A DNA stretch of 64,000 nt from Yponomeuta sedellus (taxonomy: Eukaryota; Arthropoda; Insecta; Lepidoptera; Yponomeutidae), in contig OW203749.1 of the NCBI GenBank assembly GCA_934045075.1, positions 3,402,304 through 3,466,303 on the forward strand. The letters run 5' to 3'. The notes under the pieces are model-generated. The model did no database searches and was not told the DNA's origin. It saw only the letters and a list, made by a program, of their open reading frames with translations. A program made the position numbers and the translations under genes. The number at the start of each line of letters is the position of its first letter. Within the stretch, counting starts at the first letter, position 1. Positions 1-64,000 of this stretch are shown piece by piece.

Positions 1-955
1 GGATGGATGGATGGAAGGATGGATGGATGGATGGATGGATGGATGGATGGATGATGGATGGATGGATGGATGGATGGATGGATGGATGATGTGATGGATT
101 GGATGGATGGATGGATGGATGGATGGATGGATGGCTGGATGGATGGATGGATGTGATGGATGGATGGATGAGATGGATGGATGGATGGATGGATGGATGG
201 ATGGATGGCTTGGATGGATGGATGGATGGATGGATGGATGGATGGATGCTGATGGATGGATGGATGGATGGATGGATGGATGGATGGATGGATGGATGGA
301 TGGATGGATGGATGGATGGATGGATGGATGGATGGATGGATGGATGGATGGATGGATGGATGGATGGATGATGGATGGATGGATGGATGGATGGATGGAT
401 GGATGGATGGATGGATGGATGGATGGATGGATGGATGGATGATGGATGGATGGATGGATGGATGGATGGATGGATGGATGGATGGATGGATGGATGGATG
501 GATGGATGGATGGATGGATGGATGATGGATGGATGGATGGATGGATGGATGGATGGATGGATGGATGGATGGATGGATGGATGGATGGATGGATGGATGG
601 ATGGATGGATGGATGGATGGATGATGGATGGATGGATGATGGATGGATGGATGGATGGATGGATGGATGGATGGATGGATGGATGGATGGATGGATGGAT
701 GGATGGATGGATGGATGGATGGATGATGGATGGATGGATGGATGGATGGATGATGGAATGGATGGATGGATGGATGGATGGATGGATGGATGGATGGATG
801 GATGGATGGATGGATGGATGGATGGATGGATGGATGGATGGATGGATGGATGGATGGATGGATGGATGGATGGATGGATGGATGGATGGATGGATGGATG
901 GATGGATGGATGGATGGATGGATGGATGGATTGATTGGATTGATGGATTGACTTG
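1..955. repeat. (ATGG)n tetranucleotide microsatellite
   Basis: About 950 bases of nearly uninterrupted ATGG/GGAT repeat, with scattered one-base slips (such as GATGATGG) that move the register. It is open in several frames, reading as a W-M-D-G protein repeat, but this is a consequence of the repeat and not a gene. It begins at the window edge, so its true length is unknown. Confidence 0.98.
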
Positions 956-1240
956 ATTATAGAATGAATTGTTGATTGAATGAATAGAATGAATGAATGA
1001 ATGAATGAATGAATGAATGAATGAATGAATGAATGAATGAATGAATGAATGAATGAATGAATGAATGAATGAATGAATGAATGAATGAATGAATGAATGA
1101 ATGAATGAATGAATGAATGAATGAATGAATGAATGAATGAATGAATGAATGAATGAATGAATGAATGAATGAATGAATGAATGAATGAATGAATGAATGA
1201 ATGAATTAACGAACGAACGAATGAATAATGAATGAATTCA
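956..1240. repeat. (GAAT)n tetranucleotide microsatellite
   Basis: After a short degenerate bridge (TTGATTGGATTGATGG) the repeat changes to GAAT/AATG and runs nearly pure from about 985 to 1205, ending in decayed GAAC units. The two motifs differ by few changes and probably arose from one another. Confidence 0.96.
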
Positions 1241-1246
1241 TAGATC

Positions 1247-1312
1247 GTAGATCTGACTATTATACCTGCTTATCCGTTTTTAACCAGTTTTCTGTTTTAT
1301 TATAAAATAAAC
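1247..1312 (-). mobile_element. Fragment of the 272-bp LTR family
   Basis: The bases from GATCTGAC to the GTTTTCTG stretch match the middle of the LTR found intact at 51347-51618 and 52928-53199 (reverse complement of its GGATAAAAACGGATAA..GTCAGATC part). No LTR end is present, so it is a remnant. Confidence 0.6.
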
Positions 1313-1411
1313 AGTACAAACTGAGCAGAGCAGGACTTTCCGTAATATAGGCTTAGGTATACTTAGTACGGGGTCTTTGCCCTTTTGTAAATTGTGAAAT
1401 TTTATAATAAA

Positions 1412-1589
1412 CTAGCTGACCCAGCGAACTTCGTACCGCCTAACAGTCGATTCATTATTTTTTTTTCTCTCCGTAAGAACCATCCTCGTGCTTCAAGGAA
1501 TATTGTAAAAAAAGAATCAGCGAAATCGGTTCAGGCTCTCGAGATTTGCGCTTACCAACACATTCGGGGATTAATTTTTATATTATAGA
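1412..1589 (-). mobile_element. Minimal non-autonomous Helitron
   Basis: On the minus strand the element starts TCTATAATA, ends GGTCAGCTAG, and sits between A and T. This matches the Helitron hallmarks of a 5' TC, a 3' CTRR, insertion in AT and no terminal inverted repeat or target duplication. A short palindromic stretch (CGAACTTCG) lies just before the 3' end. Copies at 33393 and 35654 share both ends. At 178 bp it holds no coding sequence and would depend on a partner element. Confidence 0.7.
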
Positions 1590-1763
1590 TAGATGTAGAT
1601 AACATTACCTATATTTTATTTATTTATATTATAACGAGCAAACAAAAAATTAATCAAACAAATGCCCCTCCTTTAGGGTTCGTCGCGTCGCGTAATAGAC
1701 ATACTAATATTGTACAGACGACGTGATTGCATATTACTTAGTAAATATATACATTCTATAACT

Positions 1764-2199
1764 GACAAAAACTTAACCTGCAGGTTTGTTAAAGGTCATT
1801 CGAATGGTGGCGTGGTGGCCGGGTCATCTATCTCCCTCGAAAATGGTTGAGACTGATGATGGCTGACCATTGCGATATGCTCGTGAACGAGTGCTGTTCG
1901 TGTGTCTGGCCTCAGCACTTGTCATGTTTTCACGGCCTATGTAAAACAATTGAATAATGCTTTAGCATTTAAAGTTGTGGAAATCATGGAATCTTATACG
2001 TATAGGTGGTATCTAATGTATTAGATTTAAGAGGACTTGAGAAAAGATGGTCAGAGTGGAGTTTTTTTTCGCGCTGCCTTTTTCTCCACTACACTAAAGT
2101 ACGGCCCGAAGGCGGCGGCTTTCACTTTCATGTTACACTGTACTTTGACATTCAGCAAACAGAATGTAAATTTTTTTCGTTGAAATAAATTGAATTGAA
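1764..2199 (+). mobile_element. LINE-A 3' end (truncated non-LTR copy)
   Basis: About 430 bases shared with 16198-16624 and with 55495-56964 (interrupted). All three start near ACTTAAC..GCTAAAGGTCATTCG and end in a GAAATAAATTGAATTGAAT tail, which indicates the 3' UTR of a non-LTR retrotransposon with a short TTGAA-type tail. No reverse transcriptase is left, so the clade is unknown. Confidence 0.65.
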
Positions 2200-2362
2200 T
2201 AATAATGACTACCTACATTCACAGCGCGCCGCAACTAGGCGCCAGGACGAGGGCGGATGGCTGCGAGACGCTCACAACTGAGGAGTCTTTTTTAGCCAAG
2301 GCCGCGCCTGCAGCGTGTGAGACGCAACCGCACGCACCGAGACGAAAAGGTCGGTTTACCTT

Positions 2363-2521
2363 TGTAACGGTGCAAACCTCTTTACACCATTTTTATTTCT
2401 TTTTCTATCTATCATTTTCAAATAAATATTTAAATTTTGTCACTCATTCTTCGATTTCCCTCATTTTTCATCGACTACTATTTTACGCTTTGACCAGATC
2501 TGACTTTTTACCTGCTTATCC

Positions 2522-2575
<54 letters not shown>

Positions 2576-2770
2576 CTTTCGAAGTCGTAGTTTTATTAAA
2601 ATATTATACAAAAAAAACTGGATAAAAACGTAAAAAGTCAGATCTGGTCAAAGCGTAAAATAGTAGTCGATGAAAAATGAGGGAAATCGAAGAATGAGTG
2701 ACAAAATTTAAATATTTGAAAATGATAGAAAAAGAAATAAAAATGGTGTAAAGAGGTTTGCACCGTTACA
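2363..2770. mobile_element. Fold-back LTR derivative with 4-bp target duplication
   Basis: The unit starts TGTAACGGTGC and ends in its reverse complement, with arms of about 155 bases. Each arm matches the outer part of the 272-bp LTR at 51347/52928, in opposite orientations. A T-run of over 50 bases and a short unique piece separate the arms. The direct repeat CCTT (2359-2362 and 2771-2774) flanks it exactly, so it seems to have been integrated as one unit rather than formed by later inversion. Confidence 0.65.
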
Positions 2771-2817
2771 CCTTCTTCCTGGTCGGTACAGTCACGAGAT
2801 CTCTCGTCGCCGTCGTT

Positions 2818-3470
2818 GTCAGGCTATACTAGTCCACTGCTGGACATAGCCCTCCCCTAAAGAGCGCCACGTTGTGCCATCATAGGGGGTAAAGCCCATA
2901 ATCCTTCGCTCGGCATGCGGGTTGGGGATGGCAGTTCGGTGGAATTGTACTGCAGGGGCGCTGCTGCCCACCCCCCGGTTTATGTCCCTTAAGGCCTGCG
3001 CAGACGAGAGACTTTGGTCCCCGAGGGACAAAAGTCTCCGAATCGTAAAAAATGTCCTCCGAGTAGGTAAGTACTTGTCGCGGACTCAAAGCCCGCCCGC
3101 TCGCCAAGCCTATCGCCAGCCTGAAAGTTGAATGAAGCTTACGCTATGGAAGCAAATATACTGAGATTACATTGTGTTGTAATTTACATGAAGTTGAAAA
3201 AGCAAAAGCGTTTTTAAAAGAGAACACCGAACTTTTGTCCACTCCGGTCTCTCGATGTCCTCGGTAACTTGAGGGACTTTTTGTACGGGGTACTTTTAGT
3301 CCTTCGTGTGCGTTACTCTATACAATTTATAAGAGATCTATATCGACGGACAAAAAAGTACCCGGTGGATAGTTCCTCGTCTGCGCAGGCCTTTAGTCGC
3401 CGTTTACGACACCCGCGGGAAGAATTGGGTTGTACTCGTGACTGTACCGCACTTTAAACGATTTCCGATA
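2818..3470 (-). mobile_element. RTE-like LINE 3' end, interrupted
   Basis: On the minus strand the end of the repeat reads ..WRSLGEGYVQQWTSIA, typical of the extreme C-terminus of lepidopteran RTE-type reverse transcriptases. The repeat recurs at 35071, 42076 and 62418. Here it is split by a DNA transposon at 2992-3392: it stops at ..GTCCCTTA and resumes at TTAGTCGCC, and the uninterrupted copies show the join. Confidence 0.75.
2992..3392. mobile_element. Harbinger-like MITE, 3-bp TSD TTA
   Basis: The terminal inverted repeats begin AGGCCTGCGCAGACGAG and end in the complement (CTCGTCTGCGCAGGCCT). The target TTA is duplicated (2989-2991, 3393-3395), and the empty site is visible in the RTE copies at 35071 and 42076. 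A 3-bp TTA duplication fits the PIF/Harbinger superfamily. There is no transposase. A second full copy lies at 14974. Confidence 0.75.
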
Positions 3471-3919
3471 AAACGGCCGATTTAGCGGAAATCTATAGTC
3501 CTAGGCTATATTTTCTAAATAGGTAGGTACTACATTCTAGGCTGTCTTCTAAAAATAGTTATCATAGATATTACGATGATTTGTTTACTTTTTGAAAAAT
3601 CGTACATACCTATTGTAAAACAAGTTATGATTTTTATTCCATTGGTAGCGCTAGTTAGCGCCCCTGAAAGTGCATTGTAGGTACTATTTTTATGTACATT
3701 GTACTTTACATTGATTAATCTAGTTTATGTAATAGGTAAACCACTCCTATAATATGGTTTTTCTGTCATGACCCCTTCCAGTCTCCACACCAACGTGGGT
3801 TGACTGGCAGAAAATACCATCTAGTAATAATCTCGCCTTTGTACAAATTAGTTTTGTAGTGCAATAAAAAAAATCCTTCATTCATTCAACATGAACCCCT
3901 TTTTGTCCCCTTCTAACAG
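3471..3919. other. No gene seen; intron-like or intergenic
   Basis: AT-rich sequence. It includes a fragment near 3620-3670 (..TTCCATTGGTAGCGCTAGTTAGCGCCCC) that matches one end of the inverted-repeat element at 32816. Nothing else was recognised. If the exon at 3920 is real, this is its upstream intron. Confidence 0.5.
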
Positions 3920-4110
3920 GTGGGACCCTGCGCACACCGGAAGCCATTCGCAAGCACCCCACACTGCCCTCCCTAGGGCCCCTGGGCCCCGAAGTCCGTC
4001 CACCGCTCACTCACCACTCCAGCGGTCGGAGACGAGCGAAGAGCGTCGACTTACCAGCCGTACAAGTACCCTGCCGCATCAAGCAGTTGCAAGATCTGGT
4101 CAACCAGTAA
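3920..4110 (+). CDS. Possible terminal coding exon of an unrecognised gene
   Basis: A pyrimidine-containing acceptor (CCCCTTCTAACAG) ends at 3919. After two bases completing a split codon, one frame stays open for 62 codons to TAA at 4108. It reads GTLRTPEAIRKHPTLPSLGP.., then a basic stretch (GRRRAKS) and ends ..KQLQDLVNQ. Composition is GC-rich, unlike the surroundings, and the peptide looks like ordinary protein. I recognise no domain and no upstream exon in the window. The last ~90 bases (from 4018) are the first unit of a tandem satellite whose later units have lost the frame. The alternative is a chance open frame; confidence is moderate. Confidence 0.42.
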
Positions 4111-4806
4111 CTGCGGAACTAGTGTAACGCTTCACTAGATTATTGTTCGTCTGTGAAACCTGTAGGTATAACGGTACATCAGATTATTTTTGGTCTCGGC
4201 AGCGAAACCGTTCTAACGCACCTAGCGGCGGAAGACGAGGACTTTCCAGCAGTAAAAGTGCCAAGTAACTGCAAAAACTTGTCAACCTGTAACTGTGGAA
4301 TTACCTAGTATAAGGCTACATAAGATTATAGGCAGTCTGTATAACTCTACTTTAGATTATTCTTGGTCTTGGCTCCGAAACCTATCTACCGCTTAAACAC
4401 GCCAGCGGCCGAAGACAAGCCACGAGCGTGGATTTGCCAGCAGTAAAGGTCCCTGCCGTAAGCAGTTGCAAGATCTGGTCAACCAGTAACTGTGGAACTA
4501 GTGTTACGCCTTACTAAATTATTGTTGGTCTGTGAAACCTATGGGTATAACGATAGGTACATCAGACTGTTTTTGGTCTCGGCAGCGAAACCCGTTCTAA
4601 CGCACCTAGCGGCGGAAGACGAGGACTTTCCAGCTGTAAAAGTGTCAAGCAACTGCAAAAACTTGTCAACTTGTAATTGTGGAATTACCTAGTATAATGC
4701 TACATACGATTGTAGTCAGTCTGTATAATTCTACTTTAGATTATTCTTGGTCTTGGCTCCGAAACCTATCTACCGCTTAAACACACCAGCGGCCGAAGAC
4801 GAGTCA
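4018..4806. repeat. ~190-bp satellite in 385-bp higher-order units
   Basis: Two copies of a unit of about 385 bases (from about 4018 and 4404) are followed by the start of a third at 4789. Each unit holds two related half-units: AGCGGnCGGAGAC.., a cAGTAAAnGT.. segment, GTCAACCnGTAACTG.. and a TTGGTCT..GAAACC segment. The first half-unit overlaps the end of the possible exon at 3920, so the array seems to have been amplified from the 3' end of that exon. Confidence 0.8.
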
Positions 4807-5270
4807 TTCTATATTATCAATCTCAATCTTAGATATAGTAACATAAAAAAATTAGATTGTGCGAGCATGCACCTCGTAAGAACAGCCTTATTTAAGGAGG
4901 TATTTTGGACATAAATGGCTTCGCTTTATTCGGCAGTAAGAGGGTTGGACTTAGCAGAGCTGTTGGCTGTTGCTACCTATTTTAAATCGTGATTGCTGAT
5001 TTAGATATAGCTTAGTAGAATTTTGTGAACGATTGAGAATGTAAGTATTGAGTGTAGGAGGGAACTGGAAATGTAAACAAAAACATAAAACGAGTGTAAC
5101 TATGACCTTCTTAACAAGTACTTATAGTACTTTGGTAATTTCTAGCTTCATGAGACTGACACTCAGTTTTTCGTACTTTTAACAGTTTTCGGCTGGCCGT
5201 AGTGTACTGGCAATTATCACCAAAGTCATGTCTTATAAGGCCGTGTTCAAACCAAACGTATAGTCAGCCG
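4807..5270. other. No gene seen
   Basis: AT-rich sequence without a convincing open frame, RNA gene or recognised repeat. Confidence 0.6.
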
Positions 5271-5299
5271 ATGAATGTGAGCAGGCTCACTGCGAGCCC

Positions 5300-5880
5300 C
5301 AGTGTAAATATATTAATACGTAGCCAATCAGCGTCTGCGGCGCGTAGTGACGCGCTATATTAATACGTAGCCAATCAGCGTCCGCAGCGCGTTGTGACGC
5401 GCTATATTAATACGTAGCTAATCAGCGTCTGCGGCGCGTAGTGACGCGCTATATTAATACGTAGATCATCAGCGTCCGCGGCGCGTAGTGACGCGCTACA
5501 TTAATACGTAGCCAATCAGCGTCCGCGGCGCGTAGTGACGCGCTATATTAATACGTAGCCAATCAGCGTCCGCAGCGCGTTGTGACGCGCTATATTAATA
5601 CGCAGCCAATCAGCGTCCGCAGCGCGTTGTGACGCGCTATATTAATACGCAGCCAATCAGCGTCCGCGGCGCGTAGTGACGCGCTATATTAATACGTAGC
5701 CAATCAGCGTCCGCAGCGCGTTGTGACGCGCTATATTAATACGTAGCTAATCAGCGTCTGCGGCGCGTAGTGACGCGCTATATTAATACGTAGATCATCA
5801 GCGTCCGCGGCGCGTAGTGACGCGCTACATTAATACGTAGCCAATCAGCGTCCGTGGCGTGTAGTGACGCCCTATATTAT
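5300..5880. repeat. 47-bp GC/AT-mosaic tandem array, 12 copies
   Basis: Each unit has an AT-rich half (TATATTAATACGTAG), a CCAATCAGCG block and a GC-rich half (GCGCGTAGTGACGCGC). Sequence variants occur in a fixed order: copies 1-5 (variants such as CTAATCAG and ATCATCAG) recur as copies 8-12. A block of about seven units (329 bp) was therefore duplicated inside the array. Copy 13 is decayed. Confidence 0.95.
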
Positions 5881-6309
5881 TCGGCCGCAAAATGTCAGCG
5901 TCCACGCATAACGTAATAACGTACCTAGGTATTGTCGGTTAGATGTGAACGAAAAAGTGAAATTTAATAATAAATATGTATAGAAATACCTACAATTAAC
6001 TGCGGAACGCTCGCTCACTTTCTGCGGCAGACAGTTTGGTGAGAACTCAGCCTAATAGTTTTTAAGCCAACGACAAAACAGCGGTTCTCTCCTACAACTT
6101 TGTACTTTGCACCCTTTAGCACTTTCAAGCGCTTGGATAGAATAATATTGAGAATGATGTGCCTAAAAGAGGCCTCACCAGGCTCAATAGGACCACGTAT
6201 TTGGCATGATATTTTTTCAATTTAACCAAAGTATCTTTGAGATTTTTTTTTGTGAAACGTCTTTCAGTCACCTTCCTAAAACCACATGCGACGAAAACAT
6301 GCCGCCTCG
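5881..6309. other. No gene seen
   Basis: Mixed-composition sequence after the 47-bp array. No coding exon, RNA gene or repeat was recognised. Confidence 0.55.
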
Positions 6310-6489
6310 AATGGCAGTCGTTAAGCCAAGTCAGAGGCCTTAGGGCGGCTTGAAAACTTCTGACAGTAAGACCGGCCACAAGTCTAGCAAGCCTCCACCA
6401 ATCCGGACTTGGCTCCAGTGGTGGAGTATGGCCTATACCTTCCTCAGGAAGAGACCAGTGCCCCTCGGTGGGGACATAATGGGTTGATG
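6310..6489 (+). mobile_element. SINE-A (5S-derived) 3' part
   Basis: Matches the consensus from AATGGCAGTCGTTAAGCC to GGGGACATAATGGGTTGAT, the body and 3' end of the SINE defined by the full copy at 29751. The 5S-like head is missing, as expected for a 5'-truncated retroposed copy. Confidence 0.8.
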
Positions 6490-7469
6490 ATGTCAGACGT
6501 TTCACGTTAAAAGAACGACACAACAAACTTCTCGCTTTATTTTAAAACCACTGCAGTAATGTTCTCAAAGATACGTTTTTGTTTCCAATCGTGGCTCTAC
6601 TGGCCCTAGTGGAGCCCTTCAAAGAATGATAAGATGGAATGCAAGCGAAAAGTAAAGGGTACTAAAGTACTTGTGTGTAGATTCGAAGTAACTTGATGTA
6701 TTCGTCCCAACGTCGAAGTATCTCACTTTCTGTATTTCTGGTTTGAGTGTAGCTCCGATATCAGATAGCCTTTTATGTATATTACAGGCTGAATTTAACT
6801 TTACATAGTTTAATAATATTGATAATGTAACCACGGTACAATTAACTACGCTCCCTTAAAACATAGTATGTAAGCTAGTAAATGTAAATAAAAACCATAT
6901 GTAAGGAATGCGAATAAAAAGTAATTTTTTTATTTGGTTTTTATATTTACCTTAATAATTTTATAATACTAGCGGACAGACGTTAAAAAATCATTAAAAT
7001 CTGTGCAGTCGTTAATCAAACCCGCTACATGAGAAAAAAATTACCCTGTAGCTTTATCACACCGATCGGAAGGCTTCATCATAAGGATTAACTTTTGCTA
7101 AATAACATACTATCAGAAATAAAAGTAAGACCATAATTTTATATATAGAATAGATGTTCAGTGTTCATTAAGTTAATTATAATTATAGAGAAAACAAAGA
7201 GAAGCTTTGAAAAATTGCAGAGATAGGTATCTATTTCTGCAATAGGTATCTATTTTTCTGTATTGTAAATTAAGTACAACAAAAGTAACTACCAATAATA
7301 TTTTGGGACATAATGCCCTGTCATAGGTGAAGAGCAATTTAGAATCGGATACACGCACCTAAGTAGGTACTTACTTGTAATTTTAACCTGACTAAAATAA
7401 GAAAAAAAAGGATTAAAAATGAGCTGGTGTATCAGGGATAGTGGGGATTAGGACGCTTCCATGCTTCGG
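6490..7469. other. No gene seen; AT-rich
   Basis: Long AT-rich stretch with only short minus-strand open frames that have no recognisable domain or splice context. Confidence 0.55.
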
Positions 7470-7620
7470 AGTTCTTCCACGTAGTCAAACTGATTTGACC
7501 ACGTGGGAACTTCGTTCCACGTGGTACCGCGTGGGTACCACGTGGGAACTTCGTTCCACGTGGTCAAATCAGTTTGACAAAATAGTTTGACTATGGTTTG
7601 ACTGTACTTTTTGGCATTTA
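7470..7620. repeat. Compound palindrome, fold-back MITE
   Basis: Arms of 42 bases (7487-7528 and 7534-7575) flank a 5-base loop. Each arm also contains a small hairpin (GGAACTTCGTTCC), and CCACGTGG occurs repeatedly. The outer pieces (CCACGTAGTCAAACT, and TAGTTTGACTATGG on the other side) suggest terminal inverted repeats of a MITE. A relative lies at 10078-10145. Confidence 0.65.
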
Positions 7621-10077
7621 GAATCTTAAGTATACAGGAACACAGAACATAAAAAAAGAGTAGAAGTAGCGACATGACACATTAGTACGAAAACCAGTGT
7701 AACCAAACTGATACTTACAAACCAAACGCACACTACGAATGCCAAGCTGCCATTGGTAAATAAAGTCAATGCCGAAAAGGTGTACATCATAAAAGTTTCA
7801 ATTAAAATATGCACCTTTTTGTAATGTTAACAATGATCAAAGTCAAATGACAATGATGAAAATAGGGTTGACATTTTGTAGTTACGCTACTCTACACTAG
7901 ATGGAACTACCGCCGCGTCGGACCGAAAAGAACTTTTACCTACTAAGATAGAAAGTTCAAAATTGAAAAACAAGTACATTCTCAGTTTGGGATGGGACAA
8001 TGCGAGTTCTAGTTTGTCGATAGGGAGAACCTATCGACAAATTATACTCGTACAAACAGTTTACACATTAACGGCCGAATATGAATACTGGTAAGTACTT
8101 AGAAGTATTTTTAGCTATTTCATTTTGCCTGCGGGTTGACTGGTAGAAAATGCATCTTTTCTACATTATCTTTTGTGCAATATAGTATATTTCATTACAA
8201 GTGCGGAAAGGCTGTCATTGCAAAGAGTTCCGACAAGTTGCAATGACGGTTCCGCACGTATACTGAACGACTATATTTAATACAGTTGCGAAAAAAATAA
8301 GCAATTTAATAAAGAAAAAATATTTAGAAAATGGCGCCAACCGTAAAAAAATATAAGCAGAGATTTTTTTTCTTCATCCATTCTAGAAGGCAGAGTGAAC
8401 TATGCCCATACAGCCAAGTCTTCAGAAGATTTTTTTTATTGATATGAAATGAAAATGAAATTTAATGAGATGAAATGAAATTAAACGTAACTTAACTCAT
8501 TCAATCAAATCATTAAATCTGATATTGAAACAAATTAGTAGCTTATAAAAACTTCTATGATTTTTTTTAGTAAAATCTTCATGGTTGGTTTTTATTTTTA
8601 ATAGACATTATTTTGACAGTTGGGAAAGAAAACGCACGAGTGCGGGAAAGGTAAAAAAAAGCACGAGTGTGTAATAGCCCACATCCCGCATGCTATACGT
8701 CCGTGTAATACGTCACTTTTTGAGCAACTGTATTAAAAAAGATTTAACACTAATAGGGTACATAGACGCACAAATAAACCAATGTGGTAGATTTCATATT
8801 TTAAAATGTTATTTCTTATTTAAAACCAGCTTTAACCCGCTGCTTGGCGGCCGTTAGAAATTATAACACGGGAAATATAATGTATTCTACGACTCAATTC
8901 AGATCTTTGTCTATCTGTACGCCATGTTTCATACGTTATACTAATTTTATTGACGATGGTACTTATATATTTCATTTATACGCAAGAGTCTATCCTGGAA
9001 GTGAAGCACATTTTTTCTGGTATTGCTGCATCACATAAATGCCACCTTCCGCCATTTTTAGTGTTTATGAAGTGTTCATGAAAATACTTTGAATATATTG
9101 TGTTCATAGTCGTTTTGAACCAATTTTGCCTTCCTGTCGCTGCCATCCATTTTAATTTCGTATCCGGTTCCTTAGAAAACTAAACGGAAACTCACTTCCA
9201 AATTGTTTTGATTCCGAGCGGGTAGTTGTAACATTGCCTCGGTTTTCTGTTGTCAAAGGGGTAAGATGAAAATTACTTCGATAGTTTCTTAGATATTTCA
9301 GTCACTGATAAACTGGTGAAGAAAATCTATATCGCGATCTATGTGCTCATGTCATATATTGTATGAAAAGTAGTTATGTATGAGCTCCAATGACAGTTTT
9401 CACATGCACAACGACCAGCCGGCGACCGGAGCTCATACATTACTACTTTACCCTGCCCGGCGACCGGACGGCGACCGGTTGCACGTGAAAAGGCACTTAT
9501 GAAGTAGGTATAAAATAACAACAATTATTTTACCTACTTAGACGAATTGGAATTTACAACACCTAAGTACCATTAAGTATGTTACTAAGTCATAGACAAT
9601 AATCGATAGATTTTTATCATGTGTGCCCCCATCCGTAATTGAGTAGAATTCAAATTATGACAGAAATTTCTAGAGAAGGTACACTTTCTTCGATGAAAAT
9701 TTAACTTTACTAACCAGTAAATAAAGGTGGTTTCACTGTATCATTTTCGGATTGGTTTCCGTGTTCATGTCATTACACATTTAATTAAAAATACAATGAA
9801 ATACGTCTTACCGATGAAATTACGGCATGATCGGTATATTTTAGTCCCCAGCTTTTATTTTTGCTCTCTAACACAGCATAACAAGGCATTTTAATCAAGT
9901 TTTCACCATTTTTTCTTTACTAGAAACGCACGGCAACTGAAGTCAACAAAACTGTCACCGACTACGCATAGGCAATACATTGCTAATGTGAGGCACGCGG
10001 GCACCGCCCACTTACGACTTCTACTCTTTTTTTATGTTCTGTGTACAGGAAGGATCATTAGGTACGAGTACCTACAT
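7621..10077. other. No gene seen; isolated hairpins
   Basis: About 2.4 kb without a convincing gene. A 12-bp hairpin (TTTGTCGATAGG, loop GAGAA, complement) lies near 8013-8042, and CGACCGG-rich short repeats near 9410-9480. Between 8190 and 8720 a few TGCGGAA.. and GCACGAGTG.. segments occur in both orientations, perhaps an old inverted-repeat element. Nothing can be named. Confidence 0.5.
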
Positions 10078-10145
10078 TAATTTGACCACGAGGAACGAAG
10101 TATCCACGTGGTCAAATCAGTTTGACAAAATAGTTTGACTACGTG
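10078..10145. repeat. Relative of the 7.5-kb palindrome
   Basis: Carries the same GACCACG..AACGAAG..CCACGTGGTCAAATC core and the GTTTGACAAAATAGTTTGACTA end as 7470-7620, but with only one hairpin unit. Confidence 0.6.
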
Positions 10146-10149
10146 GAAG

Positions 10150-10392
10150 AAATCGTGCTTCGCAAGGCACGTTAAGCCGTTGGTGCCGGCTGTCATGTAA
10201 TGGCAGTCGTTAAGCCATGTCAGAGACCTTATGTGCGGCTTGATAACTTCTGACAGAAGGCCCGCCACTTACAATCCTCCACCAACCCGGACTTGGCCCC
10301 CGTGGTGGTGGAGTATGGCCTCACCTACCTGCGATGCAGAAAGAGGAAAGAGACCCGTGCCCCAGCAGTGGGGACATACAAGAGTTGATATC
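10150..10392 (+). mobile_element. SINE-A 3' two-thirds
   Basis: Runs from the CGTGCTTCGCAAGGCACGTT segment to the GGGGACATACAAGAGTTGATAT end of SINE-A. The 5S-like head is lost by truncation. Confidence 0.85.
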
Positions 10393-10487
10393 GTATCAGG
10401 GATAATTAATTTAGGACCCACGACCTAGGACCACAAGTGCCAAAGTCGGCCAGTCTAGGCGTTAATGCAGAAGTAGGTAGGTACCTA

Positions 10488-10808
10488 CAGTCTGTTAGCT
10501 TTCACAATATAGGGGAGACCGAGGAGGGTTGTAACAATTTTTAGATTTCATGGAATACTTTTAGCCCTCCGTGTGCGTTATTCGATACTATTTATAATTG
10601 ATCTATATCAACGGACAAAAAAGTACCTACTCGGGGGATAGTCCCTCGTCTGCGCAGACCTTAATACTACTTAATGGGCTGTATAAAACTTTTCTTCACT
10701 ATTTTGAAAAGTTATGTGAATTTAAGTGTCATAATTAGTTCCGATATTTCTATTACACGAATATATCGGATTCTATCCTATAGTGCCGAGGTATATTCTA
10801 AAAGACTG
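10488..10808. mobile_element. TA-target MITE carrying a Harbinger-like MITE piece
   Basis: The ends CAGTCTGTTAGCTTT and the matching ..TATTCTAAAAGACTG are flanked by TA, as in the better copy at 36314-36679. Inside, 10556-10672 matches the right end of the AGGCCTGCGC element (CCGTGTGCGTTATTCG.. to CGTCTGCGCAGACCTT), which lacks its left half here. Confidence 0.65.
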
Positions 10809-10934
10809 TAAATATGTAGCAGTCTTATTTAAAAAAAGAGAAAAGTTTGCACGTATCGTTTCACGGCCAATTTCCCTAAAAATGACTATTAACAGGATTG
10901 AAAAATAGGTCTGACACTTTAGCAGAATGCTTCT

Positions 10935-11165
10935 TGAAACCCGGGGCTTGGTTGACTCCGCACGTACAGACTAGTCTTTCCTGTGGGCTAGGCCGACTAA
11001 GCTGTCAGGATGGTACCAGGTGCTGGGCAAGCCTACACCATCTATAAAAACCATGTCCCGGGCACTACAGCGTCGGAGTGGTCCCTTCACCCATCTAGTG
11101 TGAGTGAGGATACCACTGGACGCTGTAGAAATCATCTCATTACGTAGATGCAAAAAGGCCAATCA
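10935..11165 (+). mobile_element. SINE-E 3' module, copy 1
   Basis: About 225 bases from GAAACCCGGGGCTTGGTTG to GATGCAAAAAGGCCAAT recur at 54790-55018 with roughly 90% identity. In that copy it directly follows a tRNA-type SINE segment (GTGAAGGAAAACATCGTGAGG), so it is read as the 3' module of that SINE. Confidence 0.65.
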
Positions 11166-11465
11166 TCATCATCTGTAAACGACGATTTTTTTCTAATTTA
11201 TCATAGTAAATTTCATCCAGCGTAGCAACTAATACCGTTGATTAATCAATTTACTAGCGTTACAAGTCGTTTCTTGTTAGATGAAGAATGTTCGTCAATG
11301 AATACGTGGGATAGACACATCTATCACCTAAACAATTAGGTTATAGGGGTGAAGCCTCAGAATAATAAGTTATTGTTCTGAGGGTAAGGCCAACCTGTCA
11401 GGTTGGGTCTATACCTAACCTGTTAGGTTAGGCTAACCAAAACTTACCTAACCTTTTAAATTATA

Positions 11466-11700
11466 CGGCCTCGGTGGGGCAGCGCGGTTGGCACGCTGAC
11501 TGTAAAACCGAAGGTCTCGGGTTAGATACTCGGCCGTGTTAAACTAGGAAAGAACTAGGACGAGAAGGGTCTTAGATGTTATGTATGTATTTATTGTATT
11601 AAATCTATCTTCGAGTTACCATCTCTATGACAAGTTATTTGGTTGTACTTAGTATGGGGCTAACGAGATCTCTGTAATATGTCCATGAATATTTATTACT
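11466..11700 (+). mobile_element. SINE-C, tRNA-derived, copy 1
   Basis: The head reads CGGCCTCGGTGGGGCAGCG with a later CGGGTTAGATAC B-box-like segment, followed by the body shared with 57508-57750 (ATTAAATCTATCTTCGAGTT.. to GTCCATGAATATTTATTA). Box A and box B resemble the internal pol III promoter of a tRNA; both are somewhat mutated. Confidence 0.75.
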
Positions 11701-11775
11701 CTGTGGGTAAAACCTAACCTGTTAAGTTATAACTGTGAACTAACCTAACTGACTAACCTAACCTAACCTTTTAAA

Positions 11776-12195
11776 TTATACGGCCTCGGTGGCGCAGCGG
11801 TTTGGCGCGATGACAGTAAAACCGAAGGTTTCGGGTTCTATCCCCGGCCGGGTCAAAGTAGGAAACGAACTTTTCTAGTTTGTCTTGGGTCTTGGATGTT
11901 CTAAGTATTTATTTAACAACCTCTGTGGCGCAGCGGTAGCGCATCTACTTACCATGCAAGAGGTACCGGGTTCGAACCCCGGCTTGGGGACAAAAAGACC
12001 CCAGGTTTTCGATGTTTACATGTTTGTGATGTCTGGTTCCCACGACACAGGGTATCCTAGTGTGGGGCCAGAAGCATTGTATGTGCCTGTATGTAAATGA
12101 TATTTTAATCTATCTTCGAGTTAGCGCCTGTATCACAAGTAATTTAGTTGTACTTATTATAGGGCTAACGAAATCTTTACGAATATTTATTATTA
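11776..12195 (+). mobile_element. SINE-C copy 2, interrupted by SINE-D
   Basis: The head CGGCCTCGGTGGCGCAGCGG and B box GGTTCTATCC are followed by the usual body. The body breaks at about 11920 and resumes at TTTTAATCTATCTTCGAG (about 12107). Comparison with 57508-57750 shows the missing join. Confidence 0.8.
11924..12105 (+). mobile_element. SINE-D, tRNA-derived, nested in SINE-C
   Basis: Begins CTCTGTGGCGCAGCGGTAG and has a clean B box GGTTCGAACCC, with a tRNA-like helix around ..CTTACCATGCAAGAGG. The 3' body ends ..GTATGTGCCTGTATGTAAATG, shared with the minus copy at 50310-50555 and tails at 30425 and 41505. TATTT-like direct repeats flank it, consistent with retroposition. Confidence 0.8.
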
Positions 12196-12526
12196 GGGGT
12201 AAAACCTAACCTGTCAGGTTATATCTATAACCTAACCTGTAAGGTAATATCTATAACCTAACCTGTAAGGTTATGTTAATAATAACGAACTACAAAATAA
12301 CAGTTTACAATGAGTATTAAATCATTGCATAGTTTATTGACATAGATACGTATCACATAGGTATTAAACAGAAAACACGTACTGTACAAAAATAAATACA
12401 ATGAGTTCTTGATCACGTTTTAAGGTAGTTCTGCACTCGTGATGTGAAAAAACTATATTTATTAACACTGAAAGATGTAGCCCTTGTCACTGTAAGTACA
12501 TAATGCATATTATATAAAATCACGCC
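12196..12526. other. No gene seen
   Basis: AT-rich stretch with short AACCTGTAAGGTTAT repeats at its start. No gene or defined element was recognised. Confidence 0.55.
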
Positions 12527-12600
12527 TATATCCCAGAGGGGGGAGCCAGCGACCAGGGCTGCCACTTGCCACGATCCTGACAGAATTTTTCTTTCTTATT
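12527..12600 (-). mobile_element. LINE-X C-terminal fragment
   Basis: Matches the family whose longest copy (51052-51295) encodes, on the minus strand, the end of a LINE protein (..ICQDRGKWQSLVSA). Only the tail region CCACTTGCCACGATCCTGAC and its flanks remain. Confidence 0.6.
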
Positions 12601-12734
12601 GCAACGTTGTATTTTTTTTTTCTTGTGATGTGTTATTCTGTTACAATGTCTAAACCTATGTTGGTATCTTTTAATTTCATCACTCATCCTTATGATCTTG
12701 CCGAATGATCATTCGGTAGGTGTACAAAAATAGA

Positions 12735-12790
12735 TATATAGATAGATAGAGAACACTTTATTGTACATAAAAATGGAAATTTCAGATATT
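12735..12790 (-). mobile_element. LINE 3' tail with GATA repeats
   Basis: Reverse complement of the ACAATAAAGTGTTCTCTATC tail of the LINE family at 28840. A poly(A)-type signal is followed by CTAT repeats. Only the last 50 or so bases are present. Confidence 0.55.
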
Positions 12791-12821
12791 TCTTAACCTA
12801 CAGAGTACAGACGGCGGCCTG

Positions 12822-13227
12822 GAGCTCTATTTTTGAATCACTCGTATGAAATTGTATCGTCGAATACGACATAAAGTCACACTCGTCTTCTAAGTCGCAT
12901 GATCTCGTTTTTCCGTATTTTTGAATCCAAATATCCATTAAGGATTAGATATGCTTCAAAATTATTTTTCTACACTGAAGATCACAATATTCACAATCTA
13001 AAACAGTTGTCAGGAGCAAATTCACATTTATCGCTAGATATCTGTGCGCAGCACAATACAAATTAACACAAATTTTGACAATTAATCTATCGATCGACAT
13101 ACGAGTCGAGTGGTAAGGACCATTCGTTGCAGTCGAGTGATTCAAAAATACGGAATTTTGTATGTCGAACGAAAATCAGTAGAAATCGAGCGTTCGACGC
13201 GAGACGAGTGATTCAAAAATAGAGCTC
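12822..13227. mobile_element. MITE with GAGCTCTATTTTTGAATCAC ends, TSD CTG
   Basis: The terminal inverted repeats are GAGCTCTATTTTTGAATCAC and its complement, with direct CTG on both sides (12819-12821, 13228-13230). A near-identical copy is at 58024-58430. The interior has no transposase. A CWG target of three bases is the pattern known for PIF/Harbinger-type elements; assignment is by that alone. Confidence 0.75.
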
Positions 13228-13229
13228 CT

Positions 13230-13700
13230 GATCAGTAAAAGTGATCTCTTCCAGACAACCTTTGTGACTAATACATTAGAGAAGGAAGTAGATGAAAAAA
13301 AAAACATAGAAAATGATAATTTCAGAGGTATATAAATACCTACATGCCTAAATAACAGTGTGAATAAATTAAATTATCAACATACAAATAATTTACAGAC
13401 ATATAAATAGAAATGAATATGATATATATAAATACATAAATAATTAACAAAATATACACATTCAAAGGACATAAGCAGAATACAAACAACAGCAGAACAA
13501 TATTGCAAAATTAAATAATAACAATAAAAATTAAGTGAATATAAATTAAGTAAACTTTTTATAATTCCAATTATAAATACATATAGATATCAAGACACAA
13601 GCCCGAAAAAAGTTAAAAATTGTAGGGTTCAAATTATATAGAACCTTAAGCTTCAGAAAAAGGCCCAAAATAGAAAAAAAATCAAAAATAAACTGCTTCA
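13230..13700. other. No gene seen; very AT-rich
   Basis: Runs of A and T with short AATAATAA and ATAAAT repeats. No open frame, RNA gene or defined element. Confidence 0.6.
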
Positions 13701-13705
13701 CGAGA

Positions 13706-14500
13706 AGCGCTGGTGGACTAGTCGGGCCGAGTGATTGGAATCAATCACTAGAGCTACGCAACAATAGGTGCTGTATGGATGACCGTCCCGTGACTACCGC
13801 TAGTGGCATTTTTTCTTAGAGTTTCCATGCTTCGCTAGGCACGTCAAGCCGTTGCTGCCAGCTGTCATGTAATGGCAGTCGTTAAGCGATTATTTATTAA
13901 GTAAGACGTGCCCGTGGAATTGTTGAAACGAGTGATTGAAATAGACTGATTCCAATCACTCGGTTCAACAACTCGGTTCAATTTAGGTTCCAGTAACAAC
14001 GGCGCGGTCAGGTACTGGATTGCTGACAGTCCCCCGACTGCCGTTTTCCGAACGTTTTCGTACATCGTAAGGCACTGTTAAGCAATGGCAGTCGTTAAGC
14101 CATGTCAGAGGCCTTATGGGCGGCTTGATAAGTTCTGACAGTAAGGCCCGCCACTGTCTTACAAACCTCCACCAACTCGGACTTGGCCCCCGTGGTGGAG
14201 TATGGCCTAACCTTCCTGCAATGCAGGAAGAGACCCGTGCCCCAGCAGTGGGGACATACAGGGTTCCAATCGCAAGCCATGTCAGAGCCCTGAGGGGCGG
14301 TTTGATAACTTATGACAGTAAGGCCCGCCGCTTTCATACAATCCTCCACCACCCCGGACTTGGCCCCCGTGGTGGAGTATGCCGCCACTGACTTACAAAC
14401 CTCCACCAACCCGGACTTGGCGTGATGGAGTATGGCCTAACCTTAACGAAACGAAGAAACCCTTGCTCCGGCAGTGGAGGCATACAAGGGTTGATATGGA
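13706..14500 (+). mobile_element. SINE-A cluster with internal duplications
   Basis: At least three SINE-A pieces lie head to tail: a head-containing copy (13706-13890), a rearranged head piece with an internal fold-back (13918-14060), a body (14080-14270) and a second body (14275-14497). The segment from CCATGTCAGAGnCCTnA to CCGTGGTGGAGTATG appears twice, and the 3' block a third time. The pattern suggests a copy inserted beside or into an older one, followed by local duplication. Confidence 0.75.
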
Positions 14501-14759
14501 TCGAAGAAACAGCTTCAGTGTAACTGATGACCTTAGAAATGGCTGCACCAAGCCCTAGATGACGGAATGTGCCGTATTACGTGTCCCGTTTTACCTATAC
14601 GTTTTGCACCTCCCTACCACCGTTATTGACCACCCATAGTATGACAAGAGCTCTCTAATAGCATATGCTGAGTCGGAACCCGTTTGCATTTGCCACACAC
14701 ACGTTGAAACTTTTTCAGCATTCGTCCCTATCTCACCAATAGGTACTTACCGTACCTAC

Positions 14760-14905
14760 CGCACAAAATGTTGATTTATGTTTGTATCATTATTCTGTAT
14801 GTTTATGTTTTGTCTATTTTTACTCTGTACTGTTACTTTGTGATCTAATATGTGATGCTATTATACGTGTGTTTGTCTTAAGGAAATAAATCTTTTATCT
14901 ATCTA
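14760..14905 (+). mobile_element. LINE 3' UTR tail with (TCTA)n
   Basis: Ends ..TTAAGGAAATAAATCTTTTATCTATCTAA, a poly(A)-type signal followed by a TCTA microsatellite tail, like other CR1/jockey-type LINE tails in this window. No coding part remains. Confidence 0.5.
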
Positions 14906-14973
14906 ATATTTGTAGCTGAGAGGTAAAAAATACATAACAGCTGACAAATTCAACTTTTAACGACGACCATTCA

Positions 14974-15419
14974 AGGCCTGCGCAGACGAGAGACTTTTGT
15001 CCCCGAGGGACAAAAGTCCCTGAATCGTAAAAATGTCCTCCGAGTACTTGTCGCGGACTCAACGCCTACGGTGTGCGATCATTTTGTTCCTCGGAAATTG
15101 AATGAAGCGTACGCAAACATTCTGAGATTACATTGTGTTGTAAGTTACGAGTACATGAAGTTGAAAAAGAAAAAGCACTTTAAAAGTGAACACCGAGCTT
15201 TTGTCCAGTCCGGTCACTCGATGTCCTCGGTAACTTGAGGGACTTTTAGTCCTTCGTGTGCGTTATTCGATACAATTGTCCAGTCCGGTCACTCGATGTC
15301 CTCGGTAACTTGAGGGACTTTTAGTCCTTCGTGTGCGTTATTCGATACAATTTATAAGAGTTCTATATCGACGGACAAAAAACTACCCGGGCAATAGTCC
15401 CTCGTCTGCGCGCAGGCCT
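14974..15419. mobile_element. Harbinger-like MITE copy 2, TSD TCA
   Basis: Starts AGGCCTGCGCAGACGAG and ends CTCGTCTGCGCGCAGGCCT, with TCA on both sides (14971-14973, 15420-15422). A segment of about 75 bases (TTGTCCAGTCCGGTCACTCG.. to ..GTTATTCGATACAA) is tandemly duplicated at about 15200-15350, explaining why it is longer than the 401-bp copy at 2992. Confidence 0.75.
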
Positions 15420-15597
15420 TCAAAGGTCTGCGGCGATTATTTTCCTCCAGAGCTTCGAGTCAGTTACTACTATTTGATTCTGAGTATATTAAAAAGTATT
15501 GCCGACAGAAACTTTACCACGTCAAGGAGTAAGTATACATTTAATAATCCAGTTCCGTAAAAAATATATTTTACCCCTGAACCACAGATATTCACGT

Positions 15598-15603
<6 letters not shown>

Positions 15604-15641
<38 letters not shown>
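15604..15641. repeat. (CT)n microsatellite
   Basis: Pure CT dinucleotide repeat of about 38 bases. Confidence 0.97.
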
Positions 15642-15788
15642 ATTAAAATTTGTTTTTTTAATGTTTAATCTATTTTTAAAATATATTTTTATGTTAATTA
15701 ATTTTAAAAAATTTCATAAGTAGTTCCGTAAATTTTAGAATAATTATAAGACGCGTAAAATTATAAAAAACCGTATCCAACATACATA

Positions 15789-15885
15789 AATACACGTGGG
15801 ATGGGTAGACAGCGACCAGCCACTTGCCACGATCCTGCCAAACCTTACCCGTCTCATAAAAAATCGTTAGGCGCTGTGTGCACAC
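15789..15885 (-). mobile_element. LINE-X C-terminal fragment, diverged
   Basis: On the minus strand it reads ..VWQDRGKWLVAVYPS.., related to the LINE-X C-terminus ..ICQDRGKWQSLVSA at 51052-51295. Short and degenerate. Confidence 0.5.
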
Positions 15886-15924
15886 TGGGAAAATTACAAT
15901 TGTGAAGAATAATGTGATGACATG

Positions 15925-16035
15925 GCATTTCGCCGGCAGATGCTGGATGCGGCAAGCTGAAGACAGGGCGCTATGGCGCTCATTAGGGGAGGGCTATGTC
16001 CAGCACTGGACTACATAATATAGCCCGAAGGAGAA
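15925..16035 (+). mobile_element. RTE-like LINE C-terminus
   Basis: The plus strand encodes CWMRQAEDRALWRSLGEGYV followed by QHWTT, the conserved C-terminal end of RTE-type reverse transcriptases, then runs out of the element. Confidence 0.75.
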
Positions 16036-16069
16036 GGCATTTCGCCAAAGTGGAAGACGTGGGAAGGCC

Positions 16070-16745
16070 CTAGAGTCCAATACCTACTTACGTAGTTTTT
16101 CAATAGAATTATATAAGCACGACAATGGTTGTTATTTGACTCAATTTGGTAGTCTACAATTCAATAGCAGTACAATGTCATTCCAGGGGTATAACCCGCG
16201 CAATTGCTAAAGGTCATTCGAATAGTAACGTGGTGGCCGGGTCATCTATCTCCCTCCAAAATGGTTGAGACTGATGATGGCTGACCACTGCGTTATGCTC
16301 GTGAACGAGTGCTGTTCGTGTGTCTGGCCGCAGCACTTATGTTTTCCCCTACTATTGTGAGACATTTGACTAATGCTTTGGCATTTAGGGTTGTTAATGG
16401 CAATCATGAAATCTTATTAGGTTTACTTATGGCAACTGATGTAGGGATTTGGTTTAAGATGCCCTGAGAAAAGATGGTCAAAGTGGAGTTTTTTTCCGCT
16501 GCCTTTTTCTCCACTACAATACGGCCCGAAGGCAGGGGCTTACATTTTACATTGTACATTGACATTCAGCAAACAGAATGTAAATTCTTTGCGTTGAAAT
16601 AAATTGATTTGAATTTTGAATTTGAATGAAATAGGCATCTCTCGCACAGAAGATCGAATCGCGCGAGGCGCCCAGTTAAGTAGCACGGCTTATACCATTG
16701 CGATGCGACTACCGATAATATGAATGAAACGACCATCACCGGACT
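16070..16745 (+). repeat. Repeat X, interrupted by LINE-A
   Basis: The flanking parts 16070-16197 (TTTTTCAATAGAATTATATA..CATTCCAGGG) and 16625-16745 (GCGCGAGGCGCC..CCATTGCGATGCG) match 28180-28400 in reverse complement. There they are continuous except for a short bridge. Superfamily unknown. Confidence 0.65.
16198..16624 (+). mobile_element. LINE-A 3' end inserted in repeat X
   Basis: Begins GCTAAAGGTCATTCGAATAG and ends in the GAAATAAATTGATTTGAATT tail. It splits repeat X, whose uninterrupted form is at 28180-28400. Confidence 0.7.
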
Positions 16746-16863
16746 AATATGACTCTTTTGAGCAACTATGCATTGCAGAGACTCGCCCCGAATCACAAAA
16801 CTAAAGTAGAAATAGGTAGGTAGCTTTGCACTCAACCCAGTTAAGCATTTAGACAACTCCAAA

Positions 16864-17025
16864 GTACGTAATACAGAGAATATTGCAAAGAGGTTCGAAA
16901 TTTCACTGATGCCGGTGAGTCGCCCATTAGCTCAGTTGGAAAGAGCGCTGGCAAGGATAGCCAGAGGTCGCGGGTTCGAATCCCGGCATGGGTGGAATTT
17001 TTAGCCTTTAAATAGGTTTTTCAAA
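16864..17025 (+). mobile_element. SINE-B: tRNA-like repeat
   Basis: The segment from GCCCATTAGCTCAGTTGGAA (16922) to GGCATGGGTGG has the acceptor, D-arm and T-arm sequences of a tRNA (box A TAGCTCAGTTGG, box B GGTTCGAATCC). A near-invariant leader (CGTAATACAGAGAATATTG..GATGCCGGTGAGTC) precedes it and TTTTTAGCCTTTAAATAGG follows. More than ten copies of the leader, tRNA-like part and trailer exist here, which rules out an ordinary tRNA gene. Confidence 0.8.
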
Positions 17026-17329
17026 ACTCCAAAGTGCCAAAATATGTTTGCATCTGACAGTTCTAAGTAGGCTAAACCAGGCAACTCCTTAAAGTGGAGG
17101 ACTTGTGATTGCACCCCTGGTTAGAAGAGAATACGGACAGTGGACTATAGTGGTCACAGAGTGGTGGCCGAGAACTGACTGTCGTTGGGTGAGATGGCAT
17201 TAAGGGCGGTTGTGCACGGACGGTACGTGTGCCAACTCCAAAACACGTCGTCATCTCGACGTGTTTCGGCGGCCGCCGTTGACGTGTGCCGGCGGCAGTC
17301 AAATGCATGTCACTGTCGAATATCTGCGT
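17026..17329. other. No gene seen
   Basis: Moderately GC-rich sequence between SINE-B and the 23-bp minisatellite. Its short open frames merge into the repeat. Confidence 0.5.
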
Positions 17330-17700
17330 CAGCGCGTCGATGGTTTCCACCAGCACGTTGACGGCTGCCGTCGTCACTTGTAGAAGCCTGCAGTCGACAT
17401 ACGCCGAAGCTAGCCGTCAACATGCGTCGAAGCCTGCCGTCGACACGGGTCGAAGCCTGCCGTTGACACTTTGTCGAAGCTTGTCGTCGACACGCGTCGA
17501 AGTCTACCGTCGACACGGGTCAAAGCCTGCCGTCGACACGGGTGGAAGCCTGCCGTCGACACACGTCGAAGCTAGCTGTCGACATGCGTCGAAACTAGCC
17601 GTCGACATGCGTCGAAGCTAGCCGTCGACATGCGTAGAAGCTAGCCGTCGACACGAGTCGAAGCCTGCCGTCGACACGAGTCGACGGCATACGTCGTCGC
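17330..17700. repeat. 23-bp GTCGAC minisatellite
   Basis: About 14 units built on CGTCGACATGCGTCGAAGCTAGC, with variants such as ACACGGG and AAGCCTGC. Each holds the palindrome GTCGAC and a second TCGA. As 23 is not a multiple of three, every unit changes the reading frame, so the long open frames on both strands are by-products. It lies about 130 bases beyond the stop of terminal exon C, in its presumed 3' region. Confidence 0.93.
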
Positions 17701-17831
17701 GTGTCGATCACATGCCGCCCCTTATATAAGCTCCCTAACATGTTGACATGAGGGTTATATGGGCAAATTTGGCAGAATACTCGTAAACAGGATTGTATGT
17801 AAAGCTCTCTAAAAGACATTCGGTTGGCAAA

Positions 17832-18543
17832 CTAGAAGCCTAAAACACATTCAGTCTCCTCTTCATTCACAGGCTCAGTCACTTTGCCCTTGTCTAAGAT
17901 CCCCGCCTTTCCAAAGATCTTCTTTAACTTCTTATCAGCCTCGGCTAGCCCGGCACCCCTCGCGTCCTCCCCATGTCTAGTCAGCTTAAGAATAATCTTG
18001 TTACCGCTGGCGTTGCTGTATTCCGAATTAGAGTATACAACGGTCAACTTTGTGGTGAGCTCTCTGACTTTTTTCTTTTTCCTGTAGTTCGTCACGTCTT
18101 TGGAGACGCACGCGCACCGTTCGCACCTCATAACGAAGTGGTTCACGAGCTCCGACGTCGGGAGCAGACGCTTGTTCCCGCCATGACAGTTTTTACACAA
18201 CCACGTCGTCTTAAACGTCCACAGCTGGGAGCTGTTCTTCAGGCAGAACGCACAAAACTTAGGCCTGACCGGCATAGGGCGCCAGCACCGCTTGCAGAGC
18301 CTCAGTCTGTGGTACAGGTGCTTGTGAAGATGGACCTCGCCCGTGTACATGACCTGGCATCGGAGGCAAGTTTTCAGTTGCTTGGCAGAGTGCACGGAGG
18401 TCACGTGGTTGAGGTAGGCCGCTGGGCTGGTGAAGTAGATGTTGCAGTGAGTGCAGTGACCGCTTGTGGCCCGCCGGATGGCCGTGGTGTACTCCGGGAG
18501 GGCGACGCAGAGGTGCTGCGTCTCGTGGCTTAGGAGACGGTAC
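17832..18543 (-). CDS. Terminal exon C: half finger plus cysteine-rich zinc modules
   Basis: The acceptor TTTCATTCTCAG is followed by G and then 236 codons to TAG. Counting from Y1 (YRLLSHETQH), H6 and H10 complete the finger begun in exon 2. A C2H2 finger follows (C30, C33, H46, H51) and a second finger-like unit (C59, C62, H75, H78). C-x2-C pairs lie at 83/86, 97/100, 116/119 and 140/143, then a basic stretch (YRKKKKV) and an acidic end (NEEETECVLGF). Zinc fingers of this type usually bind DNA or proteins in the nucleus; the target is unknown. No AATAAA was seen in the 130 bases after the stop. A SINE-B copy ends about 20 bases upstream of the acceptor. Confidence 0.8.
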
Positions 18544-18566
18544 CTGAGAATGAAATTGCATCCTTT

Positions 18567-18784
18567 AAAAACCTATTTAGAGGCTAAAAATTCCACCCGT
18601 GCCTGTTTGCATGTTGCTGCCTGTACGTAATACAGAGGTTCTTGTTTTTGTAGAGGTTCGAAATTTCACTGATGCCGGTAAGTCGCCCATTAGCTCAGTT
18701 GGGAGAGCGCTGGCACGGTTAGCCAGAGGTGGCGGGGTCGAGTCCCGGCATGGGTGGAATTTTTGGCCTCTAAACAGATTCTCT
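18567..18784 (+). mobile_element. SINE-B copy with terminal inverted repeats, beside exon C acceptor
   Basis: Starts AAAAACCTATTTAGAGGCTA and ends with the reverse complement of about 36 bases of that start (..GGAATTTTTGGCCTCTAAACAG), with the leader and tRNA-like part (18685-18760) between. It therefore looks like a MITE carrying a tRNA-like gene. In gene orientation it ends within about 25 bases of the acceptor of terminal exon C, where a branch point would lie. Confidence 0.7.
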
Positions 18785-18879
18785 AACACCCAATTGACAG
18801 GTGGACATGGTACAAGACTCGAAGAGTTGACAGAATTTTAAGTTGGGGTTGCTACGGTCATTGTGATCTGGATTACCGG

Positions 18880-19195
18880 TCGGTAAAACAGATCATACTA
18901 ATATTTATTATAAACGCGAATGTTTGTAAGTATGGATGGATGGATGTTACTTTTTCACATGAAAACTACCGAATGGATTTTAATGAAACTTTACAACACC
19001 TAATATATTTTATACATCAGAATAACACAGGCTACAATTTAAAAAGATATCGTGTGACATTTTTCAAATGCGACCCAAAAATTAGTTATGTGATAATTTT
19101 AATGTCATAATCTTAGTTCTTTTGTACGCCACGTTAGTATAAAGCTATTTGAAATACTAATCCTGCGCAGACGCAGTCGCGGGCAGCATCTATTT
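18880..19195 (+). mobile_element. Probable Helitron remnant, second family
   Basis: Contains the segment GTTACTTTTTCACATGAAAA..GAATGGATTTTAATGAAACT and ends ..GCAGACGCAGTCGCGGGCAGCA. Both are commonly seen at the two ends of a second Helitron-type family in Lepidoptera; that comparison is from memory. The ends are decayed. Confidence 0.4.
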
Positions 19196-19498
19196 GTTTA
19201 TAATTGAGGTGTGGGCCTTTAATTGGCATAATCGCTAGCCCTAAGTCACTTTTAGTATAAGCTTCATCATGTTTGCGTCATTTGGAAAAACCCCTATAAC
19301 TATGTATATATGTATGTGTGTGTATGTGTGTGCGGGGGGGGGGAAGGGGCGGGCGTGTCTTTGTGTGTTCTTTAGCAAAAAATAATCCTTATGATGAAGC
19401 CCTTCGATCGGTGTGATAAAGCTACAGGCTATTTTTTTCTTATGTAGGTGGTTCGATACGCGGTTCAAACATGTAATTATTTAAAATCTATGAGTACT

Positions 19499-19826
19499 AA
19501 AAACCTATTTAGAGGCTGAAAATTCCGCCCATGCCGGGACCCGAACCCGCGACCTCTGGCTAACGTACCAGCGCTCTCCCGACTGAGCCAATGGGCAAGT
19601 GCCGGCATCAGCGAAATTTCGAATCTCTTTACAATATTCTCTATTATTATTTTGTGTTATTTACAGGCAGCGACATCTGGCTGAAGTAATTTGCATCACT
19701 TGCAGCCCCGAGTACCTACTTTGCAGTTAGGTTTTACATCGGAATGATATCGCTGTACCCGATGTAAAACCTAAATGCAAAGTAGGTTTGGTAGACAGGT
19801 TGCAGGTTAGCCTCTAAATAGGTTTT
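19499..19826 (-). mobile_element. SINE-B fold-back copy
   Basis: The minus-strand tRNA-like part (19530-19605) lies between AAAAACCTATTTAGAGGCTG at the left and GCCTCTAAATAGGTTTT at the right. A 29-base stem with one mismatch (19711-19739 region against 19755-19785) centres on GATATCGCTGTAC. The right side is interrupted by the MITE at 19832, and the trailing SINE-B sequence resumes at 25434 (GTCCTCAGCACCGGTTAGTG). Confidence 0.65.
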
Positions 19827-20076
19827 CGAAATGAGGGCTTTTCAATGACAGCTGTGAGTTGATTGCATTAAAAAAAACCAGATGGCGCTGCAAGGAGAAC
19901 AAATGTCACCATCATACGTTTTTTTTTTTTTTTTTTAATAAAGGGTTTTACGGCCCTGGATCCGTGTCCTTTTGAGCCTTGAGTATTGTATTAGTTTTTT
20001 ATAGTATTAGTTTTCAGATAAGAGCACTTATCACTTCCGTATCACTTCACTATAATGTTCAGTTTTTCCAGTCACT

Positions 20077-22728
20077 TTAAATTTTTATTCCACTGTTCAT
20101 AATGAATTTATATAAGGGGGCGAAAAAGGTAGGATTGCTAAGTAGATTTGGAAGAAGAGTTGGTGTAGGGACACCCGTTTCGCAGCTGATTGTGTCAAGT
20201 TCCGTGATAAGTATTAATCTGTGCAATTTAAATTCTTGACAGTTGAGCACGAGATGGTTTAGGTCGGCGTTTTCAGTTCCACAGTAAATGCAGTTCGAAT
20301 CTTGGGCTAGGCTGAGTCTATAAAGGTGAGCTTGGGTTTGGCAGTGGCCGAATCTCATTCTGTTTAGGGTGGTTATGTATTTCCGGCAGTTTATGTCTTT
20401 TTTCCGATGGTACCAAGGTTGGGCGGGCGGGCTTCCTTGGATGTCTCTATACCAGCTTCCTTTCTCTTTACTGATCTCATTCCAGTAGTTGCACCATATT
20501 GCTTTCAGATTCTCATTCAGATGAACATGGAGATCAGTAAATGGCAATTTGAGGTCTGTAGAGTGATCCTCGTCAGGGTCCAGATTTGCAGCTCGATCGA
20601 CGACTTCATTTCCAGTGATACCCCGGTGAGCAGGTACCCACATTAACTTAACTACCTTACCACTAACTAACAAACTATTTAACAAATTCTTTATATTATA
20701 GATGAGATAATTTACATTATAACGAAGGCAGTTACCTTCTAAAGCTAATAATACACTGAGTGAGTCAGTAAATATAATTATATTACAAGTATCAATATTT
20801 TGAACGTAAATTAAAGCTTGATGGATAGCATAAGCTTCGGCGGTAAAAATGCTACATCTAGTGTCAATTTTAAAACATTTAGTTTTCTTTAACTGAGGGT
20901 CAAAAAATGCTGAGTTTACCCTATCAACTGTTTTAGAGCCATCAGTATAGATGGAATACAGATGATTATTTTCCAGGAAAGCAAGTAAATCTTGTTGGTT
21001 CGTAATGCATGGTTTATGTACAAAATTATTTTTCAATAGAATATCGAGATCCATCCTATAGAGGGGCCACAAATTATCCTGATGCAAATTTTTTGTTAAA
21101 TCATTCAAATGTAAAACTATTCTTAATAAGGTTGGTATGTTACCATTTAATATCTGATTAAAATTTGCATAAGGAGCCACTGAATTGCCCAATTCAGTGG
21201 CATGCATTGGTAAAATGTGATCTAAGACAACTCTATTATTTTTAGTTAACATTTTCAAACAGAACCTTTCAGCTAGCTGTAGACGTCTAAGATGTAAAGG
21301 GGGAATGCAAGCCTCACATTGCATTGCATTAATTGGAGTAGAGCACATAGCCCCTGTAATAATTCTCAAAGCTTTATTCTGAATAACTTCTAATTTCTTC
21401 AGCAAAGCAAGGCTTGCCCCCATATAAGCAATTGAGCTATAATCGAAATGGCTGCGCATAATGCTCTTATATAACATAGATAATATTTTTGGGTCAGACC
21501 CCCAATGTACTCCTGCCAGAGACCGAAGTATATTAAGGGCTTTGGAGGCGTTTTTGATGATATAATTTATGTGAGATTCAAATGTTAGCCTATGATCCAG
21601 CAATATACCAAGAAACTTCTTTTCTTTCAACCAAGGTATAGGGAGATTATTGTATTCTACCAAACTATTACAAGGAGAAAGCCTTTTGGAGAAAAGCATA
21701 GCTCCACTCTTTAATGGATTTATAACCAATTTGAGCTTATTAAAATAATAATTATGCACTTGAGAGAGGGCTAAATTTAAATTATTTACAGCTATATTTA
21801 CATCCTTATGTACAGAGTATATTAACAAATCATCTGCATACTGCAGGAATTGAACTCCAATCTGGGTCAGATATTTATTTATCTGAGATGTATAAATATT
21901 GTACAATAAAGGGGATATGGTTGCTCCTTGCATAGTACCTTTAAAAACTTGTCCTGGTCCGTGTAGTATGTTGTTAAATTTAACATACATAGTCCTATCA
22001 TAAAGAAAATGAAATATCCATTTACAGACATGTCCTGGCATACCAATCTCTGATAAAATTCCTGCCAATACAGATGGATCAACATTATCAAAAGCTCCCT
22101 GTACATCAAGAAATGCACATACGGTGGCTGATTGGCTGTGAAAGGAATTCCTGATGTCAGAGATGAGTGAAGTAAAGCTCTCTGTAGCACTACGACCCTT
22201 CCTGAAGCCGAATTGCTGCTCTGGTAAGATTTTATTCTGCTCTACGTAATGGTCTAATCTGGTTTTAAGCATAAACTCAAACAATTTACCTACACATGAG
22301 GATAAAGAAATTGGTCTATATGAATTAAAGTCATCACTAGACTTGTCTGGTTTCAATATAGGAATAACGCATTGTGTTTTCCAAGCTTCAGGAATGGACT
22401 GAGTCATCCACAATACATTGTACATTTCCAATAACGATTTTTGGGCATCAACATGCATGTTCCTAATAAGCTTGTAAGGAATGTCATCTAATCCTGGGGT
22501 TGTATCTTTTCTATATTTGATAGCAAATGTGAATTCTGCAAAGGAAAATGGTTCTGAAAGATGAGCACAATTACTATTCCCTGTGTTATTAAAGATTTCA
22601 TTTAATGAGTTTATGTCTATGTTTTTTTCAGGAGGAGACGGTGGAGCATATTTATCAATGAAGGCTGGAATCCATTCGTCGTTTTTGGGCATTTTGGGTA
22701 ATGTTTGAATCTTTTGATGTAATTCCAA
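20077..22728 (-). pseudogene. LINE ORF2, reverse transcriptase and RNase H part
   Basis: About 883 codons in the frame after the ORF2 frameshift. The reverse transcriptase domain includes QGATISPLLYN and the catalytic LQYADDLLIYS. A thumb region follows, then a type I RNase H with IYTDGSK, TAEAYAIHQAL, IFTDSLSVLLAL and VPAHRGITGNEVVDRAA, which carry the expected Asp, Glu, Asp and His/Asp positions. The end has a cysteine motif (CIYCGTENADLNHLVLNC), the CCHC typical of LINE C-termini. The protein would copy the element RNA at a nicked target. All key residues are present; only the frameshift breaks it. Confidence 0.9.
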
Positions 22729-23831
22729 ATAGTGCTTATAGGTGTATACCTGTTAAAAGATTCAACTAATTTAGTCCATCCGTATTTCTTCTTTTCTTTT
22801 AATAATCTTTTTTTAAAAGCATTTAATTTTTTATATTCAATGTAACTCGACATATTACCATTACTTCTATACATATTTAGAGCTTCTTTACTTTTATTAA
22901 CAGCATCTGAGCATTCATTGTCCCACCAAGGAACAGGCTTTTTAATGACAATGCTATTAGTTTTCCTTAGCTTTGGAATAGTGACATCTTTAATCTGATT
23001 AAGTTCTTCGCAAAAATCATTGTAAGTTTTGACTGGGTTACTACTGTCTATATTAAATTGCCCTAATATTCTCTCTGTTTCAGATGCATAAGCCTGCCAA
23101 TCTGCTTTATTATAAAGATATCGATCAGCGGAATTAGCAATATCGTATTTATGAATTGTGGTGTGAATTGTTATAACTGTTGGAAAATGATAGCTGCCCA
23201 TCGCATCATCATGAACTGTCCACTCGCAAAGAGGAGCAACAGAAGGACTGACAGAAGAAATATCAATTGCAGAAGGCATTTTAGAAGGACTACCTACAGT
23301 GGTAGGAAAACCAGTGTTTAATATACATAGATCATACTCATCGAGTGTGTTATAGATCTCATTACCGCGAGAGTTAGACCTCAAACACCCAAAAGCGACG
23401 TGATGAGCGTTGAGATCGCCCGAAAAAAGCATTGGTTTCGGTAACATATTCAAAATCTGTTTGAGTCTTCTGCACTGAAATCTACGGTTATCATTAGGAG
23501 GCGGTATATAACTACAGAGAATTGATAAATTACCAGCATTGGTTTGTAAGATTATTGCAGCAGAATGCATAAAATTGTAAAAAGGAACAGAGACAGTAGA
23601 GAATTTCAAATTGGATTTAATTAAAATTGCTACACCTCCTCGTCCATCTTTCCCGTCTTGTCGAATTATATTGTAATTAGGAATATTAAAAGTGCTATTG
23701 TTCCTAAGCCAAGTCTCATTTAAAAGACAAACGTCTACATCATTATTTAATAAAAATGAAATTAATAATGGCTTCTTGTTAATAACTCCTTCTACATTAA
23801 ACTGTACTATTGTAATAAATGATTTATCCAT
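22617..23831 (-). pseudogene. LINE ORF2, endonuclease part before the frameshift
   Basis: Begins MDKSFITIVQFNVEGVINKK and carries an AP-type endonuclease: LLNETWL, RGGVAILIKS, SGDLNAHHVAFG, and DISSVSPSVAPLCEWTVHDD toward its end. This nuclease nicks the target to prime reverse transcription. Its ATG overlaps the end of ORF1 by 8 bases (ATGGATAA), suggesting translational coupling. About 370 codons in, near an A-rich run around 22690, the frame shifts by one base; the reading continues in the frame of the downstream part. Confidence 0.88.
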
Positions 23832-24990
23832 TATTCTGTAGTGATTTAATCAACACTTCCTGCACAATGGAAGCATTGATTTTGGGCAAATTACCATTCG
23901 CCAATGTTACCAAAGCTCCTACCAAACCATTTAAGATGAAGTCGCTCTTGACTATTTCTTTGACTAAATTTGAATTTGAGATCACAAGTTGTGGAGGTTC
24001 TGTTACTATGGGTTTTGTGGGAGCCCTAGCAATCATTGGCGAAGGCTTGGCTTTCAGTGGAGGGAAGTTCGAGTTGTAGTTTTTGACAATATTGTCTTGT
24101 TTTTTGGCTGAAGCAGCAATTTTTGCATAGTTAGTCCTATTAACATGTTCTTCTAACTTGTTTTTTTTAACTGGACAGTCTCTGGAAATTGCCAAGTGAG
24201 GCCCTTGGCAGTTGATACATTTCAATTCATCCTCTTTGTCGCATTTTGTGAAGTGGTGCTCACCAGAGCAGATAGAGCACTTCTGCAGTCCTTTACAGAA
24301 CTTCGCTCCATGGTTAAATCTGAAGCACTTAAAGCACTGCAGAAGTGGTGCTCTGTACTCATTGACCTTAAATCTATACAGATCTAGGTATACATACTCC
24401 GGTAGTGTCTGTGACAAGAAAGTCACAGACACTGAACTGTACGGAACAATTTCTCCGTTGACCTTGCGGGTAAAGCGCCTTACGCCTACAATTTCAAATT
24501 CTGCTGCAAGTTTCTTAAACAGTTCTTCATTCGTGATACTTGTTGGAACGAAGCGAAGGACCCCAATAGTCTCTACAGACCTCGCGGGAATATAGGCTCT
24601 AAAGCCCTGTTTCTTCAGCAGTTCGTCATTCGTCAGGAAGTTGTTCGCATTGGAAGCTTGTCCAAAGCACACACCAATTTTATTAGCATTGATGCGCTTG
24701 ATGCCCACCACGCCCTTGACGTCATTTTTGAAGATCGTGTTTAGCTGGTCAGGGTTTTTATTACCAATTCTGCCATTTTCGGATTCAACAAAGACAATGA
24801 ATTCATCGCTCACCAAATTTTCCGCGTACAGCCGCCTGTAACCTGGTTTCAGATATGGCTTGAATCCATCATCCTGCTGCTGCTCGCCGTGATGTTCGCG
24901 TCCATGGTCCTCAGTTCGCCCCCTCTTTAATTTGGGAGGAGGTTCATCCTCGGAAAGCCCAGGGGGCTTTGCCCCCGGGCGATCTTTCAT
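23824..24990 (-). CDS. LINE ORF1, gag-like RNA-binding protein
   Basis: 388 codons, intact. A charged N-terminus (MKDRPGAKPPGLSEDEPPPK) is followed by an RNA-recognition-like middle (FVPTSITNEELFKKLAAEFE.. VGVRRF) and three CCHC knuckles: CFKCFRFNHGAKFC, CSICSGEHHFTKC and CINCQGPHLAISRDC. Such proteins coat the retrotransposon RNA. Its stop overlaps the ORF2 start. Confidence 0.9.
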   Translation of the reverse strand: MKDRPGAKPPGLSEDEPPPKLKRGRTEDHGREHHGEQQQDDGFKPYLKPGYRRLYAENLVSDEFIVFVESENGRIGNKNPDQLNTIFKNDVKGVVGIKRINANKIGVCFGQASNANNFLTNDELLKKQGFRAYIPARSVETIGVLRFVPTSITNEELFKKLAAEFEIVGVRRFTRKVNGEIVPYSSVSVTFLSQTLPEYVYLDLYRFKVNEYRAPLLQCFKCFRFNHGAKFCKGLQKCSICSGEHHFTKCDKEDELKCINCQGPHLAISRDCPVKKNKLEEHVNRTNYAKIAASAKKQDNIVKNYNSNFPPLKAKPSPMIARAPTKPIVTEPPQLVISNSNLVKEIVKSDFILNGLVGALVTLANGNLPKINASIVQEVLIKSLQNNG

Positions 24991-25721
24991 CTCGCCGAAC
25001 CTAACGACGATGTTTTAAATACTTTTAGCGTAAGTTTATCGAGTTTTAACAATTTTCAGAAATATTTTTGAGAAATTTTCAAAAAACGCGCCTATCCTCT
25101 TCAAAAGCCCCTCATACGTTTTATGTTGTACGCACAGATTATTATTTGTGATAACCTAAACATCTCTTATTAGTCTGTGATCTAAGCAAAACTATGTTTC
25201 GAAACTGTTGAAATTAAAAAGTTTTGAAGTATTTTTACTTTGTTCGTTACATACGTACGTGAATTGTCTCTTAACTAATGGCTAGCCCGTGCATTGAGCA
25301 TTTTTGTAAAAACATAGGAACTCACCGTTTTCCTAAATGATGTAAATTTTGACATATTATATGACGTCAGCACCATCTATCGGTCACGTGCGGTACTGTT
25401 TTTTGTTTTTAATGGTGCTTTGAAAAGCCCTCATTGTCCTCAGCACCGGTTAGTGCAACAAAAATAATATAATTCTAAGAGTACTGTTAAATGGTTTTTT
25501 TTTTCATGAAAACAAAGTCATCTACAATAATATAATATTCCCTCCATGTGGCATACCTTCGACGCTCTCTATAACTTACTACGTATACCTAAGCATCTTT
25601 TAGAATAAAGTTCTTTACGTAAACAACGGTAAAAACTCACCAACATTGATGTGTTAAAGTTATAAAACTGGAAACCCAAAAGTTTATTATATTCTTTTCA
25701 ATGCCCGTGCTAAGGACAATT

Positions 25722-25862
25722 TAAAAACCTGTTTAGAGGCTAATACAGAGAGTATTGCAAAGAGGTTTGAAATTTCACTGATGTCGGTGGCCGCCCATTA
25801 GCTCAGTGTTCCAAATCCCGGCCTGGGTGGAATTTTTAGCCTCTAAATAGGTTTTTAAAATA
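25722..25862 (+). mobile_element. SINE-B copy lacking the anticodon arm, with TIRs
   Basis: Starts AAAAACCTGTTTAGAGGCTA and ends TTAGCCTCTAAATAGGTTTTT, an inverted repeat of about 20 bases. The tRNA-like part jumps from CATTAGCTCAGT to GTTCCAAATCCC, losing the anticodon arm. Confidence 0.7.
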
Positions 25863-25875
25863 AAGCTTTTATTAA

Positions 25876-26943
25876 CCTCCTGAGACCCTGAGACCTCACA
25901 CGATGACATAGACTTCTAAAAAATCATGAACGAACTCATAAACACATATTTGAATTTCGCGGTGTTTGGGGCATGGACGAGATGTTGCCACACCTGAATC
26001 AATATTATTTTTTGTGGTTTCTTTATGCAATTCTGTCATGGCGACGGTAAAACTATAGATGAAGGAGCCATCATGCCGCGCGGTGAGTTTCTATATTTTT
26101 TATCCAAATATTTCGATAAAAATTAACTTTTTTTTTGTTGTTTTTTGTACAAAACCGTTAGAGGTAATATGTAGGTATATTTGGAAACCAATATTTCATA
26201 CAAATCATCAATTTTGGCTTTGTGGGGTAGCTTTTCTTTTTTATGTCCTCATATGATCACTTTCGTTCTCAACACAACTCTTGGGATGCTTATACGCGCT
26301 CACAGATGACACTCGTTCTAAAGATTGGTGTTGTTTTTAGGTTTGCAAGATGATATTTTCCATTGCCTGAATGAATCTGATGGTGAAACTTTATCAGACA
26401 GCGAAAATGAACTGGTTCTACCTACTCATTTTAGTAGAAATTCCAGTTCGGATGACGAAAAAAATTAAACCGATACTGAAACAATTCAAGAAACACAGAT
26501 CTTCCAGCAAAAAAGGCAGGACAAGAGTTTTTTAGAACCAATTAGGTACTAGAATGTAGAATTGCTTAGATAATTTGTTGATCTCAATGTGATTTTCTAT
26601 TAGAAGTAAGTAATCATACTAAAAAATTCTGATTTTTATGATTATAGCTGTAAGGAAATAAAAGACTTTTGAAAACTAAAGTTTTGGATGTTGATTTCAA
26701 TAATTATATAAAGTGTTTTATTCTACTCACACCCTAATTACGAATAACTTTGTATGAACTCTTTACTTCCTCATACGAGAACTGACGCATAGCGTACTCA
26801 TATGAGGACATTAGATAAATAGAGAGGGGGAGAGGGGGGATTTTTAAAATTATTTTTCCGGGTATCACACTTTTATAACCTTTCAGAAAATAGTGTGGTA
26901 TGTTTTGACATTTTTGAAATTAATTGGTCTAGGACTCAGGAGG
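25876..26943 (+). mobile_element. piggyBac-like element, decayed
   Basis: The ends CCTCCTGAGACC and ..AGGACTCAGGAGG are inverted repeats with TTAA on both sides (25872-25875, 26944-26947), the signature target of piggyBac. It is 1068 bases long and holds only the first part of a transposase. Confidence 0.85.
26073..26468 (+). pseudogene. piggyBac-like transposase N-terminus, two exons, truncated
   Basis: Exon 1 (26073-26082, ATGCCGCGCG) ends at GTGAGT. Exon 2 starts at 26341 after TTGTTTTTAG, and the split codon joins cleanly as MPRG followed by LQDDIFHCLNESDGETLSDS. This acidic start is typical of piggyBac transposases. The frame stops at 26466 and then continues for some 25 codons (TDTETIQETQIF..), so the stop is a lesion. 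The DDD catalytic core is missing. Confidence 0.65.
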
Positions 26944-27039
26944 TTAAACTATCTTCCATTGACTATACGCACGTCAGTGGCGCGCGCTGGCCACCGCATC
27001 TCTTCGGGAAAAGTGAACACAATCATTCGGTGTTTTCTC

Positions 27040-27145
27040 TATTACACTTTTCAATAACGGAGCTACGCGCAATATTACACTTTCCACGGCGAGGGATAAT
27101 AATTTTTCGTAGTTCCGTTATTGAAAAGTGTAATATTGCGATAAG
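27040..27145. repeat. Inverted repeat, 27-bp arms
   Basis: ATTACACTTTTCAATAACGG with its following seven bases recurs inverted (CGTAGTTCCGTTATTGAAAA..) about 45 bases later, with one mismatch in the stem. It is the likely core of a small fold-back element. Confidence 0.7.
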
Positions 27146-27514
27146 TAAATTTATATTAGGGCGTGAGTGACCCATATCATTTTACAGCTCCTAAGAAATC
27201 GGAAGTCAATAATTCTTTTCAACGTAAAGAATTTACATTCTGTTCGGCTGAATGTCAATTTACTATGTCAGCCGCTGCCTTCGGTAGTCGAGAAAAAGGC
27301 AGCGGAAAAAATCATCCACACCGATCATCCTTGCTGAAATCATCTTAAACCTAACACGTCAGTTGCTTCCTACACGTTAGGATTTCATAATTGCCAACAA
27401 ATACTCTAAATCCATCATTTCTACAATCATCTTAAACTCATATAGATAGGCTCTGATAATAGAACAGCCTATGTGATAAGATCCCATGATTGCCATCAAC
27501 ATCACACGTAACAT
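27146..27514. other. No gene seen; LINE-A-like fragment
   Basis: Near 27220-27250 a piece (AAAGAATTTACATTCTGTTC) resembles the reverse complement of the LINE-A 3' region. Nothing else was recognised. Confidence 0.4.
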
Positions 27515-27600
27515 AATATCACACCTGTATCGCAGAGGGGAGACCAGGAACCTTTGCCTTACCAGGATCATAACAGATCACTTTCGCTTCATCAACGTTC
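27515..27600 (-). mobile_element. LINE-X C-terminal fragment
   Basis: Diverged copy of the CACGCCTGTATCCCAGAG.. to ..GACAGATCACCTTCG segment of LINE-X. It adjoins the 48-bp minisatellite, whose unit (..CATCAACGTTCAT..) may have grown from the LINE-X continuation. Confidence 0.6.
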
Positions 27601-27998
27601 ATTAGTCTTTACTTAGAACGTCGAAACGTTAGTTAATTCTTCATGATCTTCATCAGTAACTTTGAACGTGGAAACGTTAGTTAATTCTTCATGATCTTCA
27701 TCAGTAACTTTGAACGTGGAAACGTTAGTTAATTCTTCATGATCATTATCAGCAACTTTGAACGTGGAAACGTTAGTTAATTCTTCATGATCTTCATTAG
27801 TAACTTTGAACGTGGAAACGTTAGTTAATTCTTCATGATCATTATCAGTAACTTTGAACGTGGAAACGTTAGTTAATTCTTCATGATCTTCATCAGTACC
27901 TAACTTTCAACGTCGAAACGTTAGTTAATTCTTCATGATCTTCATCAGTACCTACCTAACTTTCAACGTTGAAACGTTAGTTAATTCTTCATGATCAT
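27601..27998. repeat. 48-bp minisatellite
   Basis: About eight units of GTTAGTTAATTCTTCATGAT plus CTTCATCAGTAACTTTGAAC and GTGGAAAC. The first and last two units have GTCGAAAC or GTTGAAAC. Units with CATTATCAG and CTTCATCAG alternate in the middle, implying duplication of pairs. Confidence 0.93.
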
Positions 27999-28004
27999 CA
28001 TCAT

Positions 28005-28155
28005 AATCAGCCGGTTTCAGTCCACTGCTGGACATAGGCCTCTCCCAAGACACGCCACTGAGTAAAATCTTCGGCTCTCCTCTTCCTGTCACTGCCCACC
28101 GCTTTGCGAATGGCGTCACTCCACCTAGTTGGTGAGTCTCTAGAAGGCATAGTTG
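28005..28155 (-). mobile_element. RTE-like LINE 3' fragment, second subfamily
   Basis: CAGTCCACTGCTGGACATAG followed by GCCTCTCCC is the reverse complement of a widespread lepidopteran RTE-type C-terminus. The upstream coding part is degraded. Confidence 0.6.
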
Positions 28156-28179
28156 TTCAATAGAGACATATTATTAGAC

Positions 28180-28400
28180 CGGTAATATCGGTAGTCTAGC
28201 AGCCAATCGCATTGCAATGGTACAACCAGTGCTACTAAACTCGGCGCCTCGCGCGTTCATCTTCGCGTGAGATGCCTATTTAATTTGCGCTGGTCATATC
28301 CCTGGAATGACATGTTACTGCTATTGCTTAGTAGACTCCCAAATAGAGGTAAATAACAACCATTGTGGTGCTTACATCATTCTATTGAAAAACGAAGTAA
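28180..28400 (-). repeat. Repeat X, uninterrupted copy
   Basis: Reverse complement of 16070-16197 plus 16625-16745; it provides the empty site for the LINE-A at 16198. It directly abuts the pseudo-exon at 28408. Confidence 0.65.
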
Positions 28401-28407
28401 GTATTAT

Positions 28408-28612
28408 TCAGACGCTAATTCTTAGTTTTAATCCTTTGGCATATAAATTTTCAGTCGCTTGGCATTAGACATAGAGCAGCTGGAACCCTCTTCACTTCGT
28501 TTGTGATATTCATATTAAAATCATCCTCAAATGCAATTCTATTAACTAGTGCACAAGAATTGCACTTAACCGCAGCAGAATTAGCTTGATCTAGGGTTGA
28601 ATTGATCCCTTC
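28408..28612 (-). pseudogene. Decayed partial copy of terminal exon B
   Basis: About 205 bases align with the last ~250 bases of terminal exon B (30667-30895) at roughly 90% identity, including the stop region. Changes include a 12-base insertion (TTCAACCCTAGA-like), an ATGAAT insertion, a deletion of about 45 bases around ALNKSLVEVSKGRP, and frameshifts. The half finger and cysteine part are absent, so it cannot act as a terminal exon. Confidence 0.82.
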
Positions 28613-28839
28613 CTTTTTAGACTCTAGGGCCTGGTCATGTATATGTTGCTTACCTATATGTATTTAATTGTATATGTATTTATTTTTTAGGTATTTATGT
28701 ACATTATTATTTAAATATTTGTACATTATATCGTAGGTAATAAGTAATTATATTCTTGCACTCTTTTGCTGTTTGTTAACAATATATTTTCTATTTAATT
28801 ATTTATGTACCTACATGCACCACGTACCGACTATATTCT

Positions 28840-28990
28840 TCATGCAATCCACTCCATCCAAAGGTGGTCTGGAAGAGATCGCTCTTAGCGACAAGACCGC
28901 CAATTGTGTAACATTACGTAGATTTTAGAATCATGGTTGTAATATTTTTTTGGTTGTGCAATAAAGTGTTCTCTATCTATCTATCTACCT
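28840..28990 (+). mobile_element. LINE 3' UTR with CTAT tail
   Basis: The segment GGTCTGGAAGAGATCGCTCT.. ..GACAAGACCGCC.. ..GTGCAATAAAGTGTTCTCTA ends in a CTATC repeat. The same 3' UTR occurs at 42640 and 43110. It is known as a common LINE tail in Lepidoptera; the clade is left open. Confidence 0.65.
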
Positions 28991-29249
28991 GGTCACAGGG
29001 CGTCCTACGCTGCGTTTCCCGATTCGCGGTCTCCACTCTAGAACCAGTCTACCCCAACGGATATGACCCGCCCACTACCACATCAGTTTGCTAATGCTTT
29101 GAGCTACGTCGACCACTAGTTGATTTTCTCTCAAAAATAAGAAAAATACTAACGCTGCGGCTAGACACACTAACATGTAACCGTTCACGAGCAGAACGCA
29201 GGGTCAGCCATTACCAGTCTCAACCATTTTTTTGCTTATGTAAGCGATT

Positions 29250-29349
29250 AACCCCCGGACTTGGCCCCCGTGGTGGAGTATGGCCTAACCTTCCTGCGAT
29301 GTAGGAAGAGACCCGTGCCCCAGCAGTGGGGACATATAAGGGTTGATAA
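29250..29349 (+). mobile_element. SINE-A 3' end fragment
   Basis: Last 100 bases of SINE-A, from CCCGGACTTGGCCCCCGTGG to AGGGTTGATA. Confidence 0.85.
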
Positions 29350-29389
29350 CTTAAGCGATTAATACGAATTAATACGCAATTAAGTTTGA

Positions 29390-29610
29390 CTTTTCGCAGA
29401 TCTTCTTCCCGCCTGGTCGGAGGGCGTCCTTCACTACTTTTGCCGAGTCGCGGTATCCACTCAAGAACACGTTTACTCCTCTTCCGACGAGGTTGGATGA
29501 CGTTCTGCGAAAAACTGCAGATAGATGCTGGATGCGACAATCTGAAGACAGGGCGCTATGGCGCTCATTAGGGGAGGGCTATGTCCAGCAGTGGATTAGT
29601 ATAGCCTGAT
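29390..29610 (+). mobile_element. RTE-like LINE C-terminus
   Basis: Encodes ..RLDDVLRKTADRCWMRQSED then RALWRSLGEGYVQQWISIA and stop on the plus strand, followed by a GATGATGATG tail. This is the C-terminal end of an RTE-type reverse transcriptase. Confidence 0.8.
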
Positions 29611-29750
29611 AAAGATGATGATGATGTTTGAATTATAATAGATTGTTTTACATTCCCGAAACGTTTCAGATGTCTGCTAAAGCGCGCGCGGCAATCGCTT
29701 TGACTATGTTCAAACTCAAGAACACAAATTTAAAATACTATTAGGTGATA

Positions 29751-30113
29751 GAAGCGCTCGTGGCCTAGGCGGACCGAGTGATTGGAATCAATCACTTGAG
29801 TTAAGCAACAACAGGCGCGGCCAGGTATAAGATGGGGGACCGTCCCGTGACTACCACTAGTGGCATTTTTCCGAGCGCTTCCGTGCTTCGCAAAGCACGT
29901 TAAGTCTTTGGTGCCGGTCATATAATAACAGTCGTTAAACCATGTCAGAGGCCTTATGGGCGGCTTGATAACTTCTGACAGTAAGGCTCGCCACTGTCTT
30001 ACAATCCTCCGCCAACCCGGACTTGGTCCCCGTGGTGGAGTATGGCCTAACATTCCTGCGATGCAGAAAAAGACCCGTGCCCCAGCAGTGGGGACATACA
30101 AGGGTTGATAATC
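29751..30113 (+). mobile_element. SINE-A, full-length 5S-derived SINE with TSD
   Basis: A full copy of about 360 bases flanked by the direct repeat AGGTGATA (29743-29750, 30114-30121). The head GTTAAGCAACAACAGGCGCG..GATGGGGGACCG closely resembles the internal promoter region of 5S rRNA (box A through box C, GATGGGTGACCG). The body follows and the 3' end is ..AAGGGTTGATAATC. A 5S-derived head places it with the SINE3 class. The many other copies in the window are mostly 5'-truncated. Confidence 0.85.
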
Positions 30114-30273
30114 AGGTGATATAAGTAGTAGGTAAAAAAGAAACGATGTTTTGAAGTAAGTAACACATTAATTTATTCATAATTTTTCATGAATTAAAAA
30201 CAGACATAACATTCAGTGGTAAAAACGTAGGCAATAAAAATATAATAAACAACCACAAAAAATATTGTACAAG

Positions 30274-30410
30274 TCTGTTAGCTTTTAGAATATACCTCGG
30301 CTACTATCGGACAGAACCGATTATATTGCAGTAAGGTAAGGTTTATTTTGTATTGTTATTTATAACTTCACATCACTTTTCAAAACAGTGAAGAAAAGTT
30401 TGATACATTA
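30274..30410 (+). mobile_element. TA-target MITE, left part
   Basis: Begins AGTCTGTTAGCTTTTAGAAT followed by ATACCTCGG, as the left end of the element at 36314. It then matches inverted pieces of the copy at 10488 (CTTTTCAAAACAGTGAAGAA). Confidence 0.55.
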
Positions 30411-30424
30411 ATTCATAAATAGCA

Positions 30425-30512
30425 GTTGCATAACATAACATTTACATGCAGGCACATGCATTGCTTCTGGCCCCAAACTAGGATACCCTGTGTCGTGGGA
30501 GCCAGAAACAAC
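30425..30512 (-). mobile_element. SINE-D 3' tail
   Basis: Reverse complement of the SINE-D end (..CACGACACAGGGTATCCTAG.. to ..GTATGTAAATG), truncated before the tRNA-like head. Confidence 0.7.
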
Positions 30513-30610
30513 TTTATTGACCAGAATAACTCTTTTTACCAATTTTTAACAGACTTCAAAAAAGATGAGGTTCGCACACTACTCCGTTTTCGCACCTTTT
30601 AGTGTGCATT

Positions 30611-30616
30611 TTTATT
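30611..30616 (-). terminator. Poly(A) signal of terminal exon B
   Basis: AATAAA on the minus strand about 50 bases after the stop of terminal exon B. Confidence 0.6.
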
Positions 30617-30666
30617 GAAGTCGGTTTCTTTTCAAAGTAGGTATTCAATTCTTAGTTATTCAGAGG

Positions 30667-31636
30667 CTAATTCTTATTTTTAATCCTTTGGCATATACTT
30701 TTCAGTCGCTTGGCATTAGACATAGGTCTGCCCTTACTTACTTCGACCAACGACTTGTTCAGTGCAGCTCGAACCCTCTTCACTTCGTTTGCGATATTAA
30801 AATCCTCCTCAAATGCAATTCTATTAACTAGTGCACAAGAATTGCTCTTAACCGCAGTAAAATTAGCTTGATCTATCCCTTCCTTTTTACAGTTAGCTTG
30901 AAATATCCCTGAATTGTTTTCCCAAACAGGCTTTAAAACATTCTGCCACGCATTTCGGTTGGCTGGTACGTGGTTATCATTTACTTTAGACTTTTGAAAA
31001 CCAATCTGATAGTTTTCGTCCAGTTTCCAATTGGTGTGGGGGCGATTCGTGGTTTCCACTTTCAAATTAGCTTGCCCCGGAGCAGAATTATTCTCATCTA
31101 CTTTTAGTTGACCCTGACAAGAATTATTGTGTCCTACTTCAGTACCAGCGTCCATTTTACGATTAAATTTACGTTTCTTTATCTTTCGCAGCACCTTCAT
31201 TCTAGAAACCGGCCTCTGACAGGTAAGACAGGGCATCTTGCCAACCTTCATCCTGAGGTTGCCGATAGGCTTCATGATACACTGATTCGCTTTCACTTTT
31301 GACTTCTTCACCTCAAACTCGTAACAAATGCGACACTGCCGGTACACCCAGCTATTTCTGCTACTCCAATCTCGCCCCACGTTCTTGGGTAGTCTAAAAC
31401 TCTCCCCGTGACTCACCATGTGATCTGAAAGCCTCACCACCGAAGAAAATATCATCGGGCAATAAGAACATTGCACAGTGTAGAACTTCTGGCTACGATT
31501 GTTGAAATCATGCGTTGGATAAGTAGTTCCGGCTGAATCAGGGCGTTTTATCGAATTATTATATGTTTGTGGGTCGAAAGAGAGATTGTACAAATTGACA
31601 CGTGGGTGGGAGGCTTCGTGTCGGATCAGTTCAAAT
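30667..31636 (-). CDS. Terminal exon B: half finger, C2H2 finger, CxxC pairs, basic tail
   Basis: The acceptor TTTATATTACAG is followed by A and 322 codons to the stop. From F1 (FELIRHEASH), H6 and H10 complete the exon 2 finger. A canonical C2H2 finger follows (C56, C59, H72, H76: CSYCPMIFSSVVRLSDHMVSH). Two C-x2-C pairs (101/104, 136/139) enclose a basic linker, then a very basic run (RKIKKRKFNRKM) and a long polar region rich in Asn and Lys. The end has RIAFEEDFNIANEVK and ..NAKRLKSICQRIKNKN, which resemble ERIAFEDDLVAH and NADRLKNIKRNL of exon A. Likely nuclear; the target is unknown. Confidence 0.82.
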
Positions 31637-31639
31637 CTG

Positions 31640-32815
31640 TAATATAAATTGGTATTTGTTTTATTGGGTATTCAACTAGCTTGAGCGGGACTCTCTTTAG
31701 CATGCACGAGTTGTTAACAAGTTCAGATCAAAGTATTGTGTATTAGCAATGGGGTATAACCGCCTCCACTACATAAAGGCGTTGAAGCAATGCATTGAAG
31801 AGCATTGCACACGGATTTTTTAACCGGGGACATTATTTTAGATTACATGCTCCTAGTTTCATAGGTATACGAAGTTCATGAAATTGCGAGAAAATATCTA
31901 GTTTTTGGCATCAATTGTCGATTTTGAGGTTAGAATTTTGTTTACTAAATTGGGCAAGCAAGAATAAATTTAAATAGACTGTAGTTTATTATTAGTCTGT
32001 ATTGGTAGCATAAAAAAAATATGGCCGAATTGTTTGCCAAACTCCGATAGAAGACGTAACGCACATAATGAAGAATTAATTAGTCCTTTCCAGAGAGTGT
32101 TAAGCTTATTACATGCAAAGCATAGTAGTTAACATACCCCCAGTTTCTGGTACACCAATACTGGTACAAAGCCAACTATCTTATCTGTTCAGTTGATAGC
32201 GGCGCTATTGGAGAGTTTGGGGATGCCATTTAAGAAATTTACTAACAAAAAATGCAATATTTAAAGTCTAAATTTTATCAATGAATCAATAGACAGCGGA
32301 ATGTTTCTTTTCAATATGGCGGCTGACAAGGCCGTAGTTACAATTTTGCCCACCTGAACAGATAGTTTGGTGGCGCTGTAAGCCGTTAATCTAATGTTAA
32401 CAGTTGTTAGTTGGTTAAAGTGCATACGAAAAAACATTTGACAGCTGTTAACGGTAGATTAACAGATTGTTAGTGTTCGAGGAACTGTTCGTAAGTAGCG
32501 ATATTTAATTAAAGCAAACACATTTACAAGAACAATCCATGCAAGCATCATTAGACCATGCAAACAGCTGTTCAAAAATTCACTTTACTTACGAAATACG
32601 ACGTTTAATATGCGCTCACACCGACCAGTGTTGCCAGATGCTGGCCAGCCAATGGAGCTAAAATTTTGAAAAACAGTCGCCCAATATTCCCGTTCTATGG
32701 CTTCACTTTTTAAACGTGTGTGTGTTTTTATATTGTACGTCTATTGTAACATTAAGAAAGTAGCAAAAGATTTAGGTAGGTTCATCTTTATTTTTTTTTT
32801 CTTTGGTATTTTTAA
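31640..32815. other. Intron; decayed inverted-repeat element
   Basis: No exon seen. Around 32140-32475 lie diverged ends of the CCCCCGGTTTCTGGTACAC MITE (compare 36451-36586): CCCCCAGTTTCTGGTACACC at the left and ACAGCTGTTAACGGTAGATT at the right, with unrelated sequence between. The rest is AT-rich without features. Confidence 0.5.
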
Positions 32816-33287
32816 GGCGCTTTGGGGTACTAACTAGCGCTACCAACGGAATAAAATTCATAACTTGTTTAATGCTAGTATTTTCTAAGGTTAACACGAG
32901 CACTAGACATAATAAAAACTGTTTTTACGTCGGAAAATTGTAAAAAAATTAAAATAAACGAGTAAAATCCGTGTAAAGAAAGTCTTTATTTGTTCAATAC
33001 TACGTTTTTTTTTTTCATAAAGTAAACAAGTAAATTTTAATATATGTAATAAATATTTTTTAAGAACAACCTAGCACGTGGTATCAATATCGTAGGACTA
33101 ATCGATTTTCGCTAAATATTTTTGGCGGAGTCTTAGGTTCCTAGGTTCTAGATGTAGGATCTACAAATATTTTTGTCATATTGGTTAAAAGTTTTGGCGT
33201 TTACTTTTAGAGAAACACGTGTTATAATTTTTTATTTTATTCCATTGGGGGCGGTAATTGGCACCCCAAAGCGCCCTAAACCATGTC
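32816..33287. mobile_element. MITE with AGGCGCTTTGGGGT ends
   Basis: AGGCGCTTTGGGGTACTAAC at the left and ..GGCACCCCAAAGCGCCCT at the right are inverted, with matching GGAATAAAAT segments just inside. Fragments recur near 3620, 42010 and 45705. No coding part. Confidence 0.6.
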
Positions 33288-33392
33288 TATCAGGAATTGC
33301 GAAATTATTTAAGAAATAAATGCTGATAACTTGCCATTGCCGGTCTACAATGTTTCATTATTATTAAGTAATGTGTGAAACTTTCCAAACAA

Positions 33393-33572
33393 TCTATAAT
33401 ATAAAACTGAATCGCTGAATGTGTTGGTAAGCGCAAATCTCGAGAGCAGCTGAACCGATTTCGCTAATTAATTTTTAGAATATTCCTTGAAGTACGAGGA
33501 TGGTTCTTACGGAGAGAAAAATTAAATAAAGAATCGACTGTTAGGCGGTACGAAGTTCGCTGGGTCAGCTAG
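33393..33572 (+). mobile_element. Minimal non-autonomous Helitron, intact copy
   Basis: Starts TCTATAATATAAAACTGAAT after A and ends GGGTCAGCTAG before T, 180 bases. It matches 1412-1589 closely in the opposite orientation. Confidence 0.75.
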
Positions 33573-33854
33573 TTATTAATAAATCTGAAGGGCCAACCCA
33601 TGTGGGGCGAAAGACACCGAGACTAGTGGAAATTGCCCCACCAGTGGGGCAAAGTGGAATAATTCTAGCCATCTTCATGCTCTAGGAGGGTGGACGAGGC
33701 TGGCGAGAGATCGTGAGAAATGGCATTTGAGAGAAAAGGCACTACACCCATCTGTGGGCAGCGGCGGAATGATAATGGGTGGGCTACTGATGATTTTTTA
33801 AAACGGAAATTAGTTTAAAAACCTCTGAACGTTGAATAAAGTTTCAAAATACAT

Positions 33855-33965
33855 TCATAACCTCACGCCTGTATCCCAGAGGAGTAGGCAGAGACCAGGG
33901 ACTGCCACTTGCCAGGATCCTGACAGATCACCTTAGCTTGTCGTTGCATGCACGCACGCCGGTTC
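33855..33965 (-). mobile_element. LINE-X C-terminal fragment
   Basis: CCTCACGCCTGTATCCCAGA.. to ..GCATGCACGCACGCCGG. The minus strand reads ..ICQDPGKWQSLVSAYSSGI.., the LINE-X C-terminus. Confidence 0.7.
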
Positions 33966-33992
33966 AGAAGATAAAGTTTCAAACATGAAAAT

Positions 33993-34352
33993 AAGTGCTC
34001 GTGGCCTAGTCGAACAGAGTGATTGAAACCAATCACTTCAGTTAAGTGACAACAGGCGCGGTTAGGTGCAGGATGGGTGACAATCACGTATCTACCGCTA
34101 GTGGCATTTTTCCGAGCGCTTCCGTGCTTTGCAAGGCACGTTAAGCCGTTGGTGCCGGCGGTCACGTAATGGCAGTCGTTAAGCTATGTCAGAGGCCTTA
34201 GGCGGCTCGATAACTTCTGACAGTAAGGCCCGCCACTGTTTTACAATCCTCCAACAACCCGGACTTGGCCCCGTGGTGGAGTATGGCCTAACCTTCCTGC
34301 GATTCCGGAAAAGATCCGTGCCCCAATAGTGGGGACATACAAGATTTGATAT
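33993..34352 (+). mobile_element. SINE-A, near full length
   Basis: Head, body and 3' end of SINE-A, from GTGCTCGTGGCCTAG to AAGATTTGATATC. The 5S-like boxes are partly mutated (CAGGATGGGTGACAATC). Confidence 0.85.
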
Positions 34353-34359
34353 CGGTTGA

Positions 34360-35070
34360 GATTGTAACCATTTTCCTAAGAGTTAGAATTTTTTAATAAA
34401 GGATTGTACAGGGAAGAGCGGGTGATCGTGCTCTTCCACTATAAAGGGAAATTTCCCGCCAGGCAGATCGTATGCCTGGGGACGGCCGGTCCAACTATTG
34501 TTAGTTGGACGTTATATTTATGGTATGTCATTGAAACACTGATTGCGCGATGCAGGAATGTTGGAGTTTGTAGTGCGCGCGCTGAGTTGTCATGTGCTCG
34601 CCACAGATTGATAGTCTTTTTCGCAGTTTTAACGTGATTTTTCTGAATTTGAGTTTTAATTGAAGAGGAATGGAATTAAACAACACGACATATTATCCAC
34701 ATTATCCATGTATTCATAAATATATTTTCTTTTATGTTACAATAACTTTAAAATTAAACACTTCTATCTACACCTAAAATCTAGATTAAAATTGCAAATA
34801 AACTTTCACACGACAAATTGATTTGTCCCGGTACCAAAATAGAACACCATGTGATATAGTAACCAGGCAAGGACATAATAGACATGCAAATACACACAGA
34901 CTGAGGCCACTTGTACAAAAGGACGACGGCGCTAAGCGGCCGTCCATAAATAAAGTCACGCGATTTTCGTGATTTTTTTGACCCCTCCCCCGCCCTTGTC
35001 ACAGCTGGTCACATTTTTAAGACTCCCCCCCCCCCTCCCTAGTGTGACGTCACATATTTTGCATTCTATC
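34360..35070. other. Intron; no exon seen
   Basis: A 77-codon open frame at 34404-34637 (MYREERVIVLFHYKGKFPAR..) has no domain or splice context and is not called. From about 34950 a CGATTTTCGTGATTTTTTTG..CCCCTCCC..GTGTGACGTCAC segment recurs at 35440, 40390 and 42870, an old MITE family in pieces. A short hairpin GTCCAACTA/TAGTTGGAC lies near 34490. Confidence 0.5.
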
Positions 35071-35313
35071 TGGCTATACTAGTCCACTGCTGGACATAGC
35101 CCTCCCCTAAAGAGCGCCACGTTGTGCTATGATAGGGGGTAATGCCCACAATCACCACGCTGGGCATGCGGGTTGGAGATCACAGTTCGGTGGAATTGTA
35201 CTTCAGGGGGCGCTGCTGCCCGCCCCCCGGTTTGTCCCTTAGTCGCCTTTTACGACACCCGCGGGAAGAATTGGGTTGGTGCTATTCTCTAGACCGACAC
35301 CACACAGCAGCAT
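35071..35313 (-). mobile_element. RTE-like LINE 3' end
   Basis: Uninterrupted copy of the repeat at 2818, including the intact ..GTCCCTTAGTCGCCTTTTAC that serves as empty site for the Harbinger-like insertion there. It ends at a CGACACCACACAGCA segment. Confidence 0.8.
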
Positions 35314-35653
35314 AATTTGCCTTCATATACAAATTATTGTATTCAAACAGCAGTTGGGAAATTAGTCCTATATTTACAACAAGAGTTGCAAATGTTTTGA
35401 ATGTTTCGTTTGTGTGTTAACATGTAGATTTGGAAATGTGAAGTCACGAAAATTAGGATATCTTCTACCCCCCTGTCACTCAATGTCACACGTCGTCGAC
35501 CTCCTCCCTCCCCCTAAACCCACGACCATCGGCACGGTAATCAGATCTGACACCGCTCGAGCAACGTGGCAGTCACGAGCAAATGCTACAAATTACTGTA
35601 AAATAGTCGACAGAACACTTTGACACTTTAAAGACATGCAATAAGCTTAATCC

Positions 35654-36170
35654 TCTATAGTATAAAAATGAATTGCTGAATGTGTTGGTAAGCGCAAATC
35701 TCGAGAGCAGCTGAACCGATTTCGCTAATTCTTTTTTTTTAGAATATTCCTTGAAGTACGAGGATGGTTCTTACAATAAAATCCCTGAAGATAAATTAAG
35801 TTTAACTAAAGCGCGGTTCAAAAAATGTGTAAAGTACACTTTGTGCCAAAAGAGCTACTATAATTAAGGAATATTTAGTTGACAATGATGTCTGGAGTTC
35901 AAGCATGTAAAATGCATGAGTTTTGTAAAATCTGTGTAAACTTTGTTAATTAAGGTATTTGAAAAGACTATGTTAGGAGTATTTTGTCCATTTTTTCTCC
36001 AAAACGATCTAGATTTTGAAATGGACAACCAGTTTGACTTGTAACGTTCATTAAGCCGCAGTATCTGCGCTACTTTGAATAAAACTATTTCATTTCATTT
36101 ACGGAGGGGAATATAAAAAAAAAATGAAGAATCGACTGTTAGGCGGTACAAAGTTCGCTGGGTCAGCTAG
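35654..36170 (+). mobile_element. Minimal Helitron, interrupted
   Basis: Starts TCTATAGTATAAAAATGAAT and ends GGGTCAGCTAG before T. The body breaks after GGTTCTTAC (35774) and resumes at ACGGAGGGGA, with the insertion at 35775-36098 between. Confidence 0.75.
35775..36098 (+). mobile_element. Short retroposed LINE/SINE end with ATTTC tail, TSD TTAC
   Basis: Inserted in the Helitron with the direct repeat TTAC (35771-35774, 36099-36102). The 3' end TTGTAACGTTCATTAAGCCG..TTGAATAAAACTATTTCATT carries a poly(A)-type signal and an ATTTC tail. The same end occurs inside 42640-42855. Confidence 0.7.
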
Positions 36171-36313
36171 TTAACAATTAAATTAATTAAATAAGGTTGA
36201 CCTTTTGTTGACTATACATCTTACAATGACATCAGACCAATATTATAAAGGTGAAACTTTTGTTTGTACTTTATCACGTCTAAACGGCTGGAGCGATTTA
36301 AAAAAAATTGGTA

Positions 36314-36679
36314 TAGTCCGTTAGCTTTTAGAATAGACCTCGGGCTCTAGAGTAGGCTTCGGTTTTCGCAAATTTTCGCCGGTATTCGTACCGATGAGCG
36401 AGTTCCGATTTCGAAATTAAGTGTCATATTAGTTCCGATTTCGAAATTAACCCCCGGTTTCTGGTACACTAACAATCTGTTAATCTACTGCTAACAGCTG
36501 CCAGTTGGCCAAAGTGCAAACAGAAAAAACATTTGACAGCTGTGAACAGTAGATTAACAGATTGTTAGTGTATCAGAAACCGGGGGTAAGTGTCATATTA
36601 GTTCCGATATTTCTATTACACGAATATATCCGATTCTATCCGATAGTAGCCGAGGTATATTCTAAAAGCTAACAGACTA
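36314..36679. mobile_element. TA-target MITE (Tc1/mariner-like)
   Basis: The ends TAGTCCGTTAGCTTTTAGAA and ..TTCTAAAAGCTAACAGACTA are inverted repeats. The target TA is duplicated (36312-36313, 36680-36681), and the flanks join to the uninterrupted host sequence GGTATGGAGTTAGC. It holds a nested MITE and a small duplication of the flank TTAAGTGTCATATTAGTTCC. Confidence 0.75.
36451..36586. mobile_element. Fold-back MITE, TSD TAA
   Basis: 136 bases with inverted repeats of about 50 bases (CCCCCGGTTTCTGGTACACT.. and its complement) around a short loop. TAA is duplicated (36448-36450, 36587-36589); the uninterrupted form (CGAAATTAAGTGTCAT) is present just to the left. A TAA target fits PIF/Harbinger. 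Confidence 0.8.
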
Positions 36680-36800
36680 TATGGAGTTAGCTGACACCCT
36701 GGATACATAGGCTACGTTTCCACTGCGGGAAAATATCTTTTACTGTTAATACACAATTTATTTTCCCTAAAAAATCGCTAATGTCATACAATCCTAAGCA

Positions 36801-36971
36801 ACAACTGGCGCGGTCAGGTGCAGGATGGGTGACCGTCCCGTGACTACTTGGTGGCATTTTTCCGAACGCTCCACCAACTAGGACTTTCCCCCCGGTGTAG
36901 TATGGCCTAACCTTCCTGCCACGCAGGAAGGGACCCGTGCCCCAGCAGTGGGGAGATACAAGGGTTGATAT
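36801..36971 (+). mobile_element. SINE-A with internal deletion
   Basis: The 5S-like head (GCGCGGTCAGGTGCAGGATG) joins near the CCGAACGCT segment directly to CCACCAACTAGGACTT, omitting about 150 bases of body. Confidence 0.8.
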
Positions 36972-37179
36972 CGAATAAATCGCGGGTAATACCGCGGGGC
37001 ACAGCTATATATAAGCTATATATAAATGTGAAAGTTTACGCCGATGTTTGGATGTTCGTTACTAAGTCACGCAACACACGGCTGAACGGAGTTGCATGAA
37101 ACTTGGAATACAGATAGCCGGAGACAATTGTACAAGGTTCAATAGGTATTTGGTTTTTGCACGCAGATGTATATAGATG

Positions 37180-37250
37180 TATGGCCTAACCTTCCTGCGA
37201 TGCAGGAAGAGACCCGTGCCCCAGCAGTGGGGACAAACAAGGGTTGATAA
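37180..37250 (+). mobile_element. SINE-A 3' end fragment
   Basis: TATGGCCTAACCTTCCTGCG to AAGGGTTGATA, the last 70 bases of SINE-A. Confidence 0.8.
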
Positions 37251-37359
37251 CGAGTATCCGAGAAAAGTTACATAATCAAGGTACTGGCATATAATTAACA
37301 CTTACGTCTAAAAATTGGTACGTAGAGTGAATAGATATAAGAAAAACTCCGTACGTAAT

Positions 37360-37530
37360 ACATATGTCGCTGCTTGTACGTAATATAGACAATACTGTAG
37401 AGGTTCGAAATTTCACTGATGCCGGTGAGTCGCCCATTAGCTCAGTTGGTAGAGCGCTGGCACGCATAGCCAGAGGTCGCGGGTTCGAATCCCGGCATTG
37501 GTGGAATTTTTAGCCTCTAAGGTATTTTAA
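37360..37530 (+). mobile_element. SINE-B
   Basis: Leader, tRNA-like part (37433-37508, box B GGTTCGAATCC) and trailer AATTTTTAGCCTCTAAGG. The tRNA-like part folds well but its anticodon loop lacks the universal U33 in the best alignment. Confidence 0.75.
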
Positions 37531-37744
37531 AATTGACCTTAGCACGGGTTAGTGCATTAAAAAAAAATTGTATAAAACTCTATTCACATAATCGTGAACT
37601 TACTGCATTCTAAAACATGTATTTTGTGATGAAAGAAAGAAATAAATAAAATATAAAAAATTGAGAGAATGGTCAGACAGTAAAAGCCCTCCGCATTACC
37701 ATTGTGATGTGTTTGGAATAAATGTGTAATAAATAATAAAAAAA

Positions 37745-38078
37745 GAAGCGCTCGTGGCTTAGCGGAACCGAGGGATTGGAATCAATCACTAGGGTTGAGC
37801 AACAATAGGCGCGGTCAGGTGCAGGATGGGTGACCATCCCGTGACTACCGCTAGTGGCCGAGCGCTTCCGTGCTCCGCAAGGCACGTTAAGCCGTTGGTG
37901 CCGGCTGTCATGTAATGGCAGTCATTAAGCCTGGTATCTTGATAACTTCTGACAGTAAGGCCCGCCACTGTCTTACAATCCTCCACCAACCCGGACTTGG
38001 CCCCCGTGGTGGAGCATAGCCTCTACCTTCTTTAGGGAAGAGACCCGTGCCCCTCGGTGGGGACATAATGGTTTGATA
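37745..38078 (+). mobile_element. SINE-A, near full length
   Basis: From GAAGCGCTCGTGGCTTAGCG through the 5S-like head to ATAATGGTTTGATA. Confidence 0.85.
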
Positions 38079-38313
38079 ATGATGAGCCTCTTCAGTTCTG
38101 ACCTTGAAAATGACAATTTTTACTACTCTTAGTTTTCAAGGTTCTGAAATTATATAAAAATGAGGAGGTTAGGTATATTTCGAGGCGGGATTACGTTTTC
38201 TAACTAACTACTGACAAATTTAAAACTAAACAGCCAAGCACGATACAAATGAACAAATCACACTTATAAAGTTATATCAAGCTATCTTATCGGTGTCTTT
38301 GTCTTTTCCTAAT

Positions 38314-38849
38314 GGGGCCTCTAGACGGGCCGGGCCATATTTTCACGAAAATGTGTAGCTGCAAATGTGTGGCTGGTAGCATCAGCCATCGTTTACGGCT
38401 AGACTATGAAATATTTGGCTATATTTTTAGTATGGCCGGGATATATTGTGACATATTTTTTGCGTATCCGATGAATTTTTAGTATACCAGCCATATGGCC
38501 GGAAGCATCGCTTTGTAATCGAAAATACTGCAATATTTTCTCAGCCTGTCTCGCTTTACGGCCTAAGTGCGTCCATTTTTCATGCTACGTGAAGTGAAGT
38601 TTGCTGCGATTTGTTCGACTAGAGCTAAGTTCGTGTTTGTTTTGTTTCTCTTTATTTTGGTTCTTTCGTGTTTATGTATTTAGCCCGTGTAAAGACAAAA
38701 TATTGAGCCATATACTGTTGTAGATATGTTGCCGGAAATGGCCGGGATATACATTTTCCAGCCATGTGCTGCATTAAAATGTGTTTTGTATTTTCGGGAT
38801 ATAGTGTAGCCAAATATTTCACAAAAAGTGTAGCCCGTCTAGAGGCCCC
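38314..38849. mobile_element. TIR element GGGGCCTCTAGACGGGC
   Basis: Inverted ends of 17 bases (GGGGCCTCTAGACGGGC and GCCCGTCTAGAGGCCCC) enclose 536 bases with internal repeats of CCATATTTTCACGAAAATGTG / ATATGGCCGG types. There is no coding sequence and no clear target duplication. Confidence 0.7.
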
Positions 38850-38954
38850 TTTATATTCATATCTCATCCTAAGTAAAGTTTAAAATAAGAACACAATAAC
38901 CTTATTTACAACAAGAATTACGACAAGAACTTACTGTCCATATCACTACCAAGA

Positions 38955-38960
38955 TTTATT
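38955..38960 (-). terminator. Poly(A) signal of terminal exon A
   Basis: AATAAA on the minus strand about 115 bases after the stop of terminal exon A. Confidence 0.55.
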
Positions 38961-39073
38961 TACAGAGAAAAATTCCTTTGCACGCATACACTATTTTTAC
39001 ATACATTTTTGTTATTTTTACACTATTTTTCCATACAATAAAGAATATTCTTATCTTACACTAAAACGCTCAC

Positions 39074-40334
39074 TCATTCACTACGTCTCTTAAACGTTTT
39101 GGAAAACTTCAAGTGTCCCGCTCTCATTTTTTGCAGGTTCCTTTTGATATTCTTCAAACGGTCGGCATTCGTTACAAATTTTTGTTTAACATTGTACGTT
39201 CTTGGTGTAATCTCAAGCACTTTCCGTGTCTTCTGCGGTTTTATCAACCTAAGGTCTCCTTTCTGTTTCGTCTTTACCGGCCGCTTGTCAACTGGCTTCG
39301 AGTGTGCGACCAAATCGTCTTCGAACGCTATCCTTTCTTTGATTCCAGTACGAGGCAGTGAAACGTCGGTGTCAGAATTAGCAACGCTCCGGGGCGTATC
39401 AACATTTTCCTGAACCGCTTTGTCAATGTCCGTGCAGCTCGCTTGACCCCACACAAACGTATTGGAGGCATTAGCCACGGCGTCGTCTGTCACAGCGTTT
39501 TGCACACCGATCAAAGAGTGCTCCCACACGGTGTTCACAAAATCCTTTTTGGCGACAGTACTAGGGACAGAATCATTTTTTGAGATAATGTTAGGCACTA
39601 AGGCGCTCTCTATGTCAGAACTGGTTGGACGCAAGATTGATTCCAGACCTCCCAAGTTAGAATTGTGGTTGGATATTGGGATTAGCGTCGCCATTTCCGG
39701 ATAGGTGTTATTGCCAACCCACAGCGGTATAGGTACCGCTTGACAAAGGATTACGTTTCCACCCAGGAAATTAACTTGATTCTGGACAACAGGATTGACG
39801 AAATTCACTCCAGGATGAAAAGAAGTCTGAGGCGTAGACGCTCCTTTTTCTGGTTCATCGTCACACAAATCTATGACTGGCGTTTGAACGTTTTCGAACT
39901 GTGCAGTTTGTGGACCTGTTCTAGAACCTAGGAACAAGCGGGCATGGAGGCTTAATCTGTTACACAGAGAACACTGGACGGTCGGTGCTTCAGCAATAAG
40001 TTCGCCGATCAACCTGCGAGGTATTTTGAGCAATCTGCAACAGGTATCGCAAGCAAAGAACGTCGGATTGCTCTGCCCTTCGACGTATCTAACAGCTGGG
40101 TGCAATTGCTCCCGAATTATGTGCACACCGGCATGACGAATCAGGTCTTCGATGGACCCGTAAGATGCTTTACAGACCGAGCAGTAGATGCCGAGGTGTT
40201 TGGTCGTACTAGGGTGCTCGCGAGAGTAGTTCCACGCTGCCTCCTTCAGAAGACTGAAAGGCCGCAGGCGGACGGTCGTCCTTGATAACAATTTTATGCA
40301 CAAATGCGATGCTTGGTGCTGGTAGAGTTGGAAT
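39074..40334 (-). CDS. Terminal exon A: half finger, C2H2 finger, CxxC pairs, SIM-like motif
   Basis: The acceptor TTTTTCTATCATCCGCAG is followed by A and 419 codons to the stop. From F1 (FQLYQHQASH), H6 and H10 complete the exon 2 finger. A canonical C2H2 finger follows (C51, C54, H67, H71) and C-x2-C pairs at 95/98 and 121/124. A hydrophobic-acidic VIDLCDDE at about 153-160 has the form of a SUMO-interacting motif and resembles TIDLSDDDE of exon 2. A long polar region ends in a basic tail (ERIAFEDDLVAH.., NADRLKNIKRNL.., FKRRSE). The open frame extends upstream past the acceptor into the intron; that part is not counted. Confidence 0.82.
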
Positions 40335-40339
40335 CTGCG

Positions 40340-41015
40340 GATGATAGAAAAATGAACAATGTACTGTAAATATTTGCTTTTTGGCTGCATAATAATGTGT
40401 CTCACAAATGTGACCAGCTGTGACAAGGGCGGGGAGGGGTTACAAAAGCACGAAATTCGTGTGACGTAACTTATGGATGGCCCCTATCCTACAAGACAAG
40501 ATTCCAGGAAGATGGGGGACTAGGATATCAAAGATATCATGACTACACAACCTGCGACAGTGGTATAGACAGAGTACTAATTCCTTGTTTGTATTGTGGT
40601 ATCACCCCTTTGGATAAATTATACTATACATCAGAATGCACTATTTGTGGAAAGACTGGAGCCTAAACTAGATCAAAATCTGTATCTTAGGTTTCCTTCC
40701 AGGTCTCCCGGTCTACAAAAGAACGGTATCATATTCGACGCGTCATCAGCATAAGGTGTACAATATTAAACGTTTGTATCAAAAATGACAGATGTTTGTA
40801 AAACTTATATAAAAGAAAGTAAGATGTAGGTATGTATGTGCGTGTGTATGTGTGTGTCTGCTCAGCCCTACGACCGGAGTCTTGGGTTCGGGTAGAAGAG
40901 CAGAGGGTGTGTGAAAAGGTGTGATGAGTGTATAATTATGAGTGATGGCAGTGACGTGTGATAGCTTGTCAGCTTAGCCTAGAGGAAATACAAGTCAATA
41001 CAACTGTTATCATAT
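40340..41015. other. Intron; no exon seen
   Basis: Contains a MITE fragment at 40385-40490 (..GTGACGTAACTTATGGATGGCCCC) of the family seen at 34950. Otherwise nothing recognised. Confidence 0.5.
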
Positions 41016-41342
41016 CAACCATTGTGTGTCCCCACTGCTGGAGCAAGGGTCTCTTTCTGCACCGCCGGAAGGTCAGGCCATACTCCACCACGGGGGCCAA
41101 GTCCGGGTCGGTGGAGGATTGTAAGACAGTGGCGGGCTTCACGTAATAACAGTCGTTGAGCCATGTCAGAGGCGTTATGGGCGGCTTGATAACTTCTGAC
41201 AGTAAGACGCGCCACTGTCTTACAATCCTCCACCAACCCAGACTTGGCTCCTGTGGTAGAGTATCGCCTAACCTTCCTGCGACGCAGGAAGAGACCCGTG
41301 CCCCGTGGGTACATATCAACGCTTGCGAAGGGTTGATATCGA
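41016..41342. mobile_element. Head-to-head SINE-A pair
   Basis: 41016-41141 is the 3' half of SINE-A on the minus strand; 41143-41342 is the body and 3' end on the plus strand. They meet at their 5' sides, giving inverted arms of about 120 bases. Confidence 0.8.
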
Positions 41343-41740
41343 TGATTTGTCACCACATTTTTTTTTACTTTAAAGTAATAGCCTAAATTGATGGCATTTT
41401 AAATTAGTTATTACATAACAGCGGCCTTCAAAACAGCCATATTTCAGCATGTACGAGTATATACAGGTATGTTTCACTGTGTGTTTTTTACGTATGGCGA
41501 TCAAGAGCGTGACATAAGTCATATAGTGTGGGGCCAGAAGCAATGTATGTGCTTGTATGTAAATGTTATAAGGCTTATTTTCTCTTTCGCAGAGGGGGGG
41601 GGGGGGGGGGGGTAACTGAATGGGCTTTTCCGGACTTCGGTTTTGTCATCACACTATATATGAGATACTAAGTTCGTCCATCCGTTGAAGGTGTAGCAGA
41701 CAGATTTAGGCTACTGCCTGCCTCACCGCGTGAGCCCGAG
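41343..41740. repeat. SINE-D tail and a 19-base G run
   Basis: 41505-41575 is the SINE-D 3' tail (GTGTGGGGCCAGAAGCAATG.. to ..GTATGTAAATG). 41594-41612 is an uninterrupted G run that could form a quadruplex. The rest is unrecognised. Confidence 0.65.
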
Positions 41741-41825
41741 TTCGTCACAGAGTGTGCGAGCGAGGGAAGTGTACGAGCGAGAGAAGTGTGCGAGCGAGAG
41801 ACGTGTGGGAGCGAGAGAGCGTCAC
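41740..41825. repeat. Short GCGAGCGAGAGA tandem repeat
   Basis: About four imperfect units of 17-21 bases (GTGTGCGAGCGAGAGAAG-like). Confidence 0.75.
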
Positions 41826-42075
41826 ACCATACTGTTGCAACAAGCTACTAACTGCGATCTTGTAATATTGTATATTAGTAGGGAGATTTGTAAACAAATT
41901 CATGGTATTATAGATCGACAAGTTTATTTTATTAAACACTAGTCACCTAACAATCCCTACAAAGGAAAGAATGAAACTTGTTAAGCCTTACAGGAATATA
42001 AAAGGTAGGAAACGTTTAGGGGCTCTAACCAGCGCCACCAATGGAATAAAAATGAAAACTTGTATTATGATACTT

Positions 42076-42335
42076 CTTCTTCAGGCTATATTATGTAGTC
42101 CACTGCTGGACATAGCCCTCCCCTAATGATGGCCATAGCGCCCTGTCTTATACCATCATTGGGGGTTAATGCCCACGCTGGGCATGCGGGTTGGGGATCG
42201 CAGTTCGGTGGAATTGTACTGCAGGGGGCGTTGCTGCCCACCCCCGGGTTTGTGTCCCTTAGTCGCCTTTTACGACACCCGCGGGAAGAATTTGGGTTGG
42301 TGCTACTCTTTAAGCCGACACCACACAGCATTATA
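42076..42335 (-). mobile_element. RTE-like LINE 3' end
   Basis: Same repeat as 2818 and 35071, with CAGTTCGGTGGAATTGTACT and GTCGCCTTTTACGACACCCG intact. Confidence 0.8.
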
Positions 42336-42639
42336 ATACGTTTTTATCTAAAATTGAACATGAGAAATCTTAAAAACTGTGGTAACTATCTTCAGAACCT
42401 AACATTCTAGAACCTACAATCAATAATCTAGGAATTTAATCGATTTTCGGAAATCGATTAAAGTGATTGTTGATATTTACAGTACTTTCTAGGCTGTAGC
42501 CTAAGCAGAAGCTATTCTGCTGTAGAAGCTATTCGTAAAAATCAATTATGCCGGCCTCCAGTGCGAACCCCACTCCGTCTTGTAGTCAAGCGTGTCAACC
42601 GCTATACCATAGGGTGTTTAATTTTTTATTGGTCATCCA
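42336..42639. other. No exon seen; one hairpin
   Basis: A 12-bp hairpin (TTTAATCGATTT, loop TCGG, complement) lies near 42433-42460. Otherwise unrecognised intron sequence. Confidence 0.5.
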
Positions 42640-42855
42640 GAAAGTACTTCAATGCAAAGATTGTCTGGAAGAAATAGCTCTTAGCGATAAGACCGCCAAT
42701 TGTATAACATTACTTCGATTTAAGAAATCATGGTTGTATTCTTTTTTCTGGTGGTGCAATAAAGTGTTTGAATTGTAACGTTCATCAAGCCGCAGATTCT
42801 GTGCTACTTTGAATAAAACCTTTTCATTTCATTGTTCTCTATTTATCTATCTATC
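42640..42855 (+). mobile_element. LINE 3' UTR with a nested retroposed end
   Basis: The LINE tail of 28840 (..GCAATAAAGTGTTT) is interrupted after TGTTT by about 65 bases (GAATTGTAACGTTCATCAAG..GAATAAAACCTTTTCATTTC) of the element at 35775, then continues TGTTCTCTATTTATCTATC. TGTT flanks the nested piece. Confidence 0.7.
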
Positions 42856-43084
42856 TATGTATTTCACACGATACGATTTTTTGCTTCTCCACATTCTTGC
42901 CACAGTTGGTTACATTTGTGACCCCAAAGTGTGACGAGACATGTTTTGCAATTTTACATCTACAAATCGTTGGTAAAAAGGTAAACTCATTGACTGCTTT
43001 TCCATTTTTTTATTTATAAACTGATAAATATTTTTGCCCAAAAATAACTCACAAAAAAAAAATAACGATGGGTGGGCGTTTTTA

Positions 43085-43400
43085 TTTCTGAGCTAAATAT
43101 TACATCCAAAGGTTGTCTGGCGGTCTTATCGCTAAGCGCTCTTAGCGATAAGACCGCCAATTGTAAAACATTACTTAGATTTAAGAATCATGGTTGTAAT
43201 ATTTTTCTATAAAATAAATACAAAAATATTTAATGTTAAGTTGATAAAGAAATAAATATTTTTGTATTTTGTATTTCTGGTTGTGCTATTGCACAACCAG
43301 AAAAAAATTACAACTCTATCTCTATCTATTTATGTACTAAATGTAGATAGATAGAGAACACTTTATTAAGTGTTCTCTATCTATCTATCTACATTTAGTA
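43085..43400. repeat. Three hairpins with 4-base loops in a LINE tail
   Basis: Hairpin 1: 18-bp perfect stem, 43119-43136 with 43141-43158, loop CGCT. Hairpin 2: 13-bp stem, 43274-43286 with 43291-43303, loop TATT. Hairpin 3: about 29 bp, 43335-43363 with 43368-43400, loop TATT, the arms differing by one GATA unit. One arm of each matches the LINE 3' UTR at 28840; the other is its inverted copy. Confidence 0.9.
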
Positions 43401-43565
43401 TCTCAAATTCACTTTAGCGCAGTTTCTACGATTAGGCTCATTTGCAGTTACTGAATTTTACCTTAATACCGACGAAATTATTTCGTTTAAACAACAGCTC
43501 CGAAGTTAGGTTCCGTTATTTTTTTTAATTCTCAACATCATATTAAACAGACGAAAAAATTAACA

Positions 43566-43716
43566 AAACCATATTAGCGTTGAAATGTGAAAATTACTTT
43601 GCGAAATTCCGCCAAAAATCCCACAAGCACCATGCGGTTAGTTAAATCATGGTGCTTGTGGGATTTTTGGCAGAATTTAGCAAAGTAATTTTCACATTTT
43701 AATGCTGTTATGGATT
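43566..43716. repeat. Long inverted repeat, ~69-bp arms
   Basis: The arms 43566-43634 and 43648-43716 flank a 13-base loop. The innermost 24 bases pair perfectly (GCCAAAAATCCCACAAGCAC and CATG). No target duplication was identified. Confidence 0.85.
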
Positions 43717-43969
43717 TAACGCCTGATTCCATACAATATCTGAAAACCATATTAATTATATTATTGGAATGTAGCGTTTTGTTTAATTAGAGCTGTTTCT
43801 AGATATATATTTTAAGTTATGGTCGTAATGTTCTCTTAAAATTTGTCAATCGAATTCAATATCATTATTATTATTATTAATACGTTTATTGCACATAAGT
43901 AAAAAAATACAATGGCAATGTGGCGGACTTAATGCTATAAGCATTTTCTATAAGCTTAAATTTGTTCCT

Positions 43970-44272
43970 TAGCACGGGTTAGTGCATTAAAAATAAAAAT
44001 AGTGTAATCATGTGAGTACAGTGATATCGTTCCGATGTTAAACCTAACTGCAAAGTAGGTAGTCGGGGCTGTAAGTAATGCAATTTGCTTAAGTCAGATG
44101 TCGCTGCCTGTACGTAATACAGATAATATTGTAAAGAGGTTCGAAATTTCACTGATGCCGTGAGTCGCCCATTGGCTCAATTGGTAGAGCGCTGGTACGG
44201 ATAGCCAGAGGTTGCGGGTTCGAATCCCGGCATGGGTGAAATTTTTAGCCTCTAAATAGGTTTTTACATTTT
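43970..44272 (+). mobile_element. SINE-B, longest copy
   Basis: Begins TTAGCACGGGTTAGTGCATT, carries a spacer of about 185 bases (..CCTAACTGCAAAGTAGGTAG.. ..GATGTCGCTGCCTGTACG..), the tRNA-like part (44166-44241) and trailer GCCTCTAAATAGGTTTTT. It defines the spacer of the family. Confidence 0.8.
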
Positions 44273-44274
44273 CT

Positions 44275-45271
44275 ACCAGTCAACCACAGATGGTGCAAGA
44301 GATTAAATATCATTCTGTGTTAGTAATCACAGCGGATCGCGAAGTGATGATTGGCTAACGGACGGCCATTTTGTTTTTACTGCTTTCTAATTGGCTGACG
44401 AAAACGCGGTCTCAGTTTCTCGGCCGTCGAGAATGGACATTGTCCTAAATATTTAATACACTTCCAAATTATGCAAAATTTCTAAGATATAAATAGCCTG
44501 CGGTAATGGGAAACACTTTTTCCGCTAAGTTACGTACATTTGTGAAGTTGTCCTAGCAATACCACTGGCTTTGGTGAAGGAAAACATCGCGAGGGAACCC
44601 GAATGTTACCTCAGGGCTCGAAATTACCAATCCGCGGTGAGCGCGCGTAGTCTTTAAGATCTCTCTCTCTCCGAGAGAAGGCCCTGCAGTGGGGCGTATA
44701 TATTCGTTCGGACCTTAATTCCATCTATACCAGGGGTTTATACCTTAATTTCACAGCTGAGTCTTAAAAATGAACGATAAATATGATTGAGAGATTGGTC
44801 TGACACATTTGCAAAACCAAATTCTGTAAAAAAAAATGTTTTTTTTTTTTCATTGGGCGCTAGTGTTTATTTCATTTCATTAATAAACGCAATTAGGCAC
44901 AGAATGACACACATAAACTGTGACTTTTTCATTGCTATAACACACTAGTGGGTTATAGTTTTTTTATTTTATTTTATTTTATTGGTTGAGTTGGTTTGTT
45001 CTTAAAAAAGTTTTTACTCAAAAAAGATCGTGTTTAATAGAACAAAAAAAATTATGTTCCTATTGCTTGCTCATATCACGCAACTTCTTATTTAAATAGA
45101 TAATTTTAGCTCGTACGTGTCTAATAAATAAAACTTTCAGTCAAATATAACTTTCGTTTTCTCTGTAATAAAATAAAACTTTAAATTCCCCATTTTGTAA
45201 ATCCTATGCGCGGAAAATAAAAAAAAAATCTCATTCCTTTAGTCTGTGGCCGATCGCAATGCGCGCGCATA
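44275..45271. other. Intron; no exon seen
   Basis: Near 44540-44600 a SINE-E fragment (AATACCACTGG..GAAGGAAAACATCGCGAGG) occurs. A short (TC)n lies at 44660. The remainder is AT-rich and unrecognised. Confidence 0.5.
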
Positions 45272-45484
45272 CAGTGCGTTCACATTAACTTGACGCGTGA
45301 GAGAATTAGTAGCACTGAGATGTTTACTGTTACCATGTTAAATAAGAAATCATTCCCATTACTAGGGGAAAATAAAAGGATTGAGGGCTTGTTTTACCAT
45401 CTTCCGATTAGGTTCAAAAGCTAATTCACATGTTATGTCCTTGTTACCAATTCTCTCACGCGTCAAGTTAATGTGAACGCACTG
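45272..45484. mobile_element. Mariner-type MITE, perfect 36-bp TIRs
   Basis: The ends CAGTGCGTTCACATTAACTT.. and ..CAAGTTAATGTGAACGCACTG are perfect inverted repeats of about 36 bases, flanked by TA (45270-45271, 45485-45486). The 213-base element holds no coding sequence. CAGT ends with TA targets fit Tc1/mariner. Confidence 0.85.
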
Positions 45485-45489
45485 TAGGA

Positions 45490-45956
45490 ATGCCGATTAA
45501 TTTTTCACGCCATAGTGAAACATTTTTCACAACTACTAAATAAAATGAGTTTTTATTGTTATTTTATTCACAAGTGTGTTGAAAAACGTCGTATGATACT
45601 CGTGTGTATTGATGATTACCGTCCGTGGCTCGGGCCTCTATGGCGCCTCGGCGGTAATCACCAATGTACTATACATTATACACGGATGTAAAAGAAAGAT
45701 TATATTATTCCATTGCTAGCGCCACCAATGGCACCAATTAGCGCCCCTAAGCCCCTAATCGAATCCGAGGGTCTTTTGAGTCAGGATCAGTGGCTACAGG
45801 GATTGTGTTCCGTGCAATGAAATTTACTGTGTTAGAGCACGCATACAATATTTGGCTGTCAACCCTTTTTTTAAAGCATTGCCCACAAGTTTTCTGCGCT
45901 AACGCGTTCATTTCATTAATAAATTGATAAGTGGACTACTGATTGAGGCCCTATTT
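45490..45956. other. Intron; repeat fragments
   Basis: Includes a GATGATTACCGTCCGTGGCT..GGCGGTAATCA inverted segment (about 45610-45660) and a fragment of the 32816 MITE near 45705-45755. No exon seen. Confidence 0.45.
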
Positions 45957-46070
45957 TTAAGAGGCTAAAAATTCCACCCATGCCGGGATTCGAACCCGCG
46001 ACCTCTGGCTATCCGTGCCAGCGCTCTTTCCAACTGAGCTAATGGGCGACTTTAGACTATTCTCTGCATT
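45957..46070 (-). mobile_element. SINE-B, minus copy
   Basis: Reverse complement of trailer and tRNA-like part (box B as GGATTCGAACCC), breaking off within the leader (ACTTTAGACTATTCTCTGCATTACGTAC). Confidence 0.75.
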
Positions 46071-46109
46071 ACGTACATTACGTAAGTTTTAGTTATTAGT
46101 TAATTACTG

Positions 46110-46446
46110 GAAGCGCTCGTGGCCTAGCGGAACCGAGTGATTGGAAATAATCACTTGGGTTAAGCAACAACAGGCGCGTTCAGGCATTGGATGGGGGACC
46201 ATCTCGTGACTACCGCTAGTCGCATTTTTTCCGAGCGCTTCCGTGCTTCGCAAGGCACGCTAAGCCGTCAGTGCCGGCTGTCATGTAACGGCAGTCGTTA
46301 AGCCACGTCAGAGGCCTTACGGGCGGCTTGATAACTCTGGCCCGCGGCTGTCTTACAATCCTCCACCGACCCGGATTTGGCCCCCGTGGTGGAATAGCAG
46401 GAAAAGACCCGTGCCCCAGCAGTGGGGACATACAATGGGTTGATAT
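46110..46446 (+). mobile_element. SINE-A, near full length
   Basis: GAAGCGCTCGTGGCCTAGCG, head with GATGGGGGACCATC, body and ..TGGGTTGATATCG end. A further 3' scrap lies at 46515-46568. Confidence 0.85.
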
Positions 46447-46569
46447 CGTACTTATAGTAGGCAACTGATCCATTAGGTTTTAGACGACTTCAGGTTTGGT
46501 TAGGTTAAGCGATGTAGGTTAGGCCACACCCGGGCCCCAGCAGATGGTGACATACAAGGGGTAATATCG

Positions 46570-46944
46570 AATTGTACTCTGTATCAGCTGTCGCACGTGC
46601 CTACCCAAGCAAAGTAAAATGAAAAATAGCAGCAAACTAACATAAAAATCAATGAAAAAAATGTACTCACGTCAAACTGTAGACGTCCTTTACACTTGTA
46701 CACTTTTTGCGAGTAAATTACGCGGAAATAGTTTGCCGTCGCGATGGCCGATAAAATTTGGGAGTTGATTCCAATGTAAAATAGAATTTTAAAACTGGAA
46801 TGCGCCATAGCAGACGGCTATAGCCACCGCAAAATATGGTGCGTGGATATAACAGATGTTACTGCAATTCATTAGCGCGCTACATGCAGTAACACGCGCC
46901 CTTAATGGAAAAAATCACTTACAGATTGCTTCTGCAAGACGTGT
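46570..46944. other. No exon seen
   Basis: Unrecognised sequence; a 74-codon minus open frame at 46584-46808 has no support. Confidence 0.45.
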
Positions 46945-47268
46945 CAGATGTCTCGATCATGTTAATGATCAATATCTCGATCAATAACATGATCAATCTC
47001 TTCATCATTAACATGTTCTATCTCTCGACCATTAACATGATCAATCACTCGATCATTACCATGATCAATCTCTTGATCATTAACATGAACAATTTTTCGA
47101 CCATTAACATGTTCAATCTCTCGATCATTAATATGATCATGATCAATTATCGTGGTCAATGTCTCGATAATTAAAATTATCAATCTCTCGACCATTAACA
47201 TGATCAATCTCTCGATCATTGATATGATGGATCTCGCGATCATTGACATGATCGAGAGATTGATCTTG
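46945..47268. repeat. 24-bp ATCATTAACATG minisatellite
   Basis: About 13 units of CATGATCAATCTCTCGATCA plus TTAA. Because 24 is a multiple of three, both strands stay open across the array (I-N-M-I-N-L-S-I on plus), which mimics genes. TGATCA and CATG palindromes recur in each unit. Confidence 0.93.
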
Positions 47269-47269
47269 C

Positions 47270-47884
47270 ACTTGATTTAGAACTCACGACCAAGAACATA
47301 AGTCAAAAAACCCAGGACTAGATTAACGCCAAAAACAGCCGTGAGTGCTAAAAATCACTATTAATATGATTGAGAGATTTTTTCCGACCATTTTTTGCAA
47401 AAACAACGAGTAAAAAGTGATATGAGTTTTTTCTTTCGGTTGCCAGTGAATTTAAAATTTGAAAATAAAACGGCGAATCACCCAATTTAATTAATCCTTT
47501 TCAAAAAAGAACAGGATAGACGTCACTCGCGCGCGTAAGAATGTGCAGCACAAACGTAGCTGCTCAAGGCATTCATTCCAGTGAAATCCACAAACATCTG
47601 GCCCAGTATTACCGAGGACGACTCTGGAGTTTTAAAATCGGCCTCATCACACTCAAATACGAGCTCTGTAAGTCTTACATTGTCCTGTAATACAGGCTAG
47701 ATGTCGATGCGGGTACATTTTTTCCCTTGATTTTGGAAACGGAAATCACCCAACGAATGTGAAACTATAAATGTGAAAGTTTACGTCACGCCAGTGGCGT
47801 AACTACACCATATGGGATGTGGGGCCCTCCCAGTAAAAATATTTGCGTTACAACGTTGTTATTTACCATATTACTGCCATGCGA
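47270..47884. other. No exon seen
   Basis: Unrecognised intron sequence apart from short Helitron-type scraps near 47770. Confidence 0.45.
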
Positions 47885-48003
47885 GAGGTCCCGGGTTCCA
47901 CTGGCGTTAGGCATAGACGGTCACCCATCCATGCACCGAACGCGCCCTATGTTGCTTAACCATCGTTCAAGATCACTCAGGCAGCCGGGGCCACGAGCGA
48001 TTT
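47885..48003 (-). mobile_element. 5S-like SINE head, diverged
   Basis: The minus strand reads ..GGTTAAGCAACATAGGGCGC..CATGGATGGGTGACCGTC, again like 5S rRNA boxes A to C, joined to a CACTGGAACCCGGGACCTC segment. Confidence 0.6.
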
Positions 48004-48009
48004 AAACTG

Positions 48010-48207
48010 ACACACTGCACTTTCAGCGGTCCTCAATTCCTTAGTTAGACCTGAGATTTCCGCACGTAGCCTCATAGTTGGGCCATTGTACGTAGCAAGC
48101 GCTGAGGTACGTTAACACTTCAGACACTAGGGTTTCCTTACGATGTTTTCCTTCACAGTCGGCGAGTGGTATTGCTACCATAATTTCACAAATGTACATA
48201 ACTTAGA
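48010..48207 (-). mobile_element. SINE-E body
   Basis: Matches 61268-61450: TTAGTTAGACCTGAGATTTCC.. ..GATGTTTTCCTTCACAGTCG.. ..CACAAATGTACATAACTTAG. It is the reverse complement of the common lepidopteran SINE body with GAAGGAAAACATCG. Confidence 0.65.
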
Positions 48208-48209
48208 AA

Positions 48210-48350
48210 ACAAAAACCTATTTAGAGGCTAAAAATTCCACCCATGCCGGGATTCGAACCCGCGACCTCTGGCTATCCGTGCCAGACGTATCCATATTGA
48301 ACACTCTCGCTTCCGAGTCCATTGTTCTACCCACTGAGCTACCGTCACGA
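48210..48350 (-). mobile_element. SINE-B piece fused to another tRNA-like segment
   Basis: 48210-48285 is the SINE-B trailer and 3' half of its tRNA-like part. At CGTGCCAG it changes to a different tRNA-like 5' half (minus strand GACGGTAGCTCAGTGGGTAG). This appears to be a chimera of two tRNA-derived repeats. Confidence 0.6.
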
Positions 48351-48510
48351 TGAATACTATTATCCTGATCTAATTATGCGCTTTGGGGATCTGAGCCCGG
48401 GGGCGCCAACCACGGGCATTTCACTTAGTACATTGTTTCATTCTATGGAAATCTCACTATGAAGTTAGTACCGTAACAGCTCCCTAGTGGCGCTTAAGTC
48501 GGATATTTTA

Positions 48511-48810
48511 TTTTTATATGTTGGCTATACTGACAAGAAACATGGTATTTTTATTATGTTGGTAACTGACAGGTGACAGAATAAAATGCGGAACACTTCT
48601 ACAGTATAATAAGTTACTCTATGGCGCCAACCCTCGAGATCATATAAAGCGTTATCATTATTTTTATATGTTGGCTATACTGACAAGAAACATTGTATTT
48701 TTATTATGTTGGTAACTGACAGGTGACAGAATAAAATGCGGAACACTTCTACAGTATAATAAGTTACTCTATGGCGCCAACCCTCGAGATCTTAAAAAGC
48801 GTAATCATTG
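48511..48810. repeat. Tandem duplication of 150 bp
   Basis: 48511-48660 and 48661-48810 differ at only a handful of positions (ACATGG/ACATTG; ATCATATAAAGCGTTATC/ATCTTAAAAAGCGTAATC). The high identity indicates a recent event. Confidence 0.92.
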
Positions 48811-48814
48811 GAGT

Positions 48815-49332
48815 CACACTAATATTAAGAAAGGCGAAAGTTTGTGAGTCTGTATGTTTGTTACTTCTTCACGTCTAAACGGCTGGAGCGTTTTTAATCA
48901 AAGGACTTTGTCCATTTTGGGTCATACGTGGACAGAATGTTAGAGAAAAGTCGAAATAACTCCTGATTATAATTAATTTCAAAACGAATATTTTTGCTTA
49001 CCTCGTTGTGTCAATCGACATTTTAAACAGTTACAAACTAATAAGAATTTTATCTGAAATCCAGTCTTTATTTTGTCAACCAGCCTTGATTTTTATTTCT
49101 GTGTTGCAATTTAAGGAATACAAATTGCACAGAAAACAATTTGGAGTTTCTAATGCTAGGCGTTTTAGTATTATTTGGGTAAAAAATAATGCTCACTAAT
49201 GCAACGGCATTACAATACTTGCTAGATATGTCGTATACAATTATTGGTGTGATAAAATGATTAAAAGAAATAATCTGGATTTGAGGGTAAACTATTTATT
49301 TATGGCAACACTAGACAAAAAAAAATTGTTTG
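48815..49332. other. Helitron-type scrap and unrecognised sequence
   Basis: 48815-48910 carries TAATATTAAGAAAGGCGAAA and CACGTCTAAACGGCTGGAGC, the start of the repeat at 36240. The rest shows no exon. Confidence 0.45.
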
Positions 49333-49770
49333 AATGAGGGATTTTTCTGACAGCTATTAAAAAAAAAAAATAGTTCTGAAAGCTAAAATGAGATGGCGCT
49401 GAATCGCAAGGGTTAACCTTTTTTGTTTGTTATTGCTTGTCACAGGTAAAAACTTTATTGCTGTTTTGCGATTTCATCAACTGGAAGGAATCTAATCTGT
49501 GATCAACTGATCAATCATCTATTCTATGTCATTCGGTTTCTCCTGTGGTTACGACGACCCTGGCTTTTCTTTTGGACTGTTCTGGCATAACAATAATAAT
49601 GCAAGAGCCAAAAGAAAGAGGGAGGAAATACCACGTGATCGGTGGACTGTGGACCACAGAATAAACTGGAAAGTGGGAAATCCCATTAAAAACAAAAACC
49701 CTTACTTGAAAACGCCATCTACTGACAAATTTAGAACTACTTTTCTTAGCTGTTAGAAAAATCCCTCATT
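49333..49770. mobile_element. TIR element TGAGGGATTTTTCTGACAGC
   Basis: The ends TGAGGGATTTTTCTGACAGC and AGCTGTTAGAAAAATCCCTCA are inverted. Both the end and the internal GAGATGGCGCTGAATCG resemble the TGAGGGC MITE at 19832 and 55380, so the two are relatives. It encloses a 76-codon open frame. Confidence 0.65.
49526..49756 (+). CDS. Small open frame inside a TIR element, unrecognised
   Basis: 76 codons, starting MSFGFSCGYDDPGFSFGLFW, with a basic middle (ARAKRKREEIPRDRW) and ending ..KTPSTDKFRTTFLSC. It fills much of the element at 49333 and its composition is protein-like. I recognise no family and see no catalytic motif; it may be a remnant of a transposon protein or chance. Confidence 0.3.
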   Translation: MSFGFSCGYDDPGFSFGLFWHNNNNARAKRKREEIPRDRWTVDHRINWKVGNPIKNKNPYLKTPSTDKFRTTFLSC

Positions 49771-50309
49771 GTCATGGTCAGTCCGGCTAAAACAAACAAA
49801 ATTCCCTCATTTTTTTTGCTGTTTCTTTGCTTCTCGTGAATATTGTTTATTTTATTACTACTTTGCCTTTTTAAAATAGATCCCGATTCATCGTTTCGGC
49901 TCAACTACGGATTTTATACCCGACTTACTTTGTGGTAGGCAAATAAAGCAAGCAAACCATAGGACACCTTGCAGCAAAAAACTCACAATGCAGGTATATT
50001 GATGCAAATTAATTACTGTAATAGGGTTCTTACTAACTCATAATACAAAACCTACTACTTAGTTTTAATTCAATTGACTGTTCACGTTTGGCCAAATCGC
50101 CCATACAAAGTGGACAAAGTCCTTTGGTACGGAGTTAGCTGACACCCTGTATTAACCCATAGGCTACGTTTTACTGCGGGAAAATATCCTATTCCCGTGG
50201 GAAAATCGATAAACGGCGAGGCACAGCCAGTGAAGTATAATTAAGAGTAAAACACGCGCAAACTAAATCTACCTAATAGAAAATATATTTGTACGCCTTT
50301 AAGGCAGGA
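49771..50309. other. Helitron-type scrap and unrecognised sequence
   Basis: 50060-50215 contains TACGGAGTTAGCTGACACCC and ..TTTACTGCGGGAAAATATCC, part of the repeat at 36240. No exon seen. Confidence 0.5.
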
Positions 50310-50555
50310 CATAGCGACTTGAAACCTAACATAACATTTACATACAAGCACATACATTGCTTCTGACCCCACACTAGGATACCCTGCGTCGTGGGAACCA
50401 GACACAACGACATCACAAACATGTAACCATCCAAGGGTGTTTTGGATGTTTACACAATCTGGGGTGTTTTTTGTCCCCAGCCGGGGATCGAACCCCGGAC
50501 CTCTTGCATGGTAGGCAGATGCGCTACCGCTGCGCCACAAAAAGGCCGCCAGATC
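50310..50555 (-). mobile_element. SINE-D, full copy
   Basis: On the minus strand: TTTGTGGCGCAGCGGTAGCG (box A), ..GGTTCGATCCCCGGCTGGGG (box B), then the body to ..TGTATGTGCTTGTATGTAAATG. It is the most complete SINE-D here. Confidence 0.85.
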
Positions 50556-50727
50556 CCCGTCAGAACCTGACCGAACACCAAATGTAAAAATGCACCTATG
50601 ATCCACAAATAAACTTATACATACATTGTCTTACCATGACACTGAACAGTTTTAACCATCTTAAAATGTGTTAGCTAATAAGAAATCCTAAACAGAAATG
50701 TCCCAAAATCGACATTCGGCTTTCTTT

Positions 50728-50825
50728 ACAAACACACACACACACACACCCTCACAAACACACACAAACACCCACAGAGACACACATGAACACACCCTCA
50801 CCCTCACACACACACACACACACAT
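50728..50825. repeat. (CA)n microsatellite, imperfect
   Basis: ACACAC with CCTCACAAAC and GACACACATG interruptions. Confidence 0.93.
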
Positions 50826-50830
50826 ACTAC

Positions 50831-51036
50831 ATCGTTATCAACCCTTCTATGCCCCCACTGCGGGGGCACGGGTATCTTCCTGCATCGCAGGAAGGTTAGG
50901 CCATACTCCACCACGGGGGCCAAGTCCGGGTTGGTGGAGGATTGTAAGACAGTGACGGGCCTTACTGTCAGAAGTTATCAAGCCGGTTTTTTTTCATTGA
51001 TTCCAATCACTTGGTCCGCCTAGGCCACGAGCGCTT
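50831..51036 (-). mobile_element. SINE-A with internal deletion
   Basis: The reverse-complement 3' half (TATCAACCCTTCTATGCCCC..) joins at CAAGCCGGTTTTTT to the 5' head end (TTGATTCCAATCACTTGG..GCCACGAGCGCTTC). Confidence 0.8.
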
Positions 51037-51051
51037 CATACGTACATACAT

Positions 51052-51295
51052 ACATAACCTCACGCCTGTATCTCAGAGGGCTAGGCAGAGACCAGGGACT
51101 GCCACTTGCCACGATCTTGACAGATCAACTTCGGCTCATCAACGTTCATAAGTCGTTCACGAACGCCGGTTCCGGTACTTTTTATCTTCCCCTTTGCTAA
51201 TACATGCCCTATTTGGTCGATGTATGTCCGCCTGGGACGTCCCTTACCGGCTCTTCCACTCACATTCGCAATATATTTTTGTTTCGTAAATTTTT
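51052..51295 (-). mobile_element. LINE-X C-terminus, longest copy
   Basis: The minus strand encodes about 60 residues including GRAGKGRPRRTYIDQIG.., RERLMNVDEPK and ICQDRGKWQSLVSA. This resembles the C-terminal end of LINE reverse-transcriptase proteins (GRP[RK].. then ..RLMN.., ..CQDR..W..). The clade cannot be assigned from so little. Confidence 0.7.
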
Positions 51296-51346
51296 CTTCG
51301 AATTCGGTGGAATTTTGAGCCTCTAAATAGGTTTTTAAATTGTCTT

Positions 51347-53199
51347 TGGAACGTTTTATAACTTTAATAATTAATAAATAAACTCTGGAACGACTTTAGG
51401 TGTGGTTTTATTTGTAGAATTGTAGTAATATTAACAGAAAACTGGATAAAAACGGATAAACGGAGAAGCAGGTAAAAAGTCAGATCTGGTCAAAGCGTAA
51501 AGTAGTAGTGTGAAAAATGAGGGAAATCGAAGAATGTGTGACGTACATAATTTAAATATTTGAAAATGATAGATGGAAAAAGAAATAAAAATGGTGTGAA
51601 GAGGTTTGCACCGTCACATTACCCGGGGGCACCGGTAAAAAAAAATTTTTTTAAATATATTTATTTAAAAAAATATATTTAAAAAAAAATTTTTTTTTTA
51701 TAAAAAAAATTGTCAAGTAAAATTATTTAATTTAAAATTTAAAGTCGAGAATCCAAAGTAAGGTCGATGAAGGTCGGGGATGTGGGATGGTAAGTAAATA
51801 AATTTAGTTATTCTTAAATATTAAAATAAAATAAAATATAAAAGATGGGCGATGAAAAAAAAAAATTTAGAAGGTGTGGGGTGATATCTACAATGAATAT
51901 TTACACGGCAGTTCCACTTTTATTCATCATCTATCATTCATCCCTAGCATGCATTATCTAGCATTGTCTTCATCTAAAGTGAAGGTGAAGACGTTCATTC
52001 AGTATAGACAAAATCTATTTTTATTAATTAGATTTATCCAGAAACTGGCCTAAATTAGTAATAGGCTTATTTAGCCAGTTACCACCCGCTGGTATTCGGC
52101 AGTGGTAAGGCTTATTTATTGAGTCACAATCCGCTCTATGAAAGTTATTTACATTTTAACAATATTTATAATATTGGGTACATAGTACCCGACGGGGTAG
52201 AATCCGTCGTAGAAGTGCTCTCAAGAGCTATGGTGGGGTAAACACCGTAATGCGTTAGGTAAGTAACGATAAGTAAATTAATTGACCTAGGCTTATTTAA
52301 CGTGTTGTCGCCGCACCTGATTGAATGTTTGGATTGTTATAAAAAAAAAATTGGTTAGCAAATGTCCTGGAGGATAGTGGTGTAAGTGTATAGTTAATAA
52401 ATAAATAGATAAATATTATGACGCAAATGTGTCCGAAAAGGTAATGTGGTGATTATATTTACAGAAAATTAAAACTATAAAAAGGTGGCGTTGGTAGGTT
52501 TTGTACCAGTTGTCAGTTAAATATTTAAAAAGAGTACGGATACTATAAAAAAAGAGGTTAAGAAATTATTTTAGTAATGAGGTAAGGATGGGGTGAGGGT
52601 GAGAGTTTTATTTTATTGCCAAAGAGTTCCTTGTAGGTTTAACCTGTGGAGGTTTTATTTTGAATTTTGAAAAATTTTATGACAATGAATGGTGTCAGAA
52701 TTACTGACGTCTAGAAATTTGGTTTGCAAAGATTTTGTAAATAATTATAATTTAAATTTTAATAATATAATATTGTTATCAATAGACTGTATGAGTGCAG
52801 TTTCGCCTTACCTTCGAGTCGGCCTCGAAGACCTAGAGGGTAAAGCTAGGCTGTCTACGTGTAATTACCCAGGATACTCTCCTGAGGCAACGTAAAAACT
52901 TCACCCGCGCCCCACGTTGGGCGCCAGTGGAACGTTTTATAACTTTAATAATTAATAAATAAACTCTGGAACGACTTTAGGTGTGGTTTTATTTGTAGAA
53001 TTGTAGTAATATTAACAGAAAACTGGATAAAAACGGATAAACGGAGAAGCAGGTAAAAAGTCAGATCTGGTCAAAGCGTAAAGTAGTAGTGTGAAAAATG
53101 AGGGAAATCGAAGAATGAGTGACATACATAATTTAAATATTTGAAAATGATAGATGGAAAAAGAAATAAAAATGGTGTTAAGAGGTTTGCACCGTCACA
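51347..53199 (-). mobile_element. Short non-autonomous LTR retrotransposon (Gypsy-like)
   Basis: Two 272-base LTRs (51347-51618, 52928-53199) differ at three positions, start TG and end CA on the element strand, and are flanked by TCTT (51343-51346, 53200-53203). One base after the 5' LTR on the minus strand is an 18-base match to the 3' end of tRNA-Lys. The 1309-base interior is AT-rich and has no gag or pol. A 4-base target and tRNA-Lys primer fit Gypsy. It was recently mobile, judging by LTR similarity, and must borrow proteins. Confidence 0.88.
52909..52926 (-). promoter_or_regulatory. tRNA-Lys primer binding site
   Basis: TGGCGCCCAACGTGGGGC on the minus strand, complementary over all 18 bases to the 3' end of insect tRNA-Lys(CUU) plus CCA as I recall it. 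This sets the orientation of the LTR element. Confidence 0.85.
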
Positions 53200-53203
53200 T
53201 CTT

Positions 53204-53957
53204 TAGCACGGGTTAGTGCATTAAAAAGAATATAGTCATGTGGGTACAGCGATATCATTTCGATACAAAACCTAACTGCAAAGTAGGTACTCGTGGCTGC
53301 AAGTGATGCAAATTATTTCAACCAGATGTTGCTGCCTGTACGTAATACAGAGAGTATTTAAAAACCTATTTACAACAGAGAGTATTGTAAAGAGGTTTGT
53401 TCGCGCGACGTAATCATGAATCTGTGGTCATACATTCATTATTCTGTCGTTCCGGTGCCGTCGCTCGTGCCGCTCGCTCGCTACTAATTTATCCAGCCAT
53501 CTGCATACACATTCGCACTGTGACATACGCGCGTGATAAGTGCTCGAATTCTCGTGAAGTGATTTTAGACATTTGGTGACTAATTAACTTTATCAGCTCA
53601 AAGAACAATATATTGACAATATTAGACTATAAGTGAACAGTGCAGGAGTGTTCTCCGTACGCTGGACGCATCAGCTCATCCATCACCGCTCATCATCTGC
53701 CCAACAGCTAAAGCGAGCCATCATCCACGATCACCAAGTAAGTCCATTCACTTCACCTCCCATTCCGCTCTCTCAACCAGCCCATCGTGAGGTAGACCTA
53801 GGCGACACTGGCTAACTACCAGGTTCGAAATGCCACTGATGCCGGTAAGTCGCCCAATGGCTCAGTTGGGAGAGCGCTGGCACGGTTAGCCAGAGGTCGC
53901 AAGTTGGAGTCCCGGCACGAGTGGAATTTTTAGCCTCTAAATAGGTTTTTAAATCTT
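53204..53957 (+). mobile_element. SINE-B, split by a solo LTR
   Basis: The spacer and leader (53204-53397, starting TTTAGCACGGGTTAGTGCAT) and the tRNA-like part with trailer (53822-53957) belong to one copy, interrupted in AAGAGGTT|CGAAAT. The LTR element at 51347 abuts its left end. Confidence 0.75.
53398..53821. mobile_element. Solo LTR of a second family, TSD GGTT
   Basis: Starts TGTTCGCGCG and ends ACTACCA, 424 bases, with GGTT on both sides (53394-53397, 53822-53825) and the empty site known from other SINE-B copies. A second copy at 61565 shares the same ends. It is probably left after recombination between two LTRs; no internal part is known here. Confidence 0.75.
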
Positions 53958-54039
53958 TCTTGCTTCGTCCTCTTAAACAAGTAAATGAAAAATGAGCCGC
54001 TCGAACGGAGGAGATGTAAAATCAAAAGGCAGCACTCAC

Positions 54040-54227
54040 CTATTGGGAAACACTTGAGGGCACAGCGGGCAGTAACAGATCAGCGGCCTGACGAGACTGT
54101 GGTAATCATTCAAGTCCAACACGTTGATCAGTGGTTCGTCATCGTCCGAGAGGTCAATAGTGGCCGTTGGTGGATCCTCCGCCGTGGCTTGGGAGCTGGG
54201 AAGCTTGTCATTGTCGTCGAATATCAT
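54040..54227 (-). CDS. Exon 2 of the zinc-finger gene
   Basis: The acceptor GTCTCGTCTTCACAG opens 62 codons in phase 0 (MIFDDNDKLPSSQATAEDPP..), and the exon ends AAT AG before GTGAGT. It is acidic, with TIDLSDDDEP around residues 23-32, a SUMO-interacting-type motif, and ends CPLCPQVFPN plus two bases of Arg: the first half of a C2H2 finger. It needs a downstream exon that supplies the histidines; three candidates exist. The initial ATG is probably internal. Confidence 0.78.
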
Positions 54228-54289
54228 CTGTGAAGACGAGACTTCTGTTACTATACTAATAAATAGGTAGTGATTAACATAACCTTAAG

Positions 54290-55018
54290 CCATTTGGTCT
54301 AGTCCATGGTTCAAGGTAAAGGTTCGATCCCGCGTGCGGGCATGTACTCGTGCCAATGACTTTGTTTAATTTCAAAGTTACGTACAGTGCCACACAAGAA
54401 ATAAGTCTCGCGGATGTACCTGCGCAGACGACCAAATTTTGGATGTGCGGCAAGTTGATCGACCAATCAGATAGTTTCATTTTATGGCAGGCCGCGCGCC
54501 TTTGTTGCTATTAGTTAATTCAACGTCATCGATGCAGGTGACTATTAGTTTGGCAATATTAGAGTGAGCAAAATAGGTAGCGCTACCGCGGCAATCAATT
54601 CTGCACCTTAACCGTATCGGTTAAAGATCATGTTGAATGTACTTATAGCTTCGGGTACTTTCGTTACTCTTCTTCCCAGTCTGCGCGAACGTAGATTCCC
54701 GAAGGGACTTTTATGATGTGTAGTACTGTACATTTGCGAATATGTAGTCGCAATACCACACGCTAACTGTGAAGGAAAACATCGTGAGGAAACCCGCGGC
54801 TTGGTTGGCTCCGCACGTATTGACTAGTATTTCCTGTGGGCTAGGCCGACTAAGCTGTCAGGATGGTATAGGTGCTGGGCAAGCCTACACCATCTATAAA
54901 ACCATGTCCCAGGCACTACAGCGTCGGAGTGGTCCTTTCACTCATCTAGTGCGAGTGAAGATACCATTGGACGCTGTATAAATCATCTCATTAAGTAGAT
55001 GCAAAAAGGCCAATATTA
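54290..55018 (+). mobile_element. SINE-E with 3' module
   Basis: A tRNA-like head (54295-54340; GGTTCGATCCCGCGTGCGGG), the CCAATGACTTTGTTTAATTT segment, a gap of unrelated sequence, then ATACCACACG..GTGAAGGAAAACATCGTGAGG (54750-54790) and the 225-base module shared with 10935. It seems to be interrupted or rearranged in the middle. Confidence 0.55.
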
Positions 55019-55024
55019 TTATTT

Positions 55025-55207
55025 AAGCCATGGGTGCCGGCTGTCATGTAATGGCAGTCGTTAAGCCATGTCAGAGGCCTTATGGGCGGTTTGATAAGTT
55101 CTGACAGTAAGGCCCGCCACTGTCTTACAATCCTCCACCAACCCGCTTAACTCAACAGATTTGATTCCAATCACTCGGTTCCCGATCATTGGCCACGAGC
55201 GCTTCAG
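55025..55207. mobile_element. SINE-A body fused to an inverted head
   Basis: 55025-55145 is SINE-A body on plus. At CCACCAACCC it joins the 5' head in reverse (GATTCCAATCACTCGG..GCCACGAGCGCTTC). Confidence 0.75.
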
Positions 55208-55739
55208 AAAATGCAGAACTATACGTTTAATAAGATCGAGTTATAGAAACCTCCATTAAACATGAACATATGATGGGAACTCCAGTCCACTCCTATTCTC
55301 GCCATAACGACCCTCCATATTGAGGGACCCACAGATTGGATTGTATTTAGCATGTATAATTTGACTGTGTTGCATTGAATGAGGGCTTTTCAATGACAGC
55401 TGTGAGTTGAATGCATTTAAGAAAACTAGATGGCGCTGCAAGGTGAACAAATGTCATCCATCATAAGTTTTGTCGCGTTTTATGACAAAAACTTAACTGC
55501 AAGTTTGCTAAAGGTCATTCGAATGGTAGCGTGGTGTTCGGGTCATCTATCTGCCTCCAAAATGGTTGAGACTGGCGATGGCTGAGCACTGCGTTATGCT
55601 CGTGAACGAGTGCTGTTCGTGTGTCTGGCCGCAGCACTTATGTTTTCCCCTATTATTGTGAGACATTTGACTAATGCTTTGGCATTTAGGGTTGTTAATG
55701 ACAATCATTAACTTGAATTGAATTAATTGAATTGCTTAA

Positions 55740-56695
55740 CCCTTAATTCACTACCTGGGTCCAGTGGACCCATATCAAATCTTAAAACACTTGGTATTTC
55801 ATACTATTCGCGCTCAAGTTCATGCGCGGTCCTGTACCTTCCTGTAGTGCTACGCCGAACGCGACAGCGAAAGGACGTGCGTACGCGCCGCTCGCAAGGT
55901 GAGTATATATGCTTATATGGGTCCCATGGACCCATACTAGTGAATTGTGTTAGTGTTATCTGCTTTGTTACAATCTTTCTTTTTCGTGTTTTAGGATACA
56001 AACATGGATCGAAATAGACCTGGACTGAGCTCAGTGAACGTAAATGATGATAAAGTATCTGAGTTAATAGATAAATAAATATTCACGGACATATTACACA
56101 GATCTCGTTAGCCCTATACTAAGTACAACTAAATGACTTGTGTTATAGGTACAAAGTCGACGATAGATTTAATACAATAAATACATAGATAAAATCCAAG
56201 ACCCGGGACAAACTAGAAAAGTTTATTTTCCTTTGATTGGCATTGGCATGATTGGCATAAATAATTGGCTATATGCAAGAATTGTTCTGTAAGGGACTAA
56301 GTTCAACCATTGCACGTTTTGAATTTTTGTATAGAATATATATATATATATTTTTGGTTTTTTTTTGTTGTATAAGTAATAGATTTAATAAAAATTACCT
56401 TAAAGAAGTTCCTAATTCTTTATAATATTAAGTAAATGTGATTTTTTAAAGCCGTGCCATGCCAAAAGAGGCTCAGTATTATAAGATATAAATGTTCCTC
56501 ATTTACTAGGGGAAATAGCTATTTTTTAAGTTTGTTTTGGCAGTTACTAAATGATCAACAGACTAATCCTTTAAAATAAAAGAATATTTGATTAAAAATG
56601 TCACGTGTTTATATTTTTTTACCGGTCAAAAATGTGGGTCCATGGGACCCATACTAGTGAATTGTGTTATACTTTAGTAGGTAGTGAATTGAGGG
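55740..56695 (+). mobile_element. piggyBac-like non-autonomous element
   Basis: The ends CCCTTAATTCACTACC and GGTAGTGAATTGAGGG are inverted with TTAA on both sides (55736-55739, 56696-56699). TGGGTCCANTGGACCCA-type palindromes lie inside both ends and once more at 55917. A short frame after a possible acceptor (MDRNRPGLSSVNVNDDKVSE, about 56004) may be the start of a lost transposase; it stops after 24 codons, where a SINE is inserted. Confidence 0.85.
56075..56235 (-). mobile_element. SINE-C, 5'-truncated, inside the piggyBac-like element
   Basis: Reverse complement of the SINE-C body (AATATTCACGGACATATTAC.. to ..CCAAGACCCGGGACAAACTA). The tRNA-like head is missing. Confidence 0.8.
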
Positions 56696-57276
56696 TTAAC
56701 GCAAAGGTTTTCACTGTAATGTTATGCAATTTAAATGAATAAATAATAATAATAATCATGAAATCTTATTAGGTTTACATTATGGCAACTGATGTATTTG
56801 GTTTAAGATGATTTGAGAAAAGATGGTCAGAGTGGAGTTTTTTTTTTCCGCTGCCTTTTTCTCCACTACAATACGGCCCGAAGGCGGCGGCTTACATTTT
56901 ACATTGACATTCAGCAAACAGAATGTAAATTCTTTACGTTGAAATAAAATTATTTGAATTTGAATTATGTTGTACGCACAGATTATTATCTATGATAACC
57001 TAAACATGTCTTTGTAGTCTGTGATCTAAGCTAAACTATGTTTCGAAACTGTTGAAATTTTAAAGTTTTGAAGTATTTTTACTTTGTTCATTACAGACCT
57101 ACGTGAATTGTGTCTAACTAATGGCTGGCCCGTGCATTGAGAATTTTCGTAAAAACATAGGCACTCACCGTTTTCCTAAATGATGTAAATGTTGACATAT
57201 TATATGAAGTCAGCACCATCTATCGGTAACTTGCGGTACTGTTTTTTGTTTTTAATGGCGCTTTGAAAAGCCTTCA

Positions 57277-57507
57277 CGCATCTGCGTTTAAATGGCGTAA
57301 TGGCATTCTTAAATCGCAATAGGCATGACGAAAGATTATTAAATCCTCTTCCATTATGTGGGACACATATATTGTTTACTATATTTCAGTAATAAACTAG
57401 AGTTTAACGAAGGTTAAAGCATTTTTTTCTAAAATTATTTTGGGAAAATAGCTCGCAGTGTCATGGCGTCGAATCTGACGTCACGCCCAGGTAAACAAAC
57501 GTTGACG
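57277..57507. other. Unrecognised repeat flank
   Basis: GCATCTGCGTTTAAATGGCG recurs at 58990, so the MITE at 55380 and the MITE at 58627 both sit in copies of one host repeat. No exon seen. Confidence 0.5.
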
Positions 57508-57750
57508 GCCTCGGTGGCGCAGCGGTTTGGCACGCTGACTGTAAAACCGAAGGTCTCGGGTTCGATCCCCGGCCGGGTCAAACTAGGAAATGAACTTTTC
57601 TAGTTGGTCTCGGGTCTTGGATGTTATCTAGATATGTAATTATTGTATTAAATCTATCGTCGAGTTAGCACCTATAACACAAGTCACTTAGTTGTGCTTA
57701 GAATAGGGCTAACGAGATCTGTGTAATATGTCCATGAATATTTATTATTA
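57508..57750 (+). mobile_element. SINE-C, best copy
   Basis: CGGCCTCGGTGGCGCAGCGG (box A), GGTTCGATCCCCGGCCGGGT (box B), then the body to GTCCATGAATATTTATTATT. It resembles a tRNA over the first 75 bases and is the reference for the family here. Confidence 0.85.
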
Positions 57751-57877
57751 TTGTAATCACTAGTCTTCACAGCAAAGCACGGGTGAAGTTAACCTAAGCG
57801 TGACGTCACGCGGTGTTAAAATATTAATCTCTTTTTTTATCAAACTAAATGAATGTTTTTTTTTATGAGTATTTCAC

Positions 57878-57973
57878 CCGGACTTAGCCCCCGTGATGGA
57901 GTATGGCCTACCCTTCCTATCATACAGGAAGAGACCCGTGCCCCAACAATGGGGACATATAAAGGGTTGACAT
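57878..57973 (+). mobile_element. SINE-A 3' end fragment
   Basis: CCGGACTTAGCCCCCGTGAT to AAAGGGTTGACATCG. Confidence 0.8.
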
Positions 57974-57984
57974 CGAGTATATTA

Positions 57985-58555
57985 GGACAAATTTTAACGA
58001 AGTGTAGGACGCCCTCTGACCAGGAGCTCTATTTTTGAATCACTCGTATGAAATTGTATCGTCGAATGCGACATAAGTCACACTCGTCTTCTAAGTCGCA
58101 TGATCTCGTTATTCCGTATTTTTGAATCCAAATATCCATTAAGGATTAGATATTCTTCAAGATTCATTTTCTACATTGAAGATCACAATATTCACAATCT
58201 ACAACAGTTATCAGGAGCAAATTCACATTTATCGCTAGGTAGGTATCTGTGCGCAACAATACAAATTAACACAAATTTTGACAATTAATCTATCGATCGA
58301 CATACGAGACGAGTGGTAAGGACCATTCGTTGCAGTCGAGTGACTCAAAAATACGGAATTTCGAATGTCGAACGAAAATCAGTACAAATCGAGCGCTCGA
58401 CGCGAGACGAGTGATTCAAAAATAGAGCTCCTGGTGGGATGACGATCTGCGAAAAACTGCCGGCAGATGCTGGATGCGGCAAGCTGAAGACAGGGCGCTA
58501 TGGCGCTCATTAGGGGAGGGCTATGTCCAGCAGTGGATTAGTATTGCCTGAACGA
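57985..58555 (+). mobile_element. RTE-like LINE C-terminus, split by a MITE
   Basis: With the MITE removed the plus strand reads VGRPLTRW, then DDDLRKTAGRCWMRQAEDRA and LWRSLGEGYVQQWISIA with stop. The break is between the Arg and Trp codons of the split site. Confidence 0.8.
58024..58430. mobile_element. MITE with GAGCTCTATTTTTGAATCAC ends, copy 2
   Basis: About 95% identical to 12822-13227. Flanks are CAG at the left and CTG at the right, so the CWG target differs at the middle base. Confidence 0.75.
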
Positions 58556-58626
58556 GAATATGTATTTTCCCATATTATCGTCATATTCGATTATTTGATA
58601 CCGTCGTCACGCCTATTGAGGGCCTG

Positions 58627-58931
58627 AGTGCTTAGTGCGAGTTTTTTAACTACTCGATCGCGTTAACGTAAACTCATATTTCTACGGCATCGAGGAAGCG
58701 CCATCTAGCGACAAGTATGGAAATTAAAATTACTGCGTGCGAGTTGTAATGGTTTACGTTGAGAAATGAACACGTTTACCAGCCAAAACACGAATAAACG
58801 CGAGTGCGAGTTGTACTGTGACAGCGTTTTGCCAGTTCGAACGGTTAACTTACTCATACTCACTACTCGATGCTCGATTAACGCGGTAGTAAAGTTATTC
58901 GATTGGATCTGTCAAACTCGCACTAAGCACT
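58627..58931. mobile_element. MITE with AGTGCTTAGTGCGAGTTT ends, copy 1
   Basis: Inverted ends of 18 bases enclose 305 bases, nearly identical to 61826-62130. Flanks are CTG and CAG; the uninterrupted host at 55325 reads ..CCCACAGATTGG, so CAG was probably the target. Confidence 0.78.
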
Positions 58932-59130
58932 CAGATTGGATTACATTTAGCATCTATAATTTTATTTTGATGTATTTAATTATGATCCACCAGATGCGTT
59001 TAAATGGCGTAATAGTATTGATGAAACGCAATTCAATCATACACTCTGCATATAATTGCTTTGGCATCTGCGTTTTTTTGTATTTGCATTTTGTATTTGT
59101 AAAACAATTGTTTTAAAAAAAGTATCCTTT

Positions 59131-59590
59131 TTTAAAAACCTATTTAGAGGCTAAAAATTTCACCCACACCGGGATTCGAACCCGCAACCTCTGGCTATCC
59201 GCGCCAGCGCTCTACCAATTGAGCCAGTGGGCAACTCACGGCATCAGTGAAATTTCGAACCTCTTTACACTATTCTCTGTATTACGTACAGGCAGCGACA
59301 TCTGACTTAAGCAAATTGCATTACTTACAGCCCCGACTACCTACTTTGCAGTTAGGTTTAACATCGGAACGATATCACTGTACCCACATGATAATGCAGA
59401 GAATAGTGTAAAGAGGTTCGAAATTTCACTGATGCCGTGAGTCGCCCATTGGCTCAATTGGTAGAGCGCTGGCACGGATAGCCAGAGGTTGCGGGTTCGA
59501 ATCCCGGCATGGGTGAAATTTTTAGCCTCCAAATAGGTTTTTAAATTTGTTCCTTAGCACGGGTTAGTGCATTAAAAATAAAAAAATAGT
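59131..59590. mobile_element. SINE-B fold-back: two tRNA-like parts head to head
   Basis: The minus copy (59131-59395, tRNA-like part 59160-59233) is followed directly by a plus copy (59396-59545, tRNA-like part 59446-59521) and the trailer-spacer TTAGCACGGGTTAGTGCATT. The outer arms (AAAAACCTATTTAGAGGCTA.. and ..GCCTCCAAATAGGTTTTT) are inverted over the whole tRNA-like region. Confidence 0.8.
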
Positions 59591-59644
59591 ATAAAAGTAT
59601 CCTTTGTTAATAAGAATAATAAAAGTACAATGTAACAAACATAC

Positions 59645-59768
59645 ATAACTTCACGCCTGTATCCCAGAGGGATAGGCAGAGACCAGGGGCTGCCAATTGC
59701 CACGATCCTGACAGATCACCTTCGCTTCATCAACGTACATAAGCCGTTGCATGCACGCACGCCGGGTT
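59645..59768 (-). mobile_element. LINE-X C-terminal fragment
   Basis: CTTCACGCCTGTATCCCAGA.. to ..GCATGCACGCACGCCGGG. Confidence 0.7.
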
Positions 59769-59875
59769 ACAAGGCATTTACATTAATTCATTCAATGCAA
59801 TGCGATGTATTTACAATAGTAAATACTTATTAATTTACTTAGTGAGAGGTGTTTGAATTGTTTTTACGTAATTCT

Positions 59876-60058
59876 TGCGAATTATATTAATTAATTAATT
59901 GCTACCGACGACGAGGCAGACCAAGGCGGAGATGGTGTGACGACCTGACCAAATATTTACCTGAGTGGGAAGCATTGGCCATCAGCAAAGAGGAGTGGAA
60001 ATCTGAAGGGGAGGCCTTTGCCCAGCAGTGGAACACAGTCATGGCTAATTAAAAAAAA
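59876..60058 (+). mobile_element. LINE C-terminus with poly(A) tail
   Basis: The plus strand encodes RRGRPRRRWCDDLTKYLPEW.. then EEWKSEGEAFAQQWNTVMAN and stop, followed by a 12-base A tail. This is a LINE family distinct from the RTE-like and LINE-X ends. Confidence 0.75.
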
Positions 60059-60296
60059 AAAATTCTCGCGGAACCCCTACCGTGGAACCCTAGGGTTGCG
60101 CGGAACACACTTTGAGCATGGTTGTATTACGGGATTGAGTTAAAATTGCACATTATAATTTTAATAGCTGTGAGCCGCGGTGTTACCAGCGGTTCATGGA
60201 AGGAATAAGATATTTTCCCGCAGTAACACGTAGCCTTTGTTAATGTAGGGTTACACTATTTTTATTTTTAATGCACTAACCCGTGCTAAGGAACAA

Positions 60297-60470
60297 ATTT
60301 AAAAACCTATTTAGAGGCTCAAAATTTCACCCATGCCGGGATTCGAACCCGCAACCTCTGGCTATCCGTGCCAGTGCTCAATTGGTAGAGCGCTGCCACG
60401 GATAGCCAGAGGTTGCGGGTTCGAATCCCGGCATGGGTGAAATTTTTAGCCTCTAAATAGGTTAATGTAG
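60297..60470. mobile_element. SINE-B near-perfect palindrome
   Basis: The minus trailer and 3' half of the tRNA-like part (60297-60375) are followed at once by the plus tRNA-like part and trailer (60376-60470). The arms of about 75 bases are almost identical. A SINE-B spacer end (TGCACTAACCCGTGCTAAGG) precedes it on the minus strand. Confidence 0.82.
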
Positions 60471-60479
60471 GGTGTCAGC

Positions 60480-61140
60480 CAACTCCATGCCAAATTTCCC
60501 TTCGGCCGCCATGGCATCTAAACTTCGCAACTGGTTGTGAAAAAGGAATTTTCATTCTTTGTCGGCAACTAGTTGCGAATAAAGATTTTTTTTCTTTATA
60601 CGCTAAACTAGTTGCTAACAAGGAATTTTTCAAAAAAGCTAGTTGCAGTAAAAGAATCTATTTTCTTCTTACGCAACCATGTAGTAATGTAGTCCGCGTA
60701 TAATACAATAATAGGTATAACAAACACTGATCTACAAGTTTCGTTACTAACCCTTGTGTGTCCCCACTGCTGGGGCACGGGTCTCTTCCTGCATCGCAGG
60801 AAATTCATCTATAAGTTTATTTAAAAATAACTCTGGCCAGGAATTCTAGAAATAGGATTTATATACGGATTGACCGCAAATATTGTCAATAAATGAATAA
60901 AAACTTCGTATTACTTCTGTCGCAACCAGTTGCCAAGAAAGAATATAAAATCCTTTTGCACAACTAGTTGAGAAACTCAGTTGCCATGGCGGATAAAGCA
61001 TTTTTTGTTGGCAACTAGTTGCGAATAAAGAGAAAAAAATCTTTATTCGCAACTAGTTGCCGACAAGGAATAAAAATTCCTTTTTCACAAGCGGTTGCGA
61101 AATTTAGCTGCCATGACGGCCGAAAGGACAAATTTTATTA
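60480..61140. repeat. Fold-back region with repeated CAACTAGTTG
   Basis: The outer arms (60495-60600 and 61040-61135) are inverted over about 100 bases with few mismatches. Inside, a 22-bp perfect hairpin (61010-61031 with 61040-61061) and several further CAACTAGTTG palindromes occur. A SINE-A 3' fragment (60736-60805, minus) is inserted in the middle. Confidence 0.8.
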
Positions 61141-61265
61141 AAAACGCTCCAGCCGTTTAGGCGTGAAGAACAAACATACATACTCACAAGCTTTAGCCTT
61201 TATAATACTAGCTGTACCCCGCGGTGTTGCCTGCGGTTTATCGATTTTCCCATAGTTAGTTAGAC
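61130..61265 (-). mobile_element. Helitron-type scrap
   Basis: Reverse complement of the repeat at 36240: ..CGCTCCAGCCGTTTAGGCGT.. ..TTTATAATACTAGCTGTACC.. then CCGCGGTGTTGCC. Confidence 0.5.
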
Positions 61266-61267
61266 TT

Positions 61268-61512
61268 GAGATTTCCGCACTTAGCCTCATAGTTGGGCCA
61301 TTGTACGTAGCAAGCGCTGAGATACGCTAACACCTCAGACACTAGGGTTTCCTTACGATGTTTTCCTTCACCGTCGGCGAGTGGTATTGCTACAATAATT
61401 TCACAAATGTACATAGCTTAGAAAACAAAGTCATTGGTACATGCCGGGGTTTGAACCCACGACCTCCAGATTGAGAGGAGAGTTCTACACCGCTCCGCTA
61501 CCACCGCCCTAC
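61268..61512 (-). mobile_element. SINE-E with tRNA-like head
   Basis: On the minus strand: GTAGGGCGGTGGTAGCGGAG (box A region), GGGTTCAAACCCCGG (box B), CCAATGACTTTGTTTTC.., GGTGAAGGAAAACATCG and ..GAAATCTCAAGTCTAACTAA. It is a complete-looking tRNA-derived SINE. Confidence 0.75.
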
Positions 61513-61564
61513 TCGATTCTCCCATGGGAATAAGATAATTTCCCGCAGTGATGCGTAGCCTATG

Positions 61565-62309
61565 TGTTCGCGCGAGAATCGACGCGACGTAATCATGAAT
61601 CTGTGGTCACTCATTGTTCATTATTCTGGTCGCTCCGGTGCCGTCGCTCGTGGCGCTCGCTCGCTACCAATTTATCCATCCATCTGCACACACATTCGCA
61701 CGGTGACATACGCGCGTGATAAGTGCTCGAATTCTCGTGAAGTGATAGACATTTGGTGACCAAGAAACTTTATCAGCTCAAAGAACAATATATTGACAAT
61801 ATTAGACTATAAGTGAACAGTGCAGAGTGCTTAGTGCGAGTTTTTTAACTACTCGATCGCGTTAACGTAAACTCATATTTCTATGGCATCGAGGAAGCGC
61901 CACCTAGCGACAAGTATGGAAATTAAAATTGCTGAGTGCGAGTTGTAATGGTTTACGTTGAGAAGTGACCACGTTTACCAGCCAAAACACTAATAAACGC
62001 GAGTGCGAGTTGTACTGTGACAGCGTTTTGCCAGTTCGAACGGTTAACTTACTCATAATCACTACTCGATGCTCGATTAACGCGGTAGTAAAGTTATTCG
62101 ATTGGATCTGTCAAACTCGCACTAAGCACTCAGGAGTGTTCTCCGTGCGCTGGACGCATCAGCTCATCCATCACCGCTCATCATCTGCCCAACAGCTAAA
62201 GCGAGCCATCATCCACCATCACCAAGTAAGTCCATTCACTTCACCTCCCATTCCGCTCTCTCAACCAGCCCATCGTGAGGTAGACATAGCCGACACTGGC
62301 TAACTACCA
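61565..62309. mobile_element. Solo LTR of the 424-bp family, carrying a MITE
   Basis: Starts TGTTCGCGCGAG and ends ACTACCA, like 53398-53821. The body is interrupted at 61826-62130. Target duplications are not evident, unlike at 53398. Confidence 0.75.
61826..62130. mobile_element. MITE with AGTGCTTAGTGCGAGTTT ends, TSD CAG
   Basis: 305 bases with 18-base inverted ends and CAG on both sides (61823-61825, 62131-62133). The empty site GTGCAGGAGTGTTC is present in the solo LTR at 53398. Confidence 0.85.
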
Positions 62310-62417
62310 GTTAATAGAGGACAACCTCCAACTAACTCCGTACCAAATTTCATTAAACACTCATAAACTTTCGCCCTTATAATATTAGTGGCATAGTGTG
62401 ATCTAACATGTCGTCGT

Positions 62418-62577
62418 CAGGCTATACTAGTCCACTGCTGGACATAGCCCTCCGCTAAAGAGCGCCACGTTGTGCTGTCATAGGGGGTAATGCCCATAAT
62501 CCCCACGCTGGGCATGCGGGTTGGGGATCGCAGTTCGGTGGAATTGTACTGCAGGGGGCGCTGCTGCCCACCCCCTT
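62418..62577 (-). mobile_element. RTE-like LINE 3' end in intron 1
   Basis: Minus strand ..WRSLAEGYVQQWTSIA. It happens to continue the open frame that runs out of exon 1 past its donor. Confidence 0.75.
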
Positions 62578-62578
62578 C

Positions 62579-62641
62579 TAACCTTCCTGCGATGCAGGAC
62601 GAGACCCGCGCTCTAGTAGTGAGGACATACAAAGGTTTATA
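62579..62641 (+). mobile_element. SINE-A 3' fragment
   Basis: CTAACCTTCCTGCGATGCAG to ACAAAGGTTTATATGG, joined to the RTE piece. Confidence 0.75.
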
Positions 62642-62662
62642 TGGAATATTAAAAACAATTAC

Positions 62663-63389
62663 CTGTGGACCGAGTATCACTTTGCATTCTGCTGTGAAAC
62701 TATCAAGTATTTTGTCGGATTTCACATCCTGTCCAATTGGTTCTGGAGCGGGTAATTTGACTAACGGATTGCCCAAGACCACTCTGCATTCATTGGTGAA
62801 GCTTGACAATATATCTGGCACAATATGTGTTTTGTCGTTAGTTTCCACCGGCCGTTTGCTTGATGTCGAGCTATTGTTAGTTGTGAAAGTGGGTGGGAAT
62901 ACGTTAGCATTCGAGTTAGACTGCTCAGCGGTCTTTTGTAACAAATTTTGACTGTAATCGTCACAAATCATCAGTTCCAGGTTCACTTTGCAATCGGCAA
63001 CGCAATTCATGAGCATCTCTAGTTTTTTGCTACTTTCTTCTGTTTCCAATAGATTGTCTTGCGGTTTGTGTCTGTTCGTATCTCTTTTGGGCTTTTTCAC
63101 TTTAATCATTTGTTTGTAATAATCCGTCATGTCTCGGGGCTTGGGCAGCTGAATTTTGGCCGTATGTTTTACACTCTCAACGTTATCTTTTGGACTATAT
63201 GTTTTATCCCTCTCTACCTTCTCATCTTTTTCTGCCTCACGTCGACAGTCATTTTGCTTCACTCCGTTTATGCCTTTAGTGAGGTCTATTGAGATGTTGT
63301 TCATTGCGTTGCTTTTTTTATTTATCTGGTTTTTTAACCGTTGCAGCGACACCGTTGAGTGAGTTGCATTGTGTACTAGAGCTTCCAAC
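62663..63389 (-). CDS. Exon 1 (in window) of the zinc-finger gene
   Basis: The acceptor ATTCATTCACAG is followed by G and 242 codons, ending GGT CCA CAG at GTAATT (phase 0). The start LEALVHNATH has histidines at 6 and 10, like the terminal exons, so it completes a finger begun in an exon beyond the window. The rest is polar and basic (KVKKPKRDTNRHKPQ..) without a named domain. A short element recurs: SFTNECRVVLGNP and SFTAECKVILGPQ, with a weaker CVADCKVNLELM. The frame stays open past the donor into SINE and RTE sequence; that extension is not taken as coding. Confidence 0.76.
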
Positions 63390-63394
63390 CTGTG

Positions 63395-64000
63395 AATGAA
63401 TTTTTATATTATTATAAATACTGATTAATTTTGTGCACAGTAAAATGTAATAGTAACTTTTTACACTTTTTAGTTTTTTTTAATACAATTAGTTTTTAAT
63501 ACAATAAATGGCGCATCAGCCTGGCCGTTCAGAGAGGGAATGCTGCCTATGTCTTGGGAACTCTCCCCATGGGCAGCGGTGTAGAATTTTTTATCTGAAC
63601 ATTTCTTTTTTTTTGTAAACAGGTAAATCTTTATAAGTAAGTATTAATGCTGTAGGGAAATTTATTATTTTATTTAGTTTTTGAAAACTAATAAATAACT
63701 CACTGTATATAATAAGTTATAACATTAAAATCACAATAAATAATATTCATTTACAGAATATAATTTTTAGTGACTCGCGATGCTCATTAAAGTAACTAAG
63801 TACCTCTTGCATATTAAATGCAAGAAAAAATTGTGATTAGATCAGTATAATATATATTCGTTATCAACCCTTGATGAATGAAACTGATGGAGACTTTTTA
63901 CTCTAATTAATGTTAATTTGTGTTGGATTTTAAATAAAAATCATAAAATTTATTTATTTTTCGTTAGACTTGGCCAAATTTTAATGTATTTCTTATCAAA
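63395..64000. other. Upstream intron; no exon seen
   Basis: AT-rich sequence to the window edge. The first half of the finger that exon 1 completes was not found here. Confidence 0.5.

Follow-up and report, generated by a model that had tools for sequence, protein, structure and literature searches.

A putative C2H2 zinc-finger gene of Yponomeuta sedellus with one finger divided between a common exon and three candidate terminal exons

Exon layout of the locus

The window considered here, i.e., the whole stretch of 64,000 nucleotides of contig OW203749.1 from Yponomeuta sedellus that was analysed, carries on its minus strand a set of predicted exons separated by long introns (13.7 to 35.5 kb). 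Retrieval of the flank beyond the window yielded the start-codon exon E1 at 75160-74927 in continued coordinates (G000:C30:3477230-3477463, minus strand), 10.9 kb outside the window. Its ATG is located at 75150 and is preceded by an in-frame stop three codons upstream in the same exon. Exon D (62663..63389, 242 codons) contains the second half of a split finger begun in E1; it lies outside the coordinates of the preliminary description. The following exon, E2 (54040..54227), encodes the acidic stretch IDLSDDDEP and ends with the first half of a finger, CPLCPQVFPN plus AG, directly before the donor gtgagt.

Three candidate terminal exons are located downstream on the same strand: A (39074..40334), with FQLYQHQASH, B (30667..31636), with FELIRHEASH, and C (17832..18543), with YRLLSHETQH. 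As described earlier, each of them has its own C2H2 finger (possibly more than one in C), C-x2-C pairs (several in C) and an in-frame stop, and the order of half finger, C2H2, C-x2-C and C-x2-C is common to the three. A minus-strand gene of the form E1-D-E2-{A or B or C} would give a C2H2 protein with a length of 799, 702 or 616 residues, respectively.

The split finger and its expectation by chance

The common exon ends in TTT CCC AAT AG/gtgagt at 54040, and the acceptors read cag/A TTC CAA for A (at 40334), cag/A TTT GAA for B (at 31636) and cag/G TAC CGT for C (at 18543). The earlier claim that E2 joins each end to complete one finger, with Arg at the junction, was reproduced from the DNA in all three cases, the split codon being AGA with A and B and AGG with C. 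The spacing across the joins is exactly C-x2-C-x3-F-x8-H-x3-H; the C-x2-C-x3-F and H-x3-H parts of the spacing first proposed hold, and the "x9 or so" between them is corrected to x8. The arrangement C-x2-C-x12-H-x3-H, with the conserved F and L, spans the junction of E2 with every end, and E2 read through unspliced reaches a stop after one further codon. The Pfam profile zf-C2H2_4 covers each junction in pieces of 33 residues (1.6e-5 for A, 7.4e-6 for B and 4.8e-5 for C), with scores of 24.2-26.7 bits, slightly below the curated cut-off of 27; against the same cut-off, the finger score of the whole protein passes for B (32.8) and falls short for A (24.1) and C (22.6). AlphaFold2 modelled exon C alone with a mean pLDDT of 37, a model that was set aside, and the search of PDB sequences returned weak finger matches for exon C (best 0.027) and a single unrelated match for exon B (0.72).

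The second half of the common finger differs among the ends, which agrees with the preliminary description. In the usual C2H2 helix numbering, the intron splits the codon of position +1, position -1 (Asn) is set by E2, and positions +2, +3 and +6 are set by the terminal exon. On this numbering, the residues at the latter three positions are F, Q and Q in A, F, E and R in B, and Y, R and S in C. Since the finger halves lie on separate exons, the choice of the end would always restore the finger, yet change it.

The acceptor pattern (AG/N followed by ..[LIVMA]..H...H) was scanned over 264 kb, including 5 kb of N, in which the minus strand has 14,558 AG sites and the plus strand 14,452. Six minus-strand sites fit, and four of the six remain open for at least 230 codons, namely A, B, C and the site at 63389 (exon D); the one fit on the plus strand is not open for 100 codons. 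The donor pattern (C..C...[FY].. and two nucleotides before GTRAG, with at least 50 open codons) is found twice on the minus strand, at E2 and E1, and neither on the plus strand nor in 20 simulations. All long-frame acceptors and both donors of these patterns are on the minus strand, and the two donors and four acceptors of split fingers share one common phase. In favour of a coincidence of short motifs, there are short-frame fits at 42959 and 147773, and 20 third-order Markov simulations of one strand, totalling 5.28 Mb, gave 55 short acceptor fits, or about 2.75 per 264 kb strand. However, frames of at least 100 codons, of which four were observed, were never reached in the 5.28 Mb simulated, and coincidence is considered a negligible explanation of the half-finger pattern.

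Neither 42959 nor 147773 was kept as a further end, since stops follow shortly downstream; 42959 is a poor acceptor as well, its score being matched by 30% of AG sites. The scan of 80 kb downstream from the window (including 5 kb of N) found no strict acceptor followed by an open frame, and there was none among the 5,751 AG sites of an additional 50 kb, both strands included.

Signals bearing on exon use and alternative readings

The favoured reading, which is regarded as likely, is a minus-strand gene in which the alternative ends complete one finger and alter it. The last common exon would supply the first half of the finger, comprising the two cysteines and the beginning of the helix. The alternative terminal exons would provide the remainder of this finger, another finger, the C-x2-C pairs and the protein tail, with the terminal exon chosen by splicing and polyadenylation. 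E1, D and E2 would be present in one message, and all three ends would be used. Judged from the sequence, such swapping of half-finger ends is probably real.

The splice-site weights are approximations, of which only the ranks are used. The score of the E2 donor is reached by 0.40% of sites, those of four acceptors (E1, E2, A and C) by about 1.0-1.5%, and that of the B acceptor by 6%, while the acceptor of D is ordinary, with 10% of AG sites reaching its score. The AATAAA signals reported earlier for A and B are confirmed 113 nt past the stop of A and 50, 148, 319 and 489 nt past the stop of B; neither AATAAA nor ATTAAA occurs downstream of C in the 2.1 kb searched. The period-3 signal was equalled in 4 of 1500 background windows for C, 14 for B, 38 for A, 51 for E2 and 64 for D, where the background excluded the exons and five retroelement stretches and included tandem repeats. 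E1, with its sequence used two bases short, gave no period-3 signal.

The lack of a standard polyadenylation signal within 2.1 kb of C would fit a reading in which a single terminal exon is used, most likely A, which is nearest to E2, and B and C are decaying old duplicates or ends of separate genes with unrecognised first exons. The GC3 of C (0.74 vs. 0.45-0.51 in D, A and B) points in the same direction. So does a frame-broken partial copy of the 3′ end of exon B (about 209 nt; 28415..28593, minus strand), identical in 173 of 183 aligned bases with gaps of 6, 37 and 1 nt, which indicates that copies do decay at this locus. However, this recent copy is frameless at 5% divergence, whereas the frames of A, B and C stay open over 237-420 codons (323 in B and 237 in C), and both B and C carry the period-3 signal. 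Furthermore, B and C each begin in the sole phase and spacing fitting E2, and no other strict half-finger donor lies near A, B and C or between E2 and C. The use of a single end is therefore judged unlikely.

The genome contains a single full copy of each exon: the search returned a single match for A, one full match for B and one significant match for C, and the weak hits obtained with B (E 7.1) and with C (seven, E 0.33-9.4) were not counted as paralogues. Among A, B and C, no DNA similarity was detected at E 1e-4. Homology among the ends, as a possible origin by tandem duplication would leave it, was judged against shuffled sequences. The real full-length score was reached by 19 (A-B), 4 (A-C) and 0 (B-C) of 500 shuffles, and without the half finger by 27, 477 and 37 of 500, respectively; past the half finger, the three ends are hardly alike. 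The protein search proposed earlier identified no homologue, either with D-E2-A (E <= 1e-3) or with E1-D-E2-B (E <= 10). In the collections searched, this missing homologue says little about rarity. Viral contigs scanned with B gave no match.

The long introns would also suit a model in which A, B or C is transcribed from its own promoter and trans-spliced to E2, as in mod(mdg4), for which the excerpted literature gives a precedent in Drosophila and Lepidoptera. Nevertheless, the exons are ordered on one strand, so cis-splicing suffices, and the opposite strand carries no strict open-frame acceptor; this model is regarded as improbable.

The favoured gene model may include a further level of choice. 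E1 ends with CKFCTETFSN plus AA/gtaagt, and D continues after the join as K-LEALVHNATH and ends in phase 0 at CACAG/gtaatt. The E1-D junction is a second, weaker split finger, with Ala where Leu is expected and a zf-C2H2 match of only 0.047. Because this junction also splits a finger, E1 could in principle be spliced straight to A, B or C, and such direct joins match the C2H2 profile (1.6e-5, 8.6e-6 and 4.9e-5) like those of E2 and far better than E1-D. D and E2 together measure 915 nt, a multiple of three, and the unit opens with the second half of one finger and closes with the first half of another; it can thus be retained or skipped without breaking the finger. A combinatorial assembly, in which the first halves of E1 (CKFCTETFSN) and E2 (CPLCPQVFPN) are each joinable to the second halves of A, B and C, is tentatively put forward as a possible but doubtful extension. 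If true, it would give six proteins (799, 702, 616, 494, 397 and 311 residues) with six different junction fingers.

Relation to known genes with alternative ends

No BTB had been seen in the upstream part, and none was found here: at E <= 10, the Pfam matches obtained with E1-D-E2-A include no BTB, and at E <= 0.01 none appears in the region 74001-104000 translated in its three minus-strand frames, in a search blind to a BTB that is divided among several exons or located farther upstream. The absence is likely real, given this result in the regions searched and the in-frame stop that precedes the ATG of E1. FLYWCH is likewise absent from the Pfam matches of A, B and C at E <= 10.

According to the excerpts cited, lola of Drosophila joins a common 5′ part to one of many C-terminal exons, mostly zinc-finger, in at least 20 isoforms (PMC1947980), of which 17 of 20 have different C2H2 fingers (PMC11426971). 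The present locus likewise has a putative common 5′ part and candidate zinc-finger 3′ ends, but lola has BTB in its common part, and there are three candidate ends here against 20. In mod(mdg4) of Drosophila and Lepidoptera, as excerpted, common 5′ exons are followed by numerous alternative 3′ exons that encode zinc-binding domains (PMC4667647, PMC12692577); this arrangement would be shared, whereas the BTB and FLYWCH domains, the trans-splicing and the junctions outside the conserved domains described there (PMC4667647) contrast with a locus where neither domain was found and the junction lies inside a C2H2 finger. The excerpts on Broad-Complex (br) and fruitless (fru) describe a core to which alternative C2H2 ends are spliced (PMC3977908, PMC4175664, PMC3572092), which is the logic seen here; that core has BTB, and the ends are presented there as whole zinc-finger domains. 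The cut at this locus falls inside the finger, and the comparison with lola, br and fru covers the logic of the ends rather than their exact junctions. Joined-exon protein features, as excerpted from Genome Biol. 2005 (PMC1175989), arise only when two part-bearing exons are joined, and its Table 2 includes the CCCH zinc finger; those features are switched on or off by skipping of an insert, while here every join would keep the finger and alter it.

In sequence, the locus offers several candidate 3′ ends, each coding for zinc fingers and closed by a stop; if all are used, they would correspond to the alternative ends of the BTB genes. The comparison with the terminal exons of lola and mod(mdg4) made at the outset is backed by the sequence. 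The logic resembles that of lola, mod(mdg4), br and fru; membership in that BTB zinc-finger group is not supported. Searches of the open-licence literature in PubMed Central turned up neither this gene nor swapped second halves of C2H2 fingers, an absence that carries little weight.

The known zinc-finger genes with alternative ends add these ends to a common BTB part, and here the splice point lies inside the finger. On the numbering given above, three of the four positions that usually contact bases would depend on the terminal exon, with the fold kept. In Dscam, the immunoglobulin exons represent a half-domain swap. The isoforms predicted here, if real, would be a natural half-domain swap akin to that of Dscam in a putative DNA reader without BTB, whose fingers may bind DNA with targets differing between isoforms. 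A single splicing choice is predicted to fix both the protein tail and most of the DNA-reading residues of the finger. The gene thereby poses a clear question, namely whether the choice of a 3′ exon may change DNA specificity through one finger.

Predicted exon joins and the split finger

The three joins proposed in the preliminary description, between the common exon E2 (54227-54040, minus strand) and the predicted alternative terminal exons A (39074..40334), B (30667..31636) and C (17832..18543), were reproduced from the DNA as described there. E2 ends in CPLCPQVFPN followed by AG and the donor gtgagt, and the first base of the terminal exon (A in exons A and B, G in exon C) completes a split codon that encodes Arg in all three. 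The second half of the finger follows on the minus strand as FQLYQHQASH in A, FELIRHEASH in B and YRLLSHETQH in C. Each join has the spacing C-x2-C-x3-F-x8-H-x3-H with Leu at the conserved place, and unspliced E2 reads through one further codon to a stop. The Pfam model zf-C2H2_4 is matched across the junction at 1.6e-5 for A, 7.4e-6 for B and 4.8e-5 for C, with bit scores of the short junction-spanning pieces slightly below the Pfam cut-off of 27 bits. Scored as whole proteins, only the product with B passes this cut-off (32.8 bits over two fingers), those with A and C reaching 24.1 and 22.6 bits; the internal finger of exon C passes zf-met.

A region of 264 kb, including 5 kb of N, was searched on both strands for the acceptor pattern (AG, one base, then ..[LIVMA]..H...H). 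This pattern fits 6 of 14,558 AG sites on the minus strand; four of the six, those of A, B and C and one more at 63389, open at least 230 codons. A single fit among 14,452 AG sites on the plus strand does not stay open for 100 codons, and in 20 third-order Markov simulations the pattern arose 55 times, always in frames shorter than 100 codons. For the donor, the pattern sought was C..C...[FY].. and two bases ahead of GTRAG, in a frame open over 50 codons or more. It matches two minus-strand sites, that of E2 (54040) and an additional one (74927), and neither the plus strand nor 20 simulations contain it. None of the 5,751 AG sites on both strands of the 50 kb further downstream fits the acceptor pattern; the 5 kb directly left of the window (-4999 to 0) read N and may hold further terminal exons. 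An isolated stretch at 25912 (+), LLKNHERTH after an AG, resembles the end of a finger.

The predicted common 5′ exons and their signals

Exon D (63389-62663, minus strand) begins at the fourth acceptor; it lies in the window, upstream of the region covered by the preliminary description. The second donor closes exon E1, also on the minus strand, at 74927 in numbering continued past 64000, 10.9 kb past the window's end. E1 holds a start codon (GGAAAATGG) preceded by an in-frame TAA within the same exon, and ends in CKFCTETFSN plus AA before the donor gtaagt. Joining E1 to D produces CKFCTETFSN-K-LEALVHNATH, that is C-x2-C-x12-H-x3-H with Ala replacing the usual Leu. This finger reaches at best 0.047 (zf-C2H2, Pfam), whereas direct joins of E1 to A, B and C reach 1.6e-5, 8.6e-6 and 4.9e-5 (zf-C2H2_4). 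The boundary between D (CACAG|gtaatt) and E2 (cag|ATG) is in phase 0. The predicted products E1-D-E2-A, -B and -C comprise 799, 702 and 616 residues, each with a single, terminal stop. Exon D also contains three similar stretches, LEMLMNCVADCKVNLEL, DILSSFTNECRVVLG and KILDSFTAECKVILG, the third ending near its donor, which are possibly an internal repeat.

Splice sites were ranked with simple weight matrices of approximate weights. The share of GT sites scoring as high as the donor is 0.40% for E2, 1.35% for D and 2.62% for E1; among AG sites, about 1.0-1.5% score at least as well as the E1, E2, A and C acceptors, 6% as well as that of B and 10% as well as that of D. Codon periodicity is reached by 4 (C), 14 (B), 38 (A), 51 (E2), 64 (D) and 775 (E1) of 1500 background windows. 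The main warning signs concern exon C, which has no standard polyadenylation signal within 2.1 kb and a GC3 of 0.74 against 0.45-0.51 in D, A and B. About 150 bases downstream of its stop starts a 23-base tandem repeat (17365-17684).

By the exon coordinates, the introns are long: 11.5 kb from E1 to D, 8.4 kb from D to E2, and 13.7, 22.4 and 35.5 kb from E2 to A, B and C. Detected repeats include tRNA-derived ones, a long GGAT repeat at the opening of the window (1-1203) and, between B and C, a LINE (20077-25014, minus strand). Two overlapping frames of this element match endonuclease, reverse transcriptase and RNase H, and a third frame upstream lacks a Pfam match. Together with the size of the genome, the long introns, the tRNA-derived repeats and the LINE indicate an animal, possibly an insect and then probably a moth or butterfly.

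Similarity and copy number of the terminal exons

Exons A, B and C share the motif order half finger, C2H2 finger, C-x2-C, C-x2-C, most closely in A and B, where the motifs stand at 7/52/68/96/122 and 7/57/73/102/137, respectively. Their sequence similarity is weak: the full-length score is reached by 19 (A-B), 4 (A-C) and 0 (B-C) of 500 shuffles, and by 27, 477 and 37 once the half finger is removed. For the motif pair RIAFE-D ... NA-RLK-I, located towards the ends of A and B, 59 of 2000 shuffles score as high. Exon D resembles none of the three. An old duplication is a plausible origin of A, B and C.

A recent partial copy of the last ~209 nt of exon B lies at 28593-28415 (minus strand), with 173 of 183 aligned bases identical and gaps of 6, 37 and 1 nt (44 nt in total) that break the frame. 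An unneeded copy thus soon loses its frame here, unlike A, B and C, which have no DNA similarity to one another at E 1e-4 and keep their frames intact. This contrast suggests selection on all three exons, the contrast case being one relic of one exon piece. In a protein search of the genome (657.5 Mb, 57 contigs), E1, D, E2, A and C each had one match and B one plus the relic; only the best candidates were scored, so these counts are lower bounds. The remaining rows (E 0.33 to 9.4) were not significant.

Proposed function and comparison with known systems

The findings are best explained by a C2H2 protein in which the chosen terminal exon would complete the last shared finger. Contact positions follow the helix numbering of Zif268-type fingers, by which the intron interrupts the codon of helix position +1. 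Position -1 (Asn) would then come from E2 and positions +2, +3 and +6 from the terminal exon, as F/Q/Q with A, F/E/R with B and Y/R/S with C. Every join would retain the fold pattern and alter the putative reading head, and the predicted fingers may bind DNA. Classic finger arrays have a short linker between fingers; here the next finger is 40 (A), 45 (B) or 19 (C) residues away, so protein or RNA binding is also possible.

Joining one 5′ part to several zinc-finger ends, as predicted here, is also how lola, mod(mdg4), br and fru are organised. They differ in their BTB domain: none had been seen here in the preliminary description, and none was found by the Pfam tests made, with the start codon now located in E1. 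FLYWCH, a feature of mod(mdg4), was not found either (Pfam), and the mod(mdg4) junctions lie outside conserved domains according to PMC4667647, whereas the junction here lies within a C2H2 finger. Membership among these genes fails on the tests made. The nearest printed concept found, in PMC1175989, is a protein feature created by joining two exons; there the feature is thereby switched on or off, whereas here the finger is varied. What sets the predicted gene apart is that it combines a finger split between exons with three alternative ends and with a unit, D-E2, that completes one finger and begins the next.
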